From Cafeteria roenbergensis (lineage: Eukaryota > Sar > Bigyra > Bicosoecida > Cafeteriaceae): a stretch of 64,000 nt of DNA. The notes beneath the pieces are model-generated. The model saw only the letters and a list, made by a program, of their open reading frames with translations. It had not been told where the DNA came from and ran no database searches. The stretch lies in NCBI GenBank assembly GCA_008330645.1, contig VLTN01000003.1, positions 682,001-746,000 on the forward strand, given 5' to 3'. The position numbers were made by a program, and so were the translations under genes. This document shows positions 1-64,000 of this stretch, piece by piece. The first letter of the stretch is position 1, and the number at the start of each line of letters is the position of its first letter.

Positions 1-2749
1 CGACGGAGGAGGCGGTGCAATACTCCCCCATGCTCAGCTCGGCTCGCACCAGCCGCTTGTACCCGCGAGACACTTGGAAGAAGTCGAGAGTGAAGCCGAC
101 GAGTCTCGGGACGAGGCTCTTTTCCGGCTCGCTCGACACCTCGACTGGGACCACTTTCTCCGTGCCACGAATCGACCCCAGGAAGTTCGTTCGCCCCCAG
201 CGCTCTCCCGTGAGCGCGTTCGCCTCAAAGTCTTGGGCCTCAACCGGCTCCTTGGTGAGATAAAATGCCGCCTGGCCGTCCTCTAGCTCAAACCACCTCG
301 TTAGCGGGTTGCTTTGGAAGATATTCTCCTCGTAGTAGCAGTAGAGGGGCACACCCGGCGCGTCGCCTGTCGAGACGCGTTCAAGGTCGGACGGAGGCGT
401 CCACAGCGGGTCGTAGCAACGATCTGCCACAGCGTCGAACTTGAGGTTCCAAAAGTACGGGTCCACGAATTGCGTCGAGGCGTACGGCTCCCGGATGCAA
501 GCGGGGTGGTCCTCCATCAGCTTCGCAATGCTAATGTGAGAGTCGTACCCTTCGCAGCTGGAGAACCAGGGCAAGTACGGCAGGTACAAGAACCGGGTGT
601 CGGTGTTTTCCGCGTTCGTCCACCAGGTCGAGTCCTGCTCCACGAGGTATGACGGGTCGCGCGTCACGTCCGGCTGCGGCCGGTATCGCTGGTTCCTCGG
701 CACCCAAGGCCCATCAGGCATCACACTCTGGTAGAGGAAGTCGCCGTCTGGGTTGGCACCTTCTACGTCAGCGGCCGAGAGAAGCGACCTGCGGAGGCTC
801 TCGGGCCGGGTCGGGCCGGAGCGGGATGCAATTGCAATGGACTGCCGCCCTCGCAGGGCAGCATGGCTGCTTGCCGCTAGCGCTGCTGGGCTTGAGACCC
901 CGCCGGTGGCTCCGAACACAGGCTGTACTGAGGCATTCAGCCTTTCGGTCCGAGACGCGAAGTAGCTTGGGTGGCCAATGAGCAAGTCTGCCGGTCGGTC
1001 GATCAGGACGTCGTTCTCAAACGCCTGCTCAAACTCGTTGGGCTGGCCCATCACCCGCACAAGCTGAACTGGGAGGTTCAGGGGAAGGGCCACGTCCTCA
1101 AAGTCTGTCCGCTCCAGCAGCGCCAGGAAAACGCGGCGGTTCGCAAGATCGTTGGGGGCGTACTTGGCACGCGCAGGCGTGAACACGTGCAGCTCTCCAA
1201 CGCCCTTCATGTCTCGCTCAAAGTCGCCATAGTAGAGGCCATGCAGCAGTTCCAGAGCGACTGTCAAAACCGTGTCGCGCAAAGCCGAAATCTGGATCTG
1301 CACAAACGTGTGCTTGTTGTCTTCGAAAACGCCAACCTTCTTGTTCGTCTCGAGCCAGTAGGGCAGCCGCTTTCTCTGGCAGTTGCAGCAGTCGGCGCAC
1401 ATGCTGCCAAAGCCCACCTGCTCGGCCACCGGCGGCCACTCGCAGACGGGTGGTATGGGCACGTAGTCGCATACGTACCGGGGAGGGCACGGGGTGCAGT
1501 CCGCATAGATGCTGAGCTGGTAGTGTGCGTCCCAGGTAAAGTTGACGCTCAACTCGCGCAGGTCAAGGGTCAACACGGCGACTTGGTGCGCTTTGAGAGG
1601 CAGCACGCCGACCCCGCTGCTCCGCGAAAACAGCCCCGAGAGTATGGGCCGGTCGGTGGCGTTGAGCAAGAACTCGTCGGGGATCGGCACCGCTCGACGA
1701 AGCACCTCGTTTCCGGTCTTCTTGCAGTCGAAGATACTGGTAGCATGCGTGCCCGACGTCGTGCCGTTGGGGCAGCGCAGGGCATCCTGGCAACGGCAGT
1801 GGTCGTATCGTAGGGGAACAATGCCTTCGGTGCCGTGCGGCGTCTTGCCTTGAACCAAGGACACACGCTCGGGCAGCTCGTCCCGCAGCGAGAATGCATC
1901 GTCGTCTCCTTGATCCCGCCGCTCGTATCTGCGCACGTCATCGAGGAGGTCCACTGCCCACTTGCTGTCAAAGAGGAAAGCGTCAATTCTGTCGGAAGCT
2001 CCTCGCAGCTTTCCAGGGTTGGTGTCGTCAACTGCGAGCAGGTAGGCCGCGTCGGTCCACTCCTTGAACTCCCGGAATGAGCAAAACGCCGGGCACGGAT
2101 CCCGCAGGTCCAGGGGTCCCCGGCGGGAGCAATTTACGACGGGCTGAAGGTGGCCGCAGCTGCGGAAGTAGGAAGGACCCAAGTGCGGGGGAGGGAGCCG
2201 CACAGCCACATCTGTGAAGTTCCAACCGTTCAAAACCGAAGGGATGCCTCTGAGACGCTCTCGCGTCCACAACTGGCGCTCTTCCACGGGCGTGGAGTCC
2301 ACGTCGGCGTCCAAGATTGTGAGCCCTGGCCCGAGCGGACTGGCCCCGGAAGTGACCCAAAACTCGCACCTTGGCTGGACCTTGTTCACAGTTTCGATGT
2401 GGGTCGCTCCCTTGTCTGTGCAAGCCCACAGGCGGTGCGCCTCGTGGAGCACCCTGACTTGCCGCGTGCAGTTGCACTCCTGCCGCGCGACAGCGTCCAG
2501 CACAGTGCGCCACTTGTGGTCCCTCGCGCAAAGCAGCTCCGCGTCCACTGCCAGGGACACTTGAGCGGTCCGGCCGTTGCCGTCTACCGCTGTGCGGAAT
2601 TGCTTCTGCAGGAGAGGGTCGATTGAGTCGAAGCAGCGCTGGTCGTGGGCGGAGATTCTTCGTGGCAGCTTCTCCCCAGGGAGCAGCTTGGGCTCCCCAA
2701 GCCCGAGCGTGGGGTCTGCTGTCGTGGTGTTCAGGCCTCGGAGCATCGC
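1..2749 (-). other. C-terminal-side ectodomain segment of the giant protein, cut by window edge
   Basis: About 916 residues follow the Cys repeats. They include further cysteine clusters (CPPRYVCDY, CADCCNCQ), strands such as TFVQIQISALRDTVLTVAL, and an aromatic segment FLYLPYLPWFSSCEGYDSH. The reading frame is still open at base 1 (last residues near SMGEYCTASS). I see no hydrophobic stretch long enough for a membrane helix up to the edge. It looks like a globular ectodomain ahead of whatever ends the protein. I recall similar aromatic/Cys segments in large algal and protist surface proteins, but this is memory and not a search result. Confidence 0.6.
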
Positions 2750-5700
2750 GTCGTTGGCGATTTTGCCTTGGAGCGGCTCGAACGTGCCCGTCGGGCAGAA
2801 GTACCCGGGAGGGCAGCCTCTGCGGAACATCTGATTCGGACCGGTGCCATCGAGGCAGAAGTAGCCGGCCGGGCAGAGCATATCGAACTGGCTCTGCGGG
2901 GCCAACAGACTGACGTCGGGCGTCGTGCCGTAGTCGCAAACGAACCCGCCGTTGCAAGGGTAGTCACCGGCACTCAGCGCGCCAGTCGAATCTGGGCACA
3001 CGTACCCCTCTGAGCATGGCTCTGCCCGGCTTCGATTTGGAGTCGCGCAAATGATGTCAGCCTCGCAGGTGCCTGGGTGCCACTGCGCCTCTCCTGCCGT
3101 GTCGTTGAACCTGAAGAACCCGGGCTCACAAAGGTTGAACGGATCGTAGTCTGCCTGAATGTGCAAATGCATGAACAAGCTGCCGAATCCGAACTGACCA
3201 TTGTACACTCCAACCTGTCCGTACCCCTGCGATTTGTTCCCGCGCTGCAGCTCGTGCAAAGGGCCGTAGTAGTCTCGCATCCGCTGATACACGATGCTCC
3301 CGTTTGGCTGCGGGTTTGTGTAGCACCATGCGTCGGGGTGGAGAGGATCGCTGTCGTCGAAGAGGTGACTTCGGCCGGTCGAGTCTATCGGCGGGAGCAA
3401 GACCCCCCAGTAGTGGTCCGCGAGGCGAGGGCAGGTGAAGCGGTCTAGCTCTTTGAGGGCCTGCTCGGTGCGCTCGACCGCGGTGTATTGCATTGGGAAG
3501 TCATGGAACGAGCAAGGGTCCACCATGCCGTCCTCAGGGCAGACGACCCCAGGCGCGCAAGGCGTGCATTGCTGCCTGTCGCGCAGCTCAAACTGTTTCG
3601 ACCATGTCCCCTGCGGGCAGTCCTGGCACACGACCGTGTCAGTCTCGAGAATGCCGCGAAACGTGCCGGGGCCGCAGACGACCGCCATAGAGGAGCCGTC
3701 GGGCTCGCACATGAGTCCAGGTGGGCAAGGATAGCAGTCCACTGTCTCAATCGTCGGCGCATAGTACCCAGCGAGGCACATCTGGCTCGATAGGGCGCCC
3801 AAAATCTCGACGTGGTGGCCCTTGGGGGATGGAATCGGAACTGCCGTCCCCGTGGGACAGTAGAATCCGCGGGGGCACAAGCCCATGCCCACTGGGCTGT
3901 TGCTGCCCGCTTCGCAGAAGAACCCGGCGGTGCAGTTCTGAGCCATCCCTGCTTCACCGTGGGCAACCATCGGCGTGCGAGTTCCGGGAAGGCAGTATGA
4001 GCCAGGGCGGCAAGGGTACGGGCGAAGCACTGTATCGTTTCGGAAGGGATCCGCTGTTGCCGTCCCGTTGAGGCAGTAGAAACCCCTCGGGCAAAGAATG
4101 TTTGGCTCGGCCAAGCGCTTCCGAGAACAGATGAAACCGGCAGGGCAAATAGCCGGGTCCACGCGTCCGAAACCCGGGCAAATGTACCCACGAGGGCAGG
4201 GCTCGCAGCGCGGCTGGCCGATTTGGCCGTTGAACGTTCCTGGCAAGCAGGGCATTGGGTCTGCCTCTCCACGAGCGGGGCAGAAGGTGCCAACAGGGCA
4301 CTGCTTGCGCTTGCCGGCAACGGAAAACGACCCTGGCGGGATGGCTCCGGCCCCCTGCGGCTGGGACGAACCCTGCGGGCAGGCCGCGCCTCCAGCGCTC
4401 ATGCAGGGACCGGGAGCCGCCATGCCTTGCTCTCGAGGAGAGTCTGTTGCAGTTCCGGGCGCGCAGAAGACTCCAGCGGGGCACGGGATTGGTCGCCGGA
4501 GCCGGAAACCGGCGGAAGAGTAGTCAAAGTGGGCGTCTGAAACCGAAACCGCGTCCTCGTCGGCCAGGCGCACGCAGGTGTCATCCAGGCAGAACCTCCC
4601 TCGCAGTGGGGTAAACGGCTGATCTGGAGCAAGCGGGAGCAAGCGTCGCTCGGCCCAGAACCTACCAATGATGCTGCCCCCCTGCAGCCCAACGTCAGTC
4701 GTGCTGTTGTCGAAGCAGGCAGAGTTCCGAGAGCCGGCGAACAAAGACCCGACTCTCTCGGGCTGGCCTGGTCTGCGAGAGGCATGCAGCTCCGCGTGGC
4801 TTGGTGTCAGGGAGGCAGCGGAGCTGAGCTGTGAGAAGCCCAGCTCGGGAAGCAGCTCTTGGCCGCAAGCCGTTGCAGTCGACACCGTTCCCTCCAGGCA
4901 AAAGTGCCCCGCTGGGCAAGGCTGCCGCGGGGTCTCGATCCCGGTCACGTCACACACAAAGCCGGCGGGGCAAACGACCGGCTGGATGAGGCCTGGCGTC
5001 GGGCATGAAAAGCCCACTGGGCACCGCAAACACTCCGTCGAAGCGGGCATCGGCTGGTAGGTGCCGGGAGGACAGAGCGTAAAGTTGCGCATTCCGCGCC
5101 CAGGGCAGTACGCTCCGCGCGGGCACAAAAGCTGCTCTCCGCGCAGCGCTGAGGCGGGGCAGAACCTGCCCGTTGCGCAGGGGGGCTGGATCTCGAGCGA
5201 AGTCCAGCCCGTGTCCGAAAATGCGTTGATTGAGGCGCCAACAGGGGCAGACACTGCGGGACCCCCTGCGGCCTGTGCCTCGCTTCCGGGCGCCTCTTGC
5301 CCGCCGAGGCACAGCATCAGCCGAGGAGAAAGGTACACGGCAGTGCCCTGGTTCAACCCGATCCGGCAGCGCAGCATGGACGTATTCACCAGGCCGGATG
5401 CAAGGATGAATGCGTGCCCAGGCGGGCCGGCGGCCCTGACCTTGTCTGGAGCCACGGCCCGGCGAACGACTGGGTCCTCGACGAACAGGAAGCGGAATCC
5501 ATCGCTCGACGACGACTGGCCGTCCACGCTCACCTCCACGCTGGCAGAGTGGGCGAGTACGAAAGGGTAGTTTGCTGCTCCGGGGAACATGCGCCGGCTC
5601 AGGCTCAAGGGGTCCGGGCGGAGCGTTTCAAGTCGCTGCAGACTGATCCACCTGAGAGTATTGTTCGGTCCTGCAGGCTGTCCAGCAGCGCCTGCCAACG

Positions 5701-8700
5701 CCGGGGCCTCGACAGTCTGGAACACGTGCTCGTAGGGCCCCACCGGGTGGAACTCCTGGCCATACCCAGCGCGGCGGCGCTGGTCAAGTGACGGGCTCAA
5801 GCATTCGATCCTCTTTGCGCTCACAAACGTTGCCGCGACGGCAAGGTCGTCAAAGACGCATGACAGGGACGAGCTGTTGACAAATCCTTGCCCAGCGATT
5901 TGCAAGCGTGTGCCGGCGACGTGTGCGGCTCCCAGGACAGGCCGAAGCGAATCGACAGCAGGTGGGTCCACGACGTGAAGCTGAGCGCCCGCGGGCGAGT
6001 CGTCTTGGCCGTTGTTTGCGAACCGCACCGTGTAGGTTCCGATGGGCAGGGCTGGGGCTTGGCAAAACGCCGACTCCGCGTCGACGACGACGGCCGGTGC
6101 CTCCCCCGTGGGCGACAGCGGCCGCTGGGATTCATCCGCAGATAGGATTGGAGCGCTAGCAAAGTGGCAGCGAGCCTCGCTCGTGGGGAGGAAGCCCGAG
6201 CCTGACACGTGGAGCACGGTGGTCCCGCTGGAAAGGGCCACGTTCGGAGCCACCTTGGCCACCACCGGTCCAGCAGGCAAGTACGTGAACATCGCTTGAC
6301 CTGGAGCGCTGCTGGAAATGTCGCACGCCGCGCTGTCTTTGCCATTCAGGGCGAACTGGACCGTCACCTTGGTTGGGGCCACGAGCGAGCCCACGACTTG
6401 CCTGTGGATAGGCGGCGCGGTGCACAGGAGGAGCGTCGAGTTCACCACCGTTGCTGGGGTCTGCCCAACTACTGTGCGGGCTGCATCACCCGCTGTCGCC
6501 AAGGAAAACCGGCAGAGGGCAGCGGTCGAGTTGAGGAATCCCCGTCCGGAGACGCGAAGAACAGTGTCGCGGCTGGAAAGGCCGAAGTGGGGCGATATCG
6601 AATCTACCCAGGGAGGCTGAACATACACAAACCGAAACCCGGTGGGCTCGAAGTCCACGCCATTCAGGGCGAGCTCAACGTGCGCCTCCCCGCTTGCGCT
6701 GGAAGCGGTTGACGAGCCAGAAAACGGGGGAGAGCCAAAAACGCCTGCAGACCCGTTCGAGAGCGTGCGCACTGGTCCTGCACGAAGCACGGCGGATGCA
6801 TTGCCACGCCCGGCTGGCGGCTCAGCCTGGACCACGACGACTCCGTTCGGAAGGTCCCCGCTCGAAGGGTCGAACCGGAACAGCCAGGCGAAAGACACAC
6901 CGCCTCCTGCGAGGGGCCGGGCCGGTGTCCTAGCCACTTTGGGCGGCGGCAGGGCAGCAGCACCGGCCCAACCCAGGGGAGACGACGCAATTGCCTCCTC
7001 AATGGCAAGCTCCACCTCGGCAGCGTCGGCGAAGGCATGCAAGGAGCGAGACGAAACCCGAGCACCGCCGCAGAACCGTCCGCGAACCTCCCATTCGGGG
7101 GCGACCCAACACAGTGAAACTTGGAAGCGCACGCGCGGAATCCCAGCCACGGCTGACCCGGGCGGCTGCGTCACTATCGGCCTCCCCGCAGCAGTCACAA
7201 GCCGAGACGCGGGGCCTTGGTCCCCGCTAAATGCCCACGGGCCGGAAACCAGCACTGAGGCCGAAGGGGAGGCTCCCAGCCAGTCGCCGCTGGTGCTGTT
7301 GGGCTGTGGCTCAAGCGTGACGGCGACAGCTTGGACCTCGGCAGATCGGAGCATCGGAGGCGCTCGGCAGGTCACTGCCCGCACTCCGGCGGCCGGCGCG
7401 TCGTCACCGTCGGCAGGCGCGCCATGGACAGGCAGCGCCGGCGATGTCGCGCCATGCTCACCCCATGAAGTGTCCCCAGACTGCAGCCCGCCGAGGAGCC
7501 GCTGGGCGGCAGGCGACAAGGACTGCATTCTGAATCGGCAGCGAGCGTGCTCCAGCTGCACCACACCAAGGCCGAGAGGCGCAGCCAGTTCTATCCGCAC
7601 GTCCGTCCCCCCGCCCCAACTTCCCCGCAGGGGAGCGACCGCGCTCGCCTCCAGGTCCTGCGTGTACGTGTACTGCAGCTTGGCGTTGCCCATCTCACGA
7701 CCGCCAGGCCGAATCGTGACGTCAACTCCAGTCGTGGGGGAGCTGCTCTGGGCCCCCAGGTGGGCGCAGTCAGACACTTCGCACCCCGCCGCCTCACCCA
7801 AGGGCGGGACGGCGCAACCCAGCGCCTCTGCATCGCCCCCGAAAGCTGCCAGAGGGATGCGCGAAAGTTCCTCGCCAAAGCTCCTTGCTACCTGGGCTGC
7901 TGCAGTGCCCGCGGCGCTGCTTCGGGTTCGTGCTGCGGCCACCGCCTCGCGTTGCGACTTGCCAAACTGGCAAATGGAAGGGTTCAGGCCAGCAAGCGTC
8001 TCGCGAGGCACCGGAAGACCTTGCCAGGTTGCCCCAAAGGGCGAATCCCGGATGCTGCCGGTTCCACAAGAGGCCGTATCCCAAGGTCCACTCGTTCCCT
8101 CCCCGCAGCTGCTGGGCTCGTCGGCCCACGCATCCCACGCCAACCCCAGGCGCGAAGCTTGCGCTTGCGCTTGCGACGCGCGCAAGTCAGCGATGCCAGC
8201 GCCTGTCACGATGGCGAAGCCCCCGCCACGCTTGGGCCCGAAGGGAGGGAACACGCGAGCGAGGCGGGGCGGCGAAAACAAGGCCAGCGTGTCAGTGCGC
8301 GAGTCAATGCTGGTGCCGCTCTGGGGCGGAGAATAGTGAGTGCCGTCCACCGACAGCCTCACCGCCACCACGCCGGAATCAGGCATGGTCATGGGCAGCT
8401 TCCGTGCTTCGCACACCAAGCTAGCGCCGCGGCTGCAATTCGTGCAGGCACAACTGGCCGGCACCGTGTGATGCAGCTCCGGCTCGAGCGGCGCGTCAGG
8501 CATTGCAATGCCCAGTCTGGTGGTGATTTGATCGCCGTCCTCCAGTGCTGGCCGGCTGTGCGAAGCTAAGAGCTGCCCTCCGGAAAAGCGCCACTTGAAC
8601 TCGCGTGACAGCAACGTGGCCGGCCCTAGCGGCGGGGAAAAGGGCGCCACCCTCACGGCCAGGCTCCCATTCCAGCCTGTTGCGGGGAGCGAGCGCGGCT

Positions 8701-11700
8701 CGACGTCCCAGAGCACTGGCCAAGCAACATACGTGACAAACGACCCAGCCGTGGGCAAGCCTGCCAGCGTGTCCTGGTTGCGCTCCACGAGCTCGCGCTC
8801 TTGGGCACCAGCGAGAATGCGGCCTGCCGCCCGGATCCGAAGGCTTCTGGACGCGCCCACTCCTTGAACGAGCCGATGAACGGCCACCCCCGACTGACCG
8901 AGCGGGAGCAAGCCTGACGCATTCACGTTGAGCAACGGCTGCGCCCCAAGGTGCCAAATGCCGACACGCTCAGCAGGCTCGGCGTGGAACTGAACCACCC
9001 ACTCGCACTGTTCGAGTGGCGCCGGACCACAGCGCTGACCGCAAGCAGCAAGCATCGTCCGGGTGTGGGGGTGTGGGCCGCAGGAAACGGAGACATTGAT
9101 GGACCCAACACCAGGAAGTGCCTTCAAGCTGGCTGCCAGGTTGATGGGCCCTGTGTCATTCACATCGAGGCTGCTGGTCCAGCGCTGCTTTTCGTCCGTC
9201 GCCAGACGCGCTTGCATCCCCAGAGCAGCTGGAACACCGTCAAAGGCCAAGTTCACCTCGCCACTCAGGCTGGAGTAGTTGCCCCACTGCAGCACCTGCT
9301 GTACCATGTCATAGCCTGCCGCGAGAGTGGAGCTGGCACCTTCAGCCCATTCGACTTGCAGCATGGGCCCCGCACCAAGACCAGCCGACAGGGAAAATTC
9401 CCAGGCGCAATCGAAGGGGTCTGCAACCGCCTCCCGAGTGGCGACCACATGCGCCATTGAAAGGTTGGCAAGCCCGACGCCGTCGACGGGGTCCCTTGTG
9501 CCGAGCAGCGCCTCCCCTGAAACGTTCGAAGCGGCAAGTTCGAGTGCCCGCTGAAGACCGGCCGCTGCAGCTGCTGGAGGAGCGCTGCAGCCGATTTCGA
9601 AGCTCGCCAGCGGCCGACGATTCGCGACGCCGGGAGGCACGGCTCCCCAGCCCAGAACGTTAACGCGGATGCGCATAGACATCATCGCTTCTGAATGCGG
9701 CGTGAGTCCCGGCCACAGGAGTGATACCGACACGTTCGGGTCTTGGCTTGGCGACACCGCGAGGGGCAGCGGGTGCTCATCACCTCCACGCTGCGGCCCT
9801 GAGCCAAGCAGGTCGAGGGCGCGCTGGCCAACCAAGCGCACCGTCCAAGACGCGTGTCTTCCCGGGACCCCGTTGCCGCCTTCGTCTTGGATCAAGTAGC
9901 CGATGCCGTTGGGGCGAAGCACCGCGGCCAGGGCCCGTCGAAGCCAATCACCATCCACTCCCACCGTTTCGTTGACCCGCACTGGCCCCAGTTGCGCATC
10001 GCAAATCCGGCAGAACACCGTGACTGCGTCCGGAGCTGAGCTTGCTGGCACGCCAAGGCGGACACGGCTCACGCGCACGAGCACATCTGAAGCAAGACTG
10101 TTTGCTGCCTGCCCGCTGAGCGCAGCTCGGAGCAGCTGGCGAGGACCAGGAGCTGCCCATTGGACCTCGTAGTCCACTGCAAACGGAGCTCCTGCGGTCT
10201 GCGAGTCAAGCAGACGCCGCCGAACTGCCACCTGGGAGCCGTCGCTGGCGAGGATGGCGAAGGCAAGCTGCTCCTCTGAGGCGAAGACCGACACGTTTGC
10301 CCAGCCGCCCGCACTCGACGCAAGAATGCTGAGCCCCAGAGGCCCGGAAGCCCGCTCGTGAAGCGGCGAGGAAGCTCGAAGAGAAATGAGCTGCACTTCA
10401 GGCATTCCAGCGCGGTCGGGCATGGTCAGGTTCACTTGCAGCTCAGGCCAGATTCTCAAGCGAGCGGATGGCACTGCTCCCGCTCGGGCATGCCAACCTC
10501 GAGCGCCAAGCAGCTTTCCGGAGTTCGGGACCCTCGTGGCCCGCACGCGAATATCCTCCGTGGCTGATGCCGCGCCCACTTCATCAGAGCTTCTGCTCCC
10601 TGGGAGCACTGCACCTGCCAGGAGCAGGGGGGCAGGGCCGTCCCACGACTGAACCTGCACTTTGAATGCAACGGCCAATGCCGGCCTGCTCTCCGAGGAA
10701 GGAAGCTCCCTCGCGTCCGTCACGCGACGGGGTCTCATGCACGTGACGACGTCGTCGGAAGCGACTGCAAGCCTCATGCCGCGCAAGCCGCAGAGCGGTC
10801 CGTCTTGCAAGCGGAGCTCTGGCAAACCATGGATGCTCATTCCTGGCGTCCTCGAGCATGCGCCGCTCGCACCAAAGGCGTGCCTCGCCGCTTCTGCTGG
10901 GGAGAGCTCTTCAACTTTGACAGCCGTGGCTCCAGTCCCTTGCAGGATGGCCGCGCGCAACCTCTCTGCAGAGAGTTCCTCCAGCCGCACCGTCGCGCCG
11001 CTCGCGTTCCATACCTGGCCGTCCGCAACGGAGGAGAAGTTGTTGAACGAAGTGGGGAGCTGTGCGACCTCCGCGCTGGCGACCCGTCCCAGGGCTGCCA
11101 TCGAGCTGTCGCAGGCAGGTGGCGAAAGCGAAGCGTCTGACACGACGACTGCTGCCCCACCCCAAGGCTGATTGCCCCCCTGGGGGGCCCAAAGAGAAAA
11201 GGAGAGTATGTGCGAGTCGGGTTGCAGCAGAGGGCTGCTCATCGACACCACCTGCACTTCCTCCACAACCCCGCGGTGTCCGGGGAGTGCCACTTGCAAG
11301 GAGTCGCCTTGGCTTTGGAGACGCGCAACCCGGGGCTCGCTGGCGCCCCCCAGCCGACCGGGCCGAGTCGTTGGAGCTGTCGGCGCGTGCAACCCCAAAA
11401 CTGCACGTGCTGGCCCCGGGTACGCGTCGACCGGCTCGTCGTCCCCGATCACCACTTCCAGCTCGGTCGCAACGGCGAGCGGCACATCACCCTTGAGCGA
11501 GAACGAAAGACGAGAGGACGTTCCGTTCCACGGGACTGGTCTGGCAAGCTCGCTGAGCAGCTTGCCCAGAGCAACGGGACGAAACGTCGTGACCAGAACT
11601 TGCCCTCCGGGGCGGGGCTGCGCGGCTCGTGCAGCCACAGCCTCCGCATTCCAGCCAAGGGCTACGGCCCACTGCCCGACAGCGGCGGCGGATGCTTGTC

Positions 11701-14700
11701 GCACTCCGGTCGGGCACACCACATCCGCCACGCCTCCGTGAGTTGCCAACACGCTAGCGTTTGAAACGACTGGACGCTCGGCGGAGCAACCTGGGCACAG
11801 GCACGCACAGAGCAGCCCCTGGCCAGCATCTCCACCCAGCATTTCCAGAGAAGCTTGCAGCCGCAGCTCCAACTGGCCGTCCAGACCAACATCCTCAGGA
11901 AGCGCGACGACTTCCGCTGCACCCACCAGCAGGGGCGGCGCTCGTGCCTCGATGGCAAACGTTGCCAAAGGCTGCTCGACGCTGGTTTCCCCGATTCCAA
12001 TGAAGCCGTGCACCACTGCCCGAGGCCCGAGAGAGGGAGGCACAGCAATCGTGACGGGTGTCGGGACCGCGCACGACGCGGAGCCCGAATCCAAACTGAC
12101 GGGGCTCCAAGCCACGGCCGACGCCAGGCGAAAGCCGCATCGCAGCGACCCAGTCTGCGGATGGAGGCCCCGAAAGACGAGTGCCTGGCGAGCAGCTGTG
12201 CCAAGCTCCAGCAGCTCTGGGGACGCAAGAACCACCCTCGAAACGCTCTCCTCCACGGCGAAGAAAGCAGTTGCTGCCCCAAAGTGCATCCCGTCCATGG
12301 AGAGCGAAATGGCGCAGCAGCCCCCTCGCGCCTCGAATACTGACGCTGTGGCGTCTGTTCCCAAAACGCCGGCTGCGCCAATGACGGGCAATGGGAAGCG
12401 ATACGCGCCGCCGCCCCTGATCGAGCCGGGGCTGGGGCCCACTGAGAGGGAAAATGCGCGAAGGTTCGCATGCATTCGTGGGATGCCCTCTCGGGGCGCC
12501 TCAACACGTCGAACTTCCAAGAGGGAGGCCGACTTGGTGCACGTGGCAAGCAGGGCCTGCAGCTCACGATCCGACACTTGCACCGGAATGGCCTGCAGCG
12601 TGCAAGCCGCAGCGCGCCGCGGCGGCTCGCCCAGCAAAGCTGCCATGCTATCGGAGTCCCAGTGCCAATCGAAGACCCCAGAGAGCGCAGCAGCGGCCGG
12701 CTCGTCTCCAATGGCATCGGCTGTGGCAGTCCCGGTCCTCCTGCCCTGGTACTCCAGCAGTTCCCAGTCGACGGAGATGGCAGGAATGGTGCTTGGCTGG
12801 CTCGCCGAGAAAGTGATCGTCCAGCTCTGTTCGTCGCCGGGGCCAGACTCGATGCGCACAGAGACTCCAGGAGCAACCCCGGGGAGTCGTTCAAGGGCTG
12901 CAGCCATTTCGCCTTCTCCAGCCGCCAGGGGGACTCGCCGAGCAAGTTCGTCGGTTTCGAGCCGGCCGGGCTGCAGCACACGAAAGACTGCGGCACCAAC
13001 GCCGGCGTGGCCCGTTTGCAGTCGAGAAACTTCCACTCGCAAAGGGCTGTTGGCCTCAGGCACGGCCGTCAAAGCCGCTGGAAGCCCCTCTGCTTGGGCA
13101 TCGAGCGCCCAAGAGGCCGACGAAGGCCGTCCGGAAGCAAACGTGAGCACCCAATCCCGACCCCCCGCAACGTCTCGAGCCGATACTCGAACCGACGGCG
13201 AGCCGATGGACGCAAACGCAGCCTCAATTTCGTCCGCTGTTGCCCAGGGGTCGAGCCAAGGAGTTGCACCCACCCCTCCCTGAGGGTAAGTGCTTGCCGG
13301 CAGCTCCAGGCGGAGCTTGCCGATTCCCGCGGCGGGCAGCATTGGTCCGCTGCAGGGATCAATGTGGACTGCTGCTCCCTGGAATGCAGACGTCAACAGG
13401 GTGGCTCCGATGCCAACAAACGGGATTCCGGACTTGAGCGCTGCGTCCCGCGGAATGTCGAGCAGGGCCACATCCCAATTCGGCCCTGAGCCAGCGACAG
13501 ATTGGCATTGAAACCCAAGCGCTTCGCGAGCGCGGCCGACCGTCTCCAGCTGCGACAGCGAACCGGCAACCTCTGCCGGAGTGGCATTCCACGCAACCTT
13601 CCCGGTTTGGGCCGAGGCGTTTGACGCGGCAGCAAACGTCAGCCACCCGCCGACCACGCTCAGTGGCGACGCTACGGAGATCCGAACGACCAGTGGGGCG
13701 ACTGCTGAGCGGGTCACAGCAGCTGTGGCACGCCCAGTCGCATCCAGACTTGGATCCGCCAGGTCCAGGCGAACAGTCACCAAATTGGACAGCTCAGGGT
13801 CGAAGTCGACGTCCCAGGAGGTCCCGCCGTCTGCGTGGCGCAAGGGTCCAACGACGTGGGTGGCTTGAAGCAGCGTGCGCAAACGACTCGAGTCTCCAAG
13901 TTGCGGGCACCCCGCCAACACAGCAGAGGAGACTGCCGCCTTGACAGCAGCGGCTGTTGAGCTGCTGGGGAAAATGAGACGGGAGGCATGCTCCGCTTGC
14001 GCCACTTCGCGGGTCGAGTCTTCAACTCCGCTTGTCTGCGAAATGCCCACCAATTGGGCGCGTCGCCACGCGAGCGGTTGCTCCGAGCTGCTCAAGTTGC
14101 ACTCAGCGCCCACGAGCAGGGCTGGGCTGTCCGAGGGCTCGATGCAGCACTTGGCGGAGCTTGCGTTTTCAGAGAGCTGGATTGCGGCACTGACTCGACG
14201 CGGCGGCTTGCTTTCTACCCCAAGCTGCAAAATGCCAGACCGGCGGCCGTCGAAGGATACCACGAGTGTGGTCGGAAACGGGCGCGCTGGTCCTACGGAG
14301 CGGACAGTCACCACTCCTACCCCCGCTGCAGAAAGCGCCAACTCGATGTCGGAGGCGTCGGCGTCTTGCGGGATCCACGTGCTCGCAAACGCGCTCGCCG
14401 AGTCGGCAGCACTGCCGCTCGAAACAGAGCCGTAGAGGCGCCAAGCTGAACCATCAGACTGTCCAGGCGACAGGAGTAGTGCCGAAGCCGGGTTGGCGCC
14501 TTCCTCCACGAACTGCGGCAGCAAGGCGCCGCTCCAGAGCGCCGCGCATCCGGTTTTGAGCACGCTGATGCGAAGCTGGCGGCCAGCCGCCACAGTGCCT
14601 CGACTATCATCAGTCACAGCGGCCGATCCAAAGCATGGAAGCTCGGCTTGGACTGCGCTCGCGATGTCTTCTACTGTTGCGTTCGTCAGCAGCTCCCTGG

Positions 14701-17700
14701 AAACGTGGCCCTCAAACATGAGCCAAAACCGGCGGCTGTGGCCCGACAGTGGGACGCGAAGGTCAAGCGGCTTCGACCCGTGGTCAGCGACGACCAGGCT
14801 GGTCACCAGCGGCGCGCCGCTGCGCTGTTGCTGCACAGCTGGCGAGACACTTAAGTTGAGCAGTCCCGAGTCCGCTTCGTGGGCGACGATTTCCCATTCC
14901 ACGGCGGCTTGCGTTGCACTCGCCCGCCTCGCCACCGAGGCACGAAGACCTGCTGCAGCCAGCAAGTCGCGAAGCTCGAGTGCGCTGGTCGCCGTGTGGA
15001 CGGTGAACGCCTCCGATGGACTCCAAGGCAAGTTCAGGTAGGCCGATACAGCCGCTGTCACCGAAGCAGCCCCCTCGACTGGACCCACAGCCCTGGAGGT
15101 GGACGACCGCACGGCAGAGACCGTACTTCGAGACCCAGGAGCCACCTCGCACTGCAGCTCAAGCTCCACCGGAGCGGGTGGGTTTGCCTCGACGCCGCTG
15201 GGGAATCCGATCCGGACGACACGGCTTGCCAGAGAGTCTTCGACTGCCACAGACAGCGGGCCCATCTCCCCTAGCAGCGACCGCGCCACAGCGTCCTGCA
15301 CGGCCGCGACAGTGTCCGTCGTGTCCACGGAAAATAAGAATCTGCCGCTCGGGCGGGCCCAACAGCGCGCTCGGCTTGCCGCGCCGGACTGATCTCTCGC
15401 CACAGTCACACGGAATTCGTCGCACGCGGTGCCGTGGTCAAGGATTTCCAGGCGCGAGGAGCCCGCAAGGAGTCTGTGCCACTCGGAGGTGCTTGCCTCC
15501 GACTCGAGCGCGACGGGCGGGACGCCAGCAAAGGCAGTGCGAAGCGAAACGTTGACCCTTGCAACGCCCTCCGGCACCCAAAGGCGTTCGATCGTCACTT
15601 CGGACCCTTGGAAAGACGGAAGGACTTCAAGCGCGGAGCGGATGTCGGCCGCGCTCATCCAAGAGTGAATTGCGCGCGAGCGCTCGAGACCGGCTCTCCC
15701 TGCCACAATCTGGAACTGCGGCGGCAGGTTCATGGTGGTCGCTGCAAGCGGGAGGACGAGCTGCAGACGCGGCGCTCGAAAAACTTCCGCCTCGATACGC
15801 AGCACAGCGGTTTTTGGAGCCCCTGAGAACTCCAGCGTTACGTTGGCGGTGTGTGGCAGCCCCCGCGCCGAACCTTCCGTCCGGTACTGCAACCGCGTCT
15901 GCTGGCCGCAAGGAGCTTGCGGGCGAATGGAAACTCTCTGAACTTCCTCCACTGGAGTTCGGCCAAACGGAAGGGACAGGCGCTGGATTTGCTGCCTTGC
16001 CTCGGCAGCCTCCAGCCGGAGAAGAGCCTCTGGCCGCGCTGAAGCGTACTCCGCGGGGACATCTGGCCTTGTGCACTCGACCCACGACTTGGCAACAATG
16101 CGGCCGCGGGTCACGCTTGACCAAGCAGGGAGCTGCCCGGCACCCCGCGCGCTGGAGTTGCACCAAACAGCATCTCCAACGCTCACTCCCGACGGGAGCG
16201 CGGTGCCAAGCTCCACTAGCGCCGCCGGTGGCAGCGAGGCGACGGGCAGGGGCAGCGGCGCTCGGGTCCACACCGATGGGACGACAGCGTGAGGCGCGGC
16301 AAACCCCCCCAACAGAGGAACAACCAACTCCTTGGACAGGAACACACCAGCTCCAGCGATTGCCATTGTCAGCGACTGGTGGCGCTCGGGGCAGCCAGCC
16401 GAGCGAACTTCTCGGCACGTGTAGCTGCGATTCGCGGCCAGCCAGCCGATGGCCCCGCAAGCCCACTGCGTGCCCGGTGAGCTCACGAGCTGGCCGGGGC
16501 TGGCTGCGCGCGTGCCGCAAGCCCAGCAGCACGCGTCTGCGGCTGCTGACGGCTCGTCGGCACGAAGCTGCATGCGCGCTTGCTTGACGCGATGAAGCTT
16601 GCTCGGCCAAGCAGCGGAAACGCGGACCTCCTCCACAGCGCGAACAAGCGCCGAGGCCTGTTGCACAACGCGCGGGACCCGGCTCCCGCTTTCGACGACG
16701 CCCAACCAATGAAGTCCAGCGGACTGCGCGGAGACGACGCAGCCCACGAGGCTCTCGCCAGGCAGGCTCAGGCTGAGCAGTGCGCGCGCGGAGCTCCGGC
16801 CTTCCTGCCATGCTGCCTGGCGTGGGCCGAAGACGCAGTCCTGCGGCAGCTGCTCTCGATGGTTGCCCCACCTCGAGACGGAGGCGTTGACGGCGGTTGG
16901 CCACCCCACCACGACGAGGCTGGGACTGGCTCGCAAAACGAACGACTCGTCGGTGACTGTCACCGGCCCCGTGCTCGTGGACACCTCACCGGCCGAAAAG
17001 CCAACCACCAAGTGGAAGCTTTGCCCGGCTCGAGGTTCCATGCCCGGTGCTGGCCAACGGCAAGCCACGCCGGAGGCCTCCAAGCTGATCAGCGCAGGAG
17101 AGTCAAGCCGAGGGCGATCCCCAGCCCCCACCTCATGGAAGCCGCATTTGAGACCGGCCAAGCCGCCGCTTTCAGCAGCGGCAAGGAACCGATCGGGCTC
17201 TTCTGCACGAGCGAAGACTTGACCGTCCCAGGTCGGCGTCGCTGCAACCGGCGCGGCTTGGAGAAGCTCGAGGTCCCAGTGAATCACCGTGACGTGCCCA
17301 CCCAGGCCCGGGTCAACTGGAGCTGCGGGTAGCAACGCAAGGCAAACTGCGATGTCCTCGCGCTGAGTCTTGAGCGCGAACGACAGCGCCCCCGATTGCA
17401 GCCTTGGCGACAGGCAGCGGGCGAGCGCCGGGCCTTCTCGGCTTGTTGCGACGCTCACTGACGCGTCGCTTGCCGCAACTTGCTCGCCCGTTGCCCTTGC
17501 AACAAAGATGCAACGAGGCTGCCATGCGCTCAAGTGCGCTGGAGCCGCTGTGAGAGGTCGCCTCAGCTGGAGAACCAGTTGGGCCCCACCCCGGTGCGAA
17601 ACGACCGCTGGGAGCACCGATCGCACAGCGGGTGGCTCGTAGAAGGACACGTTGACGGCGACCCCAAGGCCTTCGTTCAGGCTTGCCGGGGAAACCCCAA

Positions 17701-20700
17701 GCGGCCTCGGAGTGCCTGCGAGCTGCGCCGCTGCTGCTTCATGAACGAGCTGGACCGTGACCGGGCCTTGCACGCCGAGCAGGGGCGGAACACGGCAACG
17801 CACTCGGTCCTGGCCTGGATCCATCATGGGCGGACTTTGGGGCCAGTTTTTTTCAGCGCGGAACCCGTGCGTCACACCAAAAGCCGGGGTGTCGGATGGC
17901 TCCATGCCCCAGAACCTGCAGGCAAGGCCAGGCTGGGAGGCCAAACTGGCCAAGTTGAAGCCGTACCAAGTCAGTGTCTGACCCCCGGCGTTTGAGACGA
18001 CAAGAGGCGCGACTCGATCAACGACCGATCGAGACACGACTTCCAGCGCGCAGGCACTGCCACCACCTCCCTGAGCCGCATCCACGCCCGCGCCGATGTG
18101 GTCAGTTTCGCCGCACTGAGAAGCGGCAACTCCATCGGCCACCAGGAACACGAGCCGTCGCTGTGGGCCGTTGCCCAGCGCAGGAACCGAGCACTCCACC
18201 TGACTGTCGCTCAAGACCGAGGCTGCTCCAAGCGCATCTGTGCCGCCGAACGCGCAGCTAAGCCCGCCGCCCGCCATCAGGACAGAAAACCCTCGGCCGA
18301 CCAGAGACACCGTCGTTGCCGTTTCGGCGGGAACGAAGCCTGGAACGACGCGTAAAATTTGAGGTGGGCAGTAGAGCTGCACAGGCACGGGGAGCATCTG
18401 CCACTGGCCATGCCCCACTTCGAAGCTGACGGAGGCACGCGCGGAGCTGCCGATGCTGGGCGACACCAAACCGGGCGGCACGCCCACCACAGCCTCGGTG
18501 TCCGACACCACGCGCACGGCAACGCTTGCCTGGCGAGCTGGTGACGTCGATGCGCCTTCGGGAACAACCACAAAGCGAGCCTTTGGTGCCAACCAGTCCG
18601 AGAAGCCAAACCCGACGATCTTGCTGAGGGCTTGCCCTGATGCCGGAAGGCGCGGCGGAACGATGCCGTACACCCTGGAGTCTGCCACGTATGTGAAGAC
18701 GACTGAGCTGGGCACGTGAACGAACGCCCCCGCTGGCGCGAAAGGAGCACGAAGCTCCACGCGAAGGGCACGCTGGCCAAGTTCTTCCGACGGCGGCGAA
18801 ACACACGTGAACGAGCTGGGTGGTCCGCTTGCGCCGGGCGCTGTCGACCCAGGCACAACGGCGTCCCCGAAGTAGCAAAACGGCTGCGGCGCGTCTAGTC
18901 CTGGTCCACCGGCAGCGCTCGCCGCGAGCAAGTCCGAGTTTGCGAACACATGGACGACTGTGCCTCCGCTCACTCCGCCAGCGGCTGGCTCGATTCGAAC
19001 CACCGATTGCTCCGCAATTGCTTCCAGTCGTGGCCCAAGCCCCTCGCCGTCGCCAGCCCACCTGGAGACCCGCCGCCCGTTGCCTGAGAGCGCAACGATG
19101 AGGCTCGTTGGCACTGAGGGCGCATCAATACTGCACTCGGCAAGCGAGTCAGAAACAACCCTTGCGGTCCTGGGTTCTGATGCCCCGACACGGCAGGTCA
19201 GGTGAGTGGCTGACGCAAAACCCGACCCTTCCAAGCGAATCGTTGCTGGGACGCCAACGGTGATCGTCCGCGGAGATACGGCCGCAAGAACCACGGGCGG
19301 CAAGAAGAAAAAGTGTGCCTCCTGGTCTGACACTGACTGGACTCCGTCACCGAGCGCCAATGCGGCGCCAGTTGCGCCGGGAAGGCCAGCCACAGTGCAC
19401 AGGGCCTCAGTGTTGCTGACGACCACGGCGCGCACCCACTCCTTCGCGAGCTCCTCGGCCTCGCCTGTGTGGGCAGCTGCGTCTCCAGCCGCAATCCACC
19501 GGACCAAGCAGCGAGGGTTTCGAATCCGGAGAAACCCAACCCCGAGCAAGCTCACAGTGGTTGCCTCGCCTGCTGGTCCGGACGTCGGCTCGGCGGACCC
19601 AAGCGAAACAAGTGCCATGAAGCGGACAGTCGCAGCGGACGGGATGGGCTCTCTGCCTTGCCAGCCCAGCGTGATCCCTGCGTCGGCTGCCCAGAACGCG
19701 GGAAGCACACACTCAGCGGACGAGTCTGACAAGATCTCTGCTGGGCTGCGCTGGCTGAGGGCATCGAAGCCCAGGTTCCGGTCGAACACCACGCAAAAAG
19801 GTGACACGGATGCGGGGTCAAGCCCGATGCCAGTCAGCCGCACTCGCTCGCCACCCAGGCGCCAAGCTGATTCTGGCAGCACGGTCTCGATAGTCGCGGC
19901 GGGGACGACGACTACTGTTGTCGAAGGCCGCCCTTCGCGCCCCACCCACCACGGCAAGCTCGAAAACCGAGCGTCCTCCGTCGCTGCAGAAGTCGAACCC
20001 AGCCCATCGCTGTCCACCACCGAGACGCGTGTCGTTGTAGGCCGACGGACAGATGCCAGCGGCAATGGGCACTCCAAGCTTCCGTCTGGGGAGCGGAAGC
20101 CTGCGACATCCACGCGAAACGGAGCGCCGAACGCGCAGAGCAGGGACCGTTCCCACGAGGCTCGGACTTGGAAGCGAACCAGGCGGGGGGTGTCAGCAGC
20201 AAGTCCAACAGCAACCATCCCAGGGTCCGCGTCCGAAGCAACTCTCGGGGCCAGTCGAATCGAAAGCTTGCCAAGCGGCAGCTGGCTCGCTGCTCCTCGG
20301 GCCTGCAGAGAAAGCTCAGCAGTCGCTTTGGCATCTGGTTGCCGCACCAGATGGGCCGCCACCTCAGCCATTTCCGGTGCTGTGCATTCGAGCCGGGACC
20401 CAGAACCTGACCCGTCGTCAGAGCTGAGCACAGCTGCCGGAACCGCCCACGAGTGCGCAGCCTGTGAGCTCCCCAGGGCACGCACACGCAGATGGCAGTC
20501 AAACGCGACCCTGCTCTGAGCCACCGCTGTCGCCAGTGCCTCCGATGCTATCCTCATCACTGCGCCTCCCGCTGGGCTCACGGACTGGGGAGAAACGACG
20601 ATCGATGGCGAGGCCATCGGCGGCAGAACTTGCAAGACTGCGCAAAGCTTGCGAGCTTGACACTCCAACCTGGTCGAGCTTGCCCATCCACCCACACGCG

Positions 20701-23700
20701 GGAATGAGGCGAGGACATCCGGTGCCGCGTCCAACGCCGAGCTGGCGGCCGCCGGTGAGCTGGAAAGGGCAACAGCCACCCACGAGGCAGCTGCGCTTGG
20801 GCTGGGAACCCCGCGGGCGAGCGCTCCCATGGACGCCCATGAAGGAAAAGGGCAATAGATTCGGACACCGTTCGAGGCGTTTGGACTCTCGTCATTGCCG
20901 CCATCAACGCTCGAGCACTGCACCTCGGATGCCCTGCCGAGTCCCTGCGCTCCCACCAGCGCTGCTCGCAGCCAGAAGGCATCGGCCGAACGCTCCCCGG
21001 CTCCAGCGGCAACGGTCATTGTGAGTCCTTGTGGGGCCTGTGCATCCGATTCTGCGACCAGAACCAAGGGCCAGACGCTCAGCACCGCAGCAATATCCGC
21101 CACCTCCACAACCAGGCTGTTCGACGAAAGCATCACCCCTGGAGCGGCCTCGGGTGACACTGTTGGATCTGACGTGTCAATTGCCAGCCGAACCAGGCCG
21201 CGTCCTGGGTGGCCAACCGGGGGCGACCTGCAACCGACGGCTGACTCGCCGCGCTCAACCCATGCCCTTGACACGGCGCGGCCAACGACGCAGAGGAGCC
21301 GCTGAGTTTTCGCAACGTCCGACACGATCTTGCTTCCGCTGGTGTCCAGCCGGATCTCCATCGCGGCGCCACCATGCTTGGGGATGACAGCAGGCGTGAC
21401 GGCACTCAGGAGAACGGCGCCGCGCAGGACCGTGAGCTTCAACCCCGAAGCCGCGGACCCCCCGAGCGACGGAGCCTGCGTCTGTCCTTTGGCCGCAACC
21501 GCGACGCTGATTGACACCGCGGATGAATTGGCCAAATCTGGAGCCCACTGCGCAAGCGGCGGGACGGTGCACCCCAGTCTCGCAATCCCTGGGATCGCAA
21601 GGGACGCTGCGCTGGGGCCAGCTGCCGAGATGGCTGTGTGGCCTTGGGGTGTCGCAAAGCGGCACTCCTGCATGCCGCGCTGCCACGGCAAGGCACCGCC
21701 AATGGCTGTCGCCGTCACCTCGAGCCTGGCCGGCCGAGACGAAAGGACCACGACCGGCCACAGGCGATAAAGCTGCGTGCGGGGCACAACCAGAACTTTG
21801 GCGTCGCCACTGACAAGCACCTGTGCCATGCTCTGAGTCTGCTCGCTGACCCGCTGCTGCAGCCTGACAGCAACGGAAGCGGGCGAGCGGATCGTGTGCT
21901 GCGGCTGGAACTGGCACCTGGCCGTGTCGGCCATCACCAGCGCATCCGAGACTTGAGCGGCGCGAGAGCCGGGCGCGGTCCACGCGCACTCGAACGTCGG
22001 CTGGCGACCGGTGGCGCTGTACATGGCTGCCACGGAGCCTGGCGCCAGCTGCAGCGAAAGCCACTCGGACGTCCCTGCCACAACGGCTGCTGGCGAGCTG
22101 GCCACAACAGCAAGTTCCTGGGGCTTGCGAATGCGTACTCGTCCAAGCAGCGTCGAGCCCGAAACTGTTGGCAACGACGCCGAGGCTCCATGGAAGAACG
22201 GTCGCCCCCAGACAAAGACCACTGCGCCGACCGAATCTGACGTTCCCTTGGGTCCGCCGCTGGCGGATGAACTCCGCGGGTGCCTGCAACGGAGTGCCCC
22301 GTGGGACACGAACTCTGCGACGGTGGGGACCGTGGCTCCAGCCATGGAGCAGTAGAACGCGTGCTCGGGGCTGAAGCCTTGGCCCTGGATCAGCAGAGTG
22401 GCGGAGCCATACTGCTGCGCCTCGACTGCCAAGCTGCGTACGCTTGGGCGCTGCAGAAGGAGCACTCCCGCCTGTGCAATTGGCACCGAGCGAGTGCAAT
22501 TCTCCCTCGTGCCACAGCAGCTGGCTTGCAGGCGGGCGCTGCCTTGCCACCCGGAAGGAGCTTTGCAAAGAAGCATGGTTCTCCCTTGGTGCTGTCCCGG
22601 CACGGCCAACGCTCGCCTTCCGGTCAAGGGCTCCTGGGTCCACTCACATTGGCAGCGCAACTCTGCTGCCGGTGCTGGCAGCCTGACAGCCACGCCTTCA
22701 CCTTCCCACACCGCACCCGCCCCCGTGAAGCCTCTCTGGAGCGAGGGAGCTGCTGCCGGCAGTGGAACGGGCAGGCTCTCACCTAGCTGCAGAGGGCCGA
22801 ACACCGACGACTCCGCAGCCAAGGCGCCCACGCGCCATGGGGTCGAACCCAGAGACAAGAGCACTTGCCATGGCACCTGACAAGCAACAACGACCACACC
22901 CATCGAGCACGCTCGCGAAGGGCCTTGCATCGTCGTCGCATTCCGACTCACTGACGACTTGTGGGATGCGAGACCATTTGCCTCGCCGGAATCAAATTGG
23001 CAATGAGTCGGCAGCGAGAGGCCACGTCCGCTTTGCCAACGACCGCCGGCATAGCAAATCGAGAGCGCGAGGCTGAGCTCATCGCTGGGCCAGCTCGCTG
23101 CGAGGAGCGACACTGACGACGGAACGGCCAGCGGAGCAGCTGAAATCGCACTGGATCCGGATTCTGGCTCCTGAAGCGCCATACGCAGTCCGCCCAGTCC
23201 CCCGACCGAAAGCGATGCGGAGAACAAGCAACCGAACTGGGCAGCCTGGCCTGCTCCTGCCCATGCAACTACTTGATGGAATGCCCGGCGGGATCCGATA
23301 CGGCACCCCTCAGGGCCAGCGCTCGCCGCCGCGCTCCACAACAGCGGACGAGAGATCAGTCCGACCACCGCCGTCGAGCCATTGGCCAGCGGAACGGCGA
23401 CGGGAGGGCTGCTGAACTCGAGGGCCGGTTCAAGCCTCACGAGCGCCTGGAAGTGCCCGGGCACGCCTGGCGAAGCAGCTTCTAGCGTTGCGAGCCCCAT
23501 GTTGCTCAAGTCCAGCCTGCCGATCGTCCGGGTCCTATTGAGGACTTGCCTCTCCAGCTCGGGAAAGAAGCAAGCAGAGGTCGGCCGCGGATTCAAATGC
23601 GGCTGGCCAGCGATGGTGGACGGCTGGAGCATGCCGACCACGTGGAGATCAAGCCGTCCGAAGTGCAACGAGCAGCTCGAGTTCAAGCCCTTGCCTGGCC

Positions 23701-26700
23701 ATCCAGCGTCAAACTGCAGTCTCGCGGTCCCAGACCCACCGCTGCTCAGAACAACGGCGCCGCCCGTCACTCGGGGAGCCGTGGTCGCTCCCGAGGCTGC
23801 CCGGGCTGCCTCGATGTCGAGCGGGGCAGAGGCGAACGACGTCGCATTCCTTGCGCCGACCTTCACAACCACCGCTCTCCTGCCCTCCAGTGAAACGTCC
23901 TCAAGCTGCGAGATGCTCCACTGGCATTCGACCGTGAGCTCCAGGTCCGATGAACTGCTTCCAGTCCGCCGGACTCCCAGAAGTGTCCCCGTCGCGACCG
24001 CACTTGCTGCTCCGCGTGGCTGGCTCGACAGTTGGCAGGTTGGGGCCGCAAATGAGGCGGCTAGGCCATCGGAAGCAAGGCCAGAAATAAGTGCCTGGAC
24101 CACAAAGGCAACTCGGGGACTTCCAGGCGCCCGGACGCCCTCTTCCGGCACGACAGGCCAGACGCTGACACGTGCGACTCGAGCAAGCTGCAGAACGACT
24201 CGCTGACCGGCACAGGCGCGCAAACTTTGCGTTCGTGCTCCGTCCTGTGACTGCGCGACCGCCTCGAAGATCCGAAGCGACGCGGGCCCTGTCCTGTGAG
24301 GCTGAGTGCCAGGTCCCGGGCAGAGCAGCCTCGTGTCCGACGTCACTGCCGCCCGCTCCGGTAGCGCCGCACCGATGCGGCAGTACAGCTCGCGCTCGAG
24401 CCCAGTGCTTGGGTTGAGCAAGCCAGTTGCTTCAACATGGATGGGCGATGGCAGCGCAGGTGCGCCAACGAGGACCACAGCGGGCGCGGCGCTCCACATC
24501 GCGCACTGAAGTTTCACAGTGACAACCCCGACACGGACCTCTGCCAGCGACCCAGCCGAGGATGACACAACCAGCGCGAGCTGGACCTGACTCTGCTTCG
24601 ATTCCGCAACGGCTGCCGCGAGGCTGGAGGATACTGGCAAGCTGCAAGCCCCGGTCGAGGGCTCTAGCGGGTCTCTAGTCATCGCGGAAGACCCAAACAT
24701 GACGCCCGACTCGGCGCCCGCCCACTCGCACCACTCCTTCGCCGGCGAGGAACCCAAAGGCAGCCCCGCCACCTTGACCGGCGCCGCCGCGTCCCTCGTC
24801 GAATCTGCTCCAATCACGATTGTAGAGGGGTGCACCGAGACCGACAAAAATGTCCCGGGCTTGGGACTCTGCGGCAGGCAGGTTTCGCAGGCCTGCTCCA
24901 CGGTTCGCAAGGGCGCAAGAAGCTCGTGCCCTCCCGCCACGTGGCGCACCGCCAGCCCGGAAACCGTCCCGTTGCGTTGGGGCGGCGAACACTGGACAAG
25001 GGTCGCCGACACTGCCACTGGCGACCGAAACTGAACGCCACTGGCTACTGCGCCGACTTCACTGCCAGTGCCCTCGACGCAGGCGAGGTCCGGACCGCCT
25101 TGGTCCGCCAACGGAAACGGCCCGCCGCGGAACTCCACCACACTGTCAACACCAGGGGGCTCGACCCGCAGCCGCGGCGCAGAGACTTCGGGCGCGCGAA
25201 GCACTCGCAGCCTGACTGACACGCCGCCTGGTCGACCAGCAGCCACCCACCGAAGGCGGAGTCGAATGGAACCCGGTCGCAGCCCACCGGGGACGTCGCA
25301 AGAAGCAGCCGTGTCGCTAATCCATTTCGCCGCAGTGGGCAATCGCCCGGCAAACAGGCAGAACGTGGCGCCCACATCAACTTGGTGAGTGGGGGGCAAG
25401 GAAAGGAGCGCGACGCTCGCGCGCGTTCCTGAGATCAAGACCGAAGGAAACGCAGCAGCGCTCGCTGTGTCGCGAGAGGCATCCGGGATCAAAGAAGTGA
25501 GCAAGCCGGCGGGCAGAGCCGCAGTCGACGTGCTTGAGCCTTCTTGCAGCGTGACCAGGAGCCGCTGCCCCTCGCAAGGTTCCCCGTCTCCCAAGCCTGT
25601 TCCAAACGGCAGGCGAAGTCTGGACATTTCCGACATCGCAACGGTGCAGTCCCATGCTCCGTCCCTGGGAGAAACCTTGCCCCACACAGACGTGTTCTGC
25701 CCGAAGCAAGCGAACGAGCAACGTCCCACCGGTCCCAAGCGTGCCCGAGGGTCGCGCAGAAGCACTACGCGCAAGCTGGCCGACTGCGCTGCGGAAAGGG
25801 GCGCGCTTGCGAACACTCGGTCCACAGATAGCACAATGGTCGCTGCCTCTGAATTCACCTGCCCTTCCCAGGCAACGGAATACTGGCCTTTCCCTGAATT
25901 TGTCACTCCTGAGAGTGCCAAGATGCGTGCACTTGACGCCACTCGCACAGCGGCGAGCTTGGCGGGCAGCCCGCACTCGGCGCTCGCCGTCGCTGCGTTC
26001 CAGACGACCGGGGTTTCCAACTCCTCGTCGAAGTCAGAGGGCAGCAATGCCCAACGACACACGAGTAGCGGCATGCCGTCGAGTGCTCGTGACCGGCCTT
26101 CATGGATCGAGCGTGCCAGCTCGCCAGCGCCATCAAAGCGCACTGTGGCCACTGGGCCGTCTGCGCCCTCCACCGCCCTGGCCGTGGCGCTAAGCCGCAC
26201 GCTTGGACATGGTTCAACCACCAGAGGCAATGCGGACCTGCTGGGCTGCGCCGGCTGGGAATCGACGGTTGGCGCCCCGACCTCAACGAGAATAACCTGC
26301 TCGACCACTCGGGCGGTCCACAGCGATGCGAGGGAGCAATACGCAGCATATGCCCCATCTGCCAGAGCAGGGGCAGTGCCAATGCGGCTGGCATTGCGGC
26401 CCGTATTCCAAAGTCGGCACTCGAGGGGGACGCTCGGTAAGGGTGATGCAACCATGATTCGCAAGGCTGGCCAAGCACCACCAGGCTGGCACTTGACCAG
26501 CCGCGACGGCGTCACGCGGATTGGCCGAGGCGCGAGGCTGAACGTAGCGACAGCTGACAATGAAGCCAGTGATGACGGTGCACCAGCGGCGCTCGCAGAT
26601 TCATGCAACTGCACGAGGTACTCTGCGCTGCAGAACTCCGACTGCGACGAGGCAGCGCACTTTCCTGCCAATGAGTGACGAATCTGCCCCGGAGGGTCTG

Positions 26701-29700
26701 GGCTGTCGAAGATGCACAGCATGAGTCCGTTTGACTCTGCGACGAGCATTCCGCGTAGCGGCGCATCTGGCGTGCCCTGCGACGGCACGCTTTGGGGGTT
26801 CATCGGCTCCATGGGCTTGGCAGAGCACCAGTGCCGCGCCAGCTCGACTTCAGGAGCAGCGATCTCGCGAAGCCAAGCGCGAATGCCAGAGCCGCCAAGC
26901 TGCACGGAGGTGGCACCCTCAGAGGGGACCATGACCCACGGGGGCAGCACTTCAAGAGCGCTGGAAGCCTTGACGAACTCAAAGTGCCCCTGGAACAGGA
27001 TCTCCGTTCCAACAGCAAAGGAGCTGCAGCCTGCCAGCGTGCTGCAGTTCGCAACCAGCTCGAGCGCCACCACGGATGCGCCTTTCACTGACGCAGGCGG
27101 CCGACAGTGCGCGCTGGTTGTGGAGGACCAGTGGGCCACCGTGACATCGTCGCCAAACACGCAGTACAAATCGGGGAGCCCTCCAACGCCTTGGGCTGCC
27201 AGAACTGGAGGGAGCGAAAGACCAACGAAGGTCACAGGCTGCGACAAGCCAAGCACACCAGCTGTGGGGAACGCAGCGGCACCTCTGAACGAGGCATCCA
27301 CTCGAATACGTCCAGCGGCAAGCGCCGATCGAGCAGTGCCTTCCCGCCAGATCACCAAGTCGAAGCTTCCCGGAGAGAGGCTGCCGAATGTGCACGTCAA
27401 GCGCTCGCTTGACAGCACTCTGACGACCCCCACCACTGGGCTCGGAAGAGGGTTGATGTCCGGGCCGGCTAGACAACTTTCAGCCTGCGTGTCGATGCGC
27501 CCTGAAGTGAGGGCGCACAAGGTGCCCTGTGGCAATGGGAAGTTCAAGTCTGAGCCCCGGATCGTGATGGTGCCCCCTCCCGATGCCAGCGTCGTTGGTG
27601 AGGCGGTTTGAATCACCGGGTTGGGCCAGACAACAATGGCGGAAGCGCTGGAGGTGAGAGTCTGAGTGCCGCTACGAAAGGAGAGCCGCACCGGAAGCTG
27701 GCTTCCCGGCGCCGTTGGCCCGGCCAATGCAGACTCCCAATCCCTGCACTCGACCCTGGAATACGAAACGAACGTTCCTCGACTGGGGGCTTCGCCCACC
27801 AAGCACAGGAGCTCGCTGGCATTGATGAAACCGAAGCCGAACACGTGCAGTGGCCCGCCGCAGCGTCCGCTAGGAGCCACGGCACGTGGCCACAAGGCCG
27901 AAATTTCAGGGGTCTTTGCATAGCCAAACCACAGGCTTCCTGTTTGCGCTCCCAGCACAGCATCGTTTGAGCTATCAACAAGCTTCAGGGGGACAGGAGG
28001 CAGATCCGACGTCGGTAGCAGCTGGCCCGGGCGCTGCGCAGGAGATGCAGGGGCATTGCAAGCAACCGACTCGCCGTCAGGGCGCAGCCTCGCTCGGGTC
28101 CTGATGCCGCCGAAGTCGCACTCCAGCTGTCCTCCTGCCGACCCCAGCCCCTCTCCGCGGAACACGACCTCCGTGCCCCCGGACCCCGGGCCGGACAGCG
28201 GGCCTGCCTCCAGCACCACGGCTGCTGGGGTAACCTCCAAGCGGGGTGCAGCGGCATCCAGCCACGGCGCGGGCGGGTCCCCAGCGACGCCGCGGCTGCT
28301 CAGCAGCTCCAGTCCTGGCGGAAGGGCCGCGAGGGTCGAGCTGCCCGCAGAGCCCCAGCCGGTGGTCGCTCCGGGCTCACCGGCCGGCGTCGCGGCAAGG
28401 GCCAGGGCAAGGGTTCCGGGGCGCGTCGCCGGGGACGGGCAGAGGATGCCTGACGCAGTCGCCAGCGTGGCGGGGGTGATGGCGACGATGCCCCCCGGCT
28501 GCGGCTCGACGCGCGACCACACGCACCAGAGCCGCACGCCACTGCTGCCGAGCTGGCCAGCCGCCCCTGCATGAACAGTCTGCCCTCCAGCCTCAGATAC
28601 AGCAAGTGGCCTCAAGTCAACAAGGGCGACTTGGGGAGCCCACGGCACTGCCACTGTCACAACTGGGAACGAGGACGCATCAGAGTCCGCTCCCTCCAGC
28701 AACGGCGTGCCCAAAACGCCGATCACTTTGACTTGGACTGCGCTTGAACCTGACAATAAGGCAGAGAGCGGGACTCGGCAAGTGACAACAGAGGCCGAGC
28801 CATTTGTAGCAACGGTCGCAGGACACGTCACCGCGTCCAGGCCTTGTCCGCTGCCGACGTAGAGCGCGTCAATGCTGCATCGCAACGCAGGCAGGAGGAG
28901 ATCCGCCAACCATGCCGTTCCGTGCAGCTGCATTCTCAACTCTGTCGCAGCGTCTGAGGGCAAAGCTGCACGGACGAGCACGGATGGCCACACGTCGACA
29001 ACTGCTGGCGGAGAGTGAACTTGCACGCTAAGCGGCGTCTCGTTTCCTGGAAGAACGTCTCGCCCGTTCAAGCTCGCCGCAACGGTCAGCCTTGCACCGG
29101 CCCGGACGAGCCTGTGCGGAATGGAGCACGAAATGCCGAAGGGACGCTGCGAGAGCGACGCAACGACACGAGACTCTGCGACCCAACAGGCGGGTGTGAT
29201 TGGCCAGCTTGGGCTCGAAGCCGCCCCGCCCAGGAGAACTGTGACGGCTGCTTGCCTCGAGCGATCCAAAATGACGGGCGGGACAAGCCCAACCACTGGC
29301 GGCGGATCCTCTGCCCTGCCATGTGCGACTGGCATGGCCTCTGGCAGCAAGCCTCCTGATGCCTCGGTGACCAAGCTCGCGGTCAACAGCCCAGGAAGCA
29401 GGTTCGGCACCGCGCAAACTGCGAACGTGTCGGAAAGGAGCAGGAGCGGGGAGTCCACCGATGCGCCGCTGGCCTGGTCAAAGCGGCACTTGGACCAATG
29501 CGCCGCAGCGGGCAGGGGGTGGTTTCCTCCAGCAAGTGTGGGCCATCGAAGCACGGCCGTTGTCGAGGCACCGTTGAAAACAAGCTCGGGCTCCATGGAC
29601 CCGGGAATCCCTTGGCAATGAAGGGTCACTCCGCCCACATAGGCCCATTTGGCACTCGCTCCGACGGAGACGGCGGCCCGTGAGCTGAAAAGCAAAGCCT

Positions 29701-32700
29701 TTGGACCAGAACTGCACTCCGCAAGCCTCTCAAAGCGGCACACGAGCGAGGATCCCGAGACGAGGGACTCGGTCGCCTCAACCAAGCGCGCTCCTTGTGG
29801 GGTATCAAAAACCTGGATCCGGCAGCTGGCACCCTCTCCATGAGCCCAGACTTCACCAGCCGAAGACAATCGAATTTCAAACGGCTTGAATGCGAAAACG
29901 TGCCTCGGAGCCACGTTGGCCCACGAAACGGAGGCAAAATACCGAAACTCGTCGGTCCGAGACCCGGGGGGTTTGCCCACCATTTGCCCGTCAGCAAGGA
30001 GGGCAAGACTCACGGAGAGCTGTCGATCGGCTGCGGCTGGAGACCTGCAAGCAACCGACTCGCCGTCAGGGCGCAGCCTCGCTCGGGTCCTGATGCCGCC
30101 GAAGTCGCACTCCAGCTGTCCTCCTGCCGACCCCAGCCCCTCTCCGCGGAACACGACCTCCGTGCCCCCGGACCCCGGGCCGGACAGCGGGCCTGCCTCC
30201 AGCACCACGGCTGCTGGGGTAACCTCCAAGCGGGGTGCAGCGGCATCCAGCCACGGCGCGGGCGGGTCCCCAGCGACGCCGCGGCTGCTCAGCAGCTCCA
30301 GTCCTGGCGGAAGGGCCGCGAGGGTCGAGCTGCCCGCAGAGCCCCAGCCGGTGGTCGCTCCGGGCTCACCGGCCGGCGTCGCGGCAAGGGCCAGGGCAAG
30401 GGTTCCGGGGCGCGTCGCCGGGGACGGGCAGAGGATGCCTGACGCAGTCGCCAGCGTGGCGGGGGTGATGGCGACGATGCCCCCCGGCTGCGGCTCGACG
30501 CGCGACCACACGCACCACAGGTAAACTCCCCAGGCGGCTGCGTGCAGACTGGAATTGGCAAGTAATGCCTTCACTTGCACGCCTCCGCCCTCGCGGACGC
30601 GTCCGGGACTTGCGTTGAGCAGCCGTGACACCGGAACTGCTGCCAGCCTGACCCGCAAGGCGGGTGAAGCCACTTCCACAGCGACCGACGGCTGCCCGCT
30701 GTACTGAATGCTGGGAACCAGCTCGACTTCCGCGCTTCCATGCAACACTTCCGCCCCGCAACCGATGCCCATTCCAGCCAACAGCGTTGCGTTTTGCACG
30801 ACGTACGAGCGAGGGGCGAAGCCTGACTGAATGGAGACTCGGCAGGACCAGCGCCCTGCCTTCAGCGATGCCAGAAACCCGGTGCTTGGGGCTTCCAGGC
30901 ACCGAAGCGAGGTTCGCACCGGATCCAAGTCCGAGCTGGCGCGTTGGACAGCGATGCTGACGGGCGCCAGCTTTGGAGGAGGCTCCAAAACTCGAACCCA
31001 CTGGCTTACGACTGCGACATTGACATTTTCGCCAGACTGGGCCACTGAAAGCCAAACCGAAACGCCTCCAGCGATGTCACCGGGAAGGCGGCAGCTTGTG
31101 AGAACACTAACACGGCCAGAGGCTGCCGAGACGCTCGCAAGTCTCCAGACTGGGCGTCGTCCAATGATAGGCTGCTGCTGGTGACGCCGAAAGGCAAAGC
31201 TGCAGCGCGAGGCGTCGAGGACCCTCGAAACAGCGCTGACACTTCCGCTCCAGCTGAGGTTCCGCTGCACAACGTCGCCGGCAATCGCGCTGACTTCAAT
31301 GTCCTGCAACATGGCGTCGTCAAGCACTGCTTCACTCAACAAAATGGCGGCCTCGCCCCAGTGGGTCTGCGCCGTTCGCGTGCGAGCCTGCGCGGCCGCC
31401 TGCACGCCGATTTGCACGGCGAGAAGCGTTTGGCTGGCTATGCCCGCCGGCTCCACTCCGAGTTGTGCTGGCTGCATTGGGCAGAGCACCTCACCAGCTT
31501 GCGAACTGGCGCCGGCAACCGATCCGGCGTGCGCAAGGGTCAGGGATTGCCCGTGGCCCCAAGCACCACCCGAGCGAGCGCCATCAGCTCTGCGAAGGAC
31601 GCACCGGAGCTCAGATGGCTCCTGCTCTGCCATGGCAGCCCCGACGCGGACGCAGCCGACCGCAGAGTGTCGCTGGCTGTCCTGGGCTCGGCGGAGTACA
31701 GCAATCTGCGGCCTTTCAAGGCACGCTCCAGGCGGAGTGTCGAGGCGAAATACGGCAGGGCCCACTTCGAGTGCCGGAGGCCTCTGTTCATCGTCCTCCC
31801 GGCGCCAAATTGATAGGGCAACCAGTGCGAATGAGACGCGGTCGAGCACCTCGTCGCCATCTGCCAGCCATTCGCCCGCAACTGGACGACACCAAACTGC
31901 GGTCTTGGAGGTGGCCGACCCGGCCAGCATTCCAAGTACTGTCCTCTGAGGCGGTGCCGCCAAACTCTGATTGGCCGCCGCGTCAGGCAGAGTTGCCACG
32001 CGAAGCTGGCATGTTCGAGCTGCTTTGTGCAACCAGCGCCGCCAAGGCATGACTCCGCCGCCCCGGTCAGCGAGTTGCATTGAGGCCCCGGGGTGAAGCT
32101 CGGAACGAAGCGCCGGAAGCGCCAAGTCAGCGCCCTGCAGCGGCCCAGAGACCTGTATCACCACGGCCTGTCCCCAAAACTCTACAAGCGGCCGCGCTCC
32201 CCACGCAGAACGAACTTGGAGCACGACCACGTGGTCTCCTTCCGGCTCTCCCTGTCTCTTCACTGGACACCTCACGGTGGCTGACTGCCCGTCGCCGTCA
32301 ATGCTGGCCAGTCTCCAAGCCCCCGAAGCCGAACCGACGCCGCTGCGCCGATCGACGAACTTGCAGTGCAGCGACTCCCAGTGCGCTAGGAGAAGCGGCT
32401 GGTCCAGGAGCACCTTGGCGTGGCTATCAAGCGGGGGGATGATGCTCAGAGCACCTTCGGGCTGCTCGGCGACCAGGGGCGCGGCCAGCCAGAGAAGCGG
32501 CCGCCTTTTATGCCACGCTACGGCCAAGGTGGCCGCCCGCGTGTGGAGGCTCTTGGGGAGAACTGCCACCATGTGAGCATAGCTTGCGGCAACAGCACCC
32601 GCTGGTACCGTGCAGGCTGCTTCGACCCCGAATGCTGGCGCCCCTGCGCGCAGCACCTGCACCGGGCTTGTACCAGCGATGCCATCGCTCAGGCTTCGCC

Positions 32701-35700
32701 TGAGCCATACGCATTGTAGCTCTGCAACCTTGAGTGATGCATTGGCCGTGGTGAAACCAACAACCGCGGTTGCGGCAGCCCGGCCAGCGGACGCGGTCCA
32801 TAGCCTTGGTGTCTGCACAAGCTCGAGGTCAGGCTCCCAATCCCGCACCAGCGTCAGGTTCAGGCTGCTGCTCCGCGTGGACTGTCCAGCGATCTCTAGG
32901 CTCAGCTCCACTTGTTGCTCTGCCGCGCCAGTCCGAGGGCAGCTCGCCGTGGAAACGTTGCACTCTATCGTGGCCGATCCCGCGGCTCGCTGTGCTTCGA
33001 GACGCGAAGCGGTCCCAAACTGCTTGCCGCACAGCCCGCAGCTCGCATTCCTGAGGTAGCCCAGCTGTGTGTGGGAGACAAGTGCCGGCGGGAGCCTCAC
33101 CGAGACCTGGACGGCCTGCTCCAGCAGGGGCTGGTCCCATATCAGCCCAGGGCCCAGAGTCGAGCGGGCGGAGGCTACACACACCCTGGGTAGCACCGTC
33201 ATTCCGCGCCGCGAACGTGATGCATCGGTCTCGGCAGGAATCGGCTCGGACGGCGCCGCGAGCCACACGGCACAACCGCTCTGGAACCCGGCACGAGGGG
33301 AGCAGACTGTGGTTGCGTCTCCTGGAGGCCACCGGCAAGTTCCTTGCAATTCCATTCCGCCCTGCACGCTTATGGAAACAGCATCGATCCGTGCTTGCTT
33401 GGATCCGCATTGCAAAACACAGGCCGCCCCATCAAGGAATGATTCGAGCCTGTGTCCGAGCGCCTCATCCTGGGGCCTCAGTTTGAGCTTGAATGAGAAA
33501 TGCTGGCCGTATGTCACTGCCGCCCGTGCCGGTGTCGCCTGGGCCTTTGCAATCACGGTGAGCCGCGCCCCCTGGGTTGCCGGCATCTCTGAGAGGAGAT
33601 CCGACGGAAAGACGACGACGCGCACTGTTCCAAGCCAGGCTTGGAGCGGCCCGGAACCCGGAAGCTTCAAGGGGACAGCACAAGTGGCCATGGCATAGCC
33701 GTCCTTGCCCGGCACCAGATGAGCGCCGTGCGGTGAGCGAAGCGATCGCCAGGCCATGGAAGTCGCGTTGAGGGACCGAAACTCGCACCAGAACGGTACC
33801 GGATGTTGTGGGGTATCCTGGCCCAAACGCACAGCCAACCGAACCAAGCTTCCTCGCGACGCAACTTGCTTGCCCATGAGCACAGTTTGCGGACGGCTCA
33901 GGACTAGCAATGGGGCAAAGCGGCTGCTTGTCACAGCAGGCTGGGCCAGGCCCGCTGCCTCGATGCCAAGGCGCAGGGAGATCGACGTCCCTGCGTGCGG
34001 CAAGCTGCTGCCGGGAAAAGAGCAAGCCCCAGACAGCGTCTCCGCAGGTGAGCGAGGGGGACGAGATGGGATGGACGCCGAGGTCGCAGCACCCACGGCG
34101 TGCACCGACTCCCCTACATGAAGGCGGCACTGCAGCTGTCCTTGGGAATGAGACATCAGCGACGCCGAGGCTGCTGCCCGGAAACCAACGACAAGCGCCC
34201 TGCCTGCCTCAGCCACGGAAATGTTGGTACTCAGCAGCTCCAGTGCTGAATCGTCGCACGCCTTGCGCCATCCCGAGACGGCTGGCCCGCCGCCGACCGA
34301 GAGCCGCAGCTCCAGCGAGGTCGAGCTCCACCCAAAGCCGCGCGCGAGCGAAGCCGGAAGCAGGCACTCTGCGGCCAGAACTGCAGCGGGTCCCGCAGCG
34401 AGCCAACGGCCGCGCCGCGAACTGAGCCCACTGCCCCGGGCGGAGGCAGCCGAAGGCGCGTGCGAAGTGAGCTTGAAGTGACACACGGGCGGCTCCCATG
34501 CTGCAGCAAGGCGGTGCGGCACCTGGGGCAGCTCCACGATCACCGTTGCTCGGCCCACGCTTGCGAAAATCTCCAAACATCGCTTTGACGGACGATCCAC
34601 CACGGGGACCAGAGTCACTGCTGCATCCTGCGTCGAGCCCACCACAGCAAGAGAGCCGAGCCGCTGCTCCTGGCGGGGCACAGATGAAAAGCCCAGAGAC
34701 ACCTGAAACTGGGCCGCTGGTCCCTCGAGTGCGGGCGAGCGGCACCGAGCGGCGCCCGTGGCGGGGCCCTCCCACGCCGCAGCCGTGAAGAGCGGTGCGC
34801 CGCCTTGCCGCTGAGTCCAGATGCAGCGCAGGTGGGGTTGCGGCCCGGCCGCGAGCCCAAGGTGCCGAAGTCCTGGCCCCCCTGACGCCGCAAGGAGGCG
34901 AATTGTCGAACGCTCGACAGCGACAGGCCAGCTTGGCAGCAGCTCCACTGGTGGCGCGTTCCACAGCACGACCGGAATCGGAAGGGTCGCAGAGCCGAAC
35001 GCAACCAGCTCAGCCGCAACAGCGCCTGCCGGAAGTTGGCTCAGCTCCGACCTGTTGAATTTGCAGAGCCAGGAGTCTGAAGCGCGCTCGATCGACTCAG
35101 CCACGATTGATCGGCGGCAGGGTCCGAAGCCGACCCACGCGTCGAGAATGCAGGCGCGGGAGGGGCCATCCGTTGCATTGGCCTGCGCGAAAGGGCTGTC
35201 CGGCGCTTTCACGCGGAGAACAACGCCCGTGGGTTCAGGCGAAGCAACGGTGCTGATCTGAAGGCGGCTGCTCGGCGGGACTTCACGGCGAAAGGCACCA
35301 AAGCGAAGCGACGTCTGGGCTGAGCGCGGCCCGGGCCACCCTGCGTTTCCCAAGTCATTCGCCGTCACGGACACGTTTGCGCTTGATCCTGCGATGTCAA
35401 GCACGCCAAGAGCGGAGGACACGGCTTCGAGGGGGCCCCAGAACTTCGCGACGCTGTCCAGGAATCCATCTCCTCGTCCGAGTGGCGGTGCGAACGACAC
35501 CCTGTCGCGGTTGCGAACGGAAATTGGGGTGTCGTTGCCGTCGACCGACACGGTCATGACGCCCGCCACGGCTCCGCTCGACAGCACCAGCGCAGCGGCG
35601 GGCCTGGCATCCACGGCAGCAGTTGAGCGCGCCGCATCTGAGCTCGGCCTCTGAGCCTGAATCGAAGCGGTGTTCAGCTCGACAGCTGCAGCAAGACCAG

Positions 35701-37051
35701 GATTGCCGTCCGCAAGGAAGGCCTGAAAGAGTTGACGGGGAGGCGTGCCAGCCCGCCCGGCAGGTCCCGGGGCGCCGAACGCAGCACCGACGAGTCGATG
35801 AAGCAGTTCGCGAGCGGAAGTGCGGTTGAGCTCGGGCAGGTCGTTGACACGAATGCCAAGGCCCATTCGTGCGGTCATGGCCGTCGAGCGGGCGCTGGGA
35901 AGCTGGAAGCCGCCAGCCTCACTGCTGAGCAGCGGGTGGATCCCATCCACAAGCTCGAAGCCCCACGCGCGCAGGCTTGCAGGGGGCGCGCCATCCGCGA
36001 ACTGGCTCGCCCAGGCCGCTCGTGCGGCCATGTGAAACGCAGCACCAATCGACGCTGGCGAGACAGCATGTGCTGCTGCGCCTCCCTGCCTGTCAAACCT
36101 GATGTGGGCCGTGGCAATGACTACTTCCTCGCCGTCGCAGGGCTGAAACGGACACTTCTGAACCACTTCGCGATTTGCGCAATGGCCGTACTCGTTCCGC
36201 GGGATGATCGTCTTTCGCCGGGAGCTCCTCCACCCGCCGCCCTGGGAGCCACAACCCAGACCACTGGAGCATGGGGAGAGCGCCTCCATGCCCCCCAGGG
36301 TGCAGTTCCGCTCGCAAGCGGCGCCATGGTCAAACTCAAAGAACCCGTGCCGAAAGCCCTGGCTTGAACAGAGCACCACGACATTCCCTGCTGCCCCCGT
36401 GCTATTGTCGCATACCTGCGTCGAGAAGAAGCCGTCAGGGGGCGCCTCGCAACCAGGGAGTCTGGTCGTTCCGACGGGTAGGACGTGGCACTGGACGCCC
36501 AGCCGAATTCGCGGGGGCCGAAGGTCCAGCTCTGCGAGCGGGCCAGACGGCGCGCCCCAGATGCCAATGTTGGGGTCACATCCGACGCCGGGGGTGGTCT
36601 TGCTGCCGCTTAGCTGGAACAAAGTCCGGCTTGGGCCTGCAGCGCGTCCCGCAGGTCCGCCCCCGTCCTCATGAACAAATTCAAGCGCGAATGGTGCAAA
36701 TGTCGCGTTGACTGACGGGCTGCTCGCGCCAGAGAGATGCTGCGGGGGTCGAGTCGAGCAGCAAAAAATGCGCTTGGAATCGGGATGTGCCTGTGAGCGG
36801 TCCTGTTCGGGGGGCGTTCTCGCTTGCCGCGCGCAGACAGCACGAACTCCGGTTTCGGTCTGCGAGGCTGCTGCACCCGTGGCTTGAGGGCTGCAAGCAG
36901 CCCACGCAGCGAACGCGCGCCCACTTACCCTGCCGTGTGGCGTGCTTGCCGATGGACCAGCTGGGTGCAACGGGCGGTCGCCTCGCCCGTCCGCGCCCCC
37001 ACACAACGCAGCGAAGGCCACCAGCGCCCACCACAGGGCGGGCCACCCCAT
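1..37051 (-). CDS. Giant secreted/surface multidomain protein (IPT/TIG-like modules, Cys-rich repeats), C-terminus beyond window
   Basis: One minus-strand frame (codon first bases at coordinates congruent to 1 mod 3) is open from the ATG at 37051 to base 1. In-frame stops at 37109 and 37076 fix this ATG as the first one. The protein starts MGWPALWWALAFAALCGG, a clear signal peptide. Removing one likely 189-base intron leaves at least 12,287 residues, already over 1 MDa and still incomplete. Order: TSP1-like cysteine motif (about residues 190-245), a roughly 9,000-10,000-residue stretch of IPT/TIG-like beta modules with a second beta module inside it, about two dozen CxxGxxC (GCC2/GCC3, ephrin-receptor-like) repeats (about residues 10,560-11,370), then a Trp/Cys-rich ectodomain cut by the window edge. 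I translated the ends fully and many internal samples; all were open. IPT/TIG domains are Ig-like folds found in large surface receptors. Adhesion, surface coat or particle capture is inference. Downstream transmembrane segments are expected but not visible. Codon third positions look less GC-biased than in genes to the right. Confidence 0.88.
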   Translation of the reverse strand, partial: MGWPALWWALVAFAALCGGADGRGDRPLHPAGPSASTPHGRVSGRAFAAWAACSPQATGAAASQTETGVRAVCARQARTPPEQDRSQAHPDSKRIFCCSTRPPQHLSGASSPSVNATFAPFALEFVHEDGGGPAGRAAGPSRTLFQLSGSKTTPGVGCDPNIGIWGAPSGPLAELDLRPPRIRLGVQCHVLPVGTTRLPGCEAPPDGFFSTQVCDNSTGAAGNVVVLCSSQGFRHGFFEFDHGAACERNCTLGGMEALSPCSSGLGCGSQGGGWRSSRRKTIIPRNEYGHCANREVVQKCPFQPCDGEEVVIATAHIRFDRQGGAAAHAVSPASIGAAFHMAARAAWASQFADGAPPASLRAWGFELVDGIHPLLSSEAGGFQLPSARSTAMTARMGLGIRVNDLPELNRTSARELLHRLVGAAFGAPGPAGRAGTPPRQLFQAFLADGNPGLAAAVELNTASIQAQRPSSDAARSTAAVDARPAAALVLSSGAVAGVMTVSVDGNDTPISVRNRDRVSFAPPLGRGDGFLDSVAKFWGPLEAVSSALGVLDIAGSSANVSVTANDLGNAGWPGPRSAQTSLRFGAFRREVPPSSRLQISTVASPEPTGVVLRVKAPDSPFAQANATDGPSRACILDAWVGFGPCRRSIVAESIERASDSWLCKFNRSELSQLPAGAVAAELVAFGSATLPIPVVLWNAPPVELLPSWPVAVERSTIRLLAASGGPGLRHLGLAAGPQPHLRCIWTQRQGGAPLFTAAAWEGPATGAARCRSPALEGPAAQFQVSLGFSSVPRQEQRLGSLAVVGSTQDAAVTLVPVVDRPSKRCLEIFASVGRATVIVELPQVPHRLAAAWEPPVCHFKLTSHAPSAASARGSGLSSRRGRWLAAGPAAVLAAECLLPASLARGFGWSSTSLELRLSVGGGPAVSGWRKACDDSALELLSTNISVAEAGRALVVGFRAAASASLMSHSQGQLQCRLHVGESVHAVGAATSASIPSRPPRSPAETLSGACSFPGSSLPHAGTSISLRLGIEAAGLAQPAVTSSRFAPLLVLSRPQTVLMGKQVASRGSLVRLAVRLGQDTPQHPVPFWCEFRSLNATSMAWRSLRSPHGAHLVPGKDGYAMATCAVPLKLPGSGPLQAWLGTVRVVVFPSDLLSEMPATQGARLTVIAKAQATPARAAVTYGQHFSFKLKLRPQDEALGHRLESFLDGAACVLQCGSKQARIDAVSISVQGGMELQGTCRWPPGDATTVCSPRAGFQSGCAVWLAAPSEPIPAETDASRSRRGMTVLPRVCVASARSTLGPGLIWDQPLLEQAVQVSVRLPPALVSHTQLGYLRNASCGLCGKQFGTASRLEAQRAAGSATIECNVSTASCPRTGAAEQQVELSLEIAGQSTRSSSLNLTLVRDWEPDLELVQTPRLWTASAGRAAATAVVGFTTANASLKVAELQCVWLRRSLSDGIAGTSPVQVLRAGAPAFGVEAACTVPAGAVAASYAHMVAVLPKSLHTRAATLAVAWHKRRPLLWLAAPLVAEQPEGALSIIPPLDSHAKVLLDQPLLLAHWESLHCKFVDRRSGVGSASGAWRLASIDGDGQSATVRCPVKRQGEPEGDHVVVLQVRSAWGARPLVEFWGQAVVIQVSGPLQGADLALPALRSELHPGASMQLADRGGGVMPWRRWLHKAARTCQLRVATLPDAAANQSLAAPPQRTVLGMLAGSATSKTAVWCRPVAGEWLADGDEVLDRVSFALVALSIWRREDDEQRPPALEVGPAVFRLDTPPGACLERPQIAVLRRAQDSQRHSAVGCVRVGAAMAEQEPSELRCVLRRADGARSGGAWGHGQSLTLAHAGSVAGASSQAGEVLCPMQPAQLGVEPAGIASQTLLAVQIGVQAAAQARTRTAQTHWGEAAILLSEAVLDDAMLQDIEVSAIAGDVVQRNLSWSGSVSAVSRVLDASRCSFAFRRHQQQPIIGRRPVWRLASVSAASGRVSVLTSCRLPGDIAGGVSVWLSVAQSGENVNVAVVSQWVRVLEPPPKLAPVSIAVQRASSDLDPVRTSLRCLEAPSTGFLASLKAGRWSCRVSIQSGFAPRSYVVQNATLLAGMGIGCGAEVLHGSAEVELVPSIQYSGQPSVAVEVASPALRVRLAAVPVSRLLNASPGRVREGGGVQVKALLANSSLHAAAWGVYLWCVWSRVEPQPGGIVAITPATLATASGILCPSPATRPGTLALALAATPAGEPGATTGWGSAGSSTLAALPPGLELLSSRGVAGDPPAPWLDAAAPRLEVTPAAVVLEAGPLSGPGSGGTEVVFRGEGLGSAGGQLECDFGGIRTRARLRPDGESVACRSPAAADRQLSVSLALLADGQMVGKPPGSRTDEFRYFASVSWANVAPRHVFAFKPFEIRLSSAGEVWAHGEGASCRIQVFDTPQGARLVEATESLVSGSSLVCRFERLAECSSGPKALLFSSRAAVSVGASAKWAYVGGVTLHCQGIPGSMEPELVFNGASTTAVLRWPTLAGGNHPLPAAAHWSKCRFDQASGASVDSPLLLLSDTFAVCAVPNLLPGLLTASLVTEASGGLLPEAMPVAHGRAEDPPPVVGLVPPVILDRSRQAAVTVLLGGAASSPSWPITPACWVAESRVVASLSQRPFGISCSIPHRLVRAGARLTVAASLNGRDVLPGNETPLSVQVHSPPAVVDVWPSVLVRAALPSDAATELRMQLHGTAWLADLLLPALRCSIDALYVGSGQGLDAVTCPATVATNGSASVVTCRVPLSALLSGSSAVQVKVIGVLGTPLLEGADSDASSFPVVTVAVPWAPQVALVDLRPLAVSEAGGQTVHAGAAGQLGSSGVRLWCVWSRVEPQPGGIVAITPATLATASGILCPSPATRPGTLALALAATPAGEPGATTGWGSAGSSTLAALPPGLELLSSRGVAGDPPAPWLDAAAPRLEVTPAAVVLEAGPLSGPGSGGTEVVFRGEGLGSAGGQLECDFGGIRTRARLRPDGESVACNAPASPAQRPGQLLPTSDLPPVPLKLVDSSNDAVLGAQTGSLWFGYAKTPEISALWPRAVAPSGRCGGPLHVFGFGFINASELLCLVGEAPSRGTFVSYSRVECRDWESALAGPTAPGSQLPVRLSFRSGTQTLTSSASAIVVWPNPVIQTASPTTLASGGGTITIRGSDLNFPLPQGTLCALTSGRIDTQAESCLAGPDINPLPSPVVGVVRVLSSERLTCTFGSLSPGSFDLVIWREGTARSALAAGRIRVDASFRGAAAFPTAGVLGLSQPVTFVGLSLPPVLAAQGVGGLPDLYCVFGDDVTVAHWSSTTSAHCRPPASVKGASVVALELVANCSTLAGCSSFAVGTEILFQGHFEFVKASSALEVLPPWVMVPSEGATSVQLGGSGIRAWLREIAAPEVELARHWCSAKPMEPMNPQSVPSQGTPDAPLRGMLVAESNGLMLCIFDSPDPPGQIRHSLAGKCAASSQSEFCSAEYLVQLHESASAAGAPSSLASLSAVATFSLAPRPIRVTPSRLVKCQPGGAWPALRIMVASPLPSVPLECRLWNTGRNASRIGTAPALADGAYAAYCSLASLWTARVVEQVILVEVGAPTVDSQPAQPSRSALPLVVEPCPSVRLSATARAVEGADGPVATVRFDGAGELARSIHEGRSRALDGMPLLVCRWALLPSDFDEELETPVVWNAATASAECGLPAKLAAVRVASSARILALSGVTNSGKGQYSVAWEGQVNSEAATIVLSVDRVFASAPLSAAQSASLRVVLLRDPRARLGPVGRCSFACFGQNTSVWGKVSPRDGAWDCTVAMSEMSRLRLPFGTGLGDGEPCEGQRLLVTLQEGSSTSTAALPAGLLTSLIPDASRDTASAAAFPSVLISGTRASVALLSLPPTHQVDVGATFCLFAGRLPTAAKWISDTAASCDVPGGLRPGSIRLRLRWVAAGRPGGVSVRLRVLRAPEVSAPRLRVEPPGVDSVVEFRGGPFPLADQGGPDLACVEGTGSEVGAVASGVQFRSPVAVSATLVQCSPPQRNGTVSGLAVRHVAGGHELLAPLRTVEQACETCLPQSPKPGTFLSVSVHPSTIVIGADSTRDAAAPVKVAGLPLGSSPAKEWCEWAGAESGVMFGSSAMTRDPLEPSTGACSLPVSSSLAAAVAESKQSQVQLALVVSSSAGSLAEVRVGVVTVKLQCAMWSAAPAVVLVGAPALPSPIHVEATGLLNPSTGLERELYCRIGAALPERAAVTSDTRLLCPGPGTQPHRTGPASLRIFEAVAQSQDGARTQSLRACAGQRVVLQLARVARVSVWPVVPEEGVRAPGSPRVAFVVQALISGLASDGLAASFAAPTCQLSSQPRGAASAVATGTLLGVRRTGSSSSDLELTVECQWSISQLEDVSLEGRRAVVVKVGARNATSFASAPLDIEAARAASGATTAPRVTGGAVVLSSGGSGTARLQFDAGWPGKGLNSSCSLHFGRLDLHVVGMLQPSTIAGQPHLNPRPTSACFFPELERQVLNRTRTIGRLDLSNMGLATLEAASPGVPGHFQALVRLEPALEFSSPPVAVPLANGSTAVVGLISRPLLWSAAASAGPEGCRIGSRRAFHQVVAWAGAGQAAQFGCLFSASLSVGGLGGLRMALQEPESGSSAISAAPLAVPSSVSLLAASWPSDELSLALSICYAGGRWQSGRGLSLPTHCQFDSGEANGLASHKSSVSRNATTMQGPSRACSMGVVVVACQVPWQVLLSLGSTPWRVGALAAESSVFGPLQLGESLPVPLPAAAPSLQRGFTGAGAVWEGEGVAVRLPAPAAELRCQCEWTQEPLTGRRALAVPGQHQGRTMLLCKAPSGWQGSARLQASCCGTRENCTRSVPIAQAGVLLLQRPSVRSLAVEAQQYGSATLLIQGQGFSPEHAFYCSMAGATVPTVAEFVSHGALRCRHPRSSSASGGPKGTSDSVGAVVFVWGRPFFHGASASLPTVSGSTLLGRVRIRKPQELAVVASSPAAVVAGTSEWLSLQLAPGSVAAMYSATGRQPTFECAWTAPGSRAAQVSDALVMADTARCQFQPQHTIRSPASVAVRLQQRVSEQTQSMAQVLVSGDAKVLVVPRTQLYRLWPVVVLSSRPARLEVTATAIGGALPWQRGMQECRFATPQGHTAISAAGPSAASLAIPGIARLGCTVPPLAQWAPDLANSSAVSISVAVAAKGQTQAPSLGGSAASGLKLTVLRGAVLLSAVTPAVIPKHGGAAMEIRLDTSGSKIVSDVAKTQRLLCVVGRAVSRAWVERGESAVGCRSPPVGHPGRGLVRLAIDTSDPTVSPEAAPGVMLSSNSLVVEVADIAAVLSVWPLVLVAESDAQAPQGLTMTVAAGAGERSADAFWLRAALVGAQGLGRASEVQCSSVDGGNDESPNASNGVRIYCPFPSWASMGALARGVPSPSAAASWVAVALSSSPAAASSALDAAPDVLASFPRVGGWASSTRLECQARKLCAVLQVLPPMASPSIVVSPQSVSPAGGAVMRIASEALATAVAQSRVAFDCHLRVRALGSSQAAHSWAVPAAVLSSDDGSGSGSRLECTAPEMAEVAAHLVRQPDAKATAELSLQARGAASQLPLGKLSIRLAPRVASDADPGMVAVGLAADTPRLVRFQVRASWERSLLCAFGAPFRVDVAGFRSPDGSLECPLPLASVRRPTTTRVSVVDSDGLGSTSAATEDARFSSLPWWVGREGRPSTTVVVVPAATIETVLPESAWRLGGERVRLTGIGLDPASVSPFCVVFDRNLGFDALSQRSPAEILSDSSAECVLPAFWAADAGITLGWQGREPIPSAATVRFMALVSLGSAEPTSGPAGEATTVSLLGVGFLRIRNPRCLVRWIAAGDAAAHTGEAEELAKEWVRAVVVSNTEALCTVAGLPGATGAALALGDGVQSVSDQEAHFFFLPPVVLAAVSPRTITVGVPATIRLEGSGFASATHLTCRVGASEPRTARVVSDSLAECSIDAPSVPTSLIVALSGNGRRVSRWAGDGEGLGPRLEAIAEQSVVRIEPAAGGVSGGTVVHVFANSDLLAASAAGGPGLDAPQPFCYFGDAVVPGSTAPGASGPPSSFTCVSPPSEELGQRALRVELRAPFAPAGAFVHVPSSVVFTYVADSRVYGIVPPRLPASGQALSKIVGFGFSDWLAPKARFVVVPEGASTSPARQASVAVRVVSDTEAVVGVPPGLVSPSIGSSARASVSFEVGHGQWQMLPVPVQLYCPPQILRVVPGFVPAETATTVSLVGRGFSVLMAGGGLSCAFGGTDALGAASVLSDSQVECSVPALGNGPQRRLVFLVADGVAASQCGETDHIGAGVDAAQGGGGSACALEVVSRSVVDRVAPLVVSNAGGQTLTWYGFNLASLASQPGLACRFWGMEPSDTPAFGVTHGFRAEKNWPQSPPMMDPGQDRVRCRVPPLLGVQGPVTVQLVHEAAAAQLAGTPRPLGVSPASLNEGLGVAVNVSFYEPPAVRSVLPAVVSHRGGAQLVLQLRRPLTAAPAHLSAWQPRCIFVARATGEQVAASDASVSVATSREGPALARCLSPRLQSGALSFALKTQREDIAVCLALLPAAPVDPGLGGHVTVIHWDLELLQAAPVAATPTWDGQVFARAEEPDRFLAAAESGGLAGLKCGFHEVGAGDRPRLDSPALISLEASGVACRWPAPGMEPRAGQSFHLVVGFSAGEVSTSTGPVTVTDESFVLRASPSLVVVGWPTAVNASVSRWGNHREQLPQDCVFGPRQAAWQEGRSSARALLSLSLPGESLVGCVVSAQSAGLHWLGVVESGSRVPRVVQQASALVRAVEEVRVSAAWPSKLHRVKQARMQLRADEPSAAADACCWACGTRAASPGQLVSSPGTQWACGAIGWLAANRSYTCREVRSAGCPERHQSLTMAIAGAGVFLSKELVVPLLGGFAAPHAVVPSVWTRAPLPLPVASLPPAALVELGTALPSGVSVGDAVWCNSSARGAGQLPAWSSVTRGRIVAKSWVECTRPDVPAEYASARPEALLRLEAAEARQQIQRLSLPFGRTPVEEVQRVSIRPQAPCGQQTRLQYRTEGSARGLPHTANVTLEFSGAPKTAVLRIEAEVFRAPRLQLVLPLAATTMNLPPQFQIVAGRAGLERSRAIHSWMSAADIRSALEVLPSFQGSEVTIERLWVPEGVARVNVSLRTAFAGVPPVALESEASTSEWHRLLAGSSRLEILDHGTACDEFRVTVARDQSGAASRARCWARPSGRFLFSVDTTDTVAAVQDAVARSLLGEMGPLSVAVEDSLASRVVRIGFPSGVEANPPAPVELELQCEVAPGSRSTVSAVRSSTSRAVGPVEGAASVTAAVSAYLNLPWSPSEAFTVHTATSALELRDLLAAAGLRASVARRASATQAAVEWEIVAHEADSGLLNLSVSPAVQQQRSGAPLVTSLVVADHGSKPLDLRVPLSGHSRRFWLMFEGHVSRELLTNATVEDIASAVQAELPCFGSAAVTDDSRGTVAAGRQLRISVLKTGCAALWSGALLPQFVEEGANPASALLLSPGQSDGSAWRLYGSVSSGSAADSASAFASTWIPQDADASDIELALSAAGVGVVTVRSVGPARPFPTTLVVSFDGRRSGILQLGVESKPPRRVSAAIQLSENASSAKCCIEPSDSPALLVGAECNLSSSEQPLAWRRAQLVGISQTSGVEDSTREVAQAEHASRLIFPSSSTAAAVKAAVSSAVLAGCPQLGDSSRLRTLLQATHVVGPLRHADGGTSWDVDFDPELSNLVTVRLDLADPSLDATGRATAAVTRSAVAPLVVRISVASPLSVVGGWLTFAAASNASAQTGKVAWNATPAEVAGSLSQLETVGRAREALGFQCQSVAGSGPNWDVALLDIPRDAALKSGIPFVGIGATLLTSAFQGAAVHIDPCSGPMLPAAGIGKLRLELPASTYPQGGVGATPWLDPWATADEIEAAFASIGSPSVRVSARDVAGGRDWVLTFASGRPSSASWALDAQAEGLPAALTAVPEANSPLRVEVSRLQTGHAGVGAAVFRVLQPGRLETDELARRVPLAAGEGEMAAALERLPGVAPGVSVRIESGPGDEQSWTITFSASQPSTIPAISVDWELLEYQGRRTGTATADAIGDEPAAAALSGVFDWHWDSDSMAALLGEPPRRAAACTLQAIPVQVSDRELQALLATCTKSASLLEVRRVEAPREGIPRMHANLRAFSLSVGPSPGSIRGGGAYRFPLPVIGAAGVLGTDATASVFEARGGCCAISLSMDGMHFGAATAFFAVEESVSRVVLASPELLELGTAARQALVFRGLHPQTGSLRCGFRLASAVAWSPVSLDSGSASCAVPTPVTIAVPPSLGPRAVVHGFIGIGETSVEQPLATFAIEARAPPLLVGAAEVVALPEDVGLDGQLELRLQASLEMLGGDAGQGLLCACLCPGCSAERPVVSNASVLATHGGVADVVCPTGVRQASAAAVGQWAVALGWNAEAVAARAAQPRPGGQVLVTTFRPVALGKLLSELARPVPWNGTSSRLSFSLKGDVPLAVATELEVVIGDDEPVDAYPGPARAVLGLHAPTAPTTRPGRLGGASEPRVARLQSQGDSLQVALPGHRGVVEEVQVVSMSSPLLQPDSHILSFSLWAPQGGNQPWGGAAVVVSDASLSPPACDSSMAALGRVASAEVAQLPTSFNNFSSVADGQVWNASGATVRLEELSAERLRAAILQGTGATAVKVEELSPAEAARHAFGASGACSRTPGMSIHGLPELRLQDGPLCGLRGMRLAVASDDVVTCMRPRRVTDARELPSSESRPALAVAFKVQVQSWDGPAPLLLAGAVLPGSRSSDEVGAASATEDIRVRATRVPNSGKLLGARGWHARAGAVPSARLRIWPELQVNLTMPDRAGMPEVQLISLRASSPLHERASGPLGLSILASSAGGWANVSVFASEEQLAFAILASDGSQVAVRRRLLDSQTAGAPFAVDYEVQWAAPGPRQLLRAALSGQAANSLASDVLVRVSRVRLGVPASSAPDAVTVFCRICDAQLGPVRVNETVGVDGDWLRRALAAVLRPNGIGYLIQDEGGNGVPGRHASWTVRLVGQRALDLLGSGPQRGGDEHPLPLAVSPSQDPNVSVSLLWPGLTPHSEAMMSMRIRVNVLGWGAVPPGVANRRPLASFEIGCSAPPAAAAAGLQRALELAASNVSGEALLGTRDPVDGVGLANLSMAHVVATREAVADPFDCAWEFSLSAGLGAGPMLQVEWAEGASSTLAAGYDMVQQVLQWGNYSSLSGEVNLAFDGVPAALGMQARLATDEKQRWTSSLDVNDTGPINLAASLKALPGVGSINVSVSCGPHPHTRTMLAACGQRCGPAPLEQCEWVVQFHAEPAERVGIWHLGAQPLLNVNASGLLPLGQSGVAVHRLVQGVGASRSLRIRAAGRILAGAQERELVERNQDTLAGLPTAGSFVTYVAWPVLWDVEPRSLPATGWNGSLAVRVAPFSPPLGPATLLSREFKWRFSGGQLLASHSRPALEDGDQITTRLGIAMPDAPLEPELHHTVPASCACTNCSRGASLVCEARKLPMTMPDSGVVAVRLSVDGTHYSPPQSGTSIDSRTDTLALFSPPRLARVFPPFGPKRGGGFAIVTGAGIADLRASQAQAQASRLGLAWDAWADEPSSCGEGTSGPWDTASCGTGSIRDSPFGATWQGLPVPRETLAGLNPSICQFGKSQREAVAAARTRSSAAGTAAAQVARSFGEELSRIPLAAFGGDAEALGCAVPPLGEAAGCEVSDCAHLGAQSSSPTTGVDVTIRPGGREMGNAKLQYTYTQDLEASAVAPLRGSWGGGTDVRIELAAPLGLGVVQLEHARCRFRMQSLSPAAQRLLGGLQSGDTSWGEHGATSPALPVHGAPADGDDAPAAGVRAVTCRAPPMLRSAEVQAVAVTLEPQPNSTSGDWLGASPSASVLVSGPWAFSGDQGPASRLVTAAGRPIVTQPPGSAVAGIPRVRFQVSLCWVAPEWEVRGRFCGGARVSSRSLHAFADAAEVELAIEEAIASSPLGWAGAAALPPPKVARTPARPLAGGGVSFAWLFRFDPSSGDLPNGVVVVQAEPPAGRGNASAVLRAGPVRTLSNGSAGVFGSPPFSGSSTASSASGEAHVELALNGVDFEPTGFRFVYVQPPWVDSISPHFGLSSRDTVLRVSGRGFLNSTAALCRFSLATAGDAARTVVGQTPATVVNSTLLLCTAPPIHRQVVGSLVAPTKVTVQFALNGKDSAACDISSSAPGQAMFTYLPAGPVVAKVAPNVALSSGTTVLHVSGSGFLPTSEARCHFASAPILSADESQRPLSPTGEAPAVVVDAESAFCQAPALPIGTYTVRFANNGQDDSPAGAQLHVVDPPAVDSLRPVLGAAHVAGTRLQIAGQGFVNSSSLSCVFDDLAVAATFVSAKRIECLSPSLDQRRRAGYGQEFHPVGPYEHVFQTVEAPALAGAAGQPAGPNNTLRWISLQRLETLRPDPLSLSRRMFPGAANYPFVLAHSASVEVSVDGQSSSSDGFRFLFVEDPVVRRAVAPDKVRAAGPPGHAFILASGLVNTSMLRCRIGLNQGTAVYLSPRLMLCLGGQEAPGSEAQAAGGPAVSAPVGASINAFSDTGWTSLEIQPPCATGRFCPASALRGEQLLCPRGAYCPGRGMRNFTLCPPGTYQPMPASTECLRCPVGFSCPTPGLIQPVVCPAGFVCDVTGIETPRQPCPAGHFCLEGTVSTATACGQELLPELGFSQLSSAASLTPSHAELHASRRPGQPERVGSLFAGSRNSACFDNSTTDVGLQGGSIIGRFWAERRLLPLAPDQPFTPLRGRFCLDDTCVRLADEDAVSVSDAHFDYSSAGFRLRRPIPCPAGVFCAPGTATDSPREQGMAAPGPCMSAGGAACPQGSSQPQGAGAIPPGSFSVAGKRKQCPVGTFCPARGEADPMPCLPGTFNGQIGQPRCEPCPRGYICPGFGRVDPAICPAGFICSRKRLAEPNILCPRGFYCLNGTATADPFRNDTVLRPYPCRPGSYCLPGTRTPMVAHGEAGMAQNCTAGFFCEAGSNSPVGMGLCPRGFYCPTGTAVPIPSPKGHHVEILGALSSQMCLAGYYAPTIETVDCYPCPPGLMCEPDGSSMAVVCGPGTFRGILETDTVVCQDCPQGTWSKQFELRDRQQCTPCAPGVVCPEDGMVDPCSFHDFPMQYTAVERTEQALKELDRFTCPRLADHYWGVLLPPIDSTGRSHLFDDSDPLHPDAWCYTNPQPNGSIVYQRMRDYYGPLHELQRGNKSQGYGQVGVYNGQFGFGSLFMHLHIQADYDPFNLCEPGFFRFNDTAGEAQWHPGTCEADIICATPNRSRAEPCSEGYVCPDSTGALSAGDYPCNGGFVCDYGTTPDVSLLAPQSQFDMLCPAGYFCLDGTGPNQMFRRGCPPGYFCPTGTFEPLQGKIANDAMLRGLNTTTADPTLGLGEPKLLPGEKLPRRISAHDQRCFDSIDPLLQKQFRTAVDGNGRTAQVSLAVDAELLCARDHKWRTVLDAVARQECNCTRQVRVLHEAHRLWACTDKGATHIETVNKVQPRCEFWVTSGASPLGPGLTILDADVDSTPVEERQLWTRERLRGIPSVLNGWNFTDVAVRLPPPHLGPSYFRSCGHLQPVVNCSRRGPLDLRDPCPAFCSFREFKEWTDAAYLLAVDDTNPGKLRGASDRIDAFLFDSKWAVDLLDDVRRYERRDQGDDDAFSLRDELPERVSLVQGKTPHGTEGIVPLRYDHCRCQDALRCPNGTTSGTHATSIFDCKKTGNEVLRRAVPIPDEFLLNATDRPILSGLFSRSSGVGVLPLKAHQVAVLTLDLRELSVNFTWDAHYQLSIYADCTPCPPRYVCDYVPIPPVCEWPPVAEQVGFGSMCADCCNCQRKRLPYWLETNKKVGVFEDNKHTFVQIQISALRDTVLTVALELLHGLYYGDFERDMKGVGELHVFTPARAKYAPNDLANRRVFLALLERTDFEDVALPLNLPVQLVRVMGQPNEFEQAFENDVLIDRPADLLIGHPSYFASRTERLNASVQPVFGATGGVSSPAALAASSHAALRGRQSIAIASRSGPTRPESLRRSLLSAADVEGANPDGDFLYQSVMPDGPWVPRNQRYRPQPDVTRDPSYLVEQDSTWWTNAENTDTRFLYLPYLPWFSSCEGYDSHISIAKLMEDHPACIREPYASTQFVDPYFWNLKFDAVADRCYDPLWTPPSDLERVSTGDAPGVPLYCYYEENIFQSNPLTRWFELEDGQAAFYLTKEPVEAQDFEANALTGERWGRTNFLGSIRGTEKVVPVEVSSEPEKSLVPRLVGFTLDFFQVSRGYKRLVRAELSMGEYCTASSV
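2750..5190 (-). other. Cysteine-rich ephrin-receptor-like (GCC2/GCC3) repeat array in the giant protein
   Basis: The frame encodes about two dozen motifs of the form C-P-x-G-[FYT]-x-C, among them CPRGAYC, CPVGFSC, CPAGFVC, CPAGHFC, CPVGTFC, CPRGYIC, CPRGFYC, CTAGFFC, CPPGLMC, CPQGTW, CAPGVVC, CSEGYVC, CPAGYFC and CPPGYFC. Most are followed by a glycine- or asparagine-rich loop. This is the GCC2/GCC3 or Ephrin_rec_like repeat, disulphide-bonded and extracellular. A roughly 150-residue non-repeat segment (near 3.5 to 3.1 kb) containing YNGQFGFGSLFMHLH interrupts the array. Confidence 0.85.
12800..15100 (-). other. Second repeated beta module (A-x-E-[ML]-x-x-A-L-x-x-[LI]-G-V-x-V type) in the giant protein
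   Basis: Between the clear IPT copies lie units with an amphipathic helix, a short turn and two or three beta strands. Examples are GEMAAALERLPGVAPGVSV (about 12.9 kb), ATADEIEAAFASIGSPSV followed by a strand ending DWVLTF (about 13.2 kb), and ALELRDLLAAAGLRASV (about 15.0 kb). They resemble a helix-strand module I know from large bacterial and protist extracellular proteins (A-x-x-V-Q-A-A-L-E-A-L-P pattern). I am not certain of a family name. The limits are those of the copies I read; more may exist outside. Confidence 0.5.
28057..28528. repeat. 472-base exact direct repeat, copy A
   Basis: This segment is identical, base for base as far as I can read, to 30046-30517. The flanks differ immediately (t versus c on the left, g versus c on the right). 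Both copies lie in the giant reading frame at the same codon phase. Each encodes about 157 residues with an IPT-like core (LEVTPAAVVLEAG, then a GG-containing strand and LECDFGG). Confidence 0.95.
30046..30517. repeat. 472-base exact direct repeat, copy B
   Basis: Second copy of 28057-28528, in direct orientation, offset 1,989 bases, which is exactly 663 codons. The frame is kept and the peptide is identical. The intervening sequence is not repeated. Since all other modules of the protein are highly diverged, identity here points to recent duplication, gene conversion or an assembly artefact. Confidence 0.95.
36130..36290 (-). other. Thrombospondin type-1-like motif in the giant protein
   Basis: The translated segment runs SPCSSGLGCGSQGG, then WRSSRRKTI, a glycine, and a Cys-rich end finishing CPFQPC. 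This follows the TSP1 pattern: S-x-C, then C-G-x-G, R-x-R, G-x-C and a closing C-x4-C. The usual first tryptophan is missing, so it is a degenerate or related fold. It is followed by a mixed alpha/beta stretch with a putative SEA-like feel, for which I have no firm family. Confidence 0.45.
36740..36928 (-). other. Probable first intron of the giant gene
   Basis: On the minus strand a strong donor (CAGG followed by GTAAGT) comes right after the signal-peptide coding exon. A pyrimidine-rich tract containing TTTTTTGCTGCTC leads to an acceptor CCCCCGCAG. Both junctions are phase 0 and the length is 189 bases, exactly 63 codons without a stop. The frame therefore stays open whether or not it is spliced. 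Splicing joins the residues TPHGR to HLSGASS. The low-complexity reading of the retained version, compared with the residues on either side, favours a true intron. Confidence 0.65.
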
Positions 37052-37443
37052 GAGGCCTCCAACCAGCGAGGTTGCTCAGAAGCGGCCAAAACTTGTGCCT
37101 CGTGTGCCTCAACTCTGCTGCCGGGCCGCCTTGCAGTGTGTCGCTGCCGCAGGCGAGCAGGTGGCGGGCGACAAATGTGCCGCCCCGCGGCGTCGGCGAC
37201 AGACACAGCGAGCTCTGCCCAACGCTGGCACGCCACCGCGAACCCGCCAGCGCCACCACTCAAGACTGAGGCCCAGCTTGCTAGCATCGCAACTTCGCAG
37301 TCTCTGAACGCGGCGGCCGAAGTGGCGGCTGGTCAGCGATCGCCCCACGGGCTCGACCCCCCCCCCGCTCCTGCTGTGCGTCTCTGGCAGACACTCCGAG
37401 CACGTTACAGGCATTCTTTCACTCGCAGCGCGCCGTGGAATCA
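37052..37443. promoter_or_regulatory. Divergent intergenic region between the giant gene and the LamG-like gene
   Basis: The two start codons (37051 minus, 37444 plus) face away from each other across 392 bases, which must hold both 5' UTRs and a shared or back-to-back promoter. It contains a run of cytosines near 37357. I see no TATA box or other named motif. A minus-strand frame that crosses the region is closed by stops at 37109 and 37076. Confidence 0.55.
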
Positions 37444-39711
37444 ATGACGCGGCGGCCTTCGGGTTGGGTGCTGGCTCTTTGCCCGGTAGTGGCGTGGCTA
37501 GGGGCCGCCGCGAGCTCAGCTGGATTGGCAAACGACGACTCGCTGCTTGCGCAGTGGGCGTCGCAAGAACCAGGCATCACGTTGCTGGGGCTTCCGGCCT
37601 CGTCCCCAACGGGCCTATCTTGGTTCTCTGGCTGCGGCGTCGCTCCATCCGTGGGACGAATGCGGCACACATCCGACTCCTGGCCAAGAACGGTTCCAGC
37701 GCTCACGGCCGAGGCTGCGGCTAGCCAGCGATGGGAGGAGCTAGGGCCGCGCGACTCCCTCTGGGTTCGCGCCGGGGAGCGGGCGGTGCTGCCAAGCAAT
37801 TCGGAGGGACTGGGACTTGCAATGGGCCTGCGCTTTGCTGTGCCCGCAAAATCCAACACAGGAACCCGGGCTTCCGGAGCCAGGCCGGCTCCTGCCGCAG
37901 GCACAGAGCAGGAGGGCGTGGCGGGCGCCCCTCCGCTGGAACCGTGGTGCTCTGGGATCGTTGCGGCACTGAGTCGGACGGCATCGGAAGGCACTGTCAA
38001 GGTGTGCTCTGGGCCTTGGCGAAGACTCAGCGGCACAGGCGGCACGGCCTCAGCGTGCGCTACAATTCGACGAGAAACCGTCGTATCAGTGTCAGTGTCT
38101 GTGGATAAGCGTGCTGGGGGGTGGGAGGCCTCGATTGCAGTCAACGGGGAGGTGGTGGACTCCGTGGCCGATGTGCAAGGTCCGAATGAGGACGGCAGGC
38201 CAGCGTCTTGCGACATGGGAGGGCTCCTGGTTGGCGCCAGTCCCGAGCACAGCGGCCTGCCAATGCGAGTGCACGGCGCTGTCCTGCTGGACCATGGAGC
38301 TGCGAGTCGTGGCGGGCATTGGTGGCCGCACTGGCTGATGACTCAAGGGCGCAGCGCAGTGTGGGAGGGCCCCGTTGGCGCGCAGGCGGCGGCTTTGAGG
38401 CTTGCCTTTGAGCGACCCTCGCTGCTGACCTCGCCCCCAGCATCGAGCTTGTCCCGGAAAATGTGGCGCACCGTGGCCCCCTCTGCAGGAGCTGGATTTG
38501 CAGTCGCGTTGCGAATCGCCCCCGAGGAGCAGCAGGTGGCCGTGGTCGGCGCTCGCACCCGCCCGGCCTTCGCGGTTCAGTGCGGCGTGCTTCTTGTCGG
38601 CAGCAGATGGGAACGAGTGAGCGATGCCCAAGGCGAGCGGGTGCAGCTGCTTGTGCTCGTTCGCTTGGAGCTCACCGAGGCCGAAACACTTGCCGAGCTG
38701 CAACTCCCAGCGAGCCTGGGGGCTGCAGGCTGGATTGAGGTGATCGCATCCTTCGGCAACGACTCAATGCTCAGGCTCCAGGCTCGACCCGGCGACGCGG
38801 GCGCCAGCACCTTCATCGAGCGGCGCATCACCGGCGAGCAGCAGCTGCGGTGGGCTCGGTTTCTTGCACAGCAACGCTTCGACACTCCTGGGCTCTCGAT
38901 TGGGGGTCCTGCTCCAGCGACGACGCCCAAGCTTGGGTCGCTGCTCCGTGGACAGTGGTCTGGCGGTGTGGACAATGTGAGGGTTTTCGCAGGCCGTCCG
39001 CACACGGCGGCCGCTGCCCAAATAGCACGGGCTTGCGGCAAGGCCGAAGTTGGGCCGTGCGTTGTCGAGAGCTTCGCAATGGACGATATATTCCTGACCA
39101 GCGCAACCAGTAGCCTGTGCGCGTCGGACGCCGACGCTGCGGCACCGCTGGACTCTTGCGGCAAGCTATGGGCGTGGGGCTCGCCACCTCCTGCCCGCAA
39201 GGCGGCTGCACCACCGATTGTTCCTGAGTCAAGTTTGGAGGCTGGCCTGAGGGCGAGCGTCCGCCTGCAGTGCGTGTCGTCAACTGGCCTCGCCTGCTCA
39301 GTGCTCATCCTGAGCATTGACCCACTTCTTGAAGCGCACGATCCAGCCTATTCACCCCCGACCCGAGTGACTGCTGGGTCTGTCATCCGAGGCCGCCGCG
39401 AAGACCCAAGAGGCCCTGCGGGCGTCTGGACGGTGCATCTGATCGTCGTCGGCTCCTCGTCTGAGCACCATGTCCAAGCGTGGCCAGTGACGCAGCGCAT
39501 CACCAGTTGCATCGTGAACGGTGACGCTGCCGAGCCAGCCAACGGACGGGCCAGCTGTGTCACGGGCACCCGCCAAACGCGTGCGTTCACCGTCACCGGA
39601 GAGCCGTCGCCACCTCGCCTCTTGGGGGCAGACGCGCTGACTGTGAGCCTTGGCGGCTTGGGGGTATCCGACGTCGATTTTAACGACGCGACTTTCGGGC
39701 AAGCCAACTAG
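37444..39711 (+). CDS. Secreted protein with LamG/concanavalin-like lobes
   Basis: An uninterrupted 755-residue frame starts at the first ATG, giving MTRRPSGWVLALCPVVAW and a hydrophobic core ending in small residues: a secretory signal peptide. Two similar lobes follow. One is at about residues 80-310, with strands such as VVSVSVSVDKRAGGWEASI and GGLLVGASPEHSGLPMRV. The other is at about 340-540 and ends GGVDNVRVFAGRPH. The patterns 'W-x-A-x-[VI]-N-G' and 'D-N-V-R-V-[FY]' are typical of laminin-G/concanavalin-type jelly-roll domains. A Cys-containing C-terminal part, about 200 residues, follows. No membrane helix is visible after the signal. It is divergent from the giant gene and nearly touches the convergent gene (50-base gap). 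A carbohydrate- or matrix-binding role is inference from fold; no exact family is assigned. Confidence 0.72.
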   Translation: MTRRPSGWVLALCPVVAWLGAAASSAGLANDDSLLAQWASQEPGITLLGLPASSPTGLSWFSGCGVAPSVGRMRHTSDSWPRTVPALTAEAAASQRWEELGPRDSLWVRAGERAVLPSNSEGLGLAMGLRFAVPAKSNTGTRASGARPAPAAGTEQEGVAGAPPLEPWCSGIVAALSRTASEGTVKVCSGPWRRLSGTGGTASACATIRRETVVSVSVSVDKRAGGWEASIAVNGEVVDSVADVQGPNEDGRPASCDMGGLLVGASPEHSGLPMRVHGAVLLDHGAASRGGHWWPHWLMTQGRSAVWEGPVGAQAAALRLAFERPSLLTSPPASSLSRKMWRTVAPSAGAGFAVALRIAPEEQQVAVVGARTRPAFAVQCGVLLVGSRWERVSDAQGERVQLLVLVRLELTEAETLAELQLPASLGAAGWIEVIASFGNDSMLRLQARPGDAGASTFIERRITGEQQLRWARFLAQQRFDTPGLSIGGPAPATTPKLGSLLRGQWSGGVDNVRVFAGRPHTAAAAQIARACGKAEVGPCVVESFAMDDIFLTSATSSLCASDADAAAPLDSCGKLWAWGSPPPARKAAAPPIVPESSLEAGLRASVRLQCVSSTGLACSVLILSIDPLLEAHDPAYSPPTRVTAGSVIRGRREDPRGPAGVWTVHLIVVGSSSEHHVQAWPVTQRITSCIVNGDAAEPANGRASCVTGTRQTRAFTVTGEPSPPRLLGADALTVSLGGLGVSDVDFNDATFGQAN

Positions 39712-39761
39712 CGTGCGGTGGGCACGTGCCTGGCTGGCGCCATGCGCTCCCTCCGCGATGG

Positions 39762-40463
39762 CTATCCGAAGCCCTGGTCCAGCGCCAGCGGGCGCCTCTT
39801 CCTTTGCAGCTTGCTGGCGGCCTTGGCCCGCTGGGCTGTGCCGGAGCGCTCCTTTGGCTTGGGCTTCGACTTCGACCTGCCCTTGAGCTTCAAGGGCTCT
39901 CGTTGCCCCGCCGAGGCCGCCCCAAGCGCGTCTGCCACGAGACCGGCGGTGCCTCGGGCCGGCTGCTCCGCGTCATCGTGCGCGACTGTCACACTTTTGC
40001 TTCGCTTGGCGCTGGCGTCTGGGAGCGGCTCAGCCCGCGGCCGCTTTGCCGCACGCGCTCCGGCAAGCAGAACGGAGCCGATGCTTGAGTCCGCGTCCGG
40101 CCCTGCAGCTTCCTCTTCAGCGCTGCCCCTCGCAAGGACGGCAGCGGTGCCTTTGGCAAGCACGCGGCCTGCGGCTGCCAGGCGGCTGGAGCACGCTCCG
40201 ACAAGCAGGGCCTCCCGCATAAATATGGTGCGCGAGAGGAGCTGTTGGCACTCCTCGACAGTGGCAGCCGACGAAGCAGCCAGCAATGCAAGTTGCTCGC
40301 CGTCCTTGGTGGCAGTCACCGCTTCGGCAGCCTTGACTGCCCTCGCGAAGCAGCGGAAAAAGGCGAGGTGTCTGTGCTGGTTGCGAAGTTTGGAAACCAG
40401 CCGCGTCCCAAGCGAGGATTCTGCCCGAAGCGCGCGCAGCGCGCTCGCACTGTCCGATTCCAT
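39762..40463 (-). CDS. Small basic protein, Rmp1/NEPRO-like candidate
   Basis: A 233-residue frame begins at MESDSASALRALRAESS. The N-terminal helix region reads LVSKLRNQHRHLAFFRCF, which follows the pattern of RNase MRP protein Rmp1 and of the NEPRO N-terminal domain: [RK]-N-Q-H-R, then an aromatic pair and a basic helix. The rest is alanine-rich helix. The C-terminal third is strongly basic (KLKGRSKSKPKPKERS, SKLQRKRRPL), as expected for a nucleolar or RNA-binding protein. An in-frame upstream extension exists, but its first codons are low complexity. The gene is tail-to-tail with the LamG-like gene. Function in rRNA processing is inference from a short motif. The alternative is an unrelated nucleolar protein. 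Confidence 0.5.
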   Translation of the reverse strand: MESDSASALRALRAESSLGTRLVSKLRNQHRHLAFFRCFARAVKAAEAVTATKDGEQLALLAASSAATVEECQQLLSRTIFMREALLVGACSSRLAAAGRVLAKGTAAVLARGSAEEEAAGPDADSSIGSVLLAGARAAKRPRAEPLPDASAKRSKSVTVAHDDAEQPARGTAGLVADALGAASAGQREPLKLKGRSKSKPKPKERSGTAQRAKAASKLQRKRRPLALDQGFG

Positions 40464-40772
40464 AGCCTCCGCCCTGTCCGCAGCACTCGCGCACCGGCGG
40501 CTCGTTTGACGCCTCAGTGTGGCAGCATTGCGAGGACTCTGCTTGCGACGGCAGGTCGTTCCAGGCGCTCTGCCTGCGTCGCGGCCGCGCTGCAAGACAG
40601 TTTTGCTTGCCTCGCCGCGAGAGCATCAGTCGTGCCGACAGAGTTCGCAGCCACGCCCAATAGTACAAGCTTTGAGTGTGGGCGGCGGGCCGGCCCGCGC
40701 GCCCCGGGGCCAGAGGCTTGGGGAAACGGAAAGCGCAGTTCACGCAAGCTGCCGCGGGCACAAACACTCCGT
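40464..40772. other. Intergenic region between two minus-strand genes
   Basis: About 309 bases separate the stop of the lipase gene from the start of the small basic protein. It must hold the 3' end of one and the promoter of the other. I recognise no motif in it. Frames crossing it are low complexity. Confidence 0.4.
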
Positions 40773-43700
40773 TCAGCTTGCGCCTGGAGACCCGGCGCTG
40801 GGGCCAGCGAGCGAGGGCATAGCATTGGCCTTGGCATCGAAGGCATCCCAGAGGCGCGCCCTGCGCCTGTCCAAGCCGCGGAAGGCGACCTCGCGCTTCA
40901 TGTAGCAGTTGAGGAACGGGTACTGCCGGGCGCACTCTGCTGCTGGAAGCCAGTTGGACGGCGAAACCCCAGCATGGCTGCGGTTCCTGGCAACGCTGGC
41001 TACGCTTCGGAGCCTGGCGTCGTCCGCGATTTCGGCCTCCAAATCCAGGGGAAAGTCCGGAAGGGCCTTGACTCGGGAGTCAGCTGCTGCCCTTGTGAAG
41101 CTGTCCAGCCGAGCAAGTACGTGGCTGATGACCTCGTCCGACACGCCCAGCGTGAAATCCAAGTGGCCTAGCTGGGAGAATCCTTCGTATCCGGACTTCC
41201 CCGGGGAGGCAGCCTCGACAGCGGCTGCCAGCAGCCGAACGTTGGCGGGGGGGATGAGCGCGTCCAGCTCGCCGGCGGCAAAGGCCATCGGGACGTCAAG
41301 AAGGCCAAAGTCGTGCCGATAAGATTCTGGCGCCCGAGTTCCGTACCGGCGCAAATTTTCTTCCTCGCCGAAGGAAAAGGGCGTCATCTCGCTCCCAAAC
41401 ATTCCCTGGCAGCCGTGAGCCATGACCCGAACAGAGGTTCCTCCCAGCGGGTAGTCGAACAGCGAGATCCGCCGGAAGGCAAAGCCACCGGATGTACCTC
41501 CGAAGAATATGGAGGCAACGGCAGCGATCAGATCACCCGTTCCCTGCGAGCGCTTGAGGTCCTGGACGATCCCAGCGACCACTTGCTGGAGCTTGCTGGA
41601 CCGCATGGGGAACGGGCCGTCGGGCACGAGCCGCAGCGCGACAAGGCCAGTCAACGACAAAACGACCCGCGGAAGCACCCCGACGTCCCGGTGAAGCCCC
41701 GCGGGGGACAGGAGCACGGTGCCACACATTCCGTGCGGCCGCCGAAGCGCTCGGCTGTGCAGGACGTGGGTGAGCATCAAGCAGCCTCCCATCGAGTGGC
41801 CCACGCCAACGATGGCAACGTCCGACAGCGAGGCCGAGTACGCGGGGGGCTCCGCGCTGGCGCCCCAGCCCTGGCCCGCCGCACCACCGGAGGCGGACGC
41901 GTCGCTTGCAGCTCGGGTTGCGGCGTCTTTAGACGGCTCCTCACCCGCTGCGCTGCCGAGGCCGTCTGGGACGGCCTGCGCGCGCCCTCCGAGAATCGCC
42001 GCAAGGGCCTCAGTGGCGCTCGCGGCGTCGTCGGCCGCCGACGAGGCTGACCCCGGCCCGACACGCTCAGCGGACGGACGAGCCGGTGACGCCGCGTCCT
42101 GATGTCGCTGGGACGGGGCAGACCACTGAGCCGTCGCCGCACTGGGGCCACCTGTGGTAGCAGCGGTCGCGTGCGGAGGCCGAACTGCAGGAGGCGAGCC
42201 GTGGACTGGCGGCGGAGCTCGGGCGGCAGGCAGCTCGAGTCCAGATCCGGAGGCAGGAGGGGTCCCGGGCGCAGCCGGCGGTCCGACTTGCAGGGGAGGG
42301 GAGCTGGCACTGGCACCCTCCGCGCGTTGGCCCAGGCCCGCCCAGCCGGCTCGGGGGAGGTCCGTGGGACAGCGCAGGCGGTGCGGCGATGCAGCAGGGC
42401 GAGGACTGCCGCTCGTTTCGCTGCGTGCAGCTCTGCCGTCGTCGTCGCCGGAGCCGACGTCAGCTCCCACCAGCGCCACCTCGCGGGTGGCAGCCGCAGC
42501 CTCTTCCTCGGCCTCGCGTGCCAGGCGCTCCGCCTCCTGCACGCTGTCGGCCTCGTCGCTCTCAGGGATCAGGACAGGGACCGTGGCCTCGGCAGGGGCG
42601 CTCGCCTGCCAATCGCCGTCCGCAGCAGCCTCTGGAGTTGCGCCGCCATCCGGGCTGGCTGCGAAGGCGGCGCCGCGCCGGCGAGCCTGCGTTTGGCCAG
42701 CGGCTTGGCCCTTGACGAGTCGGCGCCAAGCAGCGCCGGAAGCGGTGCCGCCCAGAGGCCTCGGCGCTCGCGCGGGTGCCGACGGGGAGGTGCGCGAGCG
42801 GGCCTCGGCTCGGACGGTGTCGGCCCGCCGGCGGGCGCTGCGCGCCTTGGCACGGGCCAGATCGCGGGAGCGCCTTCTGCTCGCGGCAGCCTCCCGCCTC
42901 AGCGGGGCCTCGGCGGCCTTGAGGTCGCGCACCGCGTCGATGTGGGCCATCACATCGAGCGTGTGGTCGTCAACCGAGTACTGCCAGAACGCGGTCGAGG
43001 AGCGCGCCAGCCACGAGTGCCCGAGCCGCAGGTCGGAGCCGTCTCCGCGTCCCAGCTCGGGAGCGATCGCAACCCCAGCTGGCGGCTGGAGCGCACGCCC
43101 CGCTGGCTCGGCGGCAGTCCATGTCTGGCCCTTGCTGCTACCTCTGGCCGGGCTGCCGGAGGCCTCTACCTTTGCGAGCTCGGCTCTGGGGGGCACTGCG
43201 CAAGGCACTGTGACTCCTGCCGGGCTAGCCAGCCGAGCGACTTGCCCGTGGTCGCCGTGGACACCCTCCACAAGAGCCGGCCCGTCTTGGCCGTGCGCCG
43301 CGCCGGCGAGGCCTGCAGCGCCGCCGTCGTCTCCGCCGTCGGCCTCGGCCTCGGCCTCGAAGGACCAGCCGCTCTGGCTGCCGGGCACCCCGAGAGAGCG
43401 CGGCCAAGCCTTGTTCTCTGCGCTGAATCCTGTGCCTCGCCTGGGGTCACCGCGCTCTGACTCAGAGTGCTGGGCGGAAGGGGCAGGCGCCACTCCCTCC
43501 TGGGCCTGCACAGAGGCCGCTGCGTGCGCGTCGTCGCGGTCGTTGGAGTCCTCGGTTCCTCGAAGGTTCCCTAGGAACACGTCGAAGCCTTGCGCCCACG
43601 CTCTGACCGCCAGGCCGTACATTGCGCCCGAGGCAACCCACGCCGAAGCCGAGTCGAGCAAGCCGTGCTGGAAGTAAGCGACCCGCGACGACTCCACACG

Positions 43701-45388
43701 GGGCAGGCGCACAAGCCGCAGCAGGTAGCCGTCCGCAGTCCGCACGCGGTAAGTCCGGGCCGCGATGCCGTAGGACGCCGCAGCCACGCGCGCCGCCAAA
43801 GAGCCTCCCGCCCCTGTGGCGAGGTTGGGGGAGGCGCTGCTGCCGCCCAGGTCGCCGGCTAGCCGGGCAGTTGCTTCTGCACCGAACACCCTTGCGGCCG
43901 CTCGCATCGACTGCTCCAGGAGCGTCAGCCGGGGACTGCGAGGAAGCGACGCGGCCGGCGCGGGGCTCACCAGCGCAAGGGCGTCGGGCTCTGCCCTGCG
44001 TGCTGCTCGTCCGCCCTCGCTGTGTGCGCGGCCCCGAACAGACGTGGTGCAACGGCCGATGGACCGCGCCAGGCCTGCCCCGCCCGGGAGAGCGGACGCG
44101 GTCCGCCGCGCGGATGACAGGCAGTCCACGAGCAGGCCTGTGGGGATGGCGCAGGCCGCGCGGTAGCGAAGCCTGCACGTCCGCGCGCAGCTGCTAGGTA
44201 CCGCCGGGCAGCCGCAGCACACGGGCGCGTGCTGCGCTTGCTGGCTGGGCTCGAAGCCTGCCGCCGCCGCGCATTGGTCGCCGCTGCCGCGAGCGGGGGA
44301 GTCGGGAGCGTGCAGCGCGCCTCCTTCTAGCCCAGGCCACCGGAGAAGCCTTGCCCAGCCGCGAAGGAAACGAGCCGTGCGCCTCACAGGAGTGGTCGCT
44401 CGCGGCCGTGCGCCACTGCTAGCCCCGCTCCTTCCGCCATGGCGGCCATCATCGTCGTGGTTTTCGCTGTCGTCGTTGCCGCCCCTGCCACGACCTCCGG
44501 TGCTGGCTCGGCCACTGGGCCCCGTCTTGATGTGAGCGAGGTCCGCGACGGGCGTCGCAAGCGGCGACATTGACTCCGGAGTCTGCGGGCTCTGGCGGAT
44601 TCGCCGCGCAGGCGAGGCTGGGCCTTGCTTCGGCAGCGAGTCCGCCGTGACGGTCGTGCCGGCCGGCCTGGCGCTCGGTCGAAACCCGAGAGCACGCGCA
44701 GCAGCGAGGCAGCCCGCCGCCGCAGGCCACGACGCCAGCGCCAGCGCCCAGCCGCAGCCCGTCAGCTGGTCGGAAGGACCAAGGCAGAGGCAGCACCTCG
44801 CGCAGCTTCGGCCAGCTTCTCTCGCGCCGCCCCGTCGGCTGCTCACCGGAGGCTGCTGCTGGGCTCGCTGAGACAGGGCGAACTCGCCGGCAAGGCCGGC
44901 ACCACTGCCTTTCCCCGCCGTCGCTTCTGCTGCAGCAGGGCGGTGCTCTCGCGGTGGAGCCTTGTTGCCTCGCCCGGACCTCTCCGCAGTCGCGCGGCAA
45001 AGCCTGAACGAGCACGCCAGCGCCAGGCCAGCACGCGTGGCGTCAGTCGCACGGTCCACGAGCAGCAAAACCCACACTGTGACGCGCTCTGCCAGGCCCT
45101 TGGACGCACGGGCGCTGAGGAGGGTGGGCGCGGCCGGCACCACTGGGGCAGCTCTGACGCGCTTCGCGCTGCCGTTTCCCTCGTGGTGGCGACGCTCAAG
45201 CCCGAGCGCGGCAGTCCGGACGGGGAGGCGGCGGCCCGCCGCATGTTGGCCGCTCCCCGCGCGGCCGGCGCCTTGCGCAGCTTCGGGGGCGTGCCCGGGT
45301 GCCACCAGGTGCGTGCCGTCCCCTGAGGACATGGCCGCGGCCGCGTCTGTGTCGGCGCCCTCGCCTGCCACGGCAACGGCGTGCACGC

Positions 45389-45430
<42 letters not shown>

Positions 45431-46193
45431 TATCGTGCACGATGGACTTCCCCCGTTGTCCCGAGAGGCCCGCCCAAACGCGCATTGCCAGGCGAATGGC
45501 GTACGACGCCAGCAGTGCCATGGAGAGCCACAACGCGGTCAGCTGGGACAGAGGTGCCCCGGGCGCGGGCGGCGGCTCAGACGGCTCGCCTCTTGATGCG
45601 GAGGAAGAGACCGCTGCTCTTGGTGACTTTGCTGGCGCCGATGACCCAACGGACACCTGCAGCGAGCTTGGGGCCTGGTTGCCGCCGCGACCGGCCGCGG
45701 CGCGGGCAAGCGCCCGCCGTCGAAGCATTGCCTGCTTGCCAGCGGCGCCGCCCCCGCCTCCCCCGAGGGGAGCAGCAGCCGCGGTAGCCTCGCGTTCCCC
45801 ACGGTTTCCAGGATCAGTGTCCAGAAGCGTTCCAAACGAGCGCGCCGTCCCGTAGGAGCTGGCAGGCCGACCACCAGCCAGCGCCTGCCGGCCCGCGGAC
45901 GAGCCAGAGGCGGACGAACCGGACTTGCTCCCCGAAGTCGAGCTTCCGGACGCGCGCTGTGCCTTTCGCGCACCGGGCCGGTTGGCTGCGTCCAGGTCGG
46001 GCCGCACTCGCAGGCAGCAGGCGACAGGTTCCACGCAAAAGTGTAGCACTGCACTTGCCGACCCGTTCGCCCAGCGCTCACAAAGCTGGCGGCCCTCGCG
46101 CACCACCGACTTGCAGGCCTCGCTGCCAACTAGGATCGACTGATCGGCCACGGCGTGCGCAGCGTTGGCGTACACTGCGCTGCTGGAGCGCAT
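40773..46193 (-). CDS. Very large acid-lipase-type alpha/beta hydrolase
   Basis: The frame gives 1806 residues from the ATG at 46193; another in-frame ATG at 46373 is possible. The C-terminal part matches the lysosomal acid lipase / steryl ester hydrolase family. It has a lid-entry segment TYRVRTADGYLLRL, then YFQHGLLDSASAW, the nucleophile elbow GHSMGG (Ser near residue 1466), an aspartate in AGELDALIPP (near 1642) and a histidine in LGHLDF (near 1676). Family members are about 400-550 residues. Here about 800 residues precede the domain, with several hydrophobic hairpins (for example LWLSMALLASYAI and VTVWVLLLV) and an Asp run. Two disordered inserts of about 190 and 365 residues interrupt the domain, one of them before the FWQYSVDDH segment. 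Membrane or lipid-droplet attachment, with lipid ester hydrolysis, is inferred. Some insert sequence could be unspliced intron. Confidence 0.82.
45395..45430. repeat. Trinucleotide microsatellite (CGT)12
   Basis: Twelve perfect CGT units, read on the minus strand as a run of aspartate codons just after a hydrophobic hairpin of the large lipase. Repeat-length variation would change only the acidic run and not the frame. Confidence 0.95.
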
Positions 46194-46666
46194 TGAAGAC
46201 GCGCGCTGCCTGTCTCTCTCGCTGGCTTTGGCTGCCGGCGACGCCCCTCGGCACGCCCCATCATCCCCCGTCGCGCGCTCTGCGGCTGATCGTCCGGGAG
46301 GGGCAGCTGGGCGCGCGGCCGCGTCCAGCCACGTCACGCGGCGGGCTTCGGAATGGTCCACAGTTCCGGGCATCCGGCACGCGTGGCTGGAGCAAGGCGA
46401 CCAGCCGCTCCAGAGCGAGTGAGAGGAGCCAGGCAGATGGCTGAGGACGTGCTTGGCACTCGGTGCCCCGCGCGGGTCCGGCGACTTGGTGCGGATGAGA
46501 CGGGTCGCGAGCGGACGGCAGTGAGTGAGCCAGCGCGCGCTGGAATTGGCGCATATGGCGGGGCTTGGCCCAACTCTGCCGAGTGAGTTGCGCCATTTCA
46601 GGGCTCGCCCGGCAGCCACAGCCCACCTGTCCGCCGCCTCTCGCGGCGCCTGGGTGGCATCACCCA
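46194..46666. promoter_or_regulatory. Divergent intergenic region, lipase and DRC10-like genes
   Basis: About 473 bases lie between the chosen lipase ATG (46193, minus) and the DRC10-like ATG (46667, plus). The lipase frame stays open through it, so part may be coding if the upstream ATG at 46373 is used. No core promoter motif was recognised. Confidence 0.4.
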
Positions 46667-48559
46667 ATGTCATCCATCGTGGAGGTGGAGTCATGGCGCG
46701 TGGCCGAGATTCTCGGGACCGCAGCCGCGCAGCTCGAGCTGCTGGCCCTGGTGCCCAAGGGCAAGCGCCTCGCGACGGTTGCGTCCGCGGGAGCGGAGCG
46801 TGCCGCCACCACCAGCAGCCACTCGCGCCGCGGGCCCAAGGGCTCGACTACCGACGCAGCTGGCCCCTCGGCAGCGGTGGACGCCGAGCTTGCGGATGCC
46901 CTTGCTGCGCTGGTGAGCGCGGCGGCACTGAGCGGCCGAGTCACTCGCGTCCCTCTGGGGCACACGGCGTGCAAGCCGCCGCCACGGGCTTGCTCCGCCT
47001 GGCAGCTCATCACTATTGCCCGCACAGTGTGCTGCGCGTGCTGCGCTGCAAGCCAGGTCGATCCGGAAATCGCCATTGCTGCGACAAATGCGCGCTGTGG
47101 TTTGGCTGTTCGCAGTCTGCGGCCGAGGCTGGCGCGGAGCGGCACCGCAAGGAGGCGCTCGGGGAGGAAACCAAGGAATCGGTGGCAGCGCGAGCGTGGG
47201 CGAGCGCGTGCTGCAAGCGCGTGGCCAGGGCCATGAGCGCCGCTGCTGCGGTTGCGGGGCCGGAGGGCCGTTCCAGCGCCTTGCTTGCTCAGCTAAGGCA
47301 GAAGCTCGAGCAGCGCCGGGCGCGTGAGGTGCGGACAGCGGCATCGTCCAGCTCGGCTGCCGGCGCTGCATCTCGGTTCGCCGCCAGGAGCGCGGCTGCC
47401 CGTGTCGGCGAGCGCGCAGCGCACGTCGACGTGACCGACGTCGGGGAGGGCAAGGACGAGGACGACGGGGACGACGATGGGTCTGGAGCCGAGGGCAGGG
47501 GGCAGGAAGAGCAACTCTTTCCGCTGGAGAGCATGGCCAGGGTCGTGGGCGCCCTGCGGCTCGCGATGCACGCGCGGATGCGGACCAACGCGGAGCAGGA
47601 GGCGATCCGGCAGGAGTTCGAGCGGACCGTTTCGGCACGCATCAGAGAGGGGCACGCGCGCGAGGACCTGCTCCTGGAGGAGCACAGGCGCATGGAGATG
47701 CGCCACAAGGACGAGGAGGACCGCCTGACCGAGATGCAGAGCAAGCTGGTGCTGGAGTTGCGGGACCTGAGCGAGGCCGAGGCGCGCCGCCGGGCAGCCT
47801 TGGAGAGCGACATCGAGCAGCGCGAGACCGCCATTCGCGCGGGCGCGGAGGACCGCACCCACAGGCTTGTGGACTCGCTGTCGGCGGCCAAGGCGGCGCT
47901 CACCGAGGCGGAAGAGCGCGACTTGACGGAGGAGGCGCGGCTGCGCAAGGTGAGCCGTCGCAGCTGCGCGCGTGCGTGGAAGGCGGTGTGCGCGTGTGCG
48001 CGCGTGTGCGCAGGGCAGGGGAGGGGGTGTATCGGTTCGCGCACTGTGCCGCTGATTTGTGCTGTGGTTGTTCGTCGTACCACCAGGCTGCCGGAGCCGT
48101 TGCTGCATTGGCCAGGAGGCGGTCTTGCCCTGCCTCTGCCGATGAACGCCCAGCTGCGCACCACGCTGCGCTGTCCTGGAAGCCGTGTGTCCTCTTGTGC
48201 CGGAGTGCCCGCAGGTACGCAACTACCAGGTGCGCGACCTGGCCGAGCGCCTCGGCACGTACGACAAGACGATGCGGGAGCTGCGGGACAAGGAGAAGGC
48301 CCTGACGGATGACAACGAGGCGCTGGAAGAGCACTGCGCGTCGCTCGAGGCACACTTTGCCCTGCTTGACCGGAACAGATCCATCGCGCAGGAGCAGGTG
48401 ATGCAGCTGCAGGCCAAGCGCGAGAAGGCCGCGCAGGACTACATGGACAAGTACTCGGGGCCCGTGGCGCGCATCGCGCGGTGGCACCAGCGCCTCAAGG
48501 CCAAGTGGGAGGCGGACCGCAAGGCGAAGAAGGGCGGCGCGAAGAAGAAGGGCCGCTGA
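46667..48559 (+). CDS. DRC10: Dynein regulatory complex subunit 10 (IQCD)-like axonemal coiled-coil protein
   Basis: Three exons are proposed: 46667-46912, 47293-47949 and 48215-48559, all junctions phase 0 (donors GTGAGC, acceptors CTCAG and CGCAG), giving about 415 residues. Exon 1 reads WRVAEILGTAAAQLELLALV, resembling the short helical N-terminus of DRC10. Exon 2 is acidic, then a long coiled coil (MEMRHKDEEDRLTEMQSKL and onward). Exon 3 continues VRNYQVRDLAERLGTYDKTM, the part most like DRC10, and ends with a basic KKGGAKKKGR tail. A C-terminal IQ motif is not clear: the tail helix ARIARWHQRLKAKW is where it would be. The nexin-dynein regulatory complex controls ciliary beating, so the organism should be flagellated. 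An alternative start at 47234 would drop exon 1, and an alternative acceptor at 47301 would remove three residues. Confidence 0.66.
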
Positions 48560-48817
48560 GGCCGAGGCGCCGCGCGGCCGCGGTGCGGCGGGGCTTGCGT
48601 GCGACGGGCGATCGGTTGGACTGGGCACGCGCCGTCGTGTGTTCGATTGCGTGTGCGTGCGGCTGCGTCAGAGGCAGGCCAGCCAGCGCCGGATGGAGGC
48701 CAAAGCAGCAGCACAGGCAGCCACGCTAAGGCTGCATGCGGCCCGGCCGACAGGGCGCCACCCATGCGCGTGCGCGAGCGACGCTGCAGGCCGCCGAGCG
48801 GGGAGGGGAGGGCCGGC

Positions 48818-49762
48818 TCAGAGCTCGGCGTTGGCCTGGAACCACTCGAGGCTGAGCTTGGGGTCCGGCTTCATGCCTGCAGAGCCGGGCTTCCAGCCAG
48901 CGGGGCACACCTCGCCGTGCTTGTCGGTGTACTGGAATGCCTGGATGAGGCGGAGCGTCTCCTCGACCGAGCGTCCGACCGGCAGGTCGTTGATGGTGGA
49001 TTGGCGAAGGATGCCCTTGCCGTCGATGATGAACAGGCCGCGCAGGGACAGGCCGGCGTCAGCGCCGTCCTCGATGAGCACCCCGTAGTCGCGCGACATC
49101 TTCTTCGTGATGTCGCTCACCAGGGGGATGCGCATGCTGCCCAGGCCTCCCTCGTTGCGCGGCTTGAGCGTCCAGCTGTAGTGCGAGAACTTGGAGTCCA
49201 CGCTGACAGCGATCACCTCCGCGCCGGCCTTGCGGAACTCGTCCACTGCGTCCGAGAAGGACGTGAGCTCCGTGGGGCACACGAAGCTGAAGTCGGCAGG
49301 GTAGAAGAGGACGACGAGGTACTTGTTGCGGAACTGCTCGAGCTTGACAGTCTCGAAGGCGCCATTGATCACAGCCTCGGCTGCGGCGCGACAACGCAGG
49401 GACACACGAGGCAGCAAGCAGCAAAGCTCGAGTCGCCGGGACAGTGCAATCGACAAGCGCCACGCGTCGGCCCTCATCCATCCGCGTGACTCGCGGCCCG
49501 CATCCGCGCCTCAGCAACGGCGCCTCGCAGCCCGCCTGCTCGAAGGCAACGAGGGCGCGGCCGCCGTCTTGACTCCGTGCAGTAGCAGGACTGCCCGACG
49601 ACGGTGCGTCGCGACGCCCCCTAGCCGACCACCGAGAGCGGCGGCGCCCATTGCCGCACCTTCAAAGCTGGGTGCCGCGTGTTGGATGCGCGCAGATCCG
49701 TGCGCAGCCACCGAGGACAGGGCCGCCGCGGCCGCGAGAAGCACAGCACAGCGAGCGAGCAT
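48818..49762 (-). CDS. Typical 2-Cys peroxiredoxin with secretory signal peptide
   Basis: Two exons: 49762-49660 and 49380-48818, joined by a 279-base intron (donor GTGCGG, acceptor CGCCGCAG, phase 1). This gives about 221 residues. Splicing restores the family N-terminus [15 protein letters not shown]. The peroxidatic cysteine lies in FSFVCPTEL and the resolving cysteine in GEVCPAGW, with the usual spacing, and a GLFIIDGKG segment sits between. The protein begins [20 protein letters not shown], a clear signal peptide, and the peroxiredoxin fold starts within about ten residues of the cleavage site. There is no room for a plastid transit peptide, and the tail ends NAEL instead of a KDEL-type signal. 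It is likely an ER or secreted PRDX4-like enzyme that reduces peroxides with thiols. The gene is convergent with the DRC10-like gene. Confidence 0.95.
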
Positions 49763-50197
49763 GGCACACACCCCTAGGCGTTACTCGCCTGTGCCTGAAG
49801 GCCCGCGCCGGCGCCGGCCCGCGCAAGGCAACCAGCGGTCGCCGCTGTTTTGCGATTGGACGGCCTGCGGCTCTGCCGACCAGCTCGAGGCAGTCCTTCG
49901 GCCTCCCCCGCGGGAGAGGCGGCCAGCACAGGGCGCTCGCTGGCCCAGAGCACGGACTCGCTCCAGTGCGTGCTGCATCTCGCGCTGGCGCCAGAACGAC
50001 GACCCTCCTGCCCGTAGAATGGCTCAGCCGTCGTCCGGCCTCCTTCCGAAGGTGTGAGTGTGGCTTTCGCCTCCGCACGGCTGCGCCCCCGGGAGCGAAT
50101 CCGCTGCCTTGCGTGGGACCGTGGCCCGTCCTTGGGATGCGAGGGCTCGCGCGAATTGCTGAATCGCCGAGCAAGGGCGAGGGCACTTGTCCTCGCG
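49763..50197. promoter_or_regulatory. Divergent intergenic region, peroxiredoxin and USP genes
   Basis: About 435 bases lie between the peroxiredoxin ATG (49762, minus) and the chosen USP ATG (50198, plus). It must contain both promoters and 5' UTRs. No TATA-like or other named element was recognised. Confidence 0.4.
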
Positions 50198-53100
50198 ATG
50201 GCCGCTGCTGCGTCCCCTTCACACTCCTGCGCCTGGCCCGCCCCGCGCAGCCTGACGTTTGCCGCGGCTTCCAGGGCCGAGACAGGGCACACGGGTGCGA
50301 CCAAGAAGGGCGGCAAGGCGCATGCCTTGGACGGCGCCGGCGAAGCCCAAGAGGCCGGGGAGGTAAGCCAGCAGCCCTTGACTCTCTGCCCTCAGCCTGC
50401 CCACTGGCTGCAGCAGCCACGACACGGCAAGCACAGGTCACAAATCGACGCTCCCCCATTCCAATGAGCCGTGCGAAACCGCAGAAGCTGGCCCTGTGCC
50501 CCCCTGCGCTGTGGGTGTGCAAAGCGCACGCCGAAATCGACTCCTCGCTGTCGTGGGCCCGCGTGGCATCCGCTGCACGGGGCCTCGACAACAACGGGAA
50601 CACCTGCTTCCTGAACGCCACGCTCCAGTGCCTGGCGCACACGCCGGCCCTGGTCCAGATGCTGGTCGACAGGCAGTACGTGAGCGGCGTGCATCGGCCC
50701 CAGCTGCGATCCGCTGCTGCGCGCCGCGCGGCAGCAATTGTCACGCCACGCCGTGCGATGCAACGCAATGCACCGCTGTAGAGAGTGCACATTGCTCTCT
50801 GTGCGTGTGGGACGTTGCCCGCCTCTACCGCACCGCCTCGACTCCCTGCTTCGCTCCTGCGAGGCGTCCCCTGTCCGCCCGCCCGCTGAGATGTGTCCGC
50901 AGATGGAGCGGACGTGGCCCGGCGCCCCGGCCGGCCTCATGACCCACCTCACCACCGTGCTGCGGCGCATGCACGACAGCACCCGCGGCGGGCCGTACAA
51001 CCCCATGCCAATCGTGAAGCGGATCCGCCTCCTCGGCAAGCAGTTCCGGCCTGGCCGCCAGGAGGACAGCCACGAGTTCCTCCGCTGCCTCCTTGACGCC
51101 GTCCTGCTCCACGAGCTCAGGGTGAGGTTTCGCGCTCTATGGCCGTGCCAGGGGCTGTGCTCGAGCGCAGACGAACCAGCAGATGCCCCCCGCCCCGTGT
51201 TCGGCCTCCCAGTCCAAAGCCTGGATGCCCCGCCTTTCTCAATCTGCGCCCTCGTCCCGACCGCAGACTGCCGGCGTGGAGGAGACGGCGCCGCAGCGGC
51301 GCGGCGAGACGAGCCTGATGCAAAGCCTGTTCGGCATGCACCACCGGTCGCAGCTCCGCTGCCCTGACTGCGGGTACTGCTCCAACACGTATGACGCAGC
51401 CATGGACCTCAGCTTGGACCTTACGGGGGGCATCTCTTCTGTCGACGCGGCCCTGCACCGCTACGCCGCGACTGAAAAGCTGGACGACGACAACCGCTGG
51501 AAGTGCAGCAAGTGCAAGCGTGCAGTGCTGGCTCGCAAGTCAATGCGCATCCGCTACCCGCCCCAGTGCCTCGTCATCCACCTCAAGCGCTTTGCCTTTG
51601 GCGGTCTGCTCGGAGGCAAGAAGGGCGGCCGCTTTGGCGGGGGCAACCGCTTCGGTGGGGGCGGCGGAAGGGGCGGAAGAGGCGGAGGGGGCAGCCGATT
51701 CGGTCAGGGTGGTGGCCGCGGCAAGTTCTCCGGCGGGGGCGGCAAGAGTCGTGGGGGCGGCTTCATGGCCAGCATGGGCGGCTTTGGCGGCATGTTCTTC
51801 GGCGGGGGCGGGGGCGGCGGTGGCAAGGTGAACCGGCATGTGTCCTTCGAGGAGACGCTCGACATCTCGTGCGCGCTGGCGCAAGAGGCCATCGCTGAGC
51901 GCCAGCCGTCACGCTACAGGCTGCACGGCGTCCTCGTTCACTCGGGGTCCTCGCGCCACAGCGGCCACTACTTCTCGTTCGTCAAGACGGCCGCCGGCCG
52001 CTGGAGTCTGCAGGACGACTCGTCTAGCACGAGCGTCGCCACCCGGACCGTGCTTCAGCAGCAGGCCTACATTCTGTTCTACACCAGGGACGACAGCACG
52101 CGCCCACCCGGCCCGCCTTCCCTCGCCAAGGCCCTTCGGCGCGCTTCCGGCGCGGCTGCAGCTCAGCACTCTGCCTCCTCCTCGTCTGCCGGAGACACCG
52201 CGTCGGCCGAGGGCATCCCGCTGCTCCCACAGGCGCCTGCCGAGGCGCCGGCGACCAAGCCAGGAGACGCCAAGAAGGCCAAGAAGGACGCGCAAGCGTC
52301 AGCGGACGCCAAGGCTGCCGAGCCGGCTGCGGCCGCAAATGCCGCCGTGCCCCCTGCCAAGGCGACCGCCCCTCCCGCGGCAGCCGAGTCCACCAGGGAC
52401 GGTGCGGCCGCGTTTGGCTCCACATCTGCCGATGCCGCGCGCAGAGGCACCCTCACGCACCTCGGGCACGCAGACGTGCCGGCGTTCGCGGCAGACAGCC
52501 TGCCAGACCCGACCTCGTCGTGGACGGGCGTCTCGGCATCGAGCCTGTTTGGCTCACTCGCGCGCTCCCAAGCCCAGGGCTCTGCTGCCGCCGCTTCAAC
52601 TGCGGCCAGCGCGCACGGAGGTGCTGGAGACGACGAGGCCAGCTCTGCAGGGACGGGCGAGGACGACGAGGAGTCCGCTGACGAGAGCGAGTCGCTGGGC
52701 AGCCAGGACTCGGAGGAGTCGGAGAGCGACGACGAAGAGGGCGCGCCCGACGACAGCGACGGGGCAGATGAAGCTGCTGGGTCGGACGAGGAGATTACCA
52801 GCGACGAGAGCCTAGGCGACGACGACAGTGACGTGGGCGAGGACGGCGATAACGTCCCGCACAGCTTGTCGTTGCGTCCCTTCCCCGACCTCCGGCGCCC
52901 TTTGCCGGAGGGGCCGATTCCCCCCATGCGCACGGTCGGCGTGCGCAACGCTGGCAGCCCGGACCTCACGCCAGCCCTCGTGGCTCGGATGCGCGATGAG
53001 GCGCTGCGAGGCAAGTTTGACCCGTATGCTGTCACATCGGCGTGGTGCACGCTCATGTCGCGTCGCCACGGCATCAACGAGCGCCGCTCCCGCCGCAAGC

Positions 53101-53471
53101 GGCCCATCCCAGGGCCGGAGGAGGCGCGTGCGGTGCTGTCTGCCACTCAGCTCCTCCGCCACGTTGACGCTGTGCACCACCTCGGCCTGAGCGGCGCAGT
53201 CACGGAGGGCGGTCATCGTAGCTGGAAGCGCACGCGCGCGGAGGACGACGGCGAGAGCGAGAGCGACGACTCTGCAAGCAGCGAGGAGTTGGACCCAGCG
53301 TCAGGGAAGGCACTCTCCTCGGAGGACCCCGCGGCACTCGACCGCCTCGTGTTTGAGCGCATGCAGCGCGAGGCCGAGGGCTTGCCGTCGCCGCCGCCCC
53401 AGCCTGCGACCAAGCGGCCTCGCCCCGCGAGCGCAGTAGCAGCGGCTGGCCCGTCCGGCGCCTCCGGCACC

Positions 53472-53506
<35 letters not shown>

Positions 53507-54636
53507 TGACAGCGACGGCGCGCCTTCCAGAGGCCAGGGCGCCGCTGCCTCGTCCAAGGCGGCGACTGCAGGTGCGGCCAGTGCTCCGCGCGCTCGCGAC
53601 GCGCCTGAGGAGGACGACTCTGATTCCGGCAGCGACGGGGACAGCGACCGCAGCAGTGCCAGCGGCAGCTCGGCAGGCGAGGATGGAGGCGCGGCTGCAG
53701 GCGATCTGCCCGTTGCGGCGGCGCTGCGGCGCCCGGCCTTTGGGCCCACCGCGACGGAGGCCGTGTCGGACAGCGAGAGCAGCGAGCAGGGCCACGAGCG
53801 GGGCCACGAGCAGGGTGCCTCGGAGGCCGAGAGCGATGAGGACGACGAGTTTGAAGCGAGGCCCACAGTCTCTGAGGCCGAGGCCAAGGCCGCAGCCAGG
53901 GCCACCCGAAACAGCCAAGGCAACGTGGAGATCACCGGCAAGCGGGCCCGCAACGCAGGGGCGCTCGCCGCGGCCGGCGTGGCTGCCGGCAAGGTCGCGA
54001 CCGTTCTTGCCAAGGGTTGGGACGACGACTCTGACGACGATGCTCCCGCTCAGCCCAGCAGCTCCAGTGCCGGGTTCACCGCCACCGGTCGCCGTGGCGT
54101 GCACGCGGTTGCTGCGTTCGACAGGTTTGCTGGCATGAGCAAGGCGGAGCGGCGCCGGCTGCAAGAGCGAGAGCGCTGGGAAGAGGCGCTGGACGAGGGC
54201 CGCCTCAAGAAGGTGAAGTCGTCGGACGAAGACCCGCTGCGCCCTCGCGCAGACCCAGCTGTCATCAACGCGGCCTTTCAGGCCAGGCAGGAGGCCATGG
54301 CCAGCGGTGGACCCGGCCGCACCAAGGGCTACCAGCCTGATGCCGCGGCTGACCCCGAAACGGCGGAGGCACGTCGCAACGGCATGCCGGCTGGGTGGGG
54401 CACCGACGCCAGCTACGGGAGCACGTCCGATCGCGGTGGGGGCTTCGGTGACAGGAGCGGCAGCGCCGACGCGCGCCGGGGAGGGTTCCGCGGCCGAGGC
54501 GGCGGCTCGCGCGGAGCACGGGGAGGTGGCGGCTTCAGAGGCGGCCGCGGCCGCGATGGTGGTGGTGGCGGTGGCAGCTTCCGCGGCGGCGGTGGCGGCG
54601 GCTTCCGTGGCGGTCGCGGTCGTGGTCGTGGCGGCA

Positions 54637-54668
<32 letters not shown>

Positions 54669-54779
54669 TTCCGCGGGGGGCGCGGTCGCGGCGGGCCTGG
54701 GGGCTTCCGCGGGCGTTCTGGATCCCCGGGTGGTCGTGGCGGTTCGCGTGGCGGCTTTGGTGGCGGCGGCCGGCGCTGA
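50198..54779 (+). CDS. Ubiquitin-specific protease, USP36/USP42-like, with glycine-rich insert and RGG tail
   Basis: Four exons are proposed: 50198-50362, 50485-50679, 50903-51121 and 51267-54779, all phase 0, about 1363 residues. The Cys box is GLDNNGNTCFLNATLQCL (catalytic Cys near residue 96). A QEDSHEFLR segment follows in exon 3. Exon 4 holds two C-x2-C pairs (CPDCGY, CSKCKR), the CLVIHLKRF strand and the His box RHSGHYFSF (His near residue 427). A roughly 75-residue glycine/arginine-rich stretch is inserted right after LKRF. The long tail is acidic and serine-rich, then has ERWEEALDEGRLKKVK, which matches the conserved C-terminal motif of USP36/USP42 (W-[DE]-E-E-x-D-x-G-x-x-K-K-[VI]-K), and ends in RGG repeats. 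USP36 is a nucleolar deubiquitinase, and the RGG tail fits nucleolar or RNA contact. The first exon is the least certain. Confidence 0.9.
53475..53516. repeat. AGCGAC hexanucleotide repeat (Ser-Asp run)
   Basis: Seven near-perfect AGCGAC units (one carries AGTGAC) encode an alternating Ser-Asp run in the acidic tail of the USP. Such SD runs are common casein-kinase-2 targets in nucleolar proteins. Confidence 0.9.
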
Positions 54780-55094
54780 GGCACTGCATGCACGTTACGT
54801 GATTGGCACGTTCAAAGTTCCATCCTCGCAAGCGGGCGGCTTGCTGTGCGCACATGCAAGGCCTGGCTGGCCCCGCACGCTTGCTCGCGCAGAGATCCTA
54901 GAATTGTGCACACACCTGAACGCAGAGCTTGCCCAAAAGCATTGCAAGCTTCCAGCGCTTGGGGGAGGGGACGGGGCAGGTCGCCCTTCGGCTGTGCTGA
55001 CACCACAGAGCTCGACGCCAAAACTCGAGGCAGTTGGCGATCTGCCAGCCTCGGCCAGCCTCCCCACAAGCGAGTGCCGGCGTGGCCGAGCGAA
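54780..55094. other. Intergenic region between two plus-strand genes
   Basis: About 315 bases lie between the USP stop and the next ATG. Slightly AT-richer than its surroundings near the left end. I recognise no promoter or polyadenylation motif. Confidence 0.4.
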
Positions 55095-58000
55095 ATGAGC
55101 GGGCCCGACTTGCGCTTGATGTGGATGATGGCCCCGCCCGCGGCCGTCCTCTGCGGCTCCACGGTTGAGCTCACGGTTGGCGCTCGAACGGGCGCGCATG
55201 GCTCCCGCCCGGTGCGGACCCAGCTCCCTATCGAAGTCACCTTGGAGCTGGCTTCCGGGCCCATCGCGCCAGACAAGGGCTGCGTTGTGAGCTAGGCAGA
55301 CTCCGGGGGTTCCCTCGGTTGGGGTTGCGCGGGACCGGCGCCTCGCATTCTGCGGGTGCAGGCGGGCGCCGAAGTCGCTGAGCGCGCTCCCGGATTCGCC
55401 CCTCGCTGCGGCCACAAGCCGCCTGCACCTCCCGCTATGTGAATCTCCCGTCCGTGCAGCTCGTTTTGTCTGCGATGGATGCGGCGGAGGGGTCCTCCGG
55501 CAGCGCTGCTGCCGACCGCAGGCGCGTGACCAAGTCCAGAGTCGTGCAAGCAGCTCCCAACTGCTTCCGCGGGCTGATGACCGACAAGAACACGGGCGAG
55601 GTTTCTTTCACCATCTCTCTCACAGAGCTCTCTGCCGTGCTCGGCGGTAGCCTGGTCCTCAGGGCGAGGGTCGCAGCTGAAGGCGGCGCATCTCGCAGCG
55701 TCGAGCCTGCGGAGTCGCAGCCATTCAGTGTCGTGTGAGACTGGCGCGCTGGCCTGCGGAATGGATCGCTCGCACTGGTGCGACTCGGGGGCGGGCGGGT
55801 GGTCGGCGCAGGGGCCAGAGACGCCGCGAAGACGGTTGCGTGGCAGGCCTCGCGACGGCGCCCCCCGCTGCGTCGCTCCACGGCCGAGCCCGAACTTGGC
55901 CTCTTGGGTCCTGGCCCCTGCTGTGCGTGCGCTGGTCCACCATGCGCGGTTGGCCCCCGCTTGTTCCTTGCAGTCGGTTCGGCCTGGCGTTCACCCACGA
56001 ACAGCCGGAGATATGGTACAGGGACGGCGGCGGCCGCGACAACTACCTCGGCGGGAACATCGAGGTGCGCAAGGCAGAGAGGGCGGCCGACGGCTCGTGG
56101 AAACATGTGAAGGAGCCATCCCCAGACATCTCGGGGACGCTCTCGCTGCTGTACGAGACAGGCGAGCCGGTCACGGACCAATCCATCGTGTGGGTGGTCG
56201 CCTCGGGGGCCAAGGGAGCCACGCCGCTCCCGAGGGACCACGCGTTTGACTCAAGCGCGGCGCTGCAGCTCGGGCTCTCGTGCTCGACTCAGGGCCTCAT
56301 GTCCCTGCGCGCCAAGGTGACGGAAATCTCCAAGAACCACATGAACCGTCGCTTTCGGCTGTGCGTCAGTGCCATCGGCGGCCCCAGGGCCGTCGCTGCC
56401 GGGGACACCGCAGGCGCGGCCGCGGCCGCGTCGGCTGCCAGTCTGTCGGCAACTGCTTCGGGCGGGTCCCTGGACCCCATGGACGTCGCCCCGGCGCTCT
56501 CCAACCCTGTCACCGTCAAGTCGAAACCGCCCAAGCCCAAGAGCCAGAGCCGCAGGGCTGACGCAATTTCGAGCTCGGCGTCCATGCTCGGCCGAGGCGA
56601 AGGCAGCCGAAGCAGCGTGGGCGGCCACGACGCCGGTGACGCAGCGTCCGTCGCGCAGGACGCGGCAGAGGCCCAGACGGCGCGCCCCGTGCTTGTGTCG
56701 AGCTCGGCCCGGGCAGGGAGCGTCAGCGCAACGCCCCGCGTGGCCAAGGCGATGAACCGCGTCGTGGCCTGGGTGAACGACGCTGTCGTGCTGGTGTCGA
56801 CCAGCCTGCAGTGGCAGGCCATCGCCTACCGGCCGACCAAGACGGGCGCGCCGGACAAGTCGGCCCCCGTCATCACATGCCCCTGCTGCGCGGCCACCCA
56901 CCGGACGTGGGAGCTGCCGACGGACGAGGAAGGCCACGCCGTGGGCATCGAGCACCGCAACGGCTGCCCGATCAAGCGCCTGCTGGAGCGGTACGGCGAG
57001 ACCACCATGCGGTCGCTCAAGGCCGTCATTGCGGCAATCCACGGAGACGCCGCTCTGAGGGATGAGTCAGGCCTGTCGGCCCGCGGGGCAGCCCGGCAGA
57101 GCGAGGAGGTGTACCGAGACATCTCCGGCAGGACTCCAGGCGCGCCCACATCCGAGACCGAGGCGCTCCGGCACACCCTCTCGATGGCCAGCACGGACGG
57201 GCGCGCTGCCGTGCTGCCCAAGGACGGGGGCGGCGTTGCGGATGTTCTCAAGCAGCCTCGGGAGAAGCGGCCCCGCTCCACCAGCGACGACAACTTGACC
57301 AAGCCCGAGGCCACTCGGATGAAGCTGGACTCCCACGCTGCGTTCGACGAGGCCTTCAATGCGGGGGCCGCGGGCGGCCAGATGCCAACCCTGGCCGCGC
57401 TGGGGGGCGTCCCGTCCAACGCAAGCGACGCCAGCGTGCCGCCCAGCGCCCGCGACGGCTCCAGGTACCCTGGCCAGCTGGGCGCGCAGCCAGGTGCCAG
57501 CACCGGCCATCCTGGCATGCTTGCCCCGCCTCCGCGCCAGCGCATGCCGTCTGTCAGCCTGACCTCCGACGGCGGAGCGGGCATGGCGGAAGGCCAGAGC
57601 CGCCGGCCGCCCGTGGGTGCGCCCGGCGCCGAGGGCCAGCCCGGGCTTTCCCGGGAGTCGTCGATGCTTGAGGGCTCCTCCGCCGCGCTGCTTGCCGCCA
57701 CCGGCCCGGGCCTCTCGATGGCGGCATCGTACGGGGCGTTCGGGCCTCCAGCGGTCATGCCGGAGGTGCTGGGTCTCGCGGGCAACGAAGGGTTCGAGCC
57801 CCCGTCACTCTCACAGCGCACTGACACCACGGCTGGCGCTGGCGGAGGCGCTGCGGGCGCAGGTTCAGGCGCGCGCGAGAGGGGGCCTCCATCGTCCTCT
57901 TCCTCGTCATCCGCGGCAGCCGGACGTGGCCAGCCGGGGCAGCGCGCCACCGAGGACGCACAGCGCGCCTCGAGGCGAGGGAGCAGAGCCAGGCAAGCAG

Positions 58001-58220
58001 TCGGGGCCCAGGAGGCTGCCGCTGGTCACGGCCGCCAAGCGAGGGACGACGATGACGACGACGACGACGACGATGGCACTGATCCAGACGATGACGGGTC
58101 GGCGAGCCGAGACGGGACCGGGGGCGCCGACGGAATGGGTGGAGGTGGCAGCGATACGGACAGCGGCTCGGACCTGCCTCGCAGAGCAAATGGCGGCCAG
58201 AGTGTCGACGGCGGCGCTGA

Positions 58221-58255
<35 letters not shown>

Positions 58256-59478
58256 TTGGTGACGACGACGACGACCTGATGGGCCTGGAAAGCGTTCGCG
58301 GGGAGTCGGTCGTCGGGGGGAGCTCTTCGAGACCCGGGCGGAGCTCGTTCCAGCAGCCCGGCTCCGCGTCGAGAGGCCTATCGTCGGTGCTTGTGGACCA
58401 GAGCAGGACCGAGGAGCGCGTGCCCAGCGGCGGCCGCTATCTCTCCGGGAATGCTTTCCGCCAACCGTCGGGCGACAGCGGGCTTGGCTCGCCCCAGCTT
58501 GATTCGGGGCGGGGCCGGCGCGAGGGGGGCAGGTCGAGGCAGCCATCGGAGGACTTTTTCCCGGGATCGGGTGCTTACACCTCCATGACGGCGAGGGGCC
58601 TGTCCGCCATGCCGGCGAGCACGCTCATGCCCGTGCAAACCCACCGGGGCGTGTCGGGCGTGATGCCAGATTTCGGGTTGCCGAGCGAGGGCCAGCGCTC
58701 GGGTGGCATGCCGACCAACCTGTACCGGTCTCTGAGCTTGCTCTCCCATGACGACAGCGGTGAGCACGGGGCAGGCGGACCGCTGCGGCTGCGGCCGTCT
58801 CTGTCTGCGCCGCTGCATTCCGACGAGATGCAGTCCCACTCGGGCGGCCCGGCCCTGGGCCAGCGGGGCGTGTCGGGCTCCTCGGCATTCAACGAGCTCG
58901 GCTTCGCCGGCAGTCTGATCGCGTCTCAGACGCTAGGCACCATTGTGCGCCCCGTCCCTGCCCCGCCAAGGGGCTCCACAGAGTCGCTGGTGGCAAGCAT
59001 CGCCAAGCAGCCAGTTGCGCTTGGCCGCCAGCTGCTGCTTTTGCCCGCCTCTGACGCTCGCGGCGACCTGGTCGGGGCCTACATTGTGCCGTTCCTGCGC
59101 CCGCGAGGCCCCGGGGGCGGGCCCGGGTCGCTGGACAGCGCCGCCCGCCAGCCAGTCCCTTCGCATTTGCCCTTCCTTCGGCGGTCCCAGCTCACGGAAA
59201 CGACCGTGGGCGACGCGCTGGCGCAGGCGCAGGCCACCGACATGCAGGGCATCGCCGTGGGGGATGTTTGCGATGACGACACGACGTACTGCCGTGTCGT
59301 CAGTGACAGGACGCTGCGTGAGCAGGCCTTGGTGGGCGCTATCCGGGCTGGCGCCACGCCCGTTGCCTCTGGGACGAGCGAGGGCGGGCAGAACAACCCG
59401 AGAATCATCGCGTCCCGAGTGCTTGATGAATACGTCAATGGCCCGCTCAGGTCAGCCGACGCGACCGGCCGCGATTAG
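55095..59478 (+). CDS. Unrecognised large protein: two beta-rich N-terminal blocks, Cys/His cluster, long disordered tail
   Basis: Three exons are proposed: 55095-55286, 55460-55734 and 55974-59478 (junctions phase 0 and phase 2), about 1323 residues. The first two exons and the start of the third form two similar beta-rich blocks. Block 1 has LRLMWMMAPPAAVLCG and then FTISLTELSAVLGGSLVLRA. Block 2 starts AFTHEQPEIWYRDGGG, has LLYETGEPVTDQSI, and ends SKNHMNRRFRLCVS. A link of the type DVAPALSNPVTVKSK follows. Near residues 430-480 there is WQAIAYRPTK, then ITCPCCAATHRTWEL and GIEHRNGCPIKR, a possible zinc site (CPxC, H, H, C). The remaining roughly 800 residues are disordered, with poly-Asp runs and Ser/Gly/Arg-rich patches. 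I recall a similar two-block architecture in oomycete and diatom hypothetical proteins but cannot name a family. A nuclear regulatory role is only a guess. Confidence 0.78.
58045..58071. repeat. GAC/GAT microsatellite (poly-Asp run 1)
   Basis: Nine consecutive aspartate codons, mostly GAC, in the disordered tail of the 1323-residue protein. Confidence 0.9.
58219..58242. repeat. GAC microsatellite (poly-Asp run 2)
   Basis: Eight GAC codons in a row, followed by further Asp/Gly codons up to about 58275. The same trinucleotide as at 58045 and, on the other strand, at 45395. Confidence 0.9.
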
Positions 59479-59663
59479 AGCAGCCTGGTCTGTTCCTCTG
59501 TGCGTGTGTTCTCGTTGCTTGAGCGCATCCGTCCCAGTATGTTGCATCCTTTACGCTCCAATCGCGCCTTCCTCTACGCTGCTGGCAAACATTGGTGCAG
59601 AGCCTCGAGGCCGCGCAAGGCCGCACAGCGTCGGCGCGTCTTCCCGCACTGGGCCAGGGACCG

Positions 59664-61415
59664 ATGCGGCCCCTTGCACACATGGTGCTCGCACTGGCGG
59701 CTTGCGCAGCTCTGGGGCGCGCCGCGCCTTCCTCGGGCGGCGCACAGGCTGACACCAGCGCCGAGGCACATTCGGCAAACCAAGCCGAGCAGCCCCCTGC
59801 CAGCGCCCCAGCCCCCTGGGGCAACATGGGTGGCCTCTCCGAAGAGGACCGCGCTCGCATCGAAGCGCAGGCACGCGACCAGGCCAGGCGCGATGTCGAG
59901 GCGGCTCTGCGCTCTCAGGGCGGACTGCAGTGGCCAGGCGCTCCCGGCCAATGGCGCCGGCATGTGGCGCACGATGAAGGCGCCTTTCCTGCCGAGGAGG
60001 ACAATGCCAATTCGGACTCTTCGGGCGCGGCATCAGAGCCTGAGTTTGCCACGGCGGAAATCACGGATCCCATGAACCCGGCCTTCTTTCTGCAGCCCAA
60101 CGGGAAGCCAGCAGGAGCCAAGAACCCCATGGCGCACTTGCAGGCGGAAGCCGTGTACGGCATCCCCAGCAGCGGGCCTGGCTCTCAGGAGACGGGCGTG
60201 GGAGGCGGCCGCAGTCTGGGTGGGGTGCCAAGCGCGTCCTTTCCTGGTGCCGGCGTTCCTGGCGGTGGCTTCCCGGGTGCCGGCGTTCCCGGCCCTGGCT
60301 TCCCCGGCGCTGGATTCCCGGGCGCTGGATTCCCGGGCGCTGGATTCCCGGGCGCTGGATTCCCTCATTCCGCCCACCAGGGCTCGATGCCCCACGGCTT
60401 CAGCGACCAGTTCCAGGGCGCAATGCCCGGGCACTTCCCAGGCCACCACAGCTTTGGCCAGCCGGGCGGCTTCCCTGGGATGCCGCAGCCACACGCTCAG
60501 CGCCCCAGCGCCTACCGCCGCCGCAACAAGGAACGGAGTGTCCATGCCGCCGCGCCTGGCCCTGCCCCCGAAGGGTGGCGCGGCGGCGCTAGTGGTCCCG
60601 CTGCTGGATCGTGGGGCGGTGTTCCGCCCCAGCCGTGGGGGCCTCAGCCGTGGGGGGCCTTCGCGGGCCGCGCTCCTGCTGGCTGTCCCTGCCCGGAGAT
60701 GGCAAGCGTGCCCGAGCTGCTGAGCATGATGAGCCGCATCGCTGTCGAGCTGCAAGTGCGGCTCTCATCCGGTGCAGGTGCAGGTGCAGGTGCAGGTGCA
60801 GACGCGAGTCGTGGCGCTGGGTCCCGGCCGCCCGTCTGGCAGGCACCGCTCGAGCCAGGGACGGCACATTCTGGCCCGGCGGCGGCGGCGGCGGCTGCTG
60901 CGTCAGAGGGCAAAGCCCGCGATGCCAAGCCTGAGCAGCCAGGGGCGCGCACACCAGCAGACGCAGCGGCAGGGGCACCGACTGGGAGCAGGGCCAACAG
61001 CGCCCGCGACCCGGACTCCATCGGCGACATCCTGGGAGACGTGCTGGCGCAGGCTTCGCGAGAGGCCGCTCGCGGCCGCGGGGCGGCCCCCGCATCGGCG
61101 GGCGGTGCGAGCGGAGACGACCTGCCAGCTGGTCTGTTTGGTCTTGACGGCGAAGGCGCAGCGGGTGGCCTCCAGGGCGAGCTGATGCGAGAGCTGATGC
61201 GGTCGCTGGGTGGCAGCGGCGGCGGCGGAAGCGGTGCGGAGGCGGGCGACGGAATGCAGGCCCTGCAGCAGGTGCTCGCCGATGCGGTCAAGCAGGAGCT
61301 GGGGCAGGCGATGGCCGGCCTGCAGGGGGAGACGCGCGCACCCGCCGAGCACCCGGACACGGGCAGCCGTGGAGAGCAGCGCGAAGCGGGCAAGGCATCG
61401 GCCAGTGACCAGTGA
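59664..61415 (+). CDS. Secreted FPGAG-repeat protein of unknown function
   Basis: From the ATG at 59664 the frame gives 583 residues. It starts MRPLAHMVLALAACAALGRA, a signal peptide; an upstream in-frame extension would bury it. A short charged helix follows (LSEEDRARIEAQARDQARRD). Then comes a low-complexity core with at least seven FPGAG/FPGAGV-type pentapeptides (about residues 190-235), a His/Pro/Gly-rich part, a GA run and a C-terminal helix pair (LQGELMRELMRSL, LQQVLADAVKQELGQAM). Pro-Gly-Phe repeats of this kind occur in structural or elastic secreted proteins. No enzymatic motif is visible. It follows the previous gene by 185 bases on the same strand. Family unknown. Extracellular structural protein is the most economical guess. 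Confidence 0.7.
   Translation: MRPLAHMVLALAACAALGRAAPSSGGAQADTSAEAHSANQAEQPPASAPAPWGNMGGLSEEDRARIEAQARDQARRDVEAALRSQGGLQWPGAPGQWRRHVAHDEGAFPAEEDNANSDSSGAASEPEFATAEITDPMNPAFFLQPNGKPAGAKNPMAHLQAEAVYGIPSSGPGSQETGVGGGRSLGGVPSASFPGAGVPGGGFPGAGVPGPGFPGAGFPGAGFPGAGFPGAGFPHSAHQGSMPHGFSDQFQGAMPGHFPGHHSFGQPGGFPGMPQPHAQRPSAYRRRNKERSVHAAAPGPAPEGWRGGASGPAAGSWGGVPPQPWGPQPWGAFAGRAPAGCPCPEMASVPELLSMMSRIAVELQVRLSSGAGAGAGAGADASRGAGSRPPVWQAPLEPGTAHSGPAAAAAAAASEGKARDAKPEQPGARTPADAAAGAPTGSRANSARDPDSIGDILGDVLAQASREAARGRGAAPASAGGASGDDLPAGLFGLDGEGAAGGLQGELMRELMRSLGGSGGGGSGAEAGDGMQALQQVLADAVKQELGQAMAGLQGETRAPAEHPDTGSRGEQREAGKASASDQ
60306..60364. repeat. 15-base tandem repeat encoding GAGFP
   Basis: Four consecutive, nearly perfect copies of a 15-base unit starting ggcgctggattcc. 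Each encodes one pentapeptide of the FPGAG array. Less regular copies lie just upstream. Confidence 0.93.
60771..60800. repeat. GGTGCA hexanucleotide repeat (Gly-Ala run)
   Basis: Five perfect GGTGCA units, read as a Gly-Ala run in the secreted FPGAG-repeat protein. Confidence 0.93.
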
Positions 61416-61629
61416 GCAGGAAGGCTCGGCGCGAATTCCTGTGGAACCGGGCTGCAAGAGGCGTCTGTGAGCGCCCCGCCGCAACAAGTGTGTGGCCGTC
61501 CCGCGTGAGCCCGCCGCCGTGTCTGGCGCGCGTCGCTCTTGTCAAGGAGCCAGCACGTTCAGCGAACGAAGCTGGCCGGCGCCACAGTTGCGAGCGCCCC
61601 TATCACACACAGACTCGCCTCAGCCAGAC

Positions 61630-62653
61630 TCAGTAGGTTTCGCCGTCCCTGGGCTGCGCAGAGGGCGCGTTGCGGGCAATCTGCTGCAGCTCGGCAAGGG
61701 CCTCAACAATGTTGCTGGTGGGGGTCCAGGCCGCCAGCTTGGGGACTCTGCGGGGATCAACCTGCACCACAAACGGAGAGGGGCGGGGAAGGAGGAGTTT
61801 GGGGGGCGGGAAGGATGAAGGAAACTGGAGGCCGTGGGCCAGGAGCTTGAGGAGCAGGCCCATTGCCAGCTCGTCAATGCCGCGGACGAAATCGTGGGAA
61901 GCATCAGGGCTCACTGCGCCAGAGGCATCCACGACTCCGGGGATGTTGACCTTGCTGTTGAAGCGCAGAGTGGGGGCGGCCACTGGGTAGTCAGGCGGCG
62001 GAATGACGGTCAGCGAGAGGAAGCGGTCCACGAGGCCGCTAGATCCGGCCTGCGAGGGAACCCGCTCCAAAGGCAAGGAGGCGAAAACCAAAGGTGGGTC
62101 TAGGGGTGGACATGGCGCAGCCGCGCGGCCTTGCGATCGCCGCACACTCGCGAACTCACGGGCACGATGATCGACCCCGTGAACTGGCCCATAGCGGTGT
62201 CATCCTCGTCCATGAGGCCTGCGGGGGGCAACGCGCAGATGCACAATAGCTGAACCCGGGTGGTGGGTCAGCCGCATACCGCCTCAGGGCACGAGGAGAG
62301 CTCCTGCGGTCGATCGGGCCAGGTGGTCCTGCGGATCGGCGGCCAGCTCACCCAGCGACACCCCGAAGGGGTTCTTGCCCATCCGCTCCATGTCCAGCTC
62401 GTCAAGGAGCTTGAAGCTCCGCGCTGCGGCATTTCGGGAGGTCCGGGGAGGGGGAGGGGTCAAGCGGGCGCGTTGGGGGCGAACAACGCTGGGGGCGGCA
62501 CGGTGCAAGAAAGGCTGCCAATGAACGCCCCGCCCGCAGCCGGAGGCCACCTGCCGCCGCCGTCAGTCGCGCTGATGCTACCGTGGGAGGCAAGCCTTGA
62601 AAATGGCTCTATCAGTTCTCACGCATGGGGACGGCGGCGGCGGAGGCAGCCAT
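61630..62653 (-). CDS. UBE2V: Ubiquitin-conjugating enzyme variant (UEV / Mms2 type)
   Basis: Five exons: 62653-62623, 62423-62352, 62218-62160, 62049-61915 and 61761-61630. Donors are GTGAGA, GTGAGC, GTGAGT and GTGAGC, all acceptors end CAG, and the introns are 199, 133, 110 and 153 bases. The joined 142-residue protein matches UEVs end to end: VPMPRSFKLLDELD, FGVSLGLMDEDDTAM, QFTGSIIVP, VDRFLSLTVIPPPDYP, PTLRFNSKVNIPGV and a C-terminal helix VEALAELQQIARN. The length equals the usual 137-147. There is no cysteine anywhere, so it cannot be an active E2, as expected for the Mms2/Uev1 partner of Ubc13. With Ubc13 it makes Lys63-linked ubiquitin chains in DNA-damage tolerance and signalling. 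The small first exon was placed by the family's N-terminus. Confidence 0.93.
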
Positions 62654-62862
62654 TTCCTGAGACGACGGTGAGCGCTCGAGTCCGACAGTGAGGTCTGAGT
62701 TGCGAGTGCGGCTGAAAACCTCCGACTCTGCCGCTGGAAGCTGTTGAATAACCGAAACCCGAGCTGCCCGCTCAGGCGCGGCCTCCACTCGACTGGCGCC
62801 GGTTTGACAAGGGAGCTTGGCTCGCAGCGAGGAGCGACCGCACTGGGCCTGGTTGCTGGGCG
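62654..62862. promoter_or_regulatory. Divergent intergenic region, UEV and right-edge gene
   Basis: Only 209 bases separate the UEV ATG (minus) from the ATG of the right-edge frame (plus), so the promoters must overlap or be shared. No named motif seen. Confidence 0.4.
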
Positions 62863-64000
62863 ATGGACTCTGACGACGCGGCGTCGTTTGGGGGCTCGGC
62901 GGGAGACACCTTGTCGGGCGCCAGCCAGCAGGGAGACGACGAGCTCAGCAGCCGCGCCTCAGAGGGCAGTCCGAGCCCGCCACACCGCGTGGAGGGGCGA
63001 CAAGGCGCCTCGGCCTCCGAGCCGCCAGCCGCGGGCAGCGCTGGGGGGGCGCACGAGTCGACGCTGATCACTGAGTCGCGCGCGGACGCTCGCGACCCAG
63101 ATGGGCGCGCTGATGGGGCGCCCAGGCCCGAAACGGCCGTCCCATTGCACCCTCTTTTGCTCCAGAGCCCGCGCTCGCCCACTGCGTCTGCTGCAATGGC
63201 GTCGGGCGGCGCCGGGCCGCTCAGCTCCAGGTTAAGCAACGGCTCCGCTTGGCCCATCGCCGCCGCAGGAAGCGCCAGCGCCCGCTCGTCGGAGTCCGGC
63301 GGCTTGCTTTGCGTGTCGGCAAGCACGGCGCCGCCGCTGTCGCTGGCCTTCGTGCTCCGGGGAGTGTTCGAGGCGGCTGAGCGCTGGGCCGAGCCGCGCT
63401 CTCCCGGAAGCGAGGCGGCCGAAAACGACGACTCGGATGCGCAGCAGGCAGCAAAGACGCTTGCTGACCTGTCGGTGCTTCCCGCACGGTCTCTTCGGTC
63501 CTTGTACCGGCACTGCCGCCTCGTGAAGCGCCAGCGGTGGCAGGGGATGCTGGCATCTCACTCCCAGCCGCTGGGCCGCGGCAGCCGGGGGGAGGCGAGG
63601 AGACGGCTCGTTGAAGACCTCGAGCCGCTGCGGCCAGGCACGGCCGACTCGTGCGAGGCGCAGCCCCCGCCCACGCGATCGGGCGCGCGTCAGGCGCAGG
63701 CGGATGAGGAGCTTCGGCGGATGGAGCGCGAGGAGGAGGAGGCTGAGGAGGTCGCGATGGGGCTGCGGCCTGCGGTTGCGGAAGCCCGTCCCGACTCCCC
63801 GGTCGCGCTTATGCCGGAAGCACTCCAGGCGCTCGCCGATGGCACAGCCAACGCGGCGGAGCTGTGGCAGGCGCTGCCAGAAAGCGAGCACCCGTCCGAG
63901 GCGGCGGTGATGGACGCCCTGGCGATCGAGCTGGCATCAGAGTTCTCCCCTGCGGTCATGGACACGGTGGTGAGCTCGCTGGCAGCCGCAGCGGCTTTGG
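62863..64000 (+). CDS. Open-ended acidic/disordered protein, 3' part beyond window
   Basis: From the ATG at 62863 the frame is open for at least 379 codons to the window edge. The start reads MDSDDAASFGGSAGD. The first 150 residues are Ser/Gly/Ala/Asp-rich and look disordered. A more ordered part follows (LAFVLRGVFEAAERWAE, then SLRSLYRHCRLVKRQRWQGM), then a charged helix (DEELRRMEREEEEAEEVAM). The last residues alternate helices with acidic loops (PEALQALADGTANAAELWQ, DALAIELASEFSPAVMDTV). I do not recognise a family. The ordered C-terminal side may be the start of a helical-repeat domain that continues outside the window. Confidence 0.65.
   Translation, partial: MDSDDAASFGGSAGDTLSGASQQGDDELSSRASEGSPSPPHRVEGRQGASASEPPAAGSAGGAHESTLITESRADARDPDGRADGAPRPETAVPLHPLLLQSPRSPTASAAMASGGAGPLSSRLSNGSAWPIAAAGSASARSSESGGLLCVSASTAPPLSLAFVLRGVFEAAERWAEPRSPGSEAAENDDSDAQQAAKTLADLSVLPARSLRSLYRHCRLVKRQRWQGMLASHSQPLGRGSRGEARRRLVEDLEPLRPGTADSCEAQPPPTRSGARQAQADEELRRMEREEEEAEEVAMGLRPAVAEARPDSPVALMPEALQALADGTANAAELWQALPESEHPSEAAVMDALAIELASEFSPAVMDTVVSSLAAAAAL

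Follow-up and report, generated by a model that had tools for sequence, protein, structure and literature searches.

The window analysed here, a 64,000-base stretch of contig C3 (C3:682001–746000), contains a minus-strand open reading frame that begins at base 37051 and is still open at the left window edge. Contig names (C2, C3, C8, C10 and so on) refer throughout to the same genome of 36,303,456 bases in 167 contigs, deposited as Cafeteria roenbergensis. The source organism is almost certainly Cafeteria burkhardae, the name for strain E4-10, which was earlier called C. roenbergensis (PMC7852580). The published C. roenbergensis BVI assembly has 70.1% GC, and 1.67–1.89 introns per gene are reported across four Cafeteria strains (PMC6972860). 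The features of the giant gene and two neighboring ORFs with Pfam matches are listed in Table 1.

In a six-frame stop count over positions 1–37051, the giant frame shows no stop in 12,350 codons (ORF 2..37051, 12,350 aa, with an ATG at its start and its 3′ end open within the window), as against 219, 175, and 152 stops in the three plus frames and 225 and 204 in the other two minus frames. The preliminary description had proposed one huge minus-strand frame running out of the window, and this frame was recovered; an in-frame stop was looked for throughout 1–37051 and none is present. When the adjoining DNA (C3:674001–682000) was added, following the extension proposed in that description, the frame was found to end with a TGA at C3:678294–678296, ~3.7 kb beyond the window. 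The complete protein comprises 13,585 residues (1.42 MDa), and in the genome search the same frame measures 13,593 codons from stop to stop.

The coding character of the frame is maintained along its length. The GC content of both the first and the third codon positions exceeds that of the second in every one of 45 windows, each 900 nt long. With stops ignored, 474 of 540 100-codon windows give the giant frame the highest score among the six frames, and its score is above zero in 539; among the 66 windows that it does not win, 61 favor an antisense frame. The weakest stretches include codons 1–125, 176–350, 1201–1375, 9401–9675, and 10,901–11,050. Much of the stretch up to codon ~350 has an ambiguous coding signal, and the exact start codon is therefore only putative. 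An ARAGORN call of tRNA-Asp at 22828–22913 falls inside the coding frame and was rejected as a false positive, as no Rfam family reached its gathering score anywhere in the window. The absence of stops, compared with 152–225 in each of the other frames, together with the codon-position bias, excludes chance openness. Thus, the frame from 37051 to C3:678294 is a real gene with one very large open frame, putatively intronless and probably transcribed as a single mRNA.

Table 1. Features of the giant gene, in gene order, and neighboring ORFs (positions in the window unless prefixed with C3; all residue numbers refer to the giant protein).
Feature	Residues	Position	Strand	Basis
Giant ORF, window part (codons 1–12,350 of 13,585; end at C3:678294, outside the window)		1..37051	-	ORF scan, six-frame stop count, coding bias
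Hydrophobic N-terminal leader, putative signal peptide	1–22	36986..37051	-	Inspection
Cys-containing N-terminal segment	216–330	36062..36406	-	Read earlier as TSP1-like; without Pfam support
Main TIG/Ig-like array, partly degenerate, gapped	684–6897	16361..35002	-	Iterated HMM, Pfam TIG
472-bp exact direct repeat, first copy		30046..30517	-	100% identical to second copy
472-bp exact direct repeat, second copy, inside the TIG array		28057..28528	-	100% identical to first copy
Seven ~100-aa repeat copies, unnamed in Pfam	7093–8132	12656..15775	-	Repeat profile search
Eighth copy of the ~100-aa repeat	9252–9369	8945..9298	-	Repeat profile search
Second TIG array, with the best TIG matches of the protein in the iterated HMM	9425–10634	5150..8779	-	Iterated HMM, Pfam
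Cys-rich Ephrin_rec_like (GCC2/GCC3) block	10625–11425	2777..5179	-	PF07699, CPxGx(x)C motifs
Juxtamembrane ectodomain, largely conserved in the C8 paralog	11426–12350	2..2776	-	Paralog alignments
Membrane core, followed by the tail	~12392–12925	C3:680277-681878	-	Hydropathy, paralog alignment
Neighboring ORF, 1,973 aa, Abhydro_lipase match		40773-46694	-	Pfam
Neighboring ORF, 1,198 aa, ubiquitin carboxyl-terminal hydrolase match		51183-54779	+	Pfam

An HMM iterated from the TIG matches of the genome assigned 35 domains with E<0.01 to the giant protein as a whole; reversed and shuffled controls gave no matches in the final round and one match each in rounds 3, 4, and 5 (counted from 0). Three pieces that jointly span the window part of the protein scored 99, 43.9, and 66.3 bits with Pfam TIG (PF01833; curated cut-off 20.9 bits), and single TIG domains score at most 29.2 bits in the genome search. 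The IPT/TIG-like modules proposed initially are thus borne out. Within the main array, residues ~830–2120 are free of TIG matches; together with residues ~23–683 and ~8130–9250, this gap is among the longest stretches that contain no recognized module. The two copies of the 472-bp repeat lie in the same codon phase, with a spacing of 1989 = 3 × 663 bases, and may reflect a recent in-frame duplication, gene conversion, or an assembly effect.

The ~100-aa repeat occurs eight times in the C3 protein, three times in a paralogous giant protein encoded on contig C8, and not at all in a third one encoded on C10 (see below), with no control matches at E<0.01; the Pfam scans gave no match over any of the C3 copies. 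Structure prediction of the repeat, modeled with its eight copies, and of the juxtamembrane region, modeled alone, yielded unusable folds (mean pLDDT 44.4 and 33.7, respectively).

The Cys-repeat modules of the preliminary description proved to be of the Ephrin_rec_like type. PF07699 exceeded its cut-off of 23.1 bits with a 1,000-aa piece (24.8 bits) and in the genome search (24.6 bits), but stayed below it, at 14.7 bits, when a 2,350-aa piece was scanned. Of 14 CPxGx(x)C motifs in the protein, 13 fall within the Cys-rich block. A TSP1-like module, claimed in the same description, was not recovered: Pfam returned nothing with E≤10 for either the first 1000 or the first 500 residues, the TSP1_spondin score of a 130-residue piece was 8.9 bits, with the cut-off at 41, and none of the nine TSP_1 matches listed for the genome lies in the giant gene. 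In a phmmer search of PDB, the Cys-containing segment near the N-terminus retrieved eight sequences up to E 10, seven of them APOBEC3G-type (best E 0.03), which we take as chance.

The membrane core and the tail are encoded outside the window. By hydropathy alone, at a threshold of 1.6, the core contains nine hydrophobic segments in the C3 protein, nine in C8 (with a tenth upstream of the core), and ten in C10. Alignment by eye points to one or two further membrane segments in the C3 core, for an overall number of ~9–11. Ahead of the core, the hydropathy profile exceeds 1.9 in one segment in C3, four in C8 (one of which is the leader), and two in C10. The protein has 84 N-glycosylation sequons ahead of the core and three behind it, a bias consistent with a glycosylated ectodomain on the outside of the cell. 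The C3 tail is basic (pI 9.2) and presumably cytosolic. Pfam scans of the core pieces at E≤10 gave no match in C3 (aa 11741–13433) or C10 and only DUF2914 in C8, at 12 bits and below its cut-off of 23.6; no cytosolic signaling domain was recognized in any of the three. No relative of the core was found in PDB. Pattern searches with short conserved stretches, which distant relatives can escape, also revealed none in viral contigs (116 pattern matches, none confirmed) or in bacterial and archaeal contigs (41 pattern matches, none confirmed).

A 693-residue query covering the core identified three loci in the genome (three of three candidates scored), and each of them lies within a giant frame. 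In addition to the C3 gene itself, these are a 16,961-codon frame on C8 (37% identity to the query) and an 8,336-codon frame on C10 (31%). The first Met of the C8 frame is at codon 311 and is followed by a hydrophobic leader, which gives a protein of ~16,651 residues. The C10 frame adjoins an upstream 2,007-codon frame, with an overlap of 38 bases. At C10:668159–672001, equal-scoring TIG matches recur every 837 bases and form a tandem array, inside which the reading frame switches. The C3 giant frame is therefore not the longest of its own three-gene core family. Titin, MUC16, and PKZILLA-1 are larger than or comparable to it as well. The initial placement of the protein in the size class of the largest known proteins holds insofar as 13,585 residues is very large, but the protein is no record, given the longer paralog frame in the same genome.

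The identity between C3 and C8 is 46.7% across 1,393 columns (C3 aa 10633–11962) and 32.8% across 1,400 columns (C3 aa 12120–13404); between C3 and C10 it is 27.5% across 984 columns. In the three-way core alignment, the two paralogs are 36% and 32% identical to C3, with many invariant residues, and the order of C-terminal modules is the same in all three proteins. Upstream of C3 aa 10124, blastp between C3 and C8 gives no match at E≤1e-4, even though the ~100-aa repeat occurs in both; between C10 and C3, the common core and scattered TIG similarity were detected. Thus, with the C-terminal ~3,000 residues alignable and the upstream comparison empty, conservation is confined to the C-terminal part, and the greater share of the ectodomain has diverged.

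Giant frames are not confined to this family. The TIG and Ephrin_rec_like matches listed for the genome (at least 144 and at least 57, respectively) include hits in at least 16 different frames that span 5,000 or more codons. In a 10,496-codon frame at C2:1280501–1286000 and a 6,089-codon frame at C44:103001–109000, Ephrin_rec_like matches are followed by eight hydrophobic segments. The C-terminal pieces of these two frames gave no match to the core profile (best E 0.2), and the frames possibly represent further giant receptor families. A piece of a giant ORF on C25 contains Cys repeats and no hydrophobic segments like those of C2 and C44. Pairs of TIG matches of equal or similar score were also observed at C2:959061, C83:106121, C51:260010, C67:12891, and C8:14706, in frames of 1,007–7,959 codons, and suggest a recently copied giant-gene family; the pairs on C67 and C8 are near the starts of their contigs.

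Codon usage changes within each of the three core-family genes. The GC content at fourfold sites rises from 0.660 to 0.761 in C3 (change-point at codon 11,375), from 0.819 to 0.933 in C8 (codon 12,971 of the frame), and from 0.753 to 0.912 in C10 (codon 5,479); the analysis left out codons 1–310 of C8, which precede its first Met, and codons 1–1,500 of C10. The observed likelihood gain was reached by none of 500 block permutations in any of the three genes, and the rise is present in all eight fourfold families. Fourfold GC is lower overall in C3 than in C8 and C10. The first 1,000 codons of C10 have a fourfold GC of 0.90, which is at odds with a simple two-level picture. The C3 change-point is located inside the conserved part, and those of C8 and C10 are somewhat ahead of theirs. 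Most simply, the step would reflect codon selection that acts more strongly on the conserved core.

The same step could arise if the locus produced several mRNAs, such that the conserved C-terminal ~3,000 codons were also expressed from an internal promoter as a shorter receptor and the giant form were rare. The recurrence of the step in all three paralogs fits such an arrangement, as does the lack of a consistent rise in fourfold GC toward the 3′ end in six other ORFs of the window. However, selection for accurate translation of a more constrained core accounts for the step equally, the C3 change-point is internal to the conserved block and does not coincide with its beginning, and the frame upstream is coding and open for ~10,600 codons. 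We therefore consider the production of a separate short receptor unlikely and retain a single giant protein as the preferred reading.

We compared the giant protein with several known systems, of which the cysteine repeat modular proteins (CRMPs) of alveolates are the closest in architecture. CRMPs are needed for rhoptry discharge in Toxoplasma, where they form a CRMPA/CRMPB pair, and for mucocyst discharge in Tetrahymena; their membrane core has nine segments in Toxoplasma and Plasmodium and five predicted segments in Tetrahymena (PMC9815656, PMC9670195). They are termed apicomplexan-specific in one place, and elsewhere in the same source homologs are reported in Chromera and Paramecium, with expanded sets in both, and in Dictyostelium, the last with similar predicted membrane cores (PMC9815656). 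As far as these sources describe them, CRMPs (Toxoplasma CRMPA/B, Plasmodium CRMP1–4, Tetrahymena TtCRMP1/2) share with the architecture predicted for the Cafeteria protein a large exported ectodomain that varies between members, an Ephrin-receptor-like Cys-rich block, a C-terminal multi-pass core with a cytosolic C-terminus, and, in most cases, several paralogs per genome.

Like CRMPs, the C3 protein has an Ephrin-receptor-like Cys-rich block ahead of the membrane core. With respect to the nine-segment core of CRMPs, rough hydropathy at 1.6 counts nine segments each in the C3 and C8 cores and ten in C10, and the by-eye alignment suggests one or two more in C3. The two EGF-like domains of the CRMP core have no Pfam EGF match at E≤0.01 in the window part or at E≤10 in selected pieces, scans that divergent copies could escape. 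In contrast to CRMPs, the Cafeteria protein has a very long TIG stalk and no Pfam match to Kringle, its host is a stramenopile, and no secretory organelle is tied to it. To our knowledge, Cafeteria ectodomains of ~10,000 or more residues are longer than those of any CRMP. Thus, the C3 protein resembles CRMPs in architecture, and we do not class it as a CRMP because its EGF-like domains went undetected, the number of membrane segments is uncertain, and the likeness of the core is architectural. In literature searches on CRMPs, giant proteins, GCC2/TIG, and Cafeteria surface proteins, none of the matches listed ties CRMPs to Cafeteria or describes the giant gene in its title or the start of its abstract.

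Tandem TIG/IPT domains in a large ectodomain are also characteristic of the single-pass receptors of the plexin/Met type and of fibrocystin and its relative (PKHD1, PKHD1L1), and PF01833 matches the Cafeteria protein too. These receptors have a single-pass base, whereas the base predicted for the Cafeteria protein is multi-pass, with a Cys-rich block before the membrane. Neither Sema, PSI, and G8 nor parallel-beta-helix domains were matched by Pfam (E≤0.01 in the whole window part; E≤10 in aa 11741–13433). The missing G8 and parallel-beta-helix matches, combined with the multi-pass hydropathy, speak against membership in the PKHD1/fibrocystin-L family. Adhesion GPCRs likewise combine a long modular adhesive ectodomain with a multi-pass core and provide an analogy for contact sensing, but the Cafeteria core has ~9–11 hydrophobic segments by rough hydropathy and not seven. 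Membership in this family is not supported, as no GPS/GAIN match was found by Pfam in the window part and the core piece and at least nine segments are indicated by hydropathy. With titin, MUC16, and PKZILLA-1, the Cafeteria protein shares the size class of at least 10^4 residues; their functions are unrelated, and the Cafeteria protein differs in being encoded in a single open frame and in not being the largest of the class.

Given the absence of stops in 13,585 codons, the conserved C-terminus, the multi-pass hydropathy, the sequon bias, and the TIG array, we propose that the gene probably encodes a giant adhesin-sensor in the plasma membrane of C. burkhardae, a small marine flagellate that feeds on bacteria. 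The N-terminus would be exported, and a stalk assembled from TIG/Ig-like and other modules, tens of them in all, would project from the cell and bind prey, surfaces, or other cells. The Cys-rich block and the conserved juxtamembrane domain would link this stalk to the many-pass membrane core with its basic cytosolic tail, and the core and tail may relay a contact signal inward, as proposed for the alveolate CRMPs that license exocytosis. Among 825 genes up-regulated in stationary phase in C. burkhardae, IPT (TIG) and EGF-like domains are enriched with log2 values of 1.62 and 1.44, and Laminin G and GPS with 4.43 and 3.69 (PMC7852580). This enrichment suggests that proteins of the class are expressed during starvation, and it is evidence on the class, not on the giant gene itself.

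The ectodomain could instead belong to a giant structural coat or matrix protein, a mucin- or titin-like filament that is anchored by the core and has no role in sensing. Its repetitive, modular make-up would suit such a filament, as would the empty blastp comparison between the upstream parts of C3 and C8. Yet the multi-pass core and the conserved juxtamembrane region and tail appear to exceed what a plain anchor needs, and we regard a purely structural role as improbable. That the frame is an artefact of high GC or of misassembly, with no single protein product, is scarcely credible: spurious long frames do occur in high-GC DNA (those antisense to a paralog reach 1,837 codons) and the C10 paralog is broken into two frames, but the stop counts, the codon-position bias in every window, and the domain matches along the frame argue against it, and the protein-level conservation seen over the last ~3,000 residues already refutes chance.

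The surprising points about the giant gene are its size and its openness throughout, but giant frames recur in the Cafeteria genome and the size is no record. Megadalton surface receptors encoded by unbroken frames of 41–51 kb in a unicellular organism would provide a test of the limits of transcription, translation, and export. The codon-usage step within each of the three paralogs offers a natural test of translational-accuracy selection on a very long mRNA. We hypothesize, tentatively and with the odds rather against it, that a CRMP-type contact-triggered receptor core predates the split of alveolates and stramenopiles, that the Cafeteria versions, with ectodomains of ~10,000 or more residues, sense contact with prey or surfaces and thereby initiate feeding or secretion, and that the invasion sensors of parasites were derived from feeding sensors. 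If the core is indeed CRMP-like, the trigger of apicomplexan invasion would be tied to a feeding or contact sensor of free-living protists, and a harmless, culturable model would be gained.
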